Source: a virus. From it: DNA of 33,500 bases. The position numbers and the translations under genes are program-made. Numbering within the stretch: the stretch's first letter is position 1; every line of letters starts with the position of its first letter. This document shows positions 1 to 33,500 of the stretch, piece by piece. The stretch is from positions 1-33,500 of IMG/VR virus record IMGVR_UViG_3300044611_000825. The stretch is one strand, 5' to 3'. The notes beneath the pieces were generated by a model, which was not told where the DNA came from, did not search any database, and saw only the letters and a list, made by a program, of their open reading frames with translations.

Positions 1-340
1 AATGGATAAGTTCTTTATGCTCTGGATGAGAATCGACGAAACTATTTACCGCACCAATAGCATCGTGACCAGTAATCTCTCTATTTTTAAGAGCATCAAG
101 CAAATCAAAAATACTTTTATAAGCATGACCTCTCAGATGAGATTTTTTCTTAAGATTATCGCTTGTCACAAAATATTGCCAAGTTGGATGATAAGTATAA
201 AGCAGAATGTTCTTAATAAAATTTGCACCAGCACCATTACCAGAAACATAGTCTGTAATAATGTCCACTTTATCGTTTGTGCTACTGGTGGCACGAAGAT
301 CACGAACAAAACCATCAAGATGTTCAAAACTATCGGTCAT
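1..340 (-). CDS. ATP-dependent DNA ligase, N-terminal part (cut by window edge)
   Basis: The frame opens at ATG 340 behind a strong AGGAGG ribosome site and runs off the left edge, so only about 113 residues are visible. They match the helical N-terminal domain of phage ATP-dependent DNA ligases: an early IKNILLYTYHPTWQYFVTS stretch, then a KKKSHLRG turn and a LLDALKNREITGHDAI / HPEHKELI segment. The catalytic KxDG lysine motif would lie outside the window. Such ligases seal nicks during phage replication and repair. It has its own promoter at 367-395. The family assignment is by remembered pattern and is fairly secure; no other family fits. Confidence 0.72.
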   Translation of the reverse strand, partial: MTDSFEHLDGFVRDLRATSSTNDKVDIITDYVSGNGAGANFIKNILLYTYHPTWQYFVTSDNLKKKSHLRGHAYKSIFDLLDALKNREITGHDAIGAVNSFVDSHPEHKELIH

Positions 341-366
341 ACCAAATCCTCCTGTGTTATCCCAAC

Positions 367-395
367 ATTCTAGCATAAGCCAATCGTCTTGTCAA
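367..395 (-). promoter_or_regulatory. Sigma-70 promoter for the DNA ligase gene
   Basis: TTGACA, 17-bp spacer, TAGAAT on the minus strand, about 27 bp upstream of the ligase start. A CGATTGG variant of the embedded CCGAT motif follows the -35 box. Confidence 0.75.
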
Positions 396-613
396 GTATC
401 GTCAATTTGTTTGCGTTTCTTGAACACCCTAGCCATAATTTGTATTAGGTCGCTACCAGCAGTCTGATAAAATGCCGGGCAAATAGCATGAATAATTAAT
501 AGAGCCCCCGATAAAAAACAAACAAATCCATAAAAAACAGCAAACTTAAAGTGCTGTAAATACGTCATCCCATTTTCTTCTAAGTGTTCAATCCACCTTT
601 TCTTTAAATTCAT
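392..613 (-). CDS. Small membrane protein, DUF6356-like
   Basis: A 73-residue protein. The internal ATG at 613 was chosen because it follows AAGAGGT and overlaps the upstream gene by only 26 bp. The basic amphipathic N-terminus (LKKRWIEHLEENGMTYLQHF) leads into one hydrophobic segment (about residues 22-45), a HAICPAFYQTAGSDLI turn and a basic tail. The HLEExGMTY...IIHA..P.xFxTxGSDL pattern resembles the DUF6356 family of phage and bacterial inner-membrane proteins with no known function. Membrane location is inferred from hydrophobicity. Confidence 0.65.
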   Translation of the reverse strand: MNLKKRWIEHLEENGMTYLQHFKFAVFYGFVCFLSGALLIIHAICPAFYQTAGSDLIQIMARVFKKRKQIDDT

Positions 614-1241
614 AGAAATAAACCTCTTCGTCGCTTTCACTCACCCATCTGCTTCCAGTGTTTTCACAACTAAATTCCAGTCCAAACACCTTCCAGTCTG
701 GTTTTTTATCAAACCTTTTGCTGATAAAGGAACCACCATCCATCCACAAGATTCTATTATTTGGTTGAATAAAATACTGACCACCATTTCCTTCAAAAAC
801 ATGACCGCATTTATGTCCAGCCGCTATTTCACCATAGCCATTTTGATACTGAGGCCCAAAACACCAGTCTATAGTAAATAGATATTTAGCCTTGTGTAGT
901 GTTTTATTCTTTAGAAGAATATTTGCTGCTCTATTTTTAGTATATTGATCAATTTTTATACTAGCGTAATAACTCATACTATCCCATAATTGAATCCAGT
1001 CCAAAGGATAGTCTGAGCCTCCACTTTCATTTGCTCTTAAATAGTGGATTGGAACTCTGGCGTGTTGACTGCCATACTCTGTCATAACAGAAAACAAGCC
1101 GCATCTTTGTGGAATACTCGTAAAGTTAAATACTTCTACTGGTATTCTATCTGAATTTATGTCTGGAGATTTGTTATATAGGAAATTTGTGTCAAGATAC
1201 GCTATGAAAATAGGAGTATCAATATTCAGATAGTTGCTCAT
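588..1241 (-). CDS. Conserved phage hypothetical protein
   Basis: A 217-residue soluble protein with no recognised domain. It is rich in aromatic residues, with blocks such as VPIHYLRANESGGSDYPLDW and YLFTIDWCFGPQYQNGY that look like a folded enzyme or binding domain. It starts in an ATGA overlap with the stop of the endonuclease VII-like gene upstream, so the two are translationally coupled. A homology search is needed to go further. Confidence 0.7.
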   Translation of the reverse strand: MSNYLNIDTPIFIAYLDTNFLYNKSPDINSDRIPVEVFNFTSIPQRCGLFSVMTEYGSQHARVPIHYLRANESGGSDYPLDWIQLWDSMSYYASIKIDQYTKNRAANILLKNKTLHKAKYLFTIDWCFGPQYQNGYGEIAAGHKCGHVFEGNGGQYFIQPNNRILWMDGGSFISKRFDKKPDWKVFGLEFSCENTGSRWVSESDEEVYFYEFKEKVD

Positions 1242-1576
1242 TTAGATCTCGACAATAAATAGTTCATAGCATTAACAATTCCAGTTAAGTTGTCCCCTAG
1301 TTTGCCTATGCCAGTATTACATCTGTCGCATATCCAACCCCTAAAACTATCATCCGTATGGTCATGATCTAATACCCATTTTATTGGTATCTTTTTGCAG
1401 CACTCACAAATTTCGGGTCTTGGTGGAGCCTCTTTATGTAGTTTGCCTCTAATCTTAGAATGTTTTTTAACGCACTTTTTACATCTACTATCCAATTTAT
1501 CTTTGTACATACTGTGTTTAGGAAAACTTTTCCTATTTTTCCTTTCGCCACAATACGAACAAATTTTTCTTGGCAT
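1238..1576 (-). CDS. Recombination endonuclease VII-like HNH nuclease
   Basis: A 112-residue protein with two N-terminal zinc-knuckle pairs (CSYCGERK and CKKC, residues 6-35) and a C-terminal core ECCKKIPIKWVLDHDH ... FRGWICDRCNTGIG. This is the endonuclease VII/HNH signature (paired CxxC, catalytic DHDH, CxxCN). T4 gp49 of this family resolves DNA junctions, but short free-standing copies with this N-terminal CxYCG finger are usually homing-type nucleases of phages. It sits in an operon with the 45-residue gene upstream and the 217-residue gene downstream. Confidence 0.82.
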   Translation of the reverse strand: MPRKICSYCGERKNRKSFPKHSMYKDKLDSRCKKCVKKHSKIRGKLHKEAPPRPEICECCKKIPIKWVLDHDHTDDSFRGWICDRCNTGIGKLGDNLTGIVNAMNYLLSRSK

Positions 1577-1582
1577 CTTAAC

Positions 1583-1720
1583 TTACTTCTTTTTCTTTTT
1601 GACTTTCTTTTCTAGTTTAGCCATTCTTTTTTCTAGAAGTTTAAGATACTCCATTTCTTTTTGGCGATGCTTGTTGTTTTCTTTTTGGGTTTTCTTAAAA
1701 AGTTTCTTCCATACGCTCAT
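1583..1720 (-). CDS. Tiny lysine-rich coiled-coil-like protein
   Basis: A 45-residue frame with ATG at 1720 behind AGGAGA. It ends 7 bp before the endonuclease VII-like start. About 40% of residues are Lys, in a heptad-like KEMEYLKLLEKRMAKLEKK pattern that could form a short coiled coil or bind nucleic acid. Function unknown. It is supported by the ribosome site and tight spacing only. Confidence 0.55.
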   Translation of the reverse strand: MSVWKKLFKKTQKENNKHRQKEMEYLKLLEKRMAKLEKKVKKKKK

Positions 1721-1749
1721 AATAATCTCCTATTAATATTAGTTTAAAG

Positions 1750-2105
1750 TGGACGAGTCGGGAGTCGAACCCGAGTCTTGTGATATTTCTAATTACATCT
1801 TCTACAAGTTTATTTTGTTCATGGGTTAAATAGGATTACAGAACAAACAAGATTCATTCCTATCTTACCAACTGCTCTTAACCTACAACCCGTTGGACAT
1901 TGTAAGTGCAGAGGGATTTAACGACAGACTTTTGATCGCTACCCTCATTCGCAATCGCAGTCTGTTACTGCCCGTTTTTATTAGGCAGCAAGTGCTAACT
2001 GAGTTGTGCCAGTTAAAGCATTTGATCCGGTTTTAAAGTGGCCTCCAGATCAACCACTACTTGCTTACATAATTTTCCATATCCAATCGAAACCTTTACT
2101 CGCCC
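1750..2105 (-). ncRNA. ssrA: Transfer-messenger RNA (tmRNA)
   Basis: The minus strand begins GGGCGAG followed by AAAGGTTTCGATTGG, and ends with a T-arm (TCGGG-TTCGACT-CCCGA) and CTCGTCC, which pairs fully with the first seven bases (one G-U). Discriminator is A; CCA is not encoded. An internal reading frame ends QLALAA followed by two stops at 1978-1983, the expected degradation-tag C-terminus. Read back in frame it gives GSNALTGTTQLALAA; the exact resume codon is uncertain. Length about 356 nt is normal. tmRNA rescues stalled ribosomes with SmpB. It lies downstream of tRNA-Ile and a small gene, probably on one transcript from the promoter at 2425. Confidence 0.9.
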
Positions 2106-2132
2106 GTAATTTTATATACACCTAGAGTCTTT

Positions 2133-2336
2133 TTAGGTCTCATTCCCGGCATTTATATCCGTATTAGATAGATTTTTAATTTCCTCCATAAGTTTTTGTA
2201 GATCATCATCACCAACAGGCATGATTATCCTGGTTAGTTCTGCTCTAAAATTCTCCATTTCTTGCCATAGCACAATATTGAGCGTAGCAGAAAATACGAG
2301 AGACAAAAACAACATTACAATAAGTGCATTTTTCAT
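2133..2336 (-). CDS. Small protein with N-terminal membrane anchor or signal
   Basis: A 67-residue frame starting MKN and then about 20 hydrophobic residues (ALIVMLFLSLVFSATLNIVL), followed by an acidic amphipathic tail. The N-terminus could be a signal peptide or a membrane anchor. It sits between tRNA-Ile and tmRNA, with its ATG 3 bp from the tRNA 3' end and no clear ribosome site, which lowers confidence. Function unknown. Confidence 0.5.
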   Translation of the reverse strand: MKNALIVMLFLSLVFSATLNIVLWQEMENFRAELTRIIMPVGDDDLQKLMEEIKNLSNTDINAGNET

Positions 2337-2338
2337 AA

Positions 2339-2411
2339 TAGGGCGTGAGAGAATCGAACTCCCTTAACTACCTTATAAGAGTAGCGTCTTAGACCATTAG
2401 ACGAACGCCCC
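2339..2411 (-). tRNA. tRNA-Ile (anticodon UAU)
   Basis: A full cloverleaf on the minus strand: acceptor GGGGCGT/ACGCCCT, D-arm GTC..GAC, anticodon stem CTACT/GGTAG with loop CTTATAA, and T-arm GGGAG-TTCGATT-CTCTC. Anticodon UAU reads the AUA isoleucine codon, which is common in this AT-rich genome. Confidence 0.88.
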
Positions 2412-2424
2412 GCATTGTTCTGTT

Positions 2425-2453
2425 ATTCTACATCATCGACCATCGGTTGTCAA
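2425..2453 (-). promoter_or_regulatory. Promoter for tRNA-Ile / small gene / tmRNA
   Basis: TTGACA, 17-bp spacer, TAGAAT, 14 bp upstream of the mature tRNA-Ile 5' end. CCGATGG begins 1 nt after the -35 box. Confidence 0.75.
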
Positions 2454-2476
2454 CACTTGAGCCTAAAAAATAAATG

Positions 2477-2656
2477 TCAGAGAACACCAAAAACTTTCAT
2501 CATAATAATAGAACTCATAACTAAGCCCACAATACTAGTAAGTGTGCGAATAAGTTCAAACTTATGGTTGTGTTTATCTACCCATAACTCAAAACTATCC
2601 CTGAGTTTACCCTGCCTCTTAAGTTTATCAAGCCTTTTTTGGCTGAGTCTTTCCAT
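2477..2656 (-). CDS. Small basic membrane protein
   Basis: A 59-residue frame whose ATG at 2656 overlaps the upstream stop as TAATG and is preceded by AAAGGA. A longer frame from GTG 2698 has no ribosome site. The first 35 residues are strongly basic (MERLSQKRLDKLKRQGKLR) and one hydrophobic segment (TLTSIVGLVMSSIIMMKVFG) ends the protein, suggesting a C-terminally anchored membrane protein. Function unknown. Confidence 0.6.
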   Translation of the reverse strand: MERLSQKRLDKLKRQGKLRDSFELWVDKHNHKFELIRTLTSIVGLVMSSIIMMKVFGVL

Positions 2657-2808
2657 TATTCGTCCTTTGATTCTAGCGACCTTAGTATTCTTTGGCACTC
2701 TTGTAGTTTAGAATCCATATCCATACATTTTTTGCATAGTTCGGAGTCTACATATTCTTTAATCTTGTCTATCTCCGCTTTTAGTTCGATTATTTGGTTG
2801 ATGTTCAT
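2656..2808 (-). CDS. Small helical hypothetical protein
   Basis: A 50-residue frame from ATG 2808 with GAGG about 9 nt upstream. It ends in a TAATG junction with the next gene. Predicted to be all helix, with a CKKCMDMDSKLQEC segment holding three cysteines. It overlaps the end of the 133-residue gene upstream by 50 bp in another frame. Function unknown. Confidence 0.55.
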   Translation of the reverse strand: MNINQIIELKAEIDKIKEYVDSELCKKCMDMDSKLQECQRILRSLESKDE

Positions 2809-3160
2809 TATTGGATACCTCAGTATTGTTACCTTTATTTTGCGGCATCCAAAAAATCATTTCGCCACTTTCATCATCCCATGCACACTCAAGTTTTCCA
2901 GCCGCAGCAAGTTTCGCTAAACCAACTTCGTGTAGCCAAATGCTAACCTCTTCAAATGTGTCATTAAAACTATCTTCATCGACTATATATCTATCGTTCT
3001 CGTCAATACCAACAATATGATTTGAGATAATATCCTTAACTTGATTGATGGTTATAAAGTCGTCCAGATTTTCTGTATAGTTTTCACACAAAGAGGATGC
3101 TGCTGCTGATCTAATACTATCGGCATAAGCATCCAAATCTAACACGCTGTAAGTTTCCAT
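2759..3160 (-). CDS. Hypothetical acidic protein
   Basis: A 133-residue frame with an AGGGG ribosome site 7 nt before ATG 3160. It is acidic over residues 1-110, with a mixed helix/strand pattern (LDDFITINQVKDIISNHIVG, then SIWLHEVGLAKLAAAGKLEC), and has a polar low-complexity tail rich in Asn and Lys. The tail overlaps the next gene, so part of it may be there only because of the overlap. No recognised domain. Confidence 0.65.
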   Translation of the reverse strand: METYSVLDLDAYADSIRSAAASSLCENYTENLDDFITINQVKDIISNHIVGIDENDRYIVDEDSFNDTFEEVSIWLHEVGLAKLAAAGKLECAWDDESGEMIFWMPQNKGNNTEVSNNEHQPNNRTKSGDRQD

Positions 3161-3176
3161 ATTAATACCCCTAAAA

Positions 3177-3458
3177 CTAGATAAATCTTTTAATACTTGA
3201 TGAATCCTGATTATTAGCCATTTTCTCTAGCAGTCTATCTATGGTTTGCTGTAAATTATAGTTTCCTCTTGGGAGCCACTTACTATCTTCATAAAGAGCG
3301 GTCATTATTTGAGGAATATAATGCTGGTAGGCTATTTCAAATTCCTCTGGAAAATAATGCTTTAGGATACGCTCAATATGAAACATACTATTGGTAATTT
3401 CATCCCTATAGTCTATTAGTTTATTGAATTGATCCCTTTGTTCTTGTGTAAAATTCAT
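3177..3458 (-). CDS. Hypothetical helical protein
   Basis: A 93-residue protein starting in an ATGA overlap with the upstream zinc-finger gene. Entirely helical by composition (EQRDQFNKLIDYRDEITNSM, then HIERILKHYFPEEFEIAY). No recognised family. Coupled translation with its neighbour suggests co-regulation. Confidence 0.65.
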   Translation of the reverse strand: MNFTQEQRDQFNKLIDYRDEITNSMFHIERILKHYFPEEFEIAYQHYIPQIMTALYEDSKWLPRGNYNLQQTIDRLLEKMANNQDSSSIKRFI

Positions 3459-3868
3459 GTGACTTGTTCTCGGGGCTTAAGTTTCATCATTTTATGTTTG
3501 GTTTTCCAAACTCCAGTTTCCTTGTTTTGAATATCCCCATTCATCCAAATATGACAGAAACCGGCCTGCTTGTCAATACCCCATGCGAGAATACCATTTT
3601 CATCTACCTTTTCCACAACAAAACGTCCGCGATAACCCATTGGGATAAATTCACCCCGGCTTACATAGAATGGGCCGCCAGCAACCTTGATCCTATCCCC
3701 CTTAATCAGTTCTCTCCAATTAAAGTCACGAATAATCTTTGTATTTTTTGATTCCTTGCTTTTTGCCTTAAAAACAAATGGATGATTACAATTCTTGCAC
3801 ATATATGCACGGGGGCCAGTAACCGTGCCGCACTTGTCACAAGCCTTCTTACCTTTACCAAGACCCAT
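3455..3868 (-). CDS. Zinc-ribbon hypothetical phage protein
   Basis: A 137-residue protein. ATG 3868 was chosen because AGGAG lies 8 nt upstream and a promoter sits at 3907-3934; a longer frame to 4015 would start upstream of that promoter. Residues 8-30 hold a four-cysteine zinc ribbon (ACDKCGTVTGPRAYMCKNC). The remainder is a beta-rich domain (GDRIKVAGGPFYVSRGEFIP) resembling small SH3-like folds. Possibly nucleic-acid binding; this is inference. Confidence 0.72.
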   Translation of the reverse strand: MGLGKGKKACDKCGTVTGPRAYMCKNCNHPFVFKAKSKESKNTKIIRDFNWRELIKGDRIKVAGGPFYVSRGEFIPMGYRGRFVVEKVDENGILAWGIDKQAGFCHIWMNGDIQNKETGVWKTKHKMMKLKPREQVT

Positions 3869-3906
3869 AATCTGATCTCCTGTGATTGAGTAACTGATAC
3901 GCTCTA

Positions 3907-3934
3907 AGTATAACATACCAATCGGCACTGTCAA
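3907..3934 (-). promoter_or_regulatory. Promoter for the zinc-ribbon gene
   Basis: TTGACA, 16-bp spacer, TATACT. CCGATTG starts 3 nt after the -35 box. Confidence 0.75.
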
Positions 3935-3944
3935 GCCATAGTCT

Positions 3945-4364
3945 TTAAGAATTTCTATGAGCCTCACAACGAGTTGAAATCCAACCCTCTTTATTGGGCT
4001 CTCCTTTGTTTCCACAAATATCGCAAATCTTATAACTCATTGCTTCTGCCATGCTCACTAAACCTTCTATATATTCATCCCCACCACTAAAATAAACTCT
4101 AAGACCACCGTACTTTTCTTTAATTTGGTCAAATTTTACAGGAAAATACTCAGTAATAGTAGCATATTCTGGATTATATTTTGTTCTGGCTTCAATGTTT
4201 CCTTCATGCTGGTTAATCATCCAACAAAGAGAAGATAGAATGTCATACCAACCTTCTCCGCACTCTATGCCAAAACACATAGGGCTTTCCATAGGAGTCT
4301 TGTTTTTATTGACAAAAAGTTGTGGATATTTTTCGTATAACTGATTTTGTAATTCGCTGTTCAT
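3945..4364 (-). CDS. Conserved phage hypothetical protein with C-terminal CxxC zinc site
   Basis: A 139-residue protein of a type I recognise from many phages but cannot name. It has an N-terminal helix (LYEKYPQLF), then GIECGEGWYDILSSLC, then IKEKYGGLRVYFSGGDEYI, then ICDICGNKGEP and a final RCEAH, so the last 30 residues could bind zinc. ATG overlaps the upstream stop (ATGA). Function unknown. Confidence 0.75.
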   Translation of the reverse strand: MNSELQNQLYEKYPQLFVNKNKTPMESPMCFGIECGEGWYDILSSLCWMINQHEGNIEARTKYNPEYATITEYFPVKFDQIKEKYGGLRVYFSGGDEYIEGLVSMAEAMSYKICDICGNKGEPNKEGWISTRCEAHRNS

Positions 4365-4609
4365 AGTCTTTGTTTTCTTTTTTGTTCTTCTGATTTATAA
4401 TCCGGTTCTGGTATGATAGTAAGTTTACCGGGGCTATAGTGACAAAAGTAACTTTGCTTAATCTTTCGTTTAATTAAATTGTTTTCTTCGATTTCAACAT
4501 AGATATTAATGCGATAGCGGTTTTCAAAAACATTAATAATTTTAATCATCAAATAGTTTTTGGGCTTATCTACCTGCTTAAACAATAAACTCTCAATCTC
4601 TAAATCCAT
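4361..4609 (-). CDS. Hypothetical beta-rich protein
   Basis: An 82-residue frame starting in a TAATG overlap and ending in an ATGA overlap, so firmly inside the operon. Alternating hydrophobic/charged strands (YLMIKIINVFENRYRINIYV) suggest a small beta domain. No family recognised. Confidence 0.65.
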   Translation of the reverse strand: MDLEIESLLFKQVDKPKNYLMIKIINVFENRYRINIYVEIEENNLIKRKIKQSYFCHYSPGKLTIIPEPDYKSEEQKRKQRL

Positions 4610-4827
4610 TACCTAGCCCTCCGATTTGCTCTATGAAGAATACGAATAGTTTCTTTGGCGTTACTTGGAACCATAACTAAACTTGGTGCTGTTTTATGTC
4701 CCCAATCCATAAAACCAACAGCACGATGCTCAACACTACATTCTGTGCAAATGATTTTGCGTCCAGTCTCAGTTAAAAACTCATACCGATCAATACCAAC
4801 GCAGTTTTTACAATAGATACAGTTCAT
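4609..4827 (-). CDS. Small zinc-finger protein
   Basis: A 72-residue protein with CIYCKNC at residues 3-9 and CTEC about 20 residues later, a likely four-cysteine zinc site, and an Arg-rich end (RILHRANRRAR). The promoter at 4847-4874 directly precedes it. Probably a nucleic-acid-binding or structural zinc protein; no family name can be given. Confidence 0.65.
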   Translation of the reverse strand: MNCIYCKNCVGIDRYEFLTETGRKIICTECSVEHRAVGFMDWGHKTAPSLVMVPSNAKETIRILHRANRRAR

Positions 4828-4846
4828 GGCAACCTCCGTTTAGCGG

Positions 4847-4874
4847 ATTATACCATAGTCATCGGCATTGTCAA
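4847..4874 (-). promoter_or_regulatory. Promoter for the 4827-3945 operon
   Basis: TTGACA, 16-bp spacer, TATAAT. CCGATGA starts 3 nt after the -35 box. The promoter overlaps the 3' end of the deaminase-like gene. Confidence 0.78.
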
Positions 4875-5306
4875 CTCGTCTACTGTAATCAAATTTCCAA
4901 TACTGTCACTAAAATTGCCGCCATCGGTACTATAATAAATATCTTTCAATCCAACAGCACTTAAGAGTTTATTACAATTTTCGCAAGGTTTACTTCCAAG
5001 TATTAGTCCCTTTCGATTAATTCTAAGAACACATAATGTCCAATCAGAACGAATGGTATTGTATTGATCCAAAAGTTTAGAAATAAGATGAGATTCAGCG
5101 TGTACATATGGATATTCTATATATTTAGGAAGATTAAACTGCTCACCTATACGATAGGCTCTGGTATTAGTTTTTATCGGATTGTTTTTGGTGAAACAAA
5201 TCATTTTGTTACCATGAAAAGCAGCGGCATAGTGGTAACACCTAATAAGAGGACTTGGATTCCAATTAGCGTATGCTTTACGTATTGTCTTGTTTATTAT
5301 TTTCAT
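4848..5306 (-). CDS. Cytidine/deoxycytidylate deaminase-like zinc protein
   Basis: A 152-residue protein with the zinc-hydrolase signature of the CDA fold: HAE at residues 69-71 (zinc ligand and proton-shuttling Glu) and PCENC at 107-111 (two Cys ligands), at the right spacing. The family deaminates cytosine or related bases; the phage members usually act on dCMP or on RNA. The sequence between motifs is not that of a typical T4-type dCMP deaminase, so substrate is left open. It overlaps the upstream 60-residue gene by 29 bp. Confidence 0.75.
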   Translation of the reverse strand: MKIINKTIRKAYANWNPSPLIRCYHYAAAFHGNKMICFTKNNPIKTNTRAYRIGEQFNLPKYIEYPYVHAESHLISKLLDQYNTIRSDWTLCVLRINRKGLILGSKPCENCNKLLSAVGLKDIYYSTDGGNFSDSIGNLITVDELTMPMTMV

Positions 5307-5460
5307 TATCCGTATTATCCAATGTGCTTTGATATGTTTTGCTATAAGTATCGTCTATCACTGGCTCTGGATATAACTTATCGGCAGATGACAATGGGAC
5401 AAGATTTACCCTCTTACTTTGTGGAGAGTCTGTTAGTTTGATTTTTTGTGGCTCTTTCAT
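5278..5460 (-). CDS. Short polar hypothetical protein
   Basis: A 60-residue, disordered-looking protein (rich in Asp, Asn, Ser and Thr) with AGGAC upstream of ATG 5460. It lies between two supported genes in the same operon. No function can be suggested. Confidence 0.5.
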   Translation of the reverse strand: MKEPQKIKLTDSPQSKRVNLVPLSSADKLYPEPVIDDTYSKTYQSTLDNTDNENNKQDNT

Positions 5461-5468
5461 ATTATGTC

Positions 5469-5615
5469 CTATTTAGTAGCAAGCATATATAGGCCGCAGT
5501 TAGCAAAAGAGTAGCCAGCATACGCTATGCCAAGACCATAATTGCCTTTACAAAACTGCTCTATACTAACATAAGCATATACGCAGCCAGTTAGTGCTAT
5601 TAGCCATCCACTCAT
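5469..5615 (-). CDS. Tiny membrane protein of phage type
   Basis: A 48-residue frame with AAAGGAG before ATG 5615, in an ATGA overlap with the uvdE stop. It has two hydrophobic stretches (WLIALTGCVYAYVSI and LGIAYAGYSFANCGLYMLA) joined by EQFCKGNYG. The YVxxEQ..KGN..xGIAYxGYxFAN.GLY pattern recurs in small membrane proteins of several large phages. Function unknown. Confidence 0.65.
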   Translation of the reverse strand: MSGWLIALTGCVYAYVSIEQFCKGNYGLGIAYAGYSFANCGLYMLATK

Positions 5616-6526
5616 GTTAATACTCCTTTACAAATTTCTTCGTGCTTCTCTATAGCGTAGTCTTTTGCTTTTAGTTCCATATCTACATCAAAATCTAGTC
5701 CATAGGTTTCAAACTTATTATAGGCATAATCTGCATGGGCTCTAGGATTATTACCTTCTCTTGATTCACTATAATGAAATAGTGGTTTGTGTCCATGCCA
5801 AGTGTCGTGACACGCAATAATGGCTGTATTTTCATTAAGCATATCAGAATGGCATTTGTGATGCAAATAGTCGAACGTGATAGGGATATTGGTTTTAGGA
5901 TGAAAATGAGTGATTAGTTCACGAACACTCCAACAATTCAATTTGTCATCATTCTCAATAACAAGTCTTGCCTTGCAATTATCGTCTAATTTATCAAAGT
6001 TGCGTTTAAATCGTTCAATGATTTCATCATACGTTCCATTTTTATTATGAACGTGCAAATTCATTGGGTTGTAGTAATTTGCTTTACAGCCAATCCTGTC
6101 GAGAAAACTGCTATAGAAATTAAGTTCTGTAATAGTTTTTTCTACTGCTTTTTCATTGGTGGATGCAAGAACATTAAACTCTGATGGGTGACAAGATATG
6201 CGAACACCCTTATCTTTAATGGTTTGTTCTATATTGTCCATTTCATCTTGAATATCGTCATAATTAGGCAAATCTTCTAGAGAAATATTAGCCTCATCAA
6301 AAGTGATAAGAGGAAATAGATCACTACTAACTCTATAAGAGTAGCCATTATCACCGCAAAACTGGATTGTTTCATTGGTTACAACCATATTATTGTGGAT
6401 ACGATCACCAAGGATACTCAACGCTTCCACTCTTGGAAGTGAAGCGAAACGCTTGTAGGTCATTGTTTTAAATCCATGACCCTGTTCCTTAAGTTTTAAA
6501 GATATGCAGCACAGACCGTAAGCCAT
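5612..6526 (-). CDS. uvdE: UV DNA damage endonuclease UvdE
   Basis: A 304-residue protein of usual UVDE length with the TIM-barrel metal-site blocks: GVRISCHPSEFNVLAS, YYNPMNLHVHNKNGTY, ARLVIENDD, PITFDYLHHKCHS and IACHDTWHGHK. UvdE nicks DNA immediately 5' of pyrimidine dimers and other lesions using divalent metals. It has its own promoter (6548-6575) and an AGGAGA ribosome site. A phage copy would repair UV-damaged phage DNA. Confidence 0.95.
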   Translation of the reverse strand: MAYGLCCISLKLKEQGHGFKTMTYKRFASLPRVEALSILGDRIHNNMVVTNETIQFCGDNGYSYRVSSDLFPLITFDEANISLEDLPNYDDIQDEMDNIEQTIKDKGVRISCHPSEFNVLASTNEKAVEKTITELNFYSSFLDRIGCKANYYNPMNLHVHNKNGTYDEIIERFKRNFDKLDDNCKARLVIENDDKLNCWSVRELITHFHPKTNIPITFDYLHHKCHSDMLNENTAIIACHDTWHGHKPLFHYSESREGNNPRAHADYAYNKFETYGLDFDVDMELKAKDYAIEKHEEICKGVLT

Positions 6527-6547
6527 AGATTCTCCTAAGATAGCATC

Positions 6548-6575
6548 AGTATACTACGCTATCGGCATCTGTCAA
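6548..6575 (-). promoter_or_regulatory. Promoter for uvdE
   Basis: TTGACA, 16-bp spacer, TATACT, just upstream of uvdE. CCGATAG starts 4 nt after the -35 box. Confidence 0.8.
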
Positions 6576-7195
6576 CGCGATTCTTGAGTTTCTTCGTATT
6601 CTTGCAGAAGTGCTGCTCTCATAGGCTCTGTGATATTATTAGAATCTAGATAATAGGCAAGATTCATATGAAATGTATTAGGCATATGACTGAGAACCCT
6701 ATCAGAATAGATGGGATTCTTTGGTCTTTTGCGTAAAGAGCGATTAATGTGATAATGAAGCAGATATGCGTTAACTGCACGAATATACTTATCAACACTT
6801 ACATCTTCTATAGGGTTATTGTGCAGCAATCTTAGTGCCTTGTTCTCACAATCATGTTCTAATTCTAGAATATCATGAAGACTTTGGTTTAATTCCTCAT
6901 CCGTATAATTAGACTCTGGCTTATCTATCCATTCAAATAAAGTGTCATATGTTAATAACGACCTATCCCATAGGTCACGATTATTTTTCCACTGTAAGTA
7001 GTGACAATATTCATGCAAGAATACTTCAAAACCCATATCATGGTCTAAAGCAACAACCAATTCCCTCTCACCATCTTCTGCACCAAACCATCCTCCATAA
7101 CCATCTAATTCCTTTTTTCTATGTATCAACACAGAAAATCCATTGGCTAAAAGTTCTCTGGTGCATTTGGTGATAAAATTTAGTTTAGTATCCAT
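6572..7195 (-). CDS. Putative HExxH metallopeptidase
   Basis: A 207-residue protein with FEVFLHEYCHYLQW at residues 57-70, a zinc-metallopeptidase HExxH motif in a hydrophobic helix. An LELEHDCENKAL segment about 50 residues later could supply the third, acidic ligand. No signal peptide, so presumably cytoplasmic. Related phage proteins are annotated only as putative metallopeptidases; substrate unknown. ATG 7195 follows closely on the 63-residue gene. Confidence 0.75.
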   Translation of the reverse strand: MDTKLNFITKCTRELLANGFSVLIHRKKELDGYGGWFGAEDGERELVVALDHDMGFEVFLHEYCHYLQWKNNRDLWDRSLLTYDTLFEWIDKPESNYTDEELNQSLHDILELEHDCENKALRLLHNNPIEDVSVDKYIRAVNAYLLHYHINRSLRKRPKNPIYSDRVLSHMPNTFHMNLAYYLDSNNITEPMRAALLQEYEETQESR

Positions 7196-7197
7196 AC

Positions 7198-7389
7198 TTA
7201 TGCTCTGTTTTCGGTAACGTCTATCGCAGAATAAATTCTCATAACTTTATGGGTGGGTTCAAAATATTGCTGAAAAGCCAGTTGTGCTTCTAGTTCGGTT
7301 GTTGTAAAAAAAGTTTCATGCAGCAAAATAGTTTGCTTATACTTATCGTTTTTTTCGTATCCCTGACCAGTAACTAAAAATTCTAACAT
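7198..7389 (-). CDS. Hypothetical protein
   Basis: A 63-residue protein in a TAATG overlap with the upstream membrane gene. It has a beta strand-helix-strand look (EFLVTGQGY..., TELEAQLAFQQYF, KVMRIYSAIDV). The EA-Q-AFQQYF pattern resembles small phage proteins of the 'ripple' alpha/beta type, but no family is assigned. Confidence 0.6.
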   Translation of the reverse strand: MLEFLVTGQGYEKNDKYKQTILLHETFFTTTELEAQLAFQQYFEPTHKVMRIYSAIDVTENRA

Positions 7390-7547
7390 TATATTTTTTC
7401 TTTCTTGTTATAGTTTTCTTGTCTCAGTTTATCTTCCTTCTGCATATAATAGGCCGTAGAAACTAAAAAGAATAATCCACCAAAGAATACTACCAGTCCA
7501 ACAAGTAAATATATGGCGAACAAAGATAGCACAAGATTTATTAACAT
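7389..7547 (-). CDS. Small membrane protein
   Basis: A 52-residue frame from ATG 7547, with one long hydrophobic segment (about residues 3-32) and a polar, lysine-rich C-terminus. It ends in a TAATG junction with the next gene. Supported by operon spacing; function unknown. Confidence 0.55.
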   Translation of the reverse strand: MLINLVLSLFAIYLLVGLVVFFGGLFFLVSTAYYMQKEDKLRQENYNKKEKI

Positions 7548-7549
7548 AT

Positions 7550-7672
7550 CTAGTCTTTCGTTATTTTAAGTACAATTCCAAAAATAGTAAACATTATACA
7601 GCATATTCCTATAAATATGAACGGGAAAGCGAACAATATGTCGCTATATTCACTAAGTCTAAAGTTTACCAT
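7550..7672 (-). CDS. Small membrane protein
   Basis: A 40-residue frame from ATG 7672, starting 2 bp after the thyX stop (TAATATG). Central hydrophobic helix (LFAFPFIFIGICCIMFTIFG), polar ends. Its stop lies 2 bp before the next ATG (TAGATATG). Function unknown. Confidence 0.55.
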   Translation of the reverse strand: MVNFRLSEYSDILFAFPFIFIGICCIMFTIFGIVLKITKD

Positions 7673-7673
7673 A

Positions 7674-8300
7674 TTATAGTCCAAACGCTTCAATAGTATA
7701 TTTAAATGGCTTATCTGGTATATTTTTCACTAATTCTAACATTTGTTGTGCTATTTCTCTGATTTCTAGTTGAGCGTTGTCTTTATTTCTTAAAGATTGA
7801 AAATGATAAAAACTTCTCCAATTAAAACTCACATCAGCGGTAATTTGTGTATTATATCCTCTAAAAAATCGAGCAGATTCTTTGGCTCTTTTTCGATCAA
7901 CACCATAATTATCTGTTAAATCTTTAATACAATCATGGTATAGTCTCAACCCATTTTCCGTATAATGCTTTAATTGTTCTTTCCATAGTTCGGGCCAGTC
8001 TTCAGGGACTAAATATTTATCTTCTTTGATCTCTTTATATCTTGCAGATTCTCCGTTGACACTAACGCCGATACGATGTTTGATAATATGTATATGAGAG
8101 GCTATATCTGTGGTTACAAGAAAGTGTAGATAAGATTTTTCAAAAGGAGTATGATGCCCTTCATCCGCTAACATTTTTAACAGTTTGGGGATTCTATTGA
8201 TTTTATCTTCTGATAAATCTCTAGAAGTGCTAGTCCAAGCAGAACAACTTATAATTTTATCATCACCGTAGTATCCTACCAACTCAACATTATTTTGCAT
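7674..8300 (-). CDS. thyX: FAD-dependent thymidylate synthase ThyX
   Basis: A 208-residue protein of normal ThyX length. The internal ATG 8300 was chosen because AGGA lies 9 nt upstream. The signature KHRIGVSVNGESARY at residues 74-88 corresponds to RHRX7S of ThyX but with one extra residue in the loop, a variant I associate with phage ThyX. The C-terminal FYHFQSLRNKDNAQLEIR block is also typical. ThyX makes dTMP from dUMP using FAD and methylene-tetrahydrofolate. It overlaps the HNH gene upstream by 11 bp. Confidence 0.95.
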   Translation of the reverse strand: MQNNVELVGYYGDDKIISCSAWTSTSRDLSEDKINRIPKLLKMLADEGHHTPFEKSYLHFLVTTDIASHIHIIKHRIGVSVNGESARYKEIKEDKYLVPEDWPELWKEQLKHYTENGLRLYHDCIKDLTDNYGVDRKRAKESARFFRGYNTQITADVSFNWRSFYHFQSLRNKDNAQLEIREIAQQMLELVKNIPDKPFKYTIEAFGL

Positions 8301-8892
8301 ATTTAGTCCTATATTGTATGAGGTCATTTATCCATTCTAAAAATAGTTCCTGGCTCATATCTCGTTTTGCTTTATTGCAGATTTCACAACAAGTTACGGT
8401 ATTATTTTTTGTATATCCTTTACTAGAATCAATTCTATCTAAACCATTATATGTAAAAGAGCCATTTCTTTTTCTTTTTCCTATGTTGGTTTTTATTGTT
8501 GTTCTAGGCAATCTGCCACAATAATAACATTGTTTTTGTGTTAATTCTAAAAATTCTTCTTTTGTAAATTCAAAATCTATTTTCTTGTTTTGGCTTCGAT
8601 TTACATAGCCCTTATAGCAACAGTGTTTTGCCGCTTCACCTAAAGGCTTAGTATTTCTTTGTGCAGTTTTTTCTGGAAGAATATTTTTTCTAAACTCATC
8701 TAACAAACATCCGCAACTCTTGGTTCTTTTTAAGCAACCTATTCTCAATATTTTTTCTTGACCACAAACACATTTAACTTTCCAATAACTTTCCCTCCTA
8801 TCCTTCCAAAATACTTTAAAACCCATAAATTCGGTAACTGTTAATCTGCCAAATGTTTTACCTATCAAATTTTGTGCTGGTTTGTTTTTCAT
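8290..8892 (-). CDS. HNH homing endonuclease with N-terminal zinc domain
   Basis: A 200-residue protein; ATG 8892 has GGAG 7 nt upstream. Residues 10-70 form a DNA-binding zinc module (GKTFGRLTV ... KCVCGQEK ... TKSCGCL) seen in HNH/AP2 homing enzymes. The C-terminal half is the HNH core: CYYCGRLP, then LDRIDSSKGYTKNNTVTCC, then CNKAKRDM. It lies directly upstream of and overlapping thyX, a common homing target neighbourhood. Its AT-rich composition matches the region. Confidence 0.88.
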   Translation of the reverse strand: MKNKPAQNLIGKTFGRLTVTEFMGFKVFWKDRRESYWKVKCVCGQEKILRIGCLKRTKSCGCLLDEFRKNILPEKTAQRNTKPLGEAAKHCCYKGYVNRSQNKKIDFEFTKEEFLELTQKQCYYCGRLPRTTIKTNIGKRKRNGSFTYNGLDRIDSSKGYTKNNTVTCCEICNKAKRDMSQELFLEWINDLIQYRTKYAK

Positions 8893-9025
8893 AGTTATCT
8901 CCATAATAAATGGTTATATTATCTAATACACCAATTACCATAGAAATAGTAAGAATATTTTATTTTTTTTTGGCCTATTGATTATATGGTTTTCTGCATC
9001 TGGAGTTACGCTAACTAGTTTTACA
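8893..9025 (-). other. AT-rich intergenic gap
   Basis: About 130 bp upstream of the HNH gene. It holds a long A-tract on the minus strand and a weak TAATAT box, but no convincing -35 and no gene. The 12-bp string GGAGTTACGCTA here is partly repeated at 9288-9300. Confidence 0.4.
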
Positions 9026-9274
9026 TTACTTATAATTTTTGATTTCCATGTTTAGTAAATATGTTTGTTGATGATCCAACCATTTATTATCTGTCATGTC
9101 ATTATAAATTGCTTTGGCTAATTTGCTAACGCTCTTTGCAACTCCGCTACGGTTTGAATCATCTGCTTTTGACCAGTAATATTGTACAGGCTCTCCCTTT
9201 TCTTCGTCACCCTTTTCCTTGAGGGTTTCGTACCCCTGTTGTTTTGCCCACTTTTTTATTTCTGACCAAAGCAT
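9026..9274 (-). CDS. Conserved small phage protein
   Basis: An 82-residue protein. ATG 9274 was chosen because AGGGAG lies 7 nt upstream; the longer frame to 9301 has no ribosome site. The MLWSEIKKWAKQQGYE start and the VAKSVSKLAKAIYNDMT helix resemble small conserved phage proteins of unknown role. It overlaps the 3' end of the upstream gene by 68 bp in another frame. Confidence 0.65.
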   Translation of the reverse strand: MLWSEIKKWAKQQGYETLKEKGDEEKGEPVQYYWSKADDSNRSGVAKSVSKLAKAIYNDMTDNKWLDHQQTYLLNMEIKNYK

Positions 9275-9419
9275 CCAGTTTCTCCCTAGAGTTACGCTCA
9301 TTATACAACTTGTTCAGCATCCTGTCAATGTCAGATATTTGTTCTTGGTCGAGGCCATAGCCTTTTCTCAACGAATATTGACAAATTCTAATAAGCAAAT
9401 CATAATCATTTTTTGTCAT
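9207..9419 (-). CDS. Small hypothetical protein
   Basis: A 70-residue frame starting at ATG 9419, inside the end of the upstream gene (14-bp overlap), with GGAAAAG upstream. First half helical (DYDLLIRICQYSLRKGYGLD), second half basic and Gly-rich. The C-terminal third is shared with the start of the next gene in another frame, so its true end is less certain. Confidence 0.55.
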   Translation of the reverse strand: MTKNDYDLLIRICQYSLRKGYGLDQEQISDIDRMLNKLYNERNSREKLDALVRNKKVGKTTGVRNPQGKG

Positions 9420-9600
9420 ATCTTTTCCACGCATCCTTATGCTTAATCGCTATAATTTCTGCTCTTTGCTCTTTAATAACATGATACTGATAAGAAATTA
9501 ACTCTTTAAGACCATCAATATATGTTTGTATGGCGGAGTCTTGTATGTCAATATTCTCTTCTAGTATTCTATATTTCAGAGGGTTGGGTGTTTCTTTCAT
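9406..9600 (-). CDS. Small coiled-coil-like protein
   Basis: A 64-residue all-helical protein (IQDSAIQTYIDGLKELIS, HVIKEQRAEIIAIKHKDAW) starting in an ATGA overlap with the gene upstream. No recognised family. Confidence 0.55.
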   Translation of the reverse strand: MKETPNPLKYRILEENIDIQDSAIQTYIDGLKELISYQYHVIKEQRAEIIAIKHKDAWKRYDKK

Positions 9601-9779
9601 TGGTTGTGTTCTATCTTTGGTATTAGGTTTGTATCGTCCAATACTTCTTTTAGTTCTATGGTAAGTAATGATAGGTTTTTATTGCTTGAGTTTTTGGATA
9701 CTAGCATTTGAATTAGTTGACATATTTTTTCGCAAGAAATCTGTTGTTGGGTGAGAGATATTGCTATTTTAGTATCCAT
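9597..9779 (-). CDS. Small helical hypothetical protein
   Basis: A 60-residue protein, helical (QQQISCEKICQLIQMLV), with a SLLTIELKEVLDDTNLIP second helix. Poor ribosome site, but placed between two supported short genes in tight order. Function unknown. Confidence 0.5.
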   Translation of the reverse strand: MDTKIAISLTQQQISCEKICQLIQMLVSKNSSNKNLSLLTIELKEVLDDTNLIPKIEHNQ

Positions 9780-9785
9780 AAATTA

Positions 9786-9905
9786 TTATTCTTGCACCTT
9801 GGTTCCCATATCGTATGGGTATCCATCTTTGGGATCGTCGCTATAAACTCCTTCATATTCATTATCCCACCAAGGAATTTTGCTGTCTGGTAGTTGTTCA
9901 CTCAT
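9786..9905 (-). CDS. Tiny acidic hypothetical protein
   Basis: A 39-residue frame from ATG 9905 with AAAGGA 5 nt upstream and a double stop. Composition is acidic and aromatic (PWWDNEYEGVYSDDPKDGYP). It fills exactly the space between two supported genes. Function unknown. Confidence 0.5.
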   Translation of the reverse strand: MSEQLPDSKIPWWDNEYEGVYSDDPKDGYPYDMGTKVQE

Positions 9906-9906
9906 A

Positions 9907-10317
9907 TTATTCCTTTTCTACCATCGTACCATCTTTTACCACATAAATCTTAACATTAATGCTTGATCGAATATAGTCTCTACCACCATCAATCATATTG
10001 CCGTTTTTGAAACTCTTATAGTCGTGACGAAATTGAGAATATTGTAGATCACCATTATCATCTTCTACCATACCGAAAGTTAAATCCTCTATGCTATCGG
10101 CATTAAATATTACATATTTCTCTCTATCATGGTCATAACCAAAACCAAAATATCTATTGCCAAATTCTGGATGTGGTGTTTCTCTATAAAAAATATCCGC
10201 AGGAGTATCACTTCGTCTAAAGTCTGTGGTACAAACATAGTTCACTGGAACACCATCTTTTACAGAATAATATTCTGTGATGTTGTTTGTATTTGTCATT
10301 GGGAAATGTTTAATCAT
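9907..10317 (-). CDS. Hypothetical protein
   Basis: A 136-residue protein, beta-rich and aromatic (NRYFGFGYDHDREKYVIFNA; SSINVKIYVVKDGTMVEKE). ATG 10317 has AAAGG rather far upstream; ATG 10299 is an alternative with no better site. No domain recognised. Confidence 0.65.
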   Translation of the reverse strand: MIKHFPMTNTNNITEYYSVKDGVPVNYVCTTDFRRSDTPADIFYRETPHPEFGNRYFGFGYDHDREKYVIFNADSIEDLTFGMVEDDNGDLQYSQFRHDYKSFKNGNMIDGGRDYIRSSINVKIYVVKDGTMVEKE

Positions 10318-10323
10318 TTTAGG

Positions 10324-10602
10324 TTAATACCTTTCACCCTCTAGGGGGTCTTTACTATAAGGATAGTTGAACGGGCCAAGATTTTGTTTACGCCTTTTCT
10401 TTATCCAGTCAAGAGTATCGTCAAAGCATTTTTCGCAAATTTGAATATCAAACTTTGTGCCATCATATTTCGATCCATAGCCCCATATTGCTTCTAATGT
10501 AGCATATTCATTACCAATTTGTTCTATGGAACAAGGATTTCCACAAACGTCACAATAAACTCCATCTTCAACTTTTCTTTCAACAATCTTATATGTTTTC
10601 AT
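10324..10602 (-). CDS. Zinc-binding phage hypothetical protein
   Basis: A 92-residue protein; ATG 10602 was chosen over 10623 because GGA precedes it. Two CxxC pairs (CDVCGNPC near residue 18 and CEKC near 58) can form a zinc ribbon; between them lies YATLEAIWGYGSKYDG, typical of a small phage/bacterial family of the same layout. Function unknown. It overlaps the upstream gene by 14 bp. Confidence 0.68.
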   Translation of the reverse strand: MKTYKIVERKVEDGVYCDVCGNPCSIEQIGNEYATLEAIWGYGSKYDGTKFDIQICEKCFDDTLDWIKKRRKQNLGPFNYPYSKDPLEGERY

Positions 10603-11038
10603 CGAATATTTCCATATCGTCAAAATTATATGGTTCGACAGTCCAGCCTAGTTTTAGTAGATCTAACCTAATCTCATCTGTAACAAAACCCTCACCAGCA
10701 TAACCTTCTACATTATGTTGTCCTATGCCACTACAATACCAATCAATATAGTCTCCCTTTTCATTTAGATCAGCAACAATACCACCAGCATATCTCCAAG
10801 AGCAAGTCCATTCTTTTTTGTTTTGTAAAAATCTATTGTTGCACAAAGCAGCGTATAGGTTTTGACTGTAAGTATTACTATTCTTGCATTTATTAGCAAT
10901 CCACTCACACCCCCTCAAATCCCAACCTAGATCATTATCTTGAGGCATTTCTTTATGCGACAACATCTCTTTCATTGAATCATACTGCTCTTGAGTAATA
11001 TCGCCTTTATCTAGGGACTTTTTATAATGGTTCATCAT
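10589..11038 (-). CDS. Conserved phage hypothetical protein
   Basis: A 149-residue protein; ATG 11038 has an AGGGGAAG ribosome site 6 nt upstream, unlike ATG 11074. Aromatic and Gly-rich centre (WTCSWRYAGGIVADLNEKGD, YIDWYCSGIGQHNVEGYAGE) and a helical C-terminus ending LLKLGWTVEPY. The pattern suggests a small alpha/beta domain. No family name. Confidence 0.65.
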   Translation of the reverse strand: MMNHYKKSLDKGDITQEQYDSMKEMLSHKEMPQDNDLGWDLRGCEWIANKCKNSNTYSQNLYAALCNNRFLQNKKEWTCSWRYAGGIVADLNEKGDYIDWYCSGIGQHNVEGYAGEGFVTDEIRLDLLKLGWTVEPYNFDDMEIFDENI

Positions 11039-11048
11039 AAAACTTCCC

Positions 11049-11267
11049 CTATCGGGACTTGTGAAGTATTTCATGCCAGTTCTTCTCTAAATGGTTCATA
11101 ATATCTGGTATTTTACGATCATTATAAAAACAGTCAAGGTGCGAGCCTGTTAATTCTCTATATTTATCGGGCCAAACTTTATTTAAGCAATTCATAATAT
11201 TTTGACCTTCTCTAATGCCTAAACGGTATTGACTATCAATATGGTTTTTGAACTGCTGAAATGTCAT
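11049..11267 (-). CDS. Small helical hypothetical protein
   Basis: A 72-residue protein; the start is ATG 11267 in an ATGA overlap, with GAGGAAG upstream. It contains FQQFKNHIDSQYRLGIREGQ and a C-terminal HLEKNWHEIL helix. No recognised family. Confidence 0.62.
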   Translation of the reverse strand: MTFQQFKNHIDSQYRLGIREGQNIMNCLNKVWPDKYRELTGSHLDCFYNDRKIPDIMNHLEKNWHEILHKSR

Positions 11268-11995
11268 GTCCAAAGACTTCCTCTGATCTTAATAAGTTCA
11301 ATAAGCATCTTTGTATCTTCTTTTTCGTAATCGTCTTGCATTTTACTAATTTTCTTATAATAACTCTTGCCGTGCTTTTCCTCAGAGAAAATTTCGTAAG
11401 GGTCTGGTCTGTTGTCTCTGTTTTTCCACCAGTTATATAACTCTGTTGTTTTACGAGCGGCGACTGCCTGTTCAGTTGGCTCACCAAACCCCTTATCTCC
11501 CTTTCTAAAGCCATAATCTTTGTTATAGGTCAAACCACTAGCCCATTTTAAATAATCAAGCCCAGCCTCAACGCAGCGACCGTGAACAAATTTATACTTC
11601 TTTTCCTTATAACACTTGAATAAATGGGCGTATTCTATTTCTACAAGATCAACAAGTTCATTAAAAAGACCATGAATAATTCTATAGTCTAAGTCATAGT
11701 AATTGCCCGGCTTTAATCCCGTATTAAGACAATGAGTTTTGTCTATAAATCTATTGCGAACGTAAGCCTCTATGGTATAGTAAATATCACAGGGTAAATA
11801 AATTATATCCTGCAAACGATCAAGTAGTTTTTCTGCCACCCAATATCTATAAGGATGCTTATTTTGAGCCTCTTTACGCCATTCGTCCCAACCTTCCCAT
11901 GCTAGTGCATATGGTTTATCTGTTCCCCTAATCCAGTCTGCTAAACTAGAGCAACTCCAATAATTTATTCTACTTCTTTTGCTTAATTTAAACAT
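11264..11995 (-). CDS. Conserved phage hypothetical protein (large, charged)
   Basis: A 243-residue protein; ATG 11995 follows GGAATAAT and lies 2 bp after the upstream stop. Sequence blocks SSLADWIRGTDKPYALAWEG, YWVAEKLLDRLQDIIYLPCD and ATELYNWW-like helices resemble a large family of phage proteins of unknown function. Its second half is very rich in Lys, Asp and Glu and ends in a KEDTKMLIELIKIRGSLW helix. Confidence 0.72.
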   Translation of the reverse strand: MFKLSKRSRINYWSCSSLADWIRGTDKPYALAWEGWDEWRKEAQNKHPYRYWVAEKLLDRLQDIIYLPCDIYYTIEAYVRNRFIDKTHCLNTGLKPGNYYDLDYRIIHGLFNELVDLVEIEYAHLFKCYKEKKYKFVHGRCVEAGLDYLKWASGLTYNKDYGFRKGDKGFGEPTEQAVAARKTTELYNWWKNRDNRPDPYEIFSEEKHGKSYYKKISKMQDDYEKEDTKMLIELIKIRGSLWT

Positions 11996-11996
11996 A

Positions 11997-12218
11997 TTAT
12001 TCCAGTTCCACCCCATGTTCATTCACCAACCTATAGAATTCTTCACGAATTTTATCAAGAGCATCATCAGCATCTTTAAAGTCATTACCATGTTTCTGCC
12101 AAGAACGAAGTTGTTGAGCAAAATACCATAGCATACTCTTGGCTTTCGCCGCATTAATAGCGGTATCAAATTCGCTCTGTTCTTCTGGTAAGTTAAATCT
12201 CAACGTAACTATTGGCAT
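11997..12218 (-). CDS. Conserved small phage protein
   Basis: A 73-residue protein that opens with a strand (PIVTLRFNLPEEQSEF) and continues with two helices (AKSMLWYFAQQLRSWQKHG; DALDKIREEFYRLVNEHG). This FNLPEE..EF-LWxxxQxLR-DALDxIRE layout is common in phage genomes, but without a known function. Confidence 0.7.
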   Translation of the reverse strand: MPIVTLRFNLPEEQSEFDTAINAAKAKSMLWYFAQQLRSWQKHGNDFKDADDALDKIREEFYRLVNEHGVELE

Positions 12219-12220
12219 AA

Positions 12221-12433
12221 TTATTCTTTATGGTTATCAAGTTTAAGTGCTTGGGTAAAAGCCTCAAAGGTATCATCGGTATGAAGTTCGATCAAAACGG
12301 CCAAACCCTCTAAAACATTAGCGAGTTTATCATTATTCATCTTATTTTCCAGCACAGCATTTGTCACAGACCGCAGATGATCCGCAAAAAGTGCTGTTTG
12401 ATTAATCTTGTTTTCTAGATCGAACCTATCCAT
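12221..12433 (-). CDS. Small helical phage protein
   Basis: A 70-residue protein; ATG 12433 has AAGGAG 8 nt upstream and overlaps the upstream stop by 8 bp. All helical (LENKINQTALFADHLRSV; LANVLEGLAVLIELHTD). Function unknown. Confidence 0.65.
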   Translation of the reverse strand: MDRFDLENKINQTALFADHLRSVTNAVLENKMNNDKLANVLEGLAVLIELHTDDTFEAFTQALKLDNHKE

Positions 12434-12644
12434 TAGCAATCTCCTTTTCATATTCCTCAATATCTGTCTTAAATTCATCCGCTTGGCCTAAAACAACAGC
12501 AGCATGATACAAGATATGATCTCTAGGATCGCTACCATCCTGAATAAATTCTTGATAACTAATTTGCTCACTATCACAATCAAAAATATATCTAGCACAC
12601 TCCATAGCGGCTTCAGTATAATTCACTTCAGTTTGTGTACGCAT
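12426..12644 (-). CDS. Small hypothetical protein
   Basis: A 72-residue acidic, helical protein with an AGGAG ribosome site. It contains DPRDHILYHAAVVLGQADEF, a pattern seen in small phage proteins of unknown role. It overlaps the next gene by 8 bp. Confidence 0.65.
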   Translation of the reverse strand: MRTQTEVNYTEAAMECARYIFDCDSEQISYQEFIQDGSDPRDHILYHAAVVLGQADEFKTDIEEYEKEIANG

Positions 12645-12659
12645 ATTTATTGCTCCTAT

Positions 12660-12929
12660 TTAGGTAAGTTCCTTGATAATCTTGTTAAATTTATTTTGAA
12701 TCTTCTTATTTTTCGGAGCATCGCAAAACCCAAGCCCCTTTTTAGTTTCTTCAACGCTTTCAACAATAGGAGGCTCATATTCTGTAGTTGTCCACTGACA
12801 ATTCTTCTCAAAGAAAGTAAAGTCTAGTTCTCCAAGACCATCGTGAACGTCATCCTTGTTTTCAGCCTCAATAACAAAAGAGGTACTCTTAGCCTCAACG
12901 TAATTCATAGTAACCAGATATTTAGGCAT
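12660..12929 (-). CDS. Hypothetical protein
   Basis: An 89-residue protein with GGAG before ATG 12929, overlapping the ASCH gene stop. N-terminal strand-helix-strand (YLVTMNYVEAKSTSFVIEAE ... DDVHDGLGEL) and a basic C-terminus. No family recognised. Confidence 0.62.
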   Translation of the reverse strand: MPKYLVTMNYVEAKSTSFVIEAENKDDVHDGLGELDFTFFEKNCQWTTTEYEPPIVESVEETKKGLGFCDAPKNKKIQNKFNKIIKELT

Positions 12930-13320
12930 GATTCGTCTCCAAAAGAGTGATGTTGCTAGTAAACACTATACCTCGTCTTTGAGAAATGTCAAGAGGCTTC
13001 TTAAACTTTTTAATATTGCTCACTACCCATCCGTATTTAGGTTTAGTTGAATTCCATCCATATAATTTATTGCTATCTTCTACCTTGTGCCTACTATAAT
13101 CATCAACCCAATCTTGCTTAAACACATAAAGAAAACTGTGGCTAAAAGTAATAGTCCCTATAATCCGAGCCTTAAACTTACCCCTCTTTCCCGGCGTTTC
13201 AATCAATGCTAATTCAACTCCCTCATGCTTTTTTGGTAAAGCATATGAGCGGGTTTCGACAGTTTTGGTGCCGTTTATTAAAAGATTAGACCAAGGGGCT
13301 TGAATATTTAAACCAGTCAT
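12922..13320 (-). CDS. ASCH domain protein
   Basis: A 132-residue protein; ATG 13320 overlaps the upstream stop as ATGA. The start LNIQAPWSNLLINGTKTVE and the following ETRSYALP are the ASCH/PUA-fold signature (LxIxxPWxxLIxxGxKxxExRxY), with a later strand KARIIGTITFSHSF. ASCH domains bind RNA or modified nucleosides; some hydrolyse N4-acetylcytidine. Which activity applies here is not clear. It is in the operon from promoter 13467. Confidence 0.85.
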   Translation of the reverse strand: MTGLNIQAPWSNLLINGTKTVETRSYALPKKHEGVELALIETPGKRGKFKARIIGTITFSHSFLYVFKQDWVDDYSRHKVEDSNKLYGWNSTKPKYGWVVSNIKKFKKPLDISQRRGIVFTSNITLLETNHA

Positions 13321-13442
13321 TGTGTAACTTCGATATGCCACTTATTGCCATGAAGTTCAGCCACAACCCCCATATTCAACTTAACAAGTTCTGCTACGAT
13401 TTCGGCCAACTTTTGTGTTTCATTCAGATAAAGGTAAATCAT
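13317..13442 (-). CDS. Tiny hypothetical protein
   Basis: A 41-residue frame from ATG 13442, with GGAGAAAC upstream, joined by an ATGA overlap to the ASCH gene. Helix NETQKLAEIVAELVKLNMG followed by a strand pair. It is the first gene behind promoter 13467. Function unknown. Confidence 0.6.
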   Translation of the reverse strand: MIYLYLNETQKLAEIVAELVKLNMGVVAELHGNKWHIEVTQ

Positions 13443-13466
13443 CTTGTTTCTCCGTTGTGAGCATTT

Positions 13467-13495
13467 AGCATAACTCACTTATCGGCTTTTGTCAA
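13467..13495 (-). promoter_or_regulatory. Promoter for the ASCH operon
   Basis: TTGACA, 17-bp spacer, TATGCT. CCGATAA starts 4 nt after the -35 box. Confidence 0.78.
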
Positions 13496-13511
13496 GAGCC
13501 ACCTTTAGTTT

Positions 13512-13679
13512 TTACTTGACCCACTCATAAAAACCATGACTCATAGCCATTTCAATACTAGCGTCTGGATTTTTTTGTAAATACTTTAGAGCGAACAAAA
13601 CAACTTCCGGCTCTAATCCATAAGGTCTAGCATCTTTCAAAAAAGAATATACAATATCTAGTTCGGTACTAATATCCAT
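13512..13679 (-). CDS. Small helical hypothetical protein
   Basis: A 55-residue frame with ATG 13679 behind GGAATTATA. Helical (ELDIVYSFLKDARPYGLEPE, VVLFALKYLQKNPDASIEMA). It fits between the promoter at 13467 and the next gene. Function unknown. Confidence 0.58.
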   Translation of the reverse strand: MDISTELDIVYSFLKDARPYGLEPEVVLFALKYLQKNPDASIEMAMSHGFYEWVK

Positions 13680-13690
13680 TATAATTCCAA

Positions 13691-13921
13691 TTAGATAATA
13701 TCCGCTTCCATAAAGTCCATATCCAGATTTAGTTCACTCCAATCTTCCTTGGTAACATTACCAATCACCAAATAATTATCATCCTTAGAATAATCTTGAT
13801 CTTTATCATATTTGATATAAAAGTCCTCAGACAAACTTGATTTCATCTGGTTAAGATCAGTAACGATCTCTTGAGCCTCTTTATGCCCGATAACATTACT
13901 AAAACACTGAATAAGACTCAT
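13691..13921 (-). CDS. Hypothetical acidic protein
   Basis: A 76-residue protein, GGAG upstream, TAATG overlap with the gene before it. Helical first half (QEIVTDLNQMKSSL), acidic second half. Function unknown. Confidence 0.6.
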   Translation of the reverse strand: MSLIQCFSNVIGHKEAQEIVTDLNQMKSSLSEDFYIKYDKDQDYSKDDNYLVIGNVTKEDWSELNLDMDFMEADII

Positions 13922-14088
13922 TAGTTGTTCTCCAAAGTGTTATTTAATTGTTCAATAAGATTTTGTACTTCGTTTTCAGTCCAAACATACTCATAGCCAT
14001 TCTCGTTGCCGTGTTCAATATCTAGTTGATAACTTTCAAGAGCATCAAGAATAAGGCCAATTTCATGCTTATCAAGATTAATATTCAT
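13921..14088 (-). CDS. Small hypothetical protein
   Basis: A 55-residue protein; ATG 14088 has GGGA upstream and lies inside the upstream gene's end. The NLDKHEIGLILDALESYQLD helix resembles small phage proteins that keep this E..LI..ALE pattern. Function unknown. Confidence 0.6.
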   Translation of the reverse strand: MNINLDKHEIGLILDALESYQLDIEHGNENGYEYVWTENEVQNLIEQLNNTLENN

Positions 14089-14332
14089 TTTTTTTCCCAA
14101 GTTCTTCACCAGTATGGTAATCAATAATTGGTTTATTACAACACTCCATCATTTTTTGTAATCGCCACCGTAGACTTTCAGCATCATCCGCGATAGGATA
14201 TGCTGGCTGTTCGGATATATTAACAATATCTCCACTTTCATCACTATAAACAATATGAATAGAGTAAGTAGTGTCAGTATCTCCAAGAGGAATTTTAGTT
14301 ACAGTTTTTACTACGCGATAATTCCAAGACAT
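14078..14332 (-). CDS. Conserved hypothetical protein
   Basis: An 84-residue protein of a recurrent phage/bacterial type: start SWNYRVVKTVT, central YSIHIVYSDESGDIVNISEQ, then AYPIADDAESLRWRLQKMME. The WNYRVV...EVYYDE...PxxPxGE-xxELxxxLxxM layout is widespread but uncharacterised. Confidence 0.7.
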   Translation of the reverse strand: MSWNYRVVKTVTKIPLGDTDTTYSIHIVYSDESGDIVNISEQPAYPIADDAESLRWRLQKMMECCNKPIIDYHTGEELGKKNEY

Positions 14333-14352
14333 TACTTATTCTCCAATAATTA

Positions 14353-14442
14353 TTAAAATAAATCCCCATATCCATTCCACCAATCATAAATTCGTATACA
14401 AGCCATGTATCCTAGTATACCAAACAATACAAGTCCAGCCAT
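14353..14442 (-). CDS. Micro-protein with membrane segment
   Basis: A 29-residue frame from ATG 14442 behind TTTGGAG. N-terminal hydrophobic segment (AGLVLFGILGYMACI) and a short polar tail. Supported only by ribosome site and packing. Confidence 0.42.
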   Translation of the reverse strand: MAGLVLFGILGYMACIRIYDWWNGYGDLF

Positions 14443-14458
14443 TATTTATTCTCCAAAA

Positions 14459-14572
14459 TCATCGTTCCATCCTTGAGATGATAATACTAAAAGCAATCGA
14501 CATAATTAGTCCCACAAGACTACCACCACACCATGCTCCTAAAGTCCAGATAATTGCCTCTCTACTAATCAT
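14459..14572 (-). CDS. Small membrane protein
   Basis: A 37-residue frame from ATG 14572. Hydrophobic helix over about residues 8-32 (WTLGAWCGGSLVGLIMSIAF). It precedes another micro-protein gene. Function unknown. Confidence 0.48.
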   Translation of the reverse strand: MISREAIIWTLGAWCGGSLVGLIMSIAFSIIISRMER

Positions 14573-14585
14573 TGTTATTCTTCAA

Positions 14586-14774
14586 CTATAAATATTTGTT
14601 TTCTTTAAGAAACTTATACAGATTGTCTATCTTAGATTTATCCACTCTAATTTCTTGTGGATCATGGCTGTTATAACTAAAAATTCTAACTAAATAGGGA
14701 TTATTCTTGAGAATAGGGTTGTAGTGAATTTCTATCAGATCATACTCTAGTTCAATTACTCTGATTTTTGTCAT
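14586..14774 (-). CDS. Small hypothetical protein
   Basis: A 62-residue beta-rich protein (KIRVIELEYDLIEIHYNP; YLVRIFSYNS) with a C-terminal helix (IDNLYKFLKENKYL). It overlaps the upstream gene by 23 bp and has a weak ribosome site. Function unknown. Confidence 0.58.
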   Translation of the reverse strand: MTKIRVIELEYDLIEIHYNPILKNNPYLVRIFSYNSHDPQEIRVDKSKIDNLYKFLKENKYL

Positions 14775-14967
14775 TGTCTAGGATGGTATAAATAAAATCG
14801 GCTAACCCCTTTAGTTCCTCCCTAGTCATAGGAGGATTAACAACATTCTTTGTTGGCCCAAATATAAGTCCAAACTCATACTTGGTTAAATTATCAGTAA
14901 ATCCCCCAAACATATCTTGAATGATATGAAAGTTTAGATAGTCGCTAGAGTAGGTAAATTTTTTCAT
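14752..14967 (-). CDS. Small hypothetical protein
   Basis: A 71-residue protein starting at ATG 14967 in a TGATG overlap. Features: NFHIIQDMFGGF, then PPMTREELKGLADFIYTILD, a helix-ended alpha/beta protein. Function unknown. Confidence 0.6.
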   Translation of the reverse strand: MKKFTYSSDYLNFHIIQDMFGGFTDNLTKYEFGLIFGPTKNVVNPPMTREELKGLADFIYTILDNDKNQSN

Positions 14968-15137
14968 CACTTTGATTTGGTCAAATTTTTCAAAATACCC
15001 AAATACCTCTCAGCATCACTCTTAGTATCAAAGACCGTAACAATAGACGATCCGCTGCTACTAGGAAGATTGATAGGTTGACCATTTTTAGTCACCACAA
15101 ACTTACCATTCTGCTCAATCACGCCATAACTAGTCAT
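14967..15137 (-). CDS. Small hypothetical protein
   Basis: A 56-residue protein; ATG 15137 was chosen for AAGGAG 8 nt upstream, discarding a longer frame. Strand pair YGVIEQNGKFVVTKNGQP then SIVTVFDTKSDAERYLGILK, resembling small phage proteins with a two-strand plus helix fold. Function unknown. Confidence 0.63.
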   Translation of the reverse strand: MTSYGVIEQNGKFVVTKNGQPINLPSSSGSSIVTVFDTKSDAERYLGILKNLTKSK

Positions 15138-15369
15138 TAACATTCTCCTTATTATAAGACCTACTAATTCTAAGATAATGAACAATCTCATTAGCCACAT
15201 TACTCACACAACCATCATAATGATAATGGGCCACCATCATATTATAAATGGTTTGCTTTTCATCTTCATTTAGCCCCTCAAACTCTGAGTCGCCATATTC
15301 AGCATCAATATAGTCCGCAACACTAAGAGCATATTTGTGGAAACTGTCGGAATTTGATTCTTTGTTCAT
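15130..15369 (-). CDS. Hypothetical acidic protein
   Basis: A 79-residue protein. The start is set at ATG 15369 because the promoter 15405-15432 lies just upstream; longer frames would begin upstream of the promoter. Helical and acidic (YALSVADYIDAEYGDSEFEG; YNMMVAHYHYDGCVSNVANE). Function unknown. Confidence 0.6.
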   Translation of the reverse strand: MNKESNSDSFHKYALSVADYIDAEYGDSEFEGLNEDEKQTIYNMMVAHYHYDGCVSNVANEIVHYLRISRSYNKENVND

Positions 15370-15404
15370 TTGTGGGTTATGGTTGAATTTGTGGGTTTCG
15401 GTGT

Positions 15405-15432
15405 ATTGTACCATAAGGCTATCGACAGTCAA
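15405..15432 (-). promoter_or_regulatory. Promoter reading leftward from 15.4 kb
   Basis: TTGACT, 16-bp spacer, TACAAT. A TCGATAG variant of the embedded motif follows the -35. It lies in the gap next to the plus-strand HNH gene, whose ribosome site overlaps the -35 box. Confidence 0.65.
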
Positions 15433-15442
15433 GGAGAAAATC

Positions 15443-16066
15443 ATGAGTAAAACGACAAAAAATTGCTTAGATTGTGACAAAAAGTTGGTAGATGTTGGAA
15501 ATGCTAAAAAGCGTTGTGATTCTTGTCAAGAAAAATATCGTAAATTATATTTCAGAATAAGAGAAAAAGACCCGAAAAGGAAAGAACAACATAAACAAAG
15601 TATTGCAAAATTTCGTAAAAACAATCCCGATAAAATAAAAGAATATGGGAAAAAATACAGAAATGGAAAAAATAGAAAATACTATTTAGAGAATAAAAGA
15701 AAATCTCACAAAGAATACTATCATAATAATACTCAATATAAATTAGGTCATTTATTAAGAGTACGACTTTGGCAATCTATCAAAAAATCAGACCTTAGAA
15801 CAGAGAAATCTACTATAGAACTATTAGGGTGTTCAAAAGAAGAATTTATGCAGTATCTTGAGACCAAATTCAGTGAGGGCATGAATTGGGATAATTGGTC
15901 ATTAAATGGTTGGCACATTGACCACATTCGCCCCATATCTTCGTTCGATCTTTCTGATCCTGAGCAAGTTAAGGAATGTTTTCATTACTCCAATTTACAG
16001 CCCTTATGGGCTATTGATAATCTCAAAAAATCAGATTTGTGGGACACAGGCCCGAACAATATCTAA
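15443..16066 (+). CDS. HNH endonuclease (only plus-strand gene)
   Basis: A 207-residue protein; ATG 15443 has AAGGAG 8 nt upstream. An N-terminal zinc knuckle (CLDCDKKL ... RCDSCQEK) is followed by a very Lys/Arg/Tyr-rich DNA-binding linker (residues 30-100). The C-terminal HNH core is GWHIDHIRPISSFDLSDP, CFHYSNLQPLWAIDNLKKS. This is the HNH type typical of mobile phage homing genes. Its orientation, opposite to every other gene here, and its start overlapping the promoter of its divergent neighbour suggest insertion as a mobile gene. Confidence 0.88.
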   Translation: MSKTTKNCLDCDKKLVDVGNAKKRCDSCQEKYRKLYFRIREKDPKRKEQHKQSIAKFRKNNPDKIKEYGKKYRNGKNRKYYLENKRKSHKEYYHNNTQYKLGHLLRVRLWQSIKKSDLRTEKSTIELLGCSKEEFMQYLETKFSEGMNWDNWSLNGWHIDHIRPISSFDLSDPEQVKECFHYSNLQPLWAIDNLKKSDLWDTGPNNI

Positions 16067-16094
16067 TTATTTTGATTTCTGTGGGATTTCATCC

Positions 16095-16283
16095 TCATTT
16101 GCCATAAAAGGTTATTTGATTAATGTTTTCTGTGGGTTGTTTACCACTTATATGACGTAATAGAATATGAGCATTATTGATTTGAAAGCCGGGATTGGTC
16201 TTTTTTCCATCAATATAAGACTGAATTATGGAGGCTAAAAGTTCCAGTTCCTTATCGGTTAGTAGAATCTGTTTATACATCAT
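16095..16283 (-). CDS. Small helical hypothetical protein
   Basis: A 62-residue protein (LTDKELELLASIIQSYIDGK; NAHILLRHISG), resembling small phage/bacterial helix proteins with an E-L-LL.-I pattern. It has its own promoter at 16326-16354 and is convergent with the HNH gene. Function unknown. Confidence 0.62.
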   Translation of the reverse strand: MMYKQILLTDKELELLASIIQSYIDGKKTNPGFQINNAHILLRHISGKQPTENINQITFYGK

Positions 16284-16325
16284 TTTCCCGACAAATACCT
16301 AAAACCTCCTCTTACCATCCATACC

Positions 16326-16354
16326 AGTATACAACCTATCCATAGGGTTGTCAA
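16326..16354 (-). promoter_or_regulatory. Promoter for the 62-residue gene
   Basis: TTGACA, 17-bp spacer, TATACT. No clear CCGAT motif in the spacer; it has CTATGG instead. Confidence 0.72.
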
Positions 16355-16532
16355 TAGAGAGTATCGACCATTCGTAATCTTTGACTTTAGCCCTTTTCTT
16401 CACCGTATTAGATTACCGGCAAAAGCAATAAGTTAAAATGCGTTCATTTTTATGAAATATAGATAAGAAAAACGCTATAAAAGCCAACATTACCCTTAAC
16501 GTGGGAAATGCAAAGTGAAAAAGTGATAGGTT
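16355..16532. other. Intergenic stretch without a supported gene
   Basis: About 180 bp between the promoter at 16354 and the stop of the 42-residue membrane gene. No frame with a start and ribosome site, no tRNA and no strong hairpin were seen. It could carry a terminator-poor 3' UTR or a small RNA, but nothing specific supports that. Confidence 0.4.
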
Positions 16533-16661
16533 TTATGGGGTGTAGAATAAAGAAAAAACAAAAAGTCTCACAGCAATCATAAGAAACAAGGTACTTGCTC
16601 CTACAAAAACTATGCTTCTATATGTTTTGGTACTAATTTCTTCAATTTTTTCCATGTCCAT
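16533..16661 (-). CDS. Micro membrane protein
   Basis: A 42-residue frame from ATG 16661 (ATG 16655 also possible). A short acidic N-terminus and then a long hydrophobic helix (SIVFVGASTLFLMIAVRLFV). Last of four consecutive tiny membrane-associated genes. Weak ribosome site. Function unknown. Confidence 0.48.
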   Translation of the reverse strand: MDMEKIEEISTKTYRSIVFVGASTLFLMIAVRLFVFSLFYTP

Positions 16662-16668
16662 AAAAATG

Positions 16669-16785
16669 CTACTTATGAGATGTGGGGTCTTTTATTTTAG
16701 CAGAGTGAAAATAGTATGTGGTGAAAACTATAAGTGGCCAACTAAAAGCGCAAAATAAAATAGCCAATATTTGTAGAGTTGTCAT
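16669..16785 (-). CDS. Micro membrane protein
   Basis: A 38-residue frame joined to the gene upstream by an ATGA overlap. Hydrophobic helix from residue 3 to 24 (TLQILAILFCAFSWPLIVFT), then a polar tail. Function unknown. Confidence 0.5.
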   Translation of the reverse strand: MTTLQILAILFCAFSWPLIVFTTYYFHSAKIKDPTSHK

Positions 16786-16940
16786 GAGTTGTTGAAACAT
16801 TTGAGTATGTTGTATAGGACTATGGATGCTATTACTATTCCCAAAATTGATATGATTATTCTTGTGGGATCATCATGCACAAATGTGGGGCAGAGTGGGC
16901 GTTTAACTATAGAGGGGATTTGACCAATTATATTTATCAT
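16782..16940 (-). CDS. Small membrane protein
   Basis: A 52-residue frame with a polar first half (PSIVKRPLCPTFVHDDP) and a C-terminal hydrophobic helix (IIISILGIVIASIVLYNIL). It begins 2 bp after the upstream stop and ends in an ATGA overlap, so translation is probably coupled. Function unknown. Confidence 0.52.
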   Translation of the reverse strand: MINIIGQIPSIVKRPLCPTFVHDDPTRIIISILGIVIASIVLYNILKCFNNS

Positions 16941-16942
16941 AA

Positions 16943-17101
16943 TTAAAAAAAGAAATCATATATTCTTTGTAGAAGAGTCTTGGGTGTTGATGATTCAAAA
17001 GATACAACTGGTTCTGGACTATCTATTACATTAGTCTTCTTTGTACAAACCCTCTTACATTTCTTTGCACAAACTTTCTTAACTGCTTTTTTCTTTGCCA
17101 T
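16943..17101 (-). CDS. Small Lys/Cys-rich protein
   Basis: A 52-residue frame from ATG 17101 behind AAGGAATA. The N-terminus is strongly basic with three Cys (KKVCAKKCKRVC), and the C-terminal half is polar. It heads the micro-protein cluster and lies just downstream of a copy of the TCGCTGACTAT repeat. Possibly nucleic-acid or metal binding; inference only. Confidence 0.52.
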   Translation of the reverse strand: MAKKKAVKKVCAKKCKRVCTKKTNVIDSPEPVVSFESSTPKTLLQRIYDFFF

Positions 17102-17120
17102 AACTTATTCCTTGTAAAAA

Positions 17121-17158
17121 ACTCGCTGACTATAACACTAAAAACCGAATCTGGGGGT
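17121..17158 (-). repeat. TCGCTGACTAT repeat, degenerate copy
   Basis: Degenerate copy of repeat family 2: CTCGCTGACTATAACACT followed by CCGAATCTGGGGGTTA, in which the AATCCGTAGGATT palindrome is no longer intact. It lies between the glycosyltransferase stop and the micro-protein cluster start. Confidence 0.5.
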
Positions 17159-17174
17159 TAAGGTGAGACAATTT

Positions 17175-18029
17175 TTATAGGCTCAACTTTTTTGCTTCCT
17201 CTAATAGTTCGTCTATTCTGCCCGGGATCTTATCCTTAAAGTGATCATAAGCAGATTTAACCATTTCATGATTTGGGTCTTTGGTAATTTCTAACCACCC
17301 AACAAAATAATTAAAAACTCTGTGCTCTGTTAAGAGTGGATACTTAACCCCGTCTGGTCTGCCAAATCTATGAACCCACTTAAGTTGTGGTATACATATA
17401 GCCTTGCCTCCGGCTCTCCTAAACTTCTCATGAATATATCCTTCTTCTCCACCGAACCCTCTAAAGTGTTCATTAAATCCAAGCCAGTTTTTGGTTTCAC
17501 ATGAGAATAATCCCAGGCCCATCATTGGAATTTCAAAAGGTTGGCCACTATTATAGCCTTGTTGATTAGTATCCCAAGTTCCATACATATTATCTCTCCA
17601 CACCGGAGAAAATTCTGTGGAGAAATTTTTCAGATCATCATACCATAAAGGTCCCTGGACTATATCCTTACAATCTGGATTATTGCTAAAATATTCTAAT
17701 AATTTATCTATTCCGCCAGACCTAATCATTACGTGACAATCAATAGAGATGGTATACTTGCCAGTTGCATTTCTAAAGATTTCATTTCTAACAGCGGTAC
17801 TGGTTTTATTCTTATAAGGAATATATTTTGCTGTATGACCAACCCACCCTCTAACAAGATCATGAACTGCTTTGCCATGAGCACCATCGGGATTATTATC
17901 TATAACTAAAAATTCCACCCGATCTGTTGAACAGATATGGTGGTACATTCTTAGTGCTTGAAGGCTAAAATAAACCCCATGAAAATCATCATAGGTTGCC
18001 ATGCCGATTGTTAGAAGTTTGTTGCTCAT
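17175..18029 (-). CDS. Family 2-like (GT-A) glycosyltransferase
   Basis: A 284-residue protein; ATG 18029 was chosen with GGA upstream. GT-A features: N-terminal LLTIGMATYDDFHGVYFSLQ, EFLVIDNNPDGAHGKAV, a metal-binding-type ISIDCHVMI (D-x-H in place of DxD), and a C-terminal LGFNEHFRGFGGEEGYIHEK block typical of GalNAc-transferase-like enzymes. Such enzymes transfer a sugar from a nucleotide sugar; in phages they may modify virion proteins, DNA or host surface glycans. Acceptor unknown. Flanked by repeat family 2 on both sides. Confidence 0.85.
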   Translation of the reverse strand: MSNKLLTIGMATYDDFHGVYFSLQALRMYHHICSTDRVEFLVIDNNPDGAHGKAVHDLVRGWVGHTAKYIPYKNKTSTAVRNEIFRNATGKYTISIDCHVMIRSGGIDKLLEYFSNNPDCKDIVQGPLWYDDLKNFSTEFSPVWRDNMYGTWDTNQQGYNSGQPFEIPMMGLGLFSCETKNWLGFNEHFRGFGGEEGYIHEKFRRAGGKAICIPQLKWVHRFGRPDGVKYPLLTEHRVFNYFVGWLEITKDPNHEMVKSAYDHFKDKIPGRIDELLEEAKKLSL

Positions 18030-18062
18030 ATTCCATAATAAACAACAAATCATTCATGGCAA

Positions 18063-18107
18063 GTTCGCTGACCACCAAAACCCGCTGACTACGACCACTA
18101 AAACCAA
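18063..18107 (-). repeat. TCGCTGACTAT repeat, double degenerate copy
   Basis: Two close TCGCTGAC / CCGCTGACTACGACCACT units in tandem, upstream of the glycosyltransferase start. Related to the copies at 17121, 18779, 20077 and 27961, but without the AATCCGTAGGATT palindrome. Confidence 0.5.
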
Positions 18108-18123
18108 TCTTATTATATTAGCT

Positions 18124-18154
18124 GAAACAAAAAACCCCCGAGTTTGTTCGGGGG
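18124..18154 (-). terminator. Rho-independent terminator
   Basis: Perfect 7-bp GC stem CCCCCGA/TCGGGGG with a 6-nt loop at 18135-18154, followed on the minus strand by TTTTTTGTTT. It ends the operon that contains the two small genes at 18167-18632. Confidence 0.85.
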
Positions 18155-18166
18155 AGTTCTTCTTTA

Positions 18167-18409
18167 TCACATATTTAAAAAGAATTCAGTATCTGGTTTT
18201 TTCCATCTATGAATCTTTGGTAGCTTTGTCATCTTAGTTATCCTGCCCCGATTATCTTTGTGTTGAGCAGAAATAAAGAAGTGGTTGTCATCGGAGTTAT
18301 CTTTATAAGTCCAATTATAATTTTTGATAATATCTTCGGGTTTTGTTTCACGATCATAGATTTCTCCTTCAACATGAAACGTTAATACCCTATTAAATAA
18401 TCTAGGCAT
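18167..18409 (-). CDS. Hypothetical basic protein
   Basis: An 80-residue protein with AGGAGG 7 nt before ATG 18409. Beta-rich and charged (RVLTFHVEGEIYDRETKPED; HFFISAQHKDNRG). The terminator follows 13 bp after its stop. Function unknown. Confidence 0.62.
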   Translation of the reverse strand: MPRLFNRVLTFHVEGEIYDRETKPEDIIKNYNWTYKDNSDDNHFFISAQHKDNRGRITKMTKLPKIHRWKKPDTEFFLNM

Positions 18410-18632
18410 TTGACACCTCCTCTACTATTTCTTCGATATAAATATCGGATAAGAGTTGTGGGTCGTGTCTAGCTATTTCATTTTCTAGTTCATCATTTGT
18501 TAGTTGCAATTTTTCAGCCAACAAATAATCTTTTAGTCTTGCTTTAATATCTAGAAAATGCATGCCCCCTACAATATCATCAACATATCTTTCTATAACA
18601 TAATTCCTATTAAAACTATCAATCTTATACAT
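18402..18632 (-). CDS. Hypothetical helical protein (paralogue of the 63-residue protein at 19849)
   Basis: A 76-residue protein with GGTGAG before the ATG. Its order IERYVDDIVGGMHFLDIKAR ... LTNDELENEIARHDPQLLSD parallels the 63-residue protein at 19849 (I.RVYASNILDHMDFDTLYS ... PLENEIKEYYPEILED). This is a type of small acidic helical phage protein I have seen elsewhere (xxL..EI..Y.PELLE). Function unknown. Confidence 0.65.
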   Translation of the reverse strand: MYKIDSFNRNYVIERYVDDIVGGMHFLDIKARLKDYLLAEKLQLTNDELENEIARHDPQLLSDIYIEEIVEEVSNA

Positions 18633-18726
18633 AACTCACCTCATGGTAAAAGTAATAAATACATTTGCCCATGATTCCATCGGCCCATCATTTTCACGAG
18701 TGGCCTTTGGCCCCGTTGACTTTCCC

Positions 18727-18754
18727 ATTTTACCACAGGTCAACAGTTTGTCCA
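18727..18754 (-). promoter_or_regulatory. Possible promoter for the 18402/18167 genes
   Basis: TGGACA, 16-bp spacer, TAAAAT; the match is weaker than elsewhere in the window and the leader would be about 90 nt. Confidence 0.4.
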
Positions 18755-18778
18755 TCAACTTTTTAGAGTGTTCTTATA

Positions 18779-18822
18779 AACTCGCTGACTATCGCCAAGA
18801 CCGCAAATCCGTAGGATTAGGA
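18779..18822 (-). repeat. TCGCTGACTAT ... AATCCGTAGGATT repeat
   Basis: Copy of repeat family 2: CTCGCTGACTATCGCCAAGA then CCGCAAATCCGTAGGATTAG, including the 13-bp palindrome AATCC-GTA-GGATT. It lies 15 bp after the stop of the secreted protein gene. Very similar to the copy at 20077 (about 4 mismatches over 40 bp). Confidence 0.75.
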
Positions 18823-18837
18823 ATAACATATTCTAAC

Positions 18838-19335
18838 CTATTTTAACTGTGGTCTATAGTAAATAATTTTACCAAAAACTAAGTCCCTAGGATTACAATA
18901 ACCACGAATAACATATCTTTTTCCGGCCCAGTTTTGATGTAGCATGGTTATCTGTCCGCGATAAACACTCTCGACTATTGCATAATGATTTGCTCCTGTG
19001 CGTGCGTATATTCTGCCACGACTAGCGAATGTAGCAGATTCAAAGGCGATAATGTCACCGGGCCTTAATTCATTAAGACTCACTACTCTGCCAAAAACTG
19101 TAGTTCTATAACTTCCTCGAGGCCCCGGAAATCTACCTCCAGCGTAGAACAAAGCGTCCCTAGGAAAAACCCAGCAATTACCATTATTAATACTTCTACC
19201 AATACTATTATTAGCAAAAGATAGTACTCTATTATTTAGAGACCAAGAGTCCTGTGCATGGCACAGGCTTGGAGAAATAGACAAGCAACAAATAGTGAAT
19301 ACAATAACCTTAGACCATATTTTTTGTACCTGCAT
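18838..19335 (-). CDS. Exported papain-like (NlpC/CHAP-type) hydrolase
   Basis: A 165-residue protein with a signal peptide (basic MQVQKIWSK, then hydrophobic VIVFTICCLSISPS, cut near HAQ-DS). The mature part has the papain-like layout of cell-wall amidases/endopeptidases: GNCWVF with Cys54, the GDIIAF strand, NHYAIV with His117, and HQN near residue 135. The family usually cleaves peptidoglycan peptides. A phage copy with a Sec signal could act in host lysis or in remodelling the cell wall. The exact subfamily is not certain. ATG follows AGGACATA. Confidence 0.68.
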   Translation of the reverse strand: MQVQKIWSKVIVFTICCLSISPSLCHAQDSWSLNNRVLSFANNSIGRSINNGNCWVFPRDALFYAGGRFPGPRGSYRTTVFGRVVSLNELRPGDIIAFESATFASRGRIYARTGANHYAIVESVYRGQITMLHQNWAGKRYVIRGYCNPRDLVFGKIIYYRPQLK

Positions 19336-19348
19336 TATTATGTCCTTC

Positions 19349-19537
19349 CTAGTCTTCCTTAATCAAGACAGACTCTAATGTTTTATTTAGATCATAAACA
19401 TTCTCATTAGTAATTAAATCATTAACGGTAACTTGACAATGTGTTGGCTCATGGTATACTTTATTAGATAATTCCACAGACCAACTACCATTAATCCAAA
19501 CGTAAAAATACAAGATAGCTTCGATTGGTTTAATCAT
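19349..19537 (-). CDS. Small hypothetical protein
   Basis: A 62-residue protein; ATG 19537 behind GGGAGCA was chosen over the longer frame to 19612. Beta-rich (EAILYFYVWINGSWSVELSN) with a TVNDLITNENVYDLNKTLES helix. It lies directly upstream of the secreted hydrolase, probably in one transcript. Function unknown. Confidence 0.58.
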   Translation of the reverse strand: MIKPIEAILYFYVWINGSWSVELSNKVYHEPTHCQVTVNDLITNENVYDLNKTLESVLIKED

Positions 19538-19612
19538 GCTTGCTCCCTTGACAAATTGAACCTGTGTTATAATATTATGCAGGTCCGGGGATGTTATATA
19601 TCTCTTATACAA

Positions 19613-19848
19613 ACACTAACAAATCTCTACTTGACCCAGTACCCACCCAGACTATGATAGCTTGTTGGCTACCTTGCCATAGCCATATTGCCGTGAACCA
19701 GACCAACAATCATACTAACAAGAATAATAATAGTAATAAAATCACCTAATGGGTTGAGAGGATTGACCGGACAAGAGACACAAGTATACCACAGTTATCG
19801 GTTGCCGCAAGTCCTTGACTATAAAGGATTTACATCAACCCTGCACAA
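19613..19848 (-). other. Intergenic region with a promoter
   Basis: About 235 bp upstream of the 62-residue gene. Holds the promoter 19783-19810. An open frame of about 35 codons (PVNPLGDFITIIILVSMIVG...) looks protein-like but has no start codon, so it is not called. Confidence 0.4.
19783..19810 (-). promoter_or_regulatory. Promoter for the 19537/19335 genes
   Basis: TTGCGG, 16-bp spacer, TATACT. CCGATAA starts 3 nt after the -35 box. Confidence 0.62.
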
Positions 19849-20040
19849 TCAATCTTCCAGAATCTCAGGGTAATATTCTTTAATCTCATTTTCCAAAGGC
19901 TCATTATCCATAAGACTCTTACTCTCCACCAACTGTTCATAAGCAAAACTATATAGAGTATCAAAGTCCATATGATCCAAGATGTTAGAAGCATAGACCC
20001 GAATAATATCTTCTCTATTTTTATCCGTAACAGTCACCAT
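19849..20040 (-). CDS. Small acidic helical protein (paralogue of 18402-18632)
   Basis: A 63-residue protein with AGGAG 10 nt before ATG 20040. The DIIRVYASNILDHMDFDTLY and PLENEIKEYYPEILED segments match its neighbour at 18402. Function unknown. A repeat family 2 copy lies 36 bp upstream of its start. Confidence 0.65.
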   Translation of the reverse strand: MVTVTDKNREDIIRVYASNILDHMDFDTLYSFAYEQLVESKSLMDNEPLENEIKEYYPEILED

Positions 20041-20076
20041 TTCTTTTCTCCTGCTAAATTAATTGACCCCTAGAAA

Positions 20077-20116
20077 TTCGCTGACTATCGCCACGACCGC
20101 CAAATCCGTAGGATTA
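20077..20116 (-). repeat. TCGCTGACTAT ... AATCCGTAGGATT repeat
   Basis: Copy of repeat family 2 with intact AATCCGTAGGATT palindrome, in the 5' region of the 63-residue gene. Confidence 0.75.
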
Positions 20117-20284
20117 CATTGGACAATCAAGGGGTGGACTTAAATAGACTTAGAATTATACCAGTAGACATAACTCTAAATCTTTCTTATCCTAAACCCT
20201 TACCATTACTAGCCTTACACCCCATTGTATCGTCACTTAGGGCAGTTGTCCATGACGTAAGTTGAGATTCTTTGAAAAAATTTG

Positions 20285-20369
20285 CCGTAACCCCTTACCA
20301 GCATTAAACTTACGACTAATTTTCGGGGCCCGGCTTGCCCTAAGTCCTTACGTATTAAAGAGTTACGTC
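20285..20369 (-). repeat. Four-unit dyad element E1
   Basis: Leftmost copy of the intergenic element: units TAACCCCTTA, TTAAACTTA, TAAGTCCTTA and TAAAGAGTTA, with a GC core (TTTTCGGGGCCCGGCTTGCC) in the centre. A-tract/T-tract on its left at 20272-20283. Full description under E8. Confidence 0.72.
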
Positions 20370-20385
20370 TAGTGGTCAATGAATT

Positions 20386-20422
20386 AAAAGAAAAGGCCGC
20401 AGCCGGTTTCCCAGCCACGGCC
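20386..20422 (-). terminator. Rho-independent terminator of the DUF932 gene
   Basis: On the minus strand: GGCCG-tgGCTGG-GAAA-CCGGCtg-CGGCC, a ten-pair stem with a GAAA loop, followed by TTTTCTTTT. It lies 28 bp after the DUF932 stop. Confidence 0.85.
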
Positions 20423-20450
20423 CTTCCCCTTTTCATCGTGACACGAAAAG

Positions 20451-21401
20451 TTAGATAGCGTTCGCAAACTCCAGAGCAGTCGTTAACGCCTTGCTGTTAT
20501 CGTTCGCGTTCTGACCGAACCAGAGCGAATCGAGCCGGTTATCGGTCGTGCGACCCTTGTTATAGTTAAGGTATTCATTGTAGCCGTTATAAGCAGCCCA
20601 CCAAGTACCCCTAACACCCGTTGCTGATTGCTTCGGCCCTTCGACCAGAGCAAGAATCTCGTCCATGATATTTCTGGTGCGAGTCTTAACATCTTCGTCG
20701 GGCGTACCTTCGATGCCCAGCATCGACTTAACATATCGACGAATATCACCCTGATTAAAGTTCTTGCTAGCGAGGAACCGAAACTGTTCCGCAGTAGCCT
20801 CGAACTGGACATTGATATTATCCATAATATCTCGAACCTGTTCCAGATTCTTCTGGCTGGAGCGAGTGTGTCGAATCCGAATCAACTGCGAACCGCTACC
20901 CTTGCTATGGGCCATTGCCATCGTGTTAGCACACACAACACGAATCGGGGTGTAGCCGACGCGAATTGCAGTTGTACCATCATGGCTGTTAGACAGAAGG
21001 ATAAACTTGGAAACCTCATCACCCTTCACGATCTCGCTATTGTCGCGGTTGAGTTGAGCGAGAACCCACACCTTTTGACCGCTATGGAGCGATCCGGCAG
21101 TATGAAGTTGGCACTCGTTAGCATCAAGAAACGGCTGAAACCAATCGAAAGCATCGCTGTTTTGCAGCGGAGTATATCGCGGGCCAACAACACCCAAGAT
21201 AGAGTTGTCGGTTTTGCGATAGGTTGCACGAGCCGGAACCGGAGTACCTTCGCTCGTAAACAAATCCTTAAGACCAACCTCCCAGTCCAGACCAGCGGCG
21301 GTAATTGCCTCGCTAATCGTGGGAGCCTCATCCAACTGATTGCCAAGACCATGCCACGGAGTAGCACCAACAAACATCATCTGTTCAACTGCATGAGCCA
21401 T
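20451..21401 (-). CDS. DUF932 / phage-plasmid-like protein
   Basis: A 316-residue protein; ATG 21401 was chosen (AAGG plus GAG upstream, promoter 21445-21472). Blocks PWHGLGNQLDEAPTISEAIT, AGLDWEVGL, VGPRYTPLQNSDAFDWFQPF, FILLSNSHDGTTAIRVGYTP, RVVCANTMAMAHS match the DUF932 family (TIGR03299), found on phages and plasmids and of unknown biochemical role. GC content is near 50%, well above the left half of the window. Terminated by its own hairpin, so monocistronic. Confidence 0.92.
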   Translation of the reverse strand: MAHAVEQMMFVGATPWHGLGNQLDEAPTISEAITAAGLDWEVGLKDLFTSEGTPVPARATYRKTDNSILGVVGPRYTPLQNSDAFDWFQPFLDANECQLHTAGSLHSGQKVWVLAQLNRDNSEIVKGDEVSKFILLSNSHDGTTAIRVGYTPIRVVCANTMAMAHSKGSGSQLIRIRHTRSSQKNLEQVRDIMDNINVQFEATAEQFRFLASKNFNQGDIRRYVKSMLGIEGTPDEDVKTRTRNIMDEILALVEGPKQSATGVRGTWWAAYNGYNEYLNYNKGRTTDNRLDSLWFGQNANDNSKALTTALEFANAI

Positions 21402-21444
21402 CTCATTAACCTTTCGTGTTATCGTACTTCGTTCAACTCCACCT

Positions 21445-21472
21445 ATTCTACAGTATGTTATCGGCTTGTCAA
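21445..21472 (-). promoter_or_regulatory. Promoter for the DUF932 gene
   Basis: TTGACA, 16-bp spacer, TAGAAT. CCGATAA starts 2 nt after the -35 box; an A-tract/T-tract precedes the -35. Confidence 0.8.
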
Positions 21473-21500
21473 TAGGAAATCTTGCGAAAAAATTTTCTCG

Positions 21501-21585
21501 TCGCAAGGTGTTGATACGTAAGGAGTTACGTCACGCGGGGCCGCCCCGCCTCGCCCTAAGTTCTTGGCGGGCCTGGATTTAAGAA
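21501..21585 (-). repeat. Four-unit dyad element E2
   Basis: Units CAAGGTGTTG, TAAGGAGTTA, TAAGTTCTTG and a degenerate fourth (CTGGATTTAAG). GC core CGCGGGGCCGCCCCGCC. Units 3-4 overlap the last codons of the phosphoribosyltransferase gene. Confidence 0.78.
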
Positions 21586-22062
21586 CAGTGTGCCAAAGTC
21601 ACGTTCAAAAAGTTTAGCGTTCTCGGTGTTGTACGCACACTCATCTGGCATATAACAATAAACGCCAACACACCTAGATTTAGGGCATTCTTCGTAGATA
21701 GTATTCTTAATAAATTTTATAGTAGAACCAGAGCAAACCAGATCATCAACAATAACGTACCTAAAAGGAATCACGCCCTCTATAGCAAAACCACTATATG
21801 ATTTTGTTTCTGGCTTTCTAATTACAACAATATGCTTATCTAGCAATTCTGCTATTTGCGGAACAACCATTAGTCCGCTAGTTCCGCAGCAAACGATACT
21901 ATCAAACTGATTGCTAATTCTACGCAGATCGCAAATTGCCTTAATGATAGCCTTATTACGAATCTTATGATTCAATACCATACAGGTGTGGCTAGCACCT
22001 TGGATAACCTTACCGTCTGCCATTACCCTGAAATCGTCTACGTTCTGATTCAGCGTATTCAT
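21556..22062 (-). CDS. Phosphoribosyltransferase (type I PRTase fold)
   Basis: A 168-residue protein with the PRPP-binding loop RYVIVDDLVCSGSTI at residues 101-115 (hydrophobic strand, DD, small, SGST), plus an upstream CCGTSGLMVVPQIAE phosphate loop. PRTases use PRPP to make nucleotides from bases; the hood region does not identify the base. Plausible role in nucleotide salvage alongside ThyX. Its stop lies inside element E2. It starts just after a tRNA-like sequence. Confidence 0.83.
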   Translation of the reverse strand: MNTLNQNVDDFRVMADGKVIQGASHTCMVLNHKIRNKAIIKAICDLRRISNQFDSIVCCGTSGLMVVPQIAELLDKHIVVIRKPETKSYSGFAIEGVIPFRYVIVDDLVCSGSTIKFIKNTIYEECPKSRCVGVYCYMPDECAYNTENAKLFERDFGTLFLNPGPPRT

Positions 22063-22065
22063 AAG

Positions 22066-22152
22066 AGTGGATGGTACGATTCGAACGTACTACTTGAGAT
22101 AAGAAAGAAAGGATTTATAGAAAAGAGTCTCGTCCCACCGAGAGGCATCCAC
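22066..22152 (-). pseudogene. tRNA-like sequence with lost anticodon stem
   Basis: An 87-nt minus-strand sequence: acceptor GTGGATG/CATCCAC pairs fully, D-arm TCTC-GGTGGGAC-GAGA is good, T-arm GTACG-TTCGAAT-CGTAC is perfect. The middle is a pyrimidine-rich run with no 5-bp anticodon stem in any register I tried. Length suits a class II tRNA (Leu, Ser or Tyr). Either a decayed tRNA or a tRNA-like structure. Lies between the acidic-protein gene and the phosphoribosyltransferase gene. Confidence 0.55.
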
Positions 22153-22156
22153 ATTA

Positions 22157-22345
22157 TTACTCGTCAACAATTTCATCTTCTACATTATTGTAGGAGTTAA
22201 CCCATTCGTCAACGTCGTTCTCGTCGTTAACTTCATACAGTTCATCGTCGGTGTAATCTTCTTCCTCCAGAAGATCATCAAACCCACCGCTCATCATATT
22301 TTCGTAATCAAACGGATAATCTGTTTCTTCGTCATAATAACGCAT
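22157..22345 (-). CDS. Small, highly acidic protein
   Basis: A 62-residue protein, about 45% Asp+Glu (YDEETDYPFDYENMM; LLEEEDYTDDELYEVNDEND), with AAGGAG upstream and a promoter at 22370-22398. Acidic phage proteins of this type sometimes mimic DNA, but no evidence ties this one to such a role. Confidence 0.62.
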   Translation of the reverse strand: MRYYDEETDYPFDYENMMSGGFDDLLEEEDYTDDELYEVNDENDVDEWVNSYNNVEDEIVDE

Positions 22346-22369
22346 AGGCTTACTCCTTTCTAGATTCTT

Positions 22370-22398
22370 ATCTTACACCAAAGCGGTCAAACTGTCAA
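22370..22398 (-). promoter_or_regulatory. Promoter for the acidic protein gene
   Basis: TTGACA, 17-bp spacer, TAAGAT. No CCGAT motif in the spacer. Confidence 0.6.
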
Positions 22399-22808
22399 GA
22401 CCCAAGAATTTTTTCAATCTCGTAATCAGAAGCAAGATTAATTTTATCTTTTTGATTATTTTTTGGAAATTCTTTTCTTAGGTTAAACAAGGTATTGTTT
22501 TCTGTCAGTATATCTGAGGATACTAGGTACACCTTACCATCCTCTAGATCGTATGCGGCAAAGTAGTCAAACATTGAAGCATCATAATAAAACTGATAGT
22601 TTGGGCCACTCTTTTTTAGAGGTATTTTAATACAACCATCCACCGGTGTTATTGCCTTAGATTGTATTTTTATTAGGTTGCCATCTTTTTCGGCAATAAT
22701 ATCTATTTTAGAAATGTCTCCTTCTTCTGTGAATACGGAGTACCCCAGTTTAGTTAATGCTAAACCAACACCGAACTGCCCTATATTACCTTTTCTTTTA
22801 CTGTGCAT
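22395..22808 (-). CDS. PD-(D/E)XK nuclease-like protein
   Basis: A 137-residue protein. N-terminus KGNIGQFGVGLALTKLGYSV, then the acidic strand KIDIIAEKDGNLIKIQSKA giving D36 ... Q49-x-K51, the core of the PD-(D/E)XK fold in group-I-intron-type endonucleases (PDDEXK_5-like) and some Holliday resolvases. The Q in place of E/D in the third motif is tolerated in this group. Preceded by a tRNA-Lys gene on the same strand. Confidence 0.68.
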   Translation of the reverse strand: MHSKRKGNIGQFGVGLALTKLGYSVFTEEGDISKIDIIAEKDGNLIKIQSKAITPVDGCIKIPLKKSGPNYQFYYDASMFDYFAAYDLEDGKVYLVSSDILTENNTLFNLRKEFPKNNQKDKINLASDYEIEKILGS

Positions 22809-22866
22809 TATTATCTCCTAGAGTAGTTTACTAGTAATCTGCTACTCTAGTTATACACCATACTAG

Positions 22867-22939
22867 TGGAGGCGGTGGGACTCGAACCCACGGTTTTCGG
22901 TTTAAAAGACCGCTACTTTAGCCACTAAGTTACGCCTCC
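22867..22939 (-). tRNA. tRNA-Lys (anticodon UUU)
   Basis: Acceptor GGAGGCG/CGCCTCC, D-arm, anticodon stem CGGT/ACCG with loop CTTTTAA, and T-arm GTGGG-TTCGAGT-CCCAC. Discriminator A. Confidence 0.9.
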
Positions 22940-22966
22940 AAATCGGCCAACCACTGAACCATCTTT

Positions 22967-23155
22967 TTAGGCTATATTTTCATACTTAAAAGAACACACA
23001 TCACACCCAGTTTCCCGATTTAACATATCAAAAGCATCGTTCAGATCAAAATCTTGGGGCAGTTGTAGACGCAATTCATTCTCAAGTTGTCGAGTTGTCT
23101 CAACGCCATTCTCAAAACAATCAATAACCATATCGTAGAAGCGAACAGTTTTCAT
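22967..23155 (-). CDS. Small hypothetical protein
   Basis: A 62-residue protein; ATG 23155 with AAAGGAAACC upstream. Helical and acidic (GVETTRQLENELRLQLPQDF), with a CDVCSFKYE end. Its promoter is at 23178-23206. Function unknown. Confidence 0.65.
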   Translation of the reverse strand: MKTVRFYDMVIDCFENGVETTRQLENELRLQLPQDFDLNDAFDMLNRETGCDVCSFKYENIA

Positions 23156-23177
23156 ATTGGTTTCCTTTCTTTCCAAT

Positions 23178-23206
23178 AGTCTACACTACTGTTATCGGCC
23201 TGTCAA
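23178..23206 (-). promoter_or_regulatory. Promoter for the 62-residue gene and tRNA-Lys
   Basis: TTGACA, 17-bp spacer, TAGACT. CCGATAA starts 2 nt after the -35 box. Confidence 0.8.
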
Positions 23207-23221
23207 GAGCAAAACTTTAAG

Positions 23222-23292
23222 CAAAGGCGGAAGGAATCGAACCTTCATCTACGGTTTTGGAGACCGTCATTCTACCGTTGAACTACGCCAAT
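23222..23292 (-). tRNA. tRNA-Trp (anticodon CCA), acceptor with two mismatches
   Basis: Anticodon arm ACGGT-CTCCAAA-ACCGT, T-arm GAAGG-TTCGATT-CCTTC, discriminator G as usual for tRNA-Trp. The acceptor ATTGGCG/CGCCTTT has U-U mismatches at pairs 2 and 3, which is unusual. Confidence 0.82.
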
Positions 23293-23318
23293 GTCCGCAA
23301 CTCTGCGTCAGCCTCCGA

Positions 23319-23405
23319 CGGAATCTGAGGGATTCGAACCCCCGGAGGATTTTAACCCTCGGCGGTTTAGTAAACCGCTGCCTTAAACCACTCGGCCAAG
23401 ATTCC
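23319..23405 (-). tRNA. tRNA-Ser (anticodon ACU)
   Basis: Acceptor GGAATCT/AGATTCC, anticodon arm GCGGT-TTACTAA-ACCGC, long variable arm GAGG..CCTC and T-arm. The long variable arm identifies a serine tRNA. Anticodon ACU (for AGU) is rare; the usual form is GCU. Confidence 0.83.
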
Positions 23406-23408
23406 AAA

Positions 23409-23480
23409 CTGCCCGACTAGGACTCGAACCTAGAACCTACAAATTAACAGTTTGCCGCACTACCATTGTGCTATCGGGCA
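23409..23480 (-). tRNA. tRNA-Asn (anticodon GUU)
   Basis: Acceptor TGCCCGA/TCGGGCA, anticodon loop CTGTTAA, T-arm CTAGG-TTCGAGT-CCTAG, discriminator G. Confidence 0.9.
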
Positions 23481-23485
23481 AAAAA

Positions 23486-23908
23486 TTATACCGCCACTTC
23501 CCTTGGCATAATCTTATAAGTCTTACTACGAATATCAGTGCTTGTCATATTATTCTCTATCTCAAAATCCAAAATCTTTGCCATAACTGTCAAGTCATCT
23601 GCTATTCTATTATAGTCTTTTTCGCAAGAACCAAATGCTACATTACTATTATAGGTCAAACAAGAAAGCAATTCGGCCGATATGTTCTCTATAGCAGCAA
23701 ATTTCATTTTATAACCATACAGGTTAGATCTACTGTTATTAGTCATAAACTCATACATCATTATCCCCATATCGCTAATAGAATTATTAAAAGAACGAAT
23801 AGTAACTTCATTCTTTTTGATAGTATCTATTCTTTGAGCCTCGTCCATCTTGGTGAGACCCCAACTGCCGATTTCTCTTGCCAAGTATATCGCATTACTT
23901 CCAAGCAT
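23486..23908 (-). CDS. Hypothetical helical protein within the tRNA cluster
   Basis: A 140-residue protein; ATG 23908 has AAGGAG 8 nt upstream. All helical with no domain recognised (NNSISDMGIMMYEFMTNNSR; DLTVMAKILDFEIEN). It sits between tRNA-Gln and tRNA-Asn, so the cluster transcript probably also carries this mRNA. Confidence 0.65.
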   Translation of the reverse strand: MLGSNAIYLAREIGSWGLTKMDEAQRIDTIKKNEVTIRSFNNSISDMGIMMYEFMTNNSRSNLYGYKMKFAAIENISAELLSCLTYNSNVAFGSCEKDYNRIADDLTVMAKILDFEIENNMTSTDIRSKTYKIMPREVAV

Positions 23909-23926
23909 AATTATCTCCTTTATTAA

Positions 23927-23997
23927 TTCCGGGGCTAGGATTCGAACCCAGACAAAGAGAACCAAAATCTCTGGTGCTACCGTTACACTACCCCGGA
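23927..23997 (-). tRNA. tRNA-Gln (anticodon UUG)
   Basis: Acceptor TCCGGGG/CCCCGGA, anticodon arm AGAGA-TTTTGGT-TCTCT, T-arm CTGGG-TTCGAAT-CCTAG, discriminator A. Confidence 0.9.
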
Positions 23998-23998
23998 G

Positions 23999-24071
23999 AG
24001 CCGATGATAGGAGTCGAACCTACAACCCACGGTTTACAAAACCGTTGCTCTGCCATTGAAGCTACATCGGC
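23999..24071 (-). tRNA. tRNA-Thr (anticodon UGU)
   Basis: Acceptor GCCGATG/CATCGGC, anticodon arm ACGGT-TTTGTAA-ACCGT, T-arm GTAGG-TTCGACT-CCTAT. First tRNA of the cluster behind promoter 24082-24110. Confidence 0.9.
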
Positions 24072-24075
24072 AATC

Positions 24076-24282
24076 CTACATATCATACTCTTGCTGCCAA
24101 CCCCTGTCAATGTCTCGTCGTGTTCGCTGTCGCTTGGGCCTGCTGTCCATAGTAGTATCCCGATACTCCTTGTGTCCCGTAGGAGCCTCCCAAGGCTGCT
24201 TGGCCTTGACTTTGATCTTGCCGTACTTGCGGCGTGGTCGGGTATCGTCGTTGTTGTGGAGCGTAATCATGCCATTGTCCAT
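24076..24282 (-). CDS. Candidate overlapping gene: basic small phage protein
   Basis: An open frame ending at 24076 with a protein-like basic sequence: RPRRKYGKIKVKAKQPWEAP, GHKEYRDTTMDSRPKRQRTR, then DRGWQQEYDM. Most codons end in G or C, as in other genes of this region. It overlaps the membrane protein gene (24107-24475) over about 175 bp in another frame. The start is uncertain: ATG 24282 has no ribosome site. It may be a real gene with an unusual start or a translationally coupled one. Confidence 0.45.
   Translation of the reverse strand: MDNGMITLHNNDDTRPRRKYGKIKVKAKQPWEAPTGHKEYRDTTMDSRPKRQRTRRDIDRGWQQEYDM
24082..24110 (-). promoter_or_regulatory. Promoter for the tRNA cluster
   Basis: TTGACA, 17-bp spacer, TATGAT, 11 bp upstream of tRNA-Thr. 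No CCGAT motif. Confidence 0.72.
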
Positions 24283-24475
24283 TTTCGTGTAAGTAAAAAA
24301 CCTTGTCAACATTAGGGTCGTAAGCCATTAAGCAGTATTGTACCGGATAAACCACCTTTGTCAATACTTCTTTTTTTGGTAGTTTGGGTATTTTTATATC
24401 ACCCTTTTGATAGTCTTTTACACCATTATAGGCCAAACCTAACAGGGCAATTATCACCCCTATCCACTGGATCAT
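24107..24475 (-). CDS. Membrane-anchored hypothetical protein
   Basis: A 122-residue protein; ATG 24475 has GAGGAG upstream. One N-terminal membrane helix (WIGVIIALLGLAYNG), then a folded part (VVYPVQYCLMAYDPNVDKVF, YLHENGQWHDYAPQQ) and a Gln/Gly/Tyr-rich tail. The tail lies where another frame looks more like protein, so the last 55 residues may owe their composition to that overlapping gene. Function unknown. Confidence 0.6.
   Translation of the reverse strand: MIQWIGVIIALLGLAYNGVKDYQKGDIKIPKLPKKEVLTKVVYPVQYCLMAYDPNVDKVFYLHENGQWHDYAPQQRRYPTTPQVRQDQSQGQAALGGSYGTQGVSGYYYGQQAQATANTTRH
24337..24364 (-). promoter_or_regulatory. Possible internal promoter
   Basis: TTGACA, 16-bp spacer, TACAAT inside the membrane protein gene. 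It could be a second start for the tRNA cluster or the overlapping basic gene, or chance. Confidence 0.4.
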
Positions 24476-24497
24476 TCTTTCTCCTCTGCGTCTGATT

Positions 24498-24526
24498 AGC
24501 ATATCATACTTATCGGTATCCGTCCA
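24498..24526 (-). promoter_or_regulatory. Promoter for the membrane-anchored protein
   Basis: TGGACG, 17-bp spacer, TATGCT. CCGATAA starts 4 nt after the -35 box, even though the -35 is poor. Confidence 0.6.
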
Positions 24527-24544
24527 CCCATTCTTTAATTTTTT

Positions 24545-24627
24545 CTAAGTGGTTGAAGTATAAGGAGTTACGAAGAATCGGAGGCGCCCCGCTAGCCCTA
24601 AGTGCTTACGCCCAAAGGGTTTGCGGT
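24545..24627 (-). repeat. Four-unit dyad element E3
   Basis: Units TAAGTGGTTG, TAAGGAGTTA, TAAGTGCTTA and AAAGGGTTTG at 15-bp steps within each pair. GC core of about 28 bp (GAATCGGAGGCGCCCCGC). Begins 5 bp after the stop of the 80-residue gene. Confidence 0.8.
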
Positions 24628-24632
24628 TAGTT

Positions 24633-24875
24633 TTACTCGTCTTCTCTATTAATTTCCCAGCCCGCTTTTCTACACACCTTATTCAATTTGATTACCTGAG
24701 TTTCTTTATCTGCTGTCGCATAGTCTCTAAAACCACGCTCATCTATATAGAAGTATTCATCTAGAACATCGAACTTATTGCTTTCACCAAGAGTAGTTAC
24801 TGCTGCCTCAAGAGGATTTTTACTTGTTGAGTAGATTAGTTCTAGCGTACCACATTTGACATAATATTTAGACAT
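24633..24875 (-). CDS. Small conserved phage protein
   Basis: An 80-residue protein; ATG 24875 (GAGG upstream) overlaps the kinase-like gene stop. Start SKYYVKCGTLELIYSTSKNP, then FDVLDEYFYIDERGFRDY and a KLNKVCRKAGW end. Resembles a small phage family of unknown function with a strand-helix-strand layout. Confidence 0.7.
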   Translation of the reverse strand: MSKYYVKCGTLELIYSTSKNPLEAAVTTLGESNKFDVLDEYFYIDERGFRDYATADKETQVIKLNKVCRKAGWEINREDE

Positions 24876-25461
24876 AACATTCCTCGCATTTAGGGCAGTC
24901 ACAATAAGCATCATCAACGCCTTGATAGCAAACTTCTGGAAACATATCATCGTCCGTATATCCGATACTTTCTCGTCCAAAGTCAATCGGAACTAATATC
25001 CTAGATTTGCCACGCCTAACATATCCAAAATTACCCTCATGGCAATCAGAGTATTCCACCCCGTAGTCGCTGATTTCTTCCAACAAATCAGATAAAACAT
25101 AATAGTTAGGGCAACATCCAGAATCTATGCAAGACCCCTCACATTCACTATTTCTACACACAAAAGGCTTTGCAATTTCGGTTAAGTAACCCCAATCACT
25201 CAAAACCATTTCGGTTCGATATTTAATCTTGTTATTCTCTATACCATCCACAAAATAGTTAGCAATACGGATTTTGCAAACCGAACTGTAAACCTTTGGG
25301 GCAAGATATGGGGCTAAATGACTTTGAACAGCATGAGCAAACTCGGCCAAACTCTTATTAGGAAAACTCTTGAAACCATATGGTTTTCCAGACAGTTTAT
25401 AGAAAGAGTTCCTGCTACCACTATTCTCATACTTTCCAACATAACTAAATTTAGTAGCCAT
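24868..25461 (-). CDS. Protein-kinase-fold protein with Cys-rich insertions
   Basis: A 197-residue protein with a minimal kinase signature: YSDCHEGNFGYV at residues 138-148 (D..H..N catalytic-loop form seen in aminoglycoside-phosphotransferase-like kinases) and PIDFG at 158-162 (DFG). KPYGFKSF near residue 26-33 could supply the ATP lysine. Two Cys clusters (C102-C117: CRNSECEGSCIDSGCC; C-terminal CDCPKCEEC) may bind zinc. At under 200 residues it is shorter than most kinases. Substrate unknown; could be inactive. Confidence 0.62.
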   Translation of the reverse strand: MATKFSYVGKYENSGSRNSFYKLSGKPYGFKSFPNKSLAEFAHAVQSHLAPYLAPKVYSSVCKIRIANYFVDGIENNKIKYRTEMVLSDWGYLTEIAKPFVCRNSECEGSCIDSGCCPNYYVLSDLLEEISDYGVEYSDCHEGNFGYVRRGKSRILVPIDFGRESIGYTDDDMFPEVCYQGVDDAYCDCPKCEECYV

Positions 25462-25469
25462 GATTATTC

Positions 25470-26177
25470 CTAGTGAGCGGGAAACAGTACGTTAGCCAAA
25501 CCCTTGACGCACATATCACAACTTATACTATCCTTCGTGCCGGTGCAAGTGATAACCGAACGACCGCGACGAATTTCTGGACAAGTCACAAACTTCTCAC
25601 CGTTCAGCACGACCAGTTTGGGCAACGCTTGCCGCCAAGCGTCGGCCTTAGCCTTGTTCTTTGGTCGCTTCGGGGCAATTTTCATATCGCTATCGCACCA
25701 CGCAAACATTTTGAAGCCTTGATTCTTAGCCTCATTCATATCGTTATCGTCGTGAACACTAGCATAGACTGCCATATACTTTTCCAGAGCCACGAGCCGA
25801 CTATCGTAGATATGAGTATAGAACCACATATCGGGCAGACTATCGCCACTAGCAAGAATACTCTCGCAAGCCCACGTTACATTATCAACGTAGTCTGTGT
25901 CAAGTTGACCGTTGAGAAACCAATCGCCGCGTTCATGCCAGCGGATAGATTTCTCACGCTTTTTTGCGTCAAGAATCATGGCACGGATTTTGTTTTTCTC
26001 CGTGACTACGTTAGCAAAACCAGCGACACGGGCGTTTTTGTACTGCCGTTCAGTACCTTCGGCATAACAGCCGTTTCCAAGATAATCGCAATCTGACGGG
26101 CAGGTATCGCCAACCGGACGCGAAACCACAATGCAACCCTTACCCAACTTATCATTACCGTCTGCGGTTTTCATCAT
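25470..26177 (-). CDS. GP88-like Cys-rich phage protein
   Basis: A 235-residue protein (ATG 26174 equally possible) with AGGAG upstream. The N-terminus GCIVVSRPVGDTCPSDCDYL then GNGCYAE gives four cysteines (15, 26, 30, 37); RWHERGDWF near 79-87; C-terminus TCPEIRRGRSVITC then SISCDMC. This layout matches the GP88-type phage family with a likely Fe-S or zinc core; some relatives are compared with radical-SAM-like folds. GC-rich codons. Has its own promoter at 26200-26228. Confidence 0.68.
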   Translation of the reverse strand: MMKTADGNDKLGKGCIVVSRPVGDTCPSDCDYLGNGCYAEGTERQYKNARVAGFANVVTEKNKIRAMILDAKKREKSIRWHERGDWFLNGQLDTDYVDNVTWACESILASGDSLPDMWFYTHIYDSRLVALEKYMAVYASVHDDNDMNEAKNQGFKMFAWCDSDMKIAPKRPKNKAKADAWRQALPKLVVLNGEKFVTCPEIRRGRSVITCTGTKDSISCDMCVKGLANVLFPAH

Positions 26178-26199
26178 TCTTCTCCTAGCGTGTCTGATG

Positions 26200-26228
26200 A
26201 TTCTACACTAGGTTATCGGTACTGTCAA
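26200..26228 (-). promoter_or_regulatory. Promoter for the GP88-like gene
   Basis: TTGACA, 17-bp spacer, TAGAAT. CCGATAA starts 3 nt after the -35 box; an A-tract/T-tract lies upstream. Confidence 0.82.
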
Positions 26229-26256
26229 GGCATTTTCTTGAAGAAATTATTTTTGA

Positions 26257-26339
26257 CGCAAGGTGTTGATGCTAAAGGAGTTACGTCAAGCCGGGCCGCG
26301 CCGGTTCGCCCTAAGTCTTTATCCTCAAAGAGTTTAGGA
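26257..26339 (-). repeat. Four-unit dyad element E4
   Basis: Units CAAGGTGTTG, AAAGGAGTTA, TAAGTCTTTA and AAAGAGTTTAG. GC core AGCCGGGCCGCGCCGGTTCG. It lies between tRNA-Arg and the GP88-like promoter. Confidence 0.8.
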
Positions 26340-26393
26340 GCAGTTCACACATACTCAAAAACTGTTCAGTAGTTTCTGCTTCGTTTTTCATAG

Positions 26394-26465
26394 TAGCCCC
26401 AAGAGGAATCGAACCTCTAACTAGACTTTAGAAGAGTCCTGTTATATCCATTTAACTATGGGGCC
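26394..26465 (-). tRNA. tRNA-Arg (anticodon UCU)
   Basis: Acceptor GGCCCCA/TGGGGCT, anticodon arm GGACT-CTTCTAA-AGTCT, T-arm GAGG-TTCGATT-CCTC. Discriminator A. It reads AGA/AGG. Confidence 0.9.
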
Positions 26466-26469
26466 GAAA

Positions 26470-26505
26470 GACCGATAGCCGCTAGATTACCAGCGGCATA
26501 TCGGC
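26470..26505 (-). promoter_or_regulatory. Perfect-stem hairpin in the tRNA-Arg leader
   Basis: Inverted repeat GCCGATA-t-GCCGCT / AGCGGC-TATCGGT, 13 pairs with an 8-nt loop, between the -10 box and tRNA-Arg. Both arms contain the CCGATA motif found inside other promoters. Possible operator or leader processing signal. Confidence 0.65.
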
Positions 26506-26507
26506 TT

Positions 26508-26536
26508 ATTATAGCATATACGCTAGGCTCAGGCAA
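26508..26536 (-). promoter_or_regulatory. Promoter for tRNA-Arg
   Basis: TTGCCT, 17-bp spacer, TATAAT. The start point would fall at the beginning of the leader hairpin. It overlaps the stop of the 82-residue gene. Confidence 0.65.
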
Positions 26537-26777
26537 CAGTCTCGGCAGTCACCTTCGCGTTGTGAGCATCTCCTGCCTGCTCGGCAGTCACGCCCGTCAC
26601 CCTAGCACGCCACACCTTGTAGCCCTGCTCGCTAAAAGCCTTGATTTCCCCAGCCTTCACATTCGCGTGAACATCGCCAGGAAGCGAATCACTCAGGCAC
26701 GAACGAATCGAGTCAACCACACCTTCACGGTCAAGTTCATCGGCAACAACGTCAACAACAAAACTAAACTTCTTCAT
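26529..26777 (-). CDS. Small hypothetical protein
   Basis: An 82-residue protein; ATG 26777 has AAGGG upstream. Beta-alpha (KKFSFVVDVVADELDREGVV; IKAFSEQGYKVWRARVTGVT). High GC. No recognised family. Confidence 0.65.
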   Translation of the reverse strand: MKKFSFVVDVVADELDREGVVDSIRSCLSDSLPGDVHANVKAGEIKAFSEQGYKVWRARVTGVTAEQAGDAHNAKVTAETVA

Positions 26778-26819
26778 TTGTAAACCCTTTTCCAAAGTGT
26801 TATCGAACCAAGTAAACCA

Positions 26820-26848
26820 ATTTTACCTAATCAGTCATCACTTGTCAA
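26820..26848 (-). promoter_or_regulatory. Promoter for the 82-residue gene
   Basis: TTGACA, 17-bp spacer, TAAAAT; no CCGATAA in the spacer. Confidence 0.65.
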
Positions 26849-26909
26849 GAGTCTGCCAGATGGTTTCTGCTGTTTGGCATCTGCTGTCGTCTTGTCGTGT
26901 GATGCTATC

Positions 26910-26937
26910 AGTATACAATAGTTATCGGCACTGTCAA
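26910..26937 (-). promoter_or_regulatory. Second tandem promoter
   Basis: TTGACA, 16-bp spacer, TATACT with CCGATAA 3 nt after the -35, one of the best matches in the window. No gene lies between it and the promoter at 26848. Confidence 0.82.
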
Positions 26938-26977
26938 CCCCATTCGTGAATCATTTTTTGAGATTTCCAAAAATTTG

Positions 26978-27060
26978 TTCTAAGTCATTGGTACATAACG
27001 AGTTACGTCGAGCCGGGCCGGCCCCGTTTACCGTAAGTGCTTACGGCGTAGGGGTTTAGG
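26978..27060 (-). repeat. Four-unit dyad element E5
   Basis: Units TAAGTCATTG, TAACGAGTTA, TAAGTGCTTA and AGGGGTTTAG. GC core GAGCCGGGCCGGCCCC with perfect local palindrome GGGCCGGCCC. Immediately follows the stop of the L7/L12-like gene. Confidence 0.8.
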
Positions 27061-27432
27061 TTATGAGAGAAAACCCTGACAACCCAAAGCCACAAGATCA
27101 CGCAGCAACTTCTCGGCCGCTGCTGGCGTGGGCAGAGTCACGCTATTACGACCCTTGCCGTTTACAAAACGACACAGGGTGTAATCATACGCACCCATCA
27201 GTTCATCGCTCCAATCCTTCGACTCCTTCAAGCCCCATCCGGTAGCAAGCCGAATAGCCTTGATGGAAGCGATCCGGTTGTCGGTGGTCATTCCACCGGT
27301 AATGGTCACCGTTCGGTACTGATTCACGCCGAGAGCAACCTCAAAAGCGTTCACGATCCGCTCGTAAATATCCAGATTGCAGTTAGTCGCAAGATTCATG
27401 GCCTCACGAACCGTCAGTTCCAACTTAATCAT
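27061..27432 (-). CDS. Ribosomal protein L7/L12 C-terminal-like domain protein
   Basis: A 123-residue protein. Residues 60-75 (IASIKAIRLATGWGLK then ESKD) match the conserved helix-turn-helix of the L7/L12 C-terminal domain (IxVIKxVRxxTGLGLKEAKD), followed by a strand (RNSVTLPTPAAAEKLLRDL). The N-terminal helix (LTVREAMNLATNCNLDIYER) is not from L7/L12. In the ribosome this domain recruits translation GTPases; a phage stand-alone copy might interact with them or reuse only the fold. Confidence 0.7.
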   Translation of the reverse strand: MIKLELTVREAMNLATNCNLDIYERIVNAFEVALGVNQYRTVTITGGMTTDNRIASIKAIRLATGWGLKESKDWSDELMGAYDYTLCRFVNGKGRNSVTLPTPAAAEKLLRDLVALGCQGFLS

Positions 27433-27433
27433 C

Positions 27434-27847
27434 TCAAATCCTTTCTTCCAAAACGTAAACTTGTTTGCCTTGTGTAATTAAAGTAGCGTATTCGCTATCG
27501 TCCCAAATAAACTCGTTGCTATCGCTTTCTCGTCGCCAGTGTGGGTCACGAATCGGATTATAGTATACCTTTTCAAGATTGTCAACACCAATCTCGTTAT
27601 TTATTCTAACATCCTCACATTTCACCCACCCACTAACATCATGCACACCGGCCTCATGAACCTTCTTAGCCTTATTAGGCTGATTCACCAACTTACAACC
27701 AATCATTTCCAACTGATAGTAGGCCGGATTATAATAATAAACATCGACCTTCCTTCTTCCCTGCATAATCTTGATTTGCCAGTGCATATAATGCTGGCCT
27801 CGTCCAAGATGGAAACGGACTTCGGCGTGTAGTGGTTTCGGTTTCAT
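27434..27847 (-). CDS. Hypothetical phage protein
   Basis: A 137-residue beta-rich protein (EVRFHLGRGQHYMHWQIKIM; VDVYYYNPAYYQLEMIGCKL) with a charged middle and a SEYATLITQGKQVYVLEERI end. It resembles phage proteins of unknown role with an RFHL..G.hyMHWQ start. Promoter 27854-27882 precedes it; its stop is 1 bp from the L7/L12-like start. Confidence 0.66.
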   Translation of the reverse strand: MKPKPLHAEVRFHLGRGQHYMHWQIKIMQGRRKVDVYYYNPAYYQLEMIGCKLVNQPNKAKKVHEAGVHDVSGWVKCEDVRINNEIGVDNLEKVYYNPIRDPHWRRESDSNEFIWDDSEYATLITQGKQVYVLEERI

Positions 27848-27853
27848 ACTTAT

Positions 27854-27882
27854 ACTATACCTTATCGACCAACTCTTGTCAA
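27854..27882 (-). promoter_or_regulatory. Promoter for the 27847/27432 operon
   Basis: TTGACA, 17-bp spacer, TATAGT. TCGATAA lies 8 nt after the -35, closer to the -10 than elsewhere. Confidence 0.72.
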
Positions 27883-27960
27883 TACCTTTAGAAAAAGATA
27901 CCTATACTGGCCTACGTCCAGTAGCGTTTTAGACTTCCACCGCTTATAAGGTACCCCAAT

Positions 27961-28001
27961 ATTCGCTGACTATACCCACTCAGCCCAAATCCGTAGGATT
28001 A
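27961..28001 (-). repeat. TCGCTGACTAT ... AATCCGTAGGATT repeat
   Basis: Copy of repeat family 2 with the intact palindrome. It coincides with the end of a decayed-looking 30-codon open frame (27999-28095). Confidence 0.72.
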
Positions 28002-28103
28002 GGTCAGACAGATAGATTGGGTTATGCCATACTCGGCCTTGCATTTAACCGCGGCTTCTTTGATATCATTCTGCCAGCGGCCCTCATCTATCGTCTTGAG
28101 TTA

Positions 28104-28131
28104 AATATACATCTATTATCGGCTAAGTCAA
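28104..28131 (-). promoter_or_regulatory. Promoter without a clear gene
   Basis: TTGACT, 16-bp spacer, TATATT with CCGATAA 3 nt after the -35. The next downstream frame (about 30 codons, TIDEGRWQNDIKEAAVKCKA...) has no start codon. Confidence 0.7.
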
Positions 28132-28157
28132 GAGAGAAACTTGAAAAAATTTTTTAG

Positions 28158-28241
28158 TCGTAAAGTGTTGAGAAATAACAACTTAGAACGAATCGGCCCC
28201 GCCGCCCTGTTCGTAAGTCCTTTATTTCCAATCACTTAGGT
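28158..28241 (-). repeat. Four-unit dyad element E6
   Basis: Units TAAAGTGTTG, ACAACTTAG, TAAGTCCTTT and ATCACTTAGG with core ACGAATCGGCCCCGCCGCCC. Its last units overlap the end of the 42-residue zinc protein gene. Confidence 0.75.
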
Positions 28242-28350
28242 GCCACCAGCCACAAGTTCCACACCAATACCACCACACACCACGATCATCTAGCCTATAG
28301 GCCATATCGTTGTTCTCGCCACACTGACAAATATCACTAAGAATTTTCAT
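28222..28350 (-). CDS. Tiny zinc-ribbon-like protein
   Basis: A 42-residue frame from ATG 28350, 14 bp into the end of the upstream gene, with GGAG upstream. Contains CQCGENND and CGTCGWW, a possible four-Cys zinc site. The last codons overlap dyad element E6. Function unknown. Confidence 0.55.
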   Translation of the reverse strand: MKILSDICQCGENNDMAYRLDDRGVWWYWCGTCGWWHLSDWK

Positions 28351-28510
28351 AAACTAACTCCACATATTTATTAACAAGTTCAGGTAGTGAAATCTCATGA
28401 GTACCGATTAGTTCTTTAGTCTTATCTACATTGTTTTTATTCACAGCGGCCATTCTATTTCTGAAAAAACTCAGAATATAGATCATGGCTTTTTCTCTAT
28501 CTTCAGTCAT
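28337..28510 (-). CDS. Small helical hypothetical protein
   Basis: A 57-residue protein from ATG 28510, 8 bp overlap with the upstream gene. Helices DREKAMIYILSFFRNRMAA and SLPELVNKYVELVY. The longer frame to 28591 is rejected for lack of a ribosome site. Confidence 0.6.
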   Translation of the reverse strand: MTEDREKAMIYILSFFRNRMAAVNKNNVDKTKELIGTHEISLPELVNKYVELVYENS

Positions 28511-28769
28511 AAGATGGATAATCCTTCGGGTATGGGTTTTTAGGCGGTTGTGGTTTGTCTTGTCCCTCGTCTGGCATCCACCACGGAGCATCCATACGAT
28601 CTACCACACCACCAATAGTTCCTTCGCCACAAAAAATAAGATGCTCACAATATGGATCAGATCGGTCTATCTTATATGTTCCACGCCACACCCCAATAGG
28701 CTCACCATAATAAATAATCTTCTGGCCATTAATAGGGCGACGATAACCAAAAAAACTAAGCCACTCCAT
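28503..28769 (-). CDS. Hypothetical protein
   Basis: An 88-residue protein: EWLSFFGYRRPINGQKIIYY, GVWRGTYKIDRSDPYCEHLI, VVDRMDAPWWMPDEGQ, then a Pro/Lys-rich tail. The G-D-AW/Wmp pattern resembles a small phage family without known function. Confidence 0.66.
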   Translation of the reverse strand: MEWLSFFGYRRPINGQKIIYYGEPIGVWRGTYKIDRSDPYCEHLIFCGEGTIGGVVDRMDAPWWMPDEGQDKPQPPKNPYPKDYPSYD

Positions 28770-28772
28770 TAT

Positions 28773-28997
28773 TTACCTACCCCTTCCAACAATCACACAT
28801 TTCATACTAATATCACTATCAGTATACTTAACACACTCATGAGGGCCATAATACCATTTATCTTCATCATTCACATTGAATACAATATCCTCAGTTCTCA
28901 GGCTAAGGTCATTAAACCCACCCTCATACCCAAGAGTCAATACTGTCATATCGCCGGGATAGTTCTTCAACTGCTCAATAAGTTCGTTAACGGTCAT
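28773..28997 (-). CDS. Conserved small phage protein
   Basis: A 74-residue protein, start TVNELIEQLKNYPGDMTVLT then LGYEGGFNDLSLR, a recurrent phage pattern (LxExLxxyPgdmxVxxxGYEGGxxD). Function unknown. Confidence 0.72.
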   Translation of the reverse strand: MTVNELIEQLKNYPGDMTVLTLGYEGGFNDLSLRTEDIVFNVNDEDKWYYGPHECVKYTDSDISMKCVIVGRGR

Positions 28998-29000
28998 TAT

Positions 29001-29138
29001 TTAATCCTCTGTGGCATCATCAATATACCACTCGTATCCTAGTTCGTCAATAGTATCTTCTAAAACTTCGATAATCTCGTCTGCTTCTTCACAGTCTGGA
29101 TCAATTCCCGGCATATCAAAAACAACATAAACCTTCAT
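29001..29138 (-). CDS. Small acidic hypothetical protein
   Basis: A 45-residue frame from ATG 29138 with AAGGAAAG upstream, directly before the gene at 28997. Sequence FDMPGIDPDCEEADEIIEVL, then GYEWYIDDA: beta-alpha-beta, acidic. Function unknown. Confidence 0.6.
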   Translation of the reverse strand: MKVYVVFDMPGIDPDCEEADEIIEVLEDTIDELGYEWYIDDATED

Positions 29139-29340
29139 CTGCTTTCCTTGTATTAAAACCAGCGAATCTTTTACGATCCGATTCTATAACCCACCAATAC
29201 CCCGATATTCTGAACCCTTGGAGCAAGGTAAAAATTGATGGAAACCGCCCACGCTGCTTCACTGCTTTCGGGTACCTAATATCAGGCAGTTTATCAGAGG
29301 CAACGGTTACTGGTTGTATTATTCGGACAGGCCGGGACAC
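29116..29340 (-). CDS. Possible small protein, GTG start
   Basis: A 74-residue frame from GTG 29340 without a clear ribosome site; an in-frame stop lies just upstream, so no longer start exists. Aromatic segment LLQGFRISGYWWVIESDRKR looks protein-like. It overlaps the next gene by 23 bp. Promoter 29424-29451 could serve it. Confidence 0.4.
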   Translation of the reverse strand: MSRPVRIIQPVTVASDKLPDIRYPKAVKQRGRFPSIFTLLQGFRISGYWWVIESDRKRFAGFNTRKADEGLCCF

Positions 29341-29423
29341 CTATACGATGAAGCGCCTCAGTTACTCCGCCTATCCGATTGTATTGGTCGTGGTGAGGAC
29401 GCTATCCCCCATAGATTGGCATT

Positions 29424-29451
29424 ACTATACAACGTATAAGCCCGTTGTCAA
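29424..29451 (-). promoter_or_regulatory. Promoter upstream of the 29340 gene
   Basis: TTGACA, 16-bp spacer, TATAGT. No CCGAT motif. Confidence 0.68.
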
Positions 29452-29641
29452 CCCCGGCGATTGCTTCGCTGAACGAGAGGTTTATCGTAATGGCTTATCC
29501 CAATCTAGTCCCTGAGCATGGACCCACGAAAGTTTGTATTGTTAGGACCGATTGTAGAAGACGTTTCCTAGGACATCAACTACCGCTTTTACCGGCTGCT
29601 CGGCCCGACACAACCAACAAGCGTTTGCTTGTTCTTCAATC

Positions 29642-29669
29642 ATTCTACTATCTATTATCGGTTTGTCAA
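29642..29669 (-). promoter_or_regulatory. Promoter for an unassigned transcript
   Basis: TTGACA, 16-bp spacer, TAGAAT with CCGATAA 2 nt after the -35 and a strong A-tract/T-tract upstream. Confidence 0.82.
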
Positions 29670-29698
29670 TAGGGTTTCTTGAAAAAATATTTTTTGAT

Positions 29699-29781
29699 GT
29701 AAAGTGTTGCAGCATAAAGAGTTACGACGAGCCGGGCGGCGCCCCTCGGCCCTAAGTGCTGCCGTAGCAACAACTTAGGGT
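29699..29781 (-). repeat. Four-unit dyad element E7
   Basis: Units TAAAGTGTTG, TAAAGAGTTA, TAAGTGCTGC and a shifted fourth ACAACTTAGG. GC core CGAGCCGGGCGGCGCCCC. Confidence 0.8.
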
Positions 29782-29812
29782 GAGGGTTTCACCGATTGGC
29801 GAAGAAGACAGT

Positions 29813-30217
29813 TTAGATAAGATGAGCCAGACCCGTAGCGAACAGAGCCTGAGCCCCAACCGGCCTACGGCACTTTTCAGTACGTTCCGCATAGAAGTTG
29901 CGAACCGTACCATTGGGCATTTCGCAAGTCACAAGGTGGCGAGTACGCTGAAACTCGGGATCATTCGCACGATAGCGACTACGAGCATTGAGCCTACGAA
30001 TAGAGTAGTCATCCAGAGTGTGAACTTCCACAACCTTCGCAAGATAACGCTCCGGTTCGCCCTGCAAAGGCTGCTTGTAGATGAAATTGTAGATTTCACC
30101 CGGCTTAGCAGATGCAAGCGTACCGTGAACACCACCATAAACAGCATAGGCAAGAGCAGCCACAATAACAGCAGTCACACCAGCCAGAATACCACCAAAC
30201 AGAAGAACATCGTTCAT
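29813..30217 (-). CDS. Membrane-anchored hypothetical protein
   Basis: A 134-residue protein; ATG 30217 behind AAAGGG. N-terminal membrane helix (LLFGGILAGVTAVIVAALAY), then a beta-rich domain (GEIYNFIYKQPLQGEPERYL, AKVVEVHTLDDYSIRRLNAR) that resembles a small KOW/SH3-like fold, with NGTVRNFYAERTE. GC-rich. Function unknown. Confidence 0.66.
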   Translation of the reverse strand: MNDVLLFGGILAGVTAVIVAALAYAVYGGVHGTLASAKPGEIYNFIYKQPLQGEPERYLAKVVEVHTLDDYSIRRLNARSRYRANDPEFQRTRHLVTCEMPNGTVRNFYAERTEKCRRPVGAQALFATGLAHLI

Positions 30218-30259
30218 AAAAACCCTTTCAGTTAGAAAACCCTCAATCAACATATCACA

Positions 30260-30288
30260 AGTCTACACTATGTATCGACTGTTGTCAA
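30260..30288 (-). promoter_or_regulatory. Promoter for the 30217 gene
   Basis: TTGACA, 17-bp spacer, TAGACT, with CGATAC in the spacer. It overlaps the 3' end of the upstream gene. Confidence 0.76.
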
Positions 30289-30536
30289 GCCTCAACATTA
30301 GAAAAATTTTCGGCCCAAAAGTCGTGCATTTCCTCAAGGTTTATGGCACTATCACTCCATGCCACACCATCCTGTGTCTCATATGCAAAAGACGAATTTT
30401 CGTCAATTTCACGCAAGCCAGACTTGAAAGCATCATAATCTTTGCAAGAGGCCGCAAAATCGTTCAGACCTTCATCATTAGCAATCCACAGACAAACATT
30501 CCAAGTCTGGTAATTAGAGTAGCCATTGTAACTCAT
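30285..30536 (-). CDS. DUF7249-like phage protein
   Basis: An 83-residue protein; ATG 30536 behind AAAGGA. The start SYNGYSNYQTWNVCLWIAND then EGL is the hallmark of a widespread phage family (DUF7249-like: NGYxNyxTWNVxLWIdNdxxLY). Function unknown. Confidence 0.85.
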   Translation of the reverse strand: MSYNGYSNYQTWNVCLWIANDEGLNDFAASCKDYDAFKSGLREIDENSSFAYETQDGVAWSDSAINLEEMHDFWAENFSNVEA

Positions 30537-30561
30537 AATTGTTCCTTTCATGTCTGCTGTA

Positions 30562-30589
30562 ATCATACCATATAGATCGGCAAATGCAA
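30562..30589 (-). promoter_or_regulatory. Promoter for the DUF7249-like gene
   Basis: TTGCAT, 16-bp spacer, TATGAT. CCGATCT starts 3 nt after the -35. Confidence 0.68.
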
Positions 30590-30617
30590 GAGGAAATCTT
30601 TAAAAAATTTTTTTAGA

Positions 30618-30702
30618 CGTAAAGTGTTGCTGTGTAAGGAGTTACGACGAGGCCGGCGGCCCCCGCTCGCCCTAAGTGCTTATGCACAAAGGGTTTGCGG
30701 AG
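30618..30702 (-). repeat. Four-unit dyad element E8 (type copy)
   Basis: Units on the plus strand: TAAAGTGTTG, 5 bp, TAAGGAGTTA, a 28-bp GC-rich core (CGACGAGGCCGGCGGCCCCC then GCTCGCCC), TAAGTGCTTA, 5 bp, AAAGGGTTTG. Each unit resembles TAAGNNNTTA and the two pairs are arranged as an inverted dyad, so unit 2 pairs with unit 3 (8 of 10) and the core arms pair (GGCGAG/CTCGTC). It begins 5 bp after a stop codon and is followed on the minus strand by A7T7 and then by the next promoter. Could be a long terminator, a protein-binding array or a replication/segregation site. Confidence 0.85.
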
Positions 30703-30706
30703 AGTT

Positions 30707-30934
30707 TTATTCGAAGTCTACGAAAATTACTTGATTGTAGCCGCGAGGCTTAATCTTGAAACTATCGCCATAATCTTCGGTTTCAGATTTCACACCCGTA
30801 AAGCCAGCCAAAGCCTTGGCCTTGCGAATAATGCTACGCTGAGAATCATACTTGGGTACAAACTCCCAACGCTTGACCCAGCCGTAGTTAGCCTCACCAG
30901 CAAAAGTATCAGTATGGGTTACAACGCACTTCAT
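30707..30934 (-). CDS. Small hypothetical protein
   Basis: A 75-residue protein; ATG 30934 behind AAGGAA. Pattern KCVVTHTDTFAGEANYGWVK, then SIIRKAKALAGFTGVKSETE and a GYNQVIFVDFE end, resembling small phage proteins of unknown role with the same W/R pattern. Confidence 0.68.
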   Translation of the reverse strand: MKCVVTHTDTFAGEANYGWVKRWEFVPKYDSQRSIIRKAKALAGFTGVKSETEDYGDSFKIKPRGYNQVIFVDFE

Positions 30935-30956
30935 TTCTTTTTTCCTTAAAGGTAAA

Positions 30957-31199
30957 TTAGTAATCTTCATTCATTTCGGTATCATCACCATAATATCCGT
31001 AATCCTCATCGGTTCCCCATCCAGCGGAAGATAGGCCACTCTCATGATCCCCATCCATACTATCATCATACGAATCATCCCAACTGTTCTCCAGTTCATC
31101 AGCGTCAACTTCACCGTAATTGAAATCATTGTAATCGTCGTAGTTCATATCGTCCTCGTAAGAGTTGTCAGGATCATAGCACGGGTCAGGATGGCTCAT
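30957..31199 (-). CDS. Highly acidic Asp/Tyr-rich protein
   Basis: An 80-residue protein, about 40% Asp+Glu with many Tyr, Gly and Ser (EDDMNYDDYNDFNYGEVDAD). Likely disordered. ATG 31199 with GAGG upstream; promoter 31230-31258. Function unknown; a similar acidic protein is at 22157. Confidence 0.6.
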   Translation of the reverse strand: MSHPDPCYDPDNSYEDDMNYDDYNDFNYGEVDADELENSWDDSYDDSMDGDHESGLSSAGWGTDEDYGYYGDDTEMNEDY

Positions 31200-31229
31200 T
31201 TCTTTTTCCTCTTTACTAGTGTTATCGGG

Positions 31230-31258
31230 ATTCTATCCTAAAAACTTTAGGCTGTCAA
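31230..31258 (-). promoter_or_regulatory. Promoter with palindromic spacer
   Basis: TTGACA, 17-bp spacer, TAGAAT. The spacer contains the perfect inverted repeat CCTAAA-(3)-TTTAGG (31237-31251), and CCGATAA lies just after the -10 box instead of inside the spacer. Confidence 0.75.
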
Positions 31259-31261
31259 GCC

Positions 31262-31459
31262 CTATTCCACAATCCACGTTTCGCCGTTTTCATCCATCAT
31301 CTCGACAGGAGCAAAATCATCCACACAACCCACAACATCTGCCCAATCCCAAAAGTTGACTTCCACGCTAGGATCGTCAATCGGCTCGACCATAGGCTCA
31401 ATCGTACCCTCTTGGGCCATTTGATCCAGAATCGAGTTGATTTCTTCGAAAGAATACAT
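31262..31459 (-). CDS. Small acidic hypothetical protein
   Basis: A 65-residue protein; ATG 31459 behind AAAGGAAG. Helical start (SFEEINSILDQMAQEG), acidic and aromatic end (NFWDWADVVGCVDDFAP). Function unknown. Confidence 0.65.
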   Translation of the reverse strand: MYSFEEINSILDQMAQEGTIEPMVEPIDDPSVEVNFWDWADVVGCVDDFAPVEMMDENGETWIVE

Positions 31460-31496
31460 TTTTGACTTCCTTTGGGGTTTCACTTGTGATACTACC

Positions 31497-31524
31497 ATTA
31501 TACAGAGTATATCGGCCAAGTCAA
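31497..31524 (-). promoter_or_regulatory. Promoter for the 31459 gene
   Basis: TTGACT, 16-bp spacer, TATAAT. CCGATAT starts 3 nt after the -35. Confidence 0.78.
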
Positions 31525-31561
31525 TAGGGTATCTATAAAAAATCTAAAAAAAATTGTCGAT

Positions 31562-31643
31562 GTAAAGTGTTGCAGCATAAGGACTTACGACGCGGCGGGC
31601 GGCGCGGCCTCGCCCTAAGTTCTTTAGGGACAAGGCTTTACGT
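31562..31643 (-). repeat. Four-unit dyad element E9
   Basis: Units TAAAGTGTTG, TAAGGACTTA, TAAGTTCTTT and AAGGCTTTA, with core CGACGCGGCGGGCGGCGCGG then CCTCGCCC. Ends at the stop of the 103-residue gene. Confidence 0.82.
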
Positions 31644-31954
31644 CAATTTCCCACAACCATACCATCCATAAAAGGATAGGATTTGTCGTTAATTTTCACA
31701 AACCATTCAAAATTCTTTTGATAAACATAACGTGGGCTATACTGGTTGATACGATCCTTAGTGGTCAGAGTTTGCCAGCCACCACTATTGAGTGTATAAG
31801 TACCATCTTCGTGAATCTTGACCACATAGGTACTGTGCAGCATAATACCCACGCTACCATCATGCAGAATCTCAGCGTAAGTATTATTACCAACCTTGCG
31901 ACGGTTAGCGTTACGCTTGCCACGAACCATCTTAACCGCTTCGGAATGATTCAT
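31643..31954 (-). CDS. Conserved phage hypothetical protein
   Basis: A 103-residue protein with a basic start (AVKMVRGKRNANRRKVGNNT), then strands GIMLHSTYVVKIHEDGTYTL NS and WQTLTTKDRIN, resembling a phage family that carries the pattern 'G..KR....RKV.NNTY...L.DG.v.v.lHsT.Vv....g.y.L.sgGW.T.TTKdRIN'. I recognise this pattern in diverse phages but not its role. Confidence 0.76.
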   Translation of the reverse strand: MNHSEAVKMVRGKRNANRRKVGNNTYAEILHDGSVGIMLHSTYVVKIHEDGTYTLNSGGWQTLTTKDRINQYSPRYVYQKNFEWFVKINDKSYPFMDGMVVGN

Positions 31955-32103
31955 TACTTGTTTTCCTTTTGCTTGCTTTCCAACGTTTCACGATACAGTT
32001 TTTCCAGAAACTTTACTTGAGCCAAAGCACGACCAGTCTCTTGCTTCATCCTGAGTTCCGTTTTCTGAAATCCACTTACTGGCTTCTTCTTCGTTTTCAT
32101 CAT
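31954..32103 (-). CDS. Small basic helical protein
   Basis: A 49-residue protein; ATG 32103 (or 32100) behind AGGAG. Lys/Arg-rich helix with heptad tendency (TGRALAQVKFLEKLYRETLE). TAATG overlap with the next gene. Function unknown. Confidence 0.6.
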   Translation of the reverse strand: MMKTKKKPVSGFQKTELRMKQETGRALAQVKFLEKLYRETLESKQKENK

Positions 32104-32119
32104 CTTTCTCCTACACTCG

Positions 32120-32148
32120 ATTATATAGTATAGATCGGCAAGAGTCAA
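32120..32148 (-). promoter_or_regulatory. Promoter for the 32103/31954 operon
   Basis: TTGACT, 17-bp spacer, TATAAT. CCGATCT starts 4 nt after the -35. Confidence 0.78.
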
Positions 32149-32177
32149 GCATAATCTTTAGAAGATTTTTATTCTGT

Positions 32178-32260
32178 TCCTAAGTCGTTATCACATAAGC
32201 ACTTAGAGCAAATTTTCGCCGCCGGCCTCGCTCTAAGTCTTTTAGTAGCAAGGGTTTAGG
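32178..32260 (-). repeat. Four-unit dyad element E10
   Basis: Units TAAGTCGTTA, TAAGCACTTA, TAAGTCTTTT and AAGGGTTTAG. Core GAGCAAATTTTCGCCGCCGG is less GC-rich on its left side. Confidence 0.78.
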
Positions 32261-32287
32261 TTCAGTTTTTTGTTCAGTGGTGAACGA

Positions 32288-32629
32288 TTATTCATCGTCC
32301 CCTTTGAACGCGAAGGGCGAAACTTCCTCGCCACACGCGAGAATCGCAGCATACTGGTGGGCAAGAGCCTCAATGCGTTCCTGCGAACCCGGCTTTCCAG
32401 CCTTTACGATCATGGTATCCTCACCACCCACAAATCGCGGATCGGACTTCTCTTTCTTCACTTTGCCAAGGTTGCGAAGTGCCTTGCGGTTGAACTTCAA
32501 AACCTTCTCACTCTTGATCGGCCCATACTCACCATCCGCCAGAGAGGGTTGGTGGGGAATCGCAATCCCAAGAAAGCACATACGAGCCTGTTTCTTAGCG
32601 TTTTCGATAATCTCAAATTTCTGTTTCAT
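32288..32629 (-). CDS. Hypothetical phage protein
   Basis: A 113-residue protein; ATG 32629 behind AAGGGAAAA. Blocks MCFLGIAIPHQPSLADGEYG, KVLKFNRKALRNLGKV and FVGGEDTMIVKAGKPGSQER. GC-rich codons as in the neighbouring cassettes. No family recognised. Confidence 0.66.
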   Translation of the reverse strand: MKQKFEIIENAKKQARMCFLGIAIPHQPSLADGEYGPIKSEKVLKFNRKALRNLGKVKKEKSDPRFVGGEDTMIVKAGKPGSQERIEALAHQYAAILACGEEVSPFAFKGDDE

Positions 32630-32652
32630 GTTTTCCCTTTCGTGTTGGTTTG

Positions 32653-32682
32653 ATTCTAGCAAAACTCTTTGGTGAGTGTCAA
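32653..32682 (-). promoter_or_regulatory. Promoter for the 32629 gene
   Basis: TTGACA, 18-bp spacer, TAGAAT. No CCGAT motif. Confidence 0.65.
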
Positions 32683-32685
32683 ACC

Positions 32686-32874
32686 CTACTTTGAATAATT
32701 GTAGGCATCCAAACCCAACTTGCGACGAATCACGCGAATGGTTTGCAGATCCTCAATGAGCATCTTGGTCAGATTCTCACTTACTCCGCTTTCCACCAGA
32801 GAAGCCATATTCTGCTCACTGGTTTTCAGCAGAGCAGCCACAACGATTTCTTCACTCACAGTCAACTTTTCCAT
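32686..32874 (-). CDS. Small helical hypothetical protein
   Basis: A 62-residue protein (EEIVVAALLKTSEQNMASLV; LTKMLIEDLQTIRVIRRKLG), all helical. Weak GAAAG ribosome site. Promoter at 32901-32929. Function unknown. Confidence 0.63.
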   Translation of the reverse strand: MEKLTVSEEIVVAALLKTSEQNMASLVESGVSENLTKMLIEDLQTIRVIRRKLGLDAYNYSK

Positions 32875-32900
32875 CTTTCACTCTCTCTTTCTTATGCTGA

Positions 32901-32929
32901 ATTATACCTAAGAGATCGTCAAAAGTCAA
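32901..32929 (-). promoter_or_regulatory. Promoter for the 32874 gene
   Basis: TTGACT, 17-bp spacer, TATAAT with CGATCT in the spacer. Confidence 0.72.
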
Positions 32930-32956
32930 ACGCAATGTTTAGAAAATTATCCGATT

Positions 32957-33012
32957 TTCCCTAAGTCCTTATCTGGCCGGCTGTTGCGTCTAACCGTTTT
33001 CTTTAGGTGCTA
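32957..33012 (-). repeat. Partial dyad element E11
   Basis: A unit TAAGTCCTTA, a short remnant of GC core (GGCCGGCTG) and a distant TTTAGGTGCTA. Looks like a decayed or shortened copy, about 30 bp from E12. Confidence 0.5.
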
Positions 33013-33043
33013 CAGTGGACACATGGTATCGTGAGAAATTGCT

Positions 33044-33130
33044 CGTAAAGCGTTGGTATCAAACAACTTACGGCAAGCGGGGCGGCGCCGGCTCGCCCTA
33101 AGTCCTTATGTGTCAACCACTTAGGTTAAG
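33044..33130 (-). repeat. Four-unit dyad element E12
   Basis: Units TAAAGCGTTG, ACAACTTA, TAAGTCCTTA and CCACTTAGG, with core CGGCAAGCGGGGCGGCGCCG. The last unit runs into the stop of the 25-residue gene. The AT tract and promoter that should follow it are weak here. Confidence 0.75.
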
Positions 33131-33203
33131 AGTTAATCACCCAAGCAACCACACAACCGAAAGCAAAGGATACAGAAAGCACTACCTTATCGTAAAGATT
33201 CAT
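33126..33203 (-). CDS. Micro membrane protein
   Basis: A 25-residue frame from ATG 33203 behind GGAAGAA. Nearly all hydrophobic (VVLSVSFAFGCVVAWVI). It starts in a TAATG overlap with the gene upstream. Function unknown. Confidence 0.5.
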   Translation of the reverse strand: MNLYDKVVLSVSFAFGCVVAWVINS

Positions 33204-33313
33204 TATTTCTTCCTTATAGGAAAAACCAAATCAGAAACAAACCAAGCACTACCAATACCAACAACAAATCCCACAAGCATCCACGTCCAATCTATATCTA
33301 TATTATCGAACAT
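33203..33313 (-). CDS. Small membrane protein
   Basis: A 36-residue frame from ATG 33313 behind AAAGGAAC. Acidic start (FDNIDIDW), one hydrophobic helix (WMLVGFVVGIGSAWFVSDLV), basic end (PIRKK). Function unknown. Confidence 0.55.
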   Translation of the reverse strand: MFDNIDIDWTWMLVGFVVGIGSAWFVSDLVFPIRKK

Positions 33314-33328
33314 CCCGTGTTCCTTTCT

Positions 33329-33500
33329 TTAATCCTTTTTATATCCTACGAGCCACCGAACACCATCCTCATCTGTACTGATAAATCCATCAGTCCCAAA
33401 CCCCGCATCATTCAATTCTTTTTCGGCCATTCTTTTACACAGGGTATCCCCAATAGCAAGCACAGCACAAACCAATCCCATGATAATAATACCCACCACA
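33329..33500 (-). CDS. Membrane-associated small protein (5' end outside window)
   Basis: A frame open at the right edge. The visible part begins with hydrophobic VVGIIIMGLVCAVLAIGD, a membrane helix probably started upstream, and ends with a soluble segment (KELNDAGFGTDGFISTDEDG then VRWLVGYKKD). ATG 33481 exists but lies mid-helix. Function unknown. Confidence 0.5.
   Translation of the reverse strand, partial: VVGIIIMGLVCAVLAIGDTLCKRMAEKELNDAGFGTDGFISTDEDGVRWLVGYKKD

Follow-up and report, generated by a model that had tools for sequence, protein, structure and literature searches.

Phage DNA in the 33.5-kb stretch analysed here (the window, an IMG/VR virus record) carries repeats of 78 bp that are real and not a product of chance. 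We judge the chances to be somewhat better than even that each repeat is an upstream regulatory site of the class I type, presenting a double docking site to a protein that is probably an activator; it is the relation of the element to its promoter that makes this function likely. The window is 100% identical, in reverse orientation, to positions 95342–128841 of a 152,676-bp phage contig (G017; IMGVR_UViG_3300034061_005520). A search of the remainder of that genome, as a preliminary description of the DNA had proposed, placed 14 copies, all of them between 93.5 and 108.5 kb; the remaining 137 kb has none.

The architecture is rigid. The preliminary description saw four units separated by 5 bp, a core of about 28 bp and again 5 bp, and this holds exactly: all window copies follow a 10-5-10-28-10-5-10 layout with zero indels, and the second unit pair starts 53 bp after the first. 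The strict unit consensus is YAAGNNNTTR and the core consensus is CGWCRAR-N3-GGCCGGCC-N3-YTYGNC, such that each element contains two like modules of 25 bp (YAAGNNNTTR-N5-YAAGNNNTTR with CGNCRA flanks) around a GC-rich centre. When a 25-bp module matrix made without the core was used for scanning, 529 of about 567 adjacent module pairs (pairs no more than 150 bp apart) were spaced by 53 bp, which corresponds to 5.05 helical turns of B-DNA. A full-length weight matrix trained on ten window copies (cut-off, 25 bits) detected 553 copies, 452 of them distinct, in 948 kb of related contigs; the reversed sequence of the same 948 kb yielded 0 copies above 25 bits.

Where at least eleven full copies and one partial had been counted, the window has ten strong copies and a single weaker one; what was taken for a twelfth is no more than an isolated unit around 32960. 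The strong copies all lie on the plus strand, at 21504–21581, 24546–24623, 26259–26336, 26981–27058, 28161–28238, 29700–29777, 30620–30697 (the top-scoring window copy, 103 bits with the first matrix), 31563–31640, 32181–32258 and 33046–33123. The weak boundary copy (20288–20365) scores 57 bits in minus orientation, better than in the opposite one, and no clear promoter was found adjoining it. The single orientation reported at first therefore applies to 10 of the 11 window copies, but not to all relatives. Placement between genes was described correctly, as only two window copies run into the preceding gene, that at 28161 over its last 17 bp and that at 21504 over its last 26 bp, and so was the start close behind a stop codon, with most window copies beginning within about 36 bp of the stop of the upstream gene. 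A wandering unit step and equal occurrence inside genes had been named as the marks of a chance pattern; both the step and the intergenic placement are strict.

The promoters beside these elements face outward on the minus strand. A promoter scan detected TTGACA-16-TAGAAT at 21445–21472 (31 bp to the element edge), TTGACA-17-TAGAAT at 26200–26228 (30 bp), TTGACA-16-TATACT at 26910–26937 (43 bp), TTGACT-16-TATATT at 28104–28131 (29 bp), TTGACA-16-TAGAAT at 29642–29669 (30 bp), TTGACT-16-TATAAT at 31497–31524 (38 bp) and TTGACT-17-TATAAT at 32120–32148 (32 bp). Two further candidates, both under the scan threshold, were read from the flanks: a weak one, TGGACG-17-TATGCT, at 24498–24526 (19 bp) and TTGCAT-16-TATGAT at 30562–30589 (30 bp). 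For the element at 33046–33123, the closest outward promoter (32929–32901) is 116 bp off.

Across the related contigs, a TTGACA/TATAAT-type promoter faces away from unit 1 in 308 of 438 unique flanked copies, many of the element-linked promoters being good σ70 consensus matches. The distance between the element edge and the −35 box peaks at 20, 30–31, 41, 51 and 61 bp, with a period of 10.5 bp, which places a palindromic, conserved site upstream of −35 at distances of whole helical turns. This phasing (R = 0.71 in 162 clusters after 85% clustering) was retained after clustering at 75% identity (80 cases; Rayleigh power 39, against a maximum of 11 in 200 null sets) and at 70% identity (44 cases; power 23, against a maximum of 9 in 200 null sets), and recurred, at a period set in advance, among 34 further copies (power 7.9, p ~4e-4). 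Phase was slightly tighter to the −35 box (0.712) than to the −10 box (0.677) in the 162 clusters. Shared descent accounts for part of the −35 phasing, yet the signal is robust to strong clustering. Promoters on the unit-4 side again lie at distances near 20 and 30 bp, which fits the symmetry of the site. The window promoters at 38 and 43 bp are 2–3 bp out of phase.

A site on one helix face, at whole turns upstream of a promoter, classically indicates a protein that touches RNA polymerase. The invariant DNA geometry, the conserved bases and the absence of compensatory changes argue for one option in the preliminary description, that of a protein-binding site; promoter-locked and helix-phased placement gives no support to another, that of a distributed origin or partition site. 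Immediately beyond unit 1, elements of the 30-bp class have an A/T tract, AAAAAATTTTTT; those of the 41-bp class keep an AT-rich stretch close to the element edge. Such a position would be expected if the C-terminal domain (CTD) of the RNA polymerase α subunit, or an AT-hook, settled on the DNA next to the bound protein. If the −35 box is set at −36, the outer unit centres would fall at about −61.5, −71.5, −82.5, −92.5 and −102.5.

From these features we infer protein binding, RNA polymerase contact and activation in preference to repression. Each 78-bp element would act as a double docking site, its two 25-bp modules, five helical turns apart, presenting protein sites around the GC-rich centre. 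Bound upstream of a σ70-type promoter on one fixed helix face, the protein would touch host RNA polymerase, most simply the α CTD by way of the adjacent A/T tract, and clustered transcription units, probably early or accessory, would be switched together. The upstream series of class I sites for the activator CRP in Escherichia coli runs through −61.5, −71.5 and further full turns. Those sites, described at −61.5 or further upstream (PMC2859248), resemble the phage element in lying near −61.5 or −71.5 on the same helix face with an A/T region for the α CTD before −35, but they are single 22-bp dyads, whereas the element joins two double dyads rigidly within 78 bp, is clustered in up to 16 copies and is seen in phages only. 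A phage precedent is protein p4 of phi29, which binds an upstream inverted repeat, contacts the α CTD and activates or represses. The proposed α CTD contact at an upstream inverted repeat would be shared with p4, which differs in having one regulatory region per genome and another sequence and geometry.

The same placement could serve a phase-dependent repressor, which would silence strong early promoters either through contact with RNA polymerase already bound there or through looping. Phasing is equally compatible with contact-dependent repression; near-consensus promoters with A/T tracts are typical of strong early promoters that need to be shut off, and sites adjoin both σ70 and σ54-like promoters. 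Nearly all sites, however, lie at least about 20 bp upstream of −35, which makes simple occlusion unlikely, and repressors that act by contact from upstream are less common than class I activators. We therefore regard repression as the most serious competitor but an unlikely one, and activation as the more likely of the two. Near-consensus σ70 promoters, for their part, are not obviously in need of an activator, and their strength calls for caution over activation.

Less probable still is a roadblock terminator or insulator, at which bound protein would halt polymerase arriving from the upstream gene, in the manner of mycobacteriophage stoperator repressors. Elements do begin just behind stop codons and divide transcription units, and no intrinsic terminators were found in their place. 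Helical phasing to the downstream −35 is not predicted by a roadblock, and we know of no report of stoperators phased to promoters. Like the 78-bp element, the stoperators of cluster A mycobacteriophages recur many times between genes as sites for a single protein and favour one orientation, but they are asymmetric 13-bp monomers that follow the direction of transcription, in contrast to the near-symmetric element, which has promoters on either side (PMC9283540).

Elements also mark places at which gene content changes. When the genes upstream of two elements are related, those downstream are unrelated in 2162 pairs and related in 1753, and in some pairs (for example, L043:11372 and L057:1864) identity drops from near 100% to background within the GC core. 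Both observations would be expected if the main role of the element were to serve as a boundary for homologous recombination in the shuffling of promoter–gene cassettes, with regulation secondary. We consider such a main role improbable, as homology alone would not preserve the unit bases, the 53-bp spacing or the helical phase to the promoter; cassette shuffling is likely to be a by-product of the element. The promoter-early stem-loop (PeSL) cassettes of T4-type phages, which reportedly include a stem-loop terminator, are the closest parallel for exchange, being intergenic units beside an early promoter with adjacent gene cassettes exchanged at the core. Arbiol et al. 2010 is the source cited for these cassettes in PMC4177764. 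Recombination junctions at the element and the presence of a promoter are as in PeSL units; the stem-loop terminator is absent, pairing is unconserved and length is fixed.

Least of all do the data favour a structure that acts single-stranded. In the preliminary description the elements were called structured, with selection on form and long terminators among the options, and compensating changes in the core arms were the sign to look for. These are absent. For the full hairpin in 51 copies, 64.4% of cells were paired, compared with 66.5% in shuffles, and the covariation score (0.121, compared with 0.145) fell under that of 500 of 500 shuffles. In 452 distinct copies mutual information was strongest between neighbouring positions, and no symmetric position pairs appeared in the list of top values. 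No U-tract follows the GC core on the transcribed strand, only a weak match on the minus strand, at 24591–24579, falling inside an element, and Rfam returned no match to the element, gathering scores being reached by tRNA and tmRNA only. The lack of compensatory changes, fewer even than in shuffles, speaks against selection for a hairpin, whether in RNA or as a cruciform; the arms resemble one another through the conserved bases that both retain and not through pairing. The palindromic core of the preliminary description thus survives as a consensus (the GGCCGGCC centre with CGNCRA arms), but individual cores pair poorly. Despite that palindromic consensus, a long terminator, mRNA 3′ stabiliser or REP-like hairpin is very improbable given the covariation and mutual-information results, the missing U-tract and Rfam family, and the fixed 78-bp length.

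Two other repeat families were compared by resemblance only. REPs tagged with GTAG or CGTC, reported in Planctomycetes too (PMC3733652), are likewise short palindromes that recur in many places between genes, and some begin with CGTC, but they are chromosomal stem-loops of 20–40 bp with a tag at one end, and no fixed relation to promoters is known for them. The unit consensus YAAGNNNTTR does not fit the boxes of integron attC sites, which are RYYYAAC/GTTRRRY.

In five genomes (G033, G034, G013, G014 and G018), single modules occur that stop at the GC centre, and several of these half-elements adjoin TTGGCAY-N5-TTGCT motifs. The strict form, TGGCAYN5TTGCW, has 183 sites in 3.78 Mb, in partly overlapping loci, against an expectation of about 7 estimated from base counts; 132 of the 183 are no more than 300 bp from an element, the overlap of loci meaning that not all counts are independent. 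The motif would fit σ54 promoters, and some copies are inverted repeats. A phage-encoded σ54 activator was rejected, as none was found in 12 genomes. In a minority of cases elements, and in some relatives half-elements, precede such −24/−12 motifs, a placement that a class I activator leaves unexplained.

Our lead candidate for the binding protein is a product of 65–76 residues that combines a predicted helix–turn–helix (HTH; YKKW...MVRRQRRKL) with an AT-hook (RGRPRK). It is present in 24 of 30 element-bearing contigs, and its gene, which adjoins the cluster where checked, is divergent from an operon encoding a σ70 region-2 protein and a D5-like HTH protein. In G017 the gene occupies 89428–89658. 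The recognition helix, MVRRQRRKL, is near-invariant. The structural model has three helices that form an HTH, and a tail that is disordered; among solved folds the GcrA DNA-binding domain came closest, at a level that is not significant (TM 0.83 by target, E 0.39). The protein does not count as a proven binder: the clade B phages G011, G013, G014 and G018 carry elements without it, and it occurs in G033 and G034, where half-elements alone were found. The D5-like protein (phrog_323; G017:87760–88575) is encoded in all four compared genomes and in G013. It was rejected as the binder because its HTH varies between clades, it lies upstream of terminase genes, where small terminases often sit, and no fold was matched significantly in a search with it. 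A unit variant in G035, TAAGAGTTTA, was not matched by recognition-helix changes in either candidate protein.

The element is not confined to one phage. A 19-base element pattern has matches in at least 118 viral contig stretches besides the window, element-bearing contigs reach 244 kb, and four compared genomes (33.6–49.1% G+C) have clusters of 7–16 elements per roughly 10–20 kb. A capsid-region marker protein has matches in at least 600 viral stretches, which indicates that the element-bearing lineage is abundant. Among bacterial and archaeal genomes of 84,980 species the only match was on a 3.6-kb MAG contig, and a host chromosomal element was rejected. A DUF1501 protein (Pfam) encoded by one relative, and the N-terminal LENRSLL of the G017 subtilase, hint at a possible host in the Planctomycetota. 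A known phage element was also rejected: INPHARED contains no near DNA match to a 13.5-kb query and no close DNA relative, a consensus element gave no distant match, and literature searches found no account of this element. No cultured phage near to this lineage in DNA sequence came to light. It had not been recognised from any described phage at the outset, and it is apparently a widespread phage regulatory element that has so far gone undescribed.

More tentatively, the elements may constitute a new class of phage enhancer, in which a 78-bp double-module site for a protein of the phage lineage, on a fixed helix face, would serve σ70-type and, as full or half elements, σ54-type promoters of an uncultured and possibly planctomycete phage clade, with cassettes swapped at the core. 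One element family stands beside two different promoter types, and its helical phasing makes the mechanism directly testable. The 19-base pattern provides a marker for finding these phages. From sequence alone, the analysis has uncovered a regulatory code of genome scale in a phage lineage that is abundant.

In G035, a viral contig represented here by two loci (L289 and L290), most elements have in common a concerted unit variant, with U2 reading TAAGAGTTTA and U3 reading YAAAGTCTTA, and this pattern of sequence change suggests one trans-acting factor per genome. In the window, a weak, lone half-element lies at 19808–19846, beyond the element range noted first. Among 84,980 species genomes, the element had only one match, in an Alphaproteobacteria MAG, on the 3,601-bp contig RFNS01000094.1 (L257), which is probably a misbinned phage fragment.

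Beside half or full elements in five contigs (G033, G034, G013, G014 and G018; loci L258–L265, L276–L288 and L292–L293), we observed dense −24/−12 (sigma54-type) motifs, TTGGCAYN5TTGCT, which are unusual for phages; some of those near elements form inverted repeats. Window promoters recurrently carry a CGATAA motif in the −35/−10 spacer (for example, 21472–21445, 29669–29642 and 23206–23178), both with and without elements. Two separate phage proteins (L125:10826–11473 and L129:8568–9221) match region 4 and region 2 of sigma70, respectively, and may represent a split late sigma factor.

The window also encodes a tmRNA (tag GTTQLALAA) and eight tRNAs (1749–2105, 2339–2411 and 22866–26465), the tRNA genes mostly within the element cluster, together with minus-strand genes for a ferredoxin-family protein (588–1241), a UvdE-type UV endonuclease (5612–6526) and a ThyX thymidylate synthase (7674–8327). 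Finally, two predicted proteins, a DUF1501 protein in contig G011 (L155:3356–4639) and a subtilase with the N-terminus LENRSLL (L129:12062–13384) in G017, the contig containing the window, hint that the hosts may be planctomycetes.
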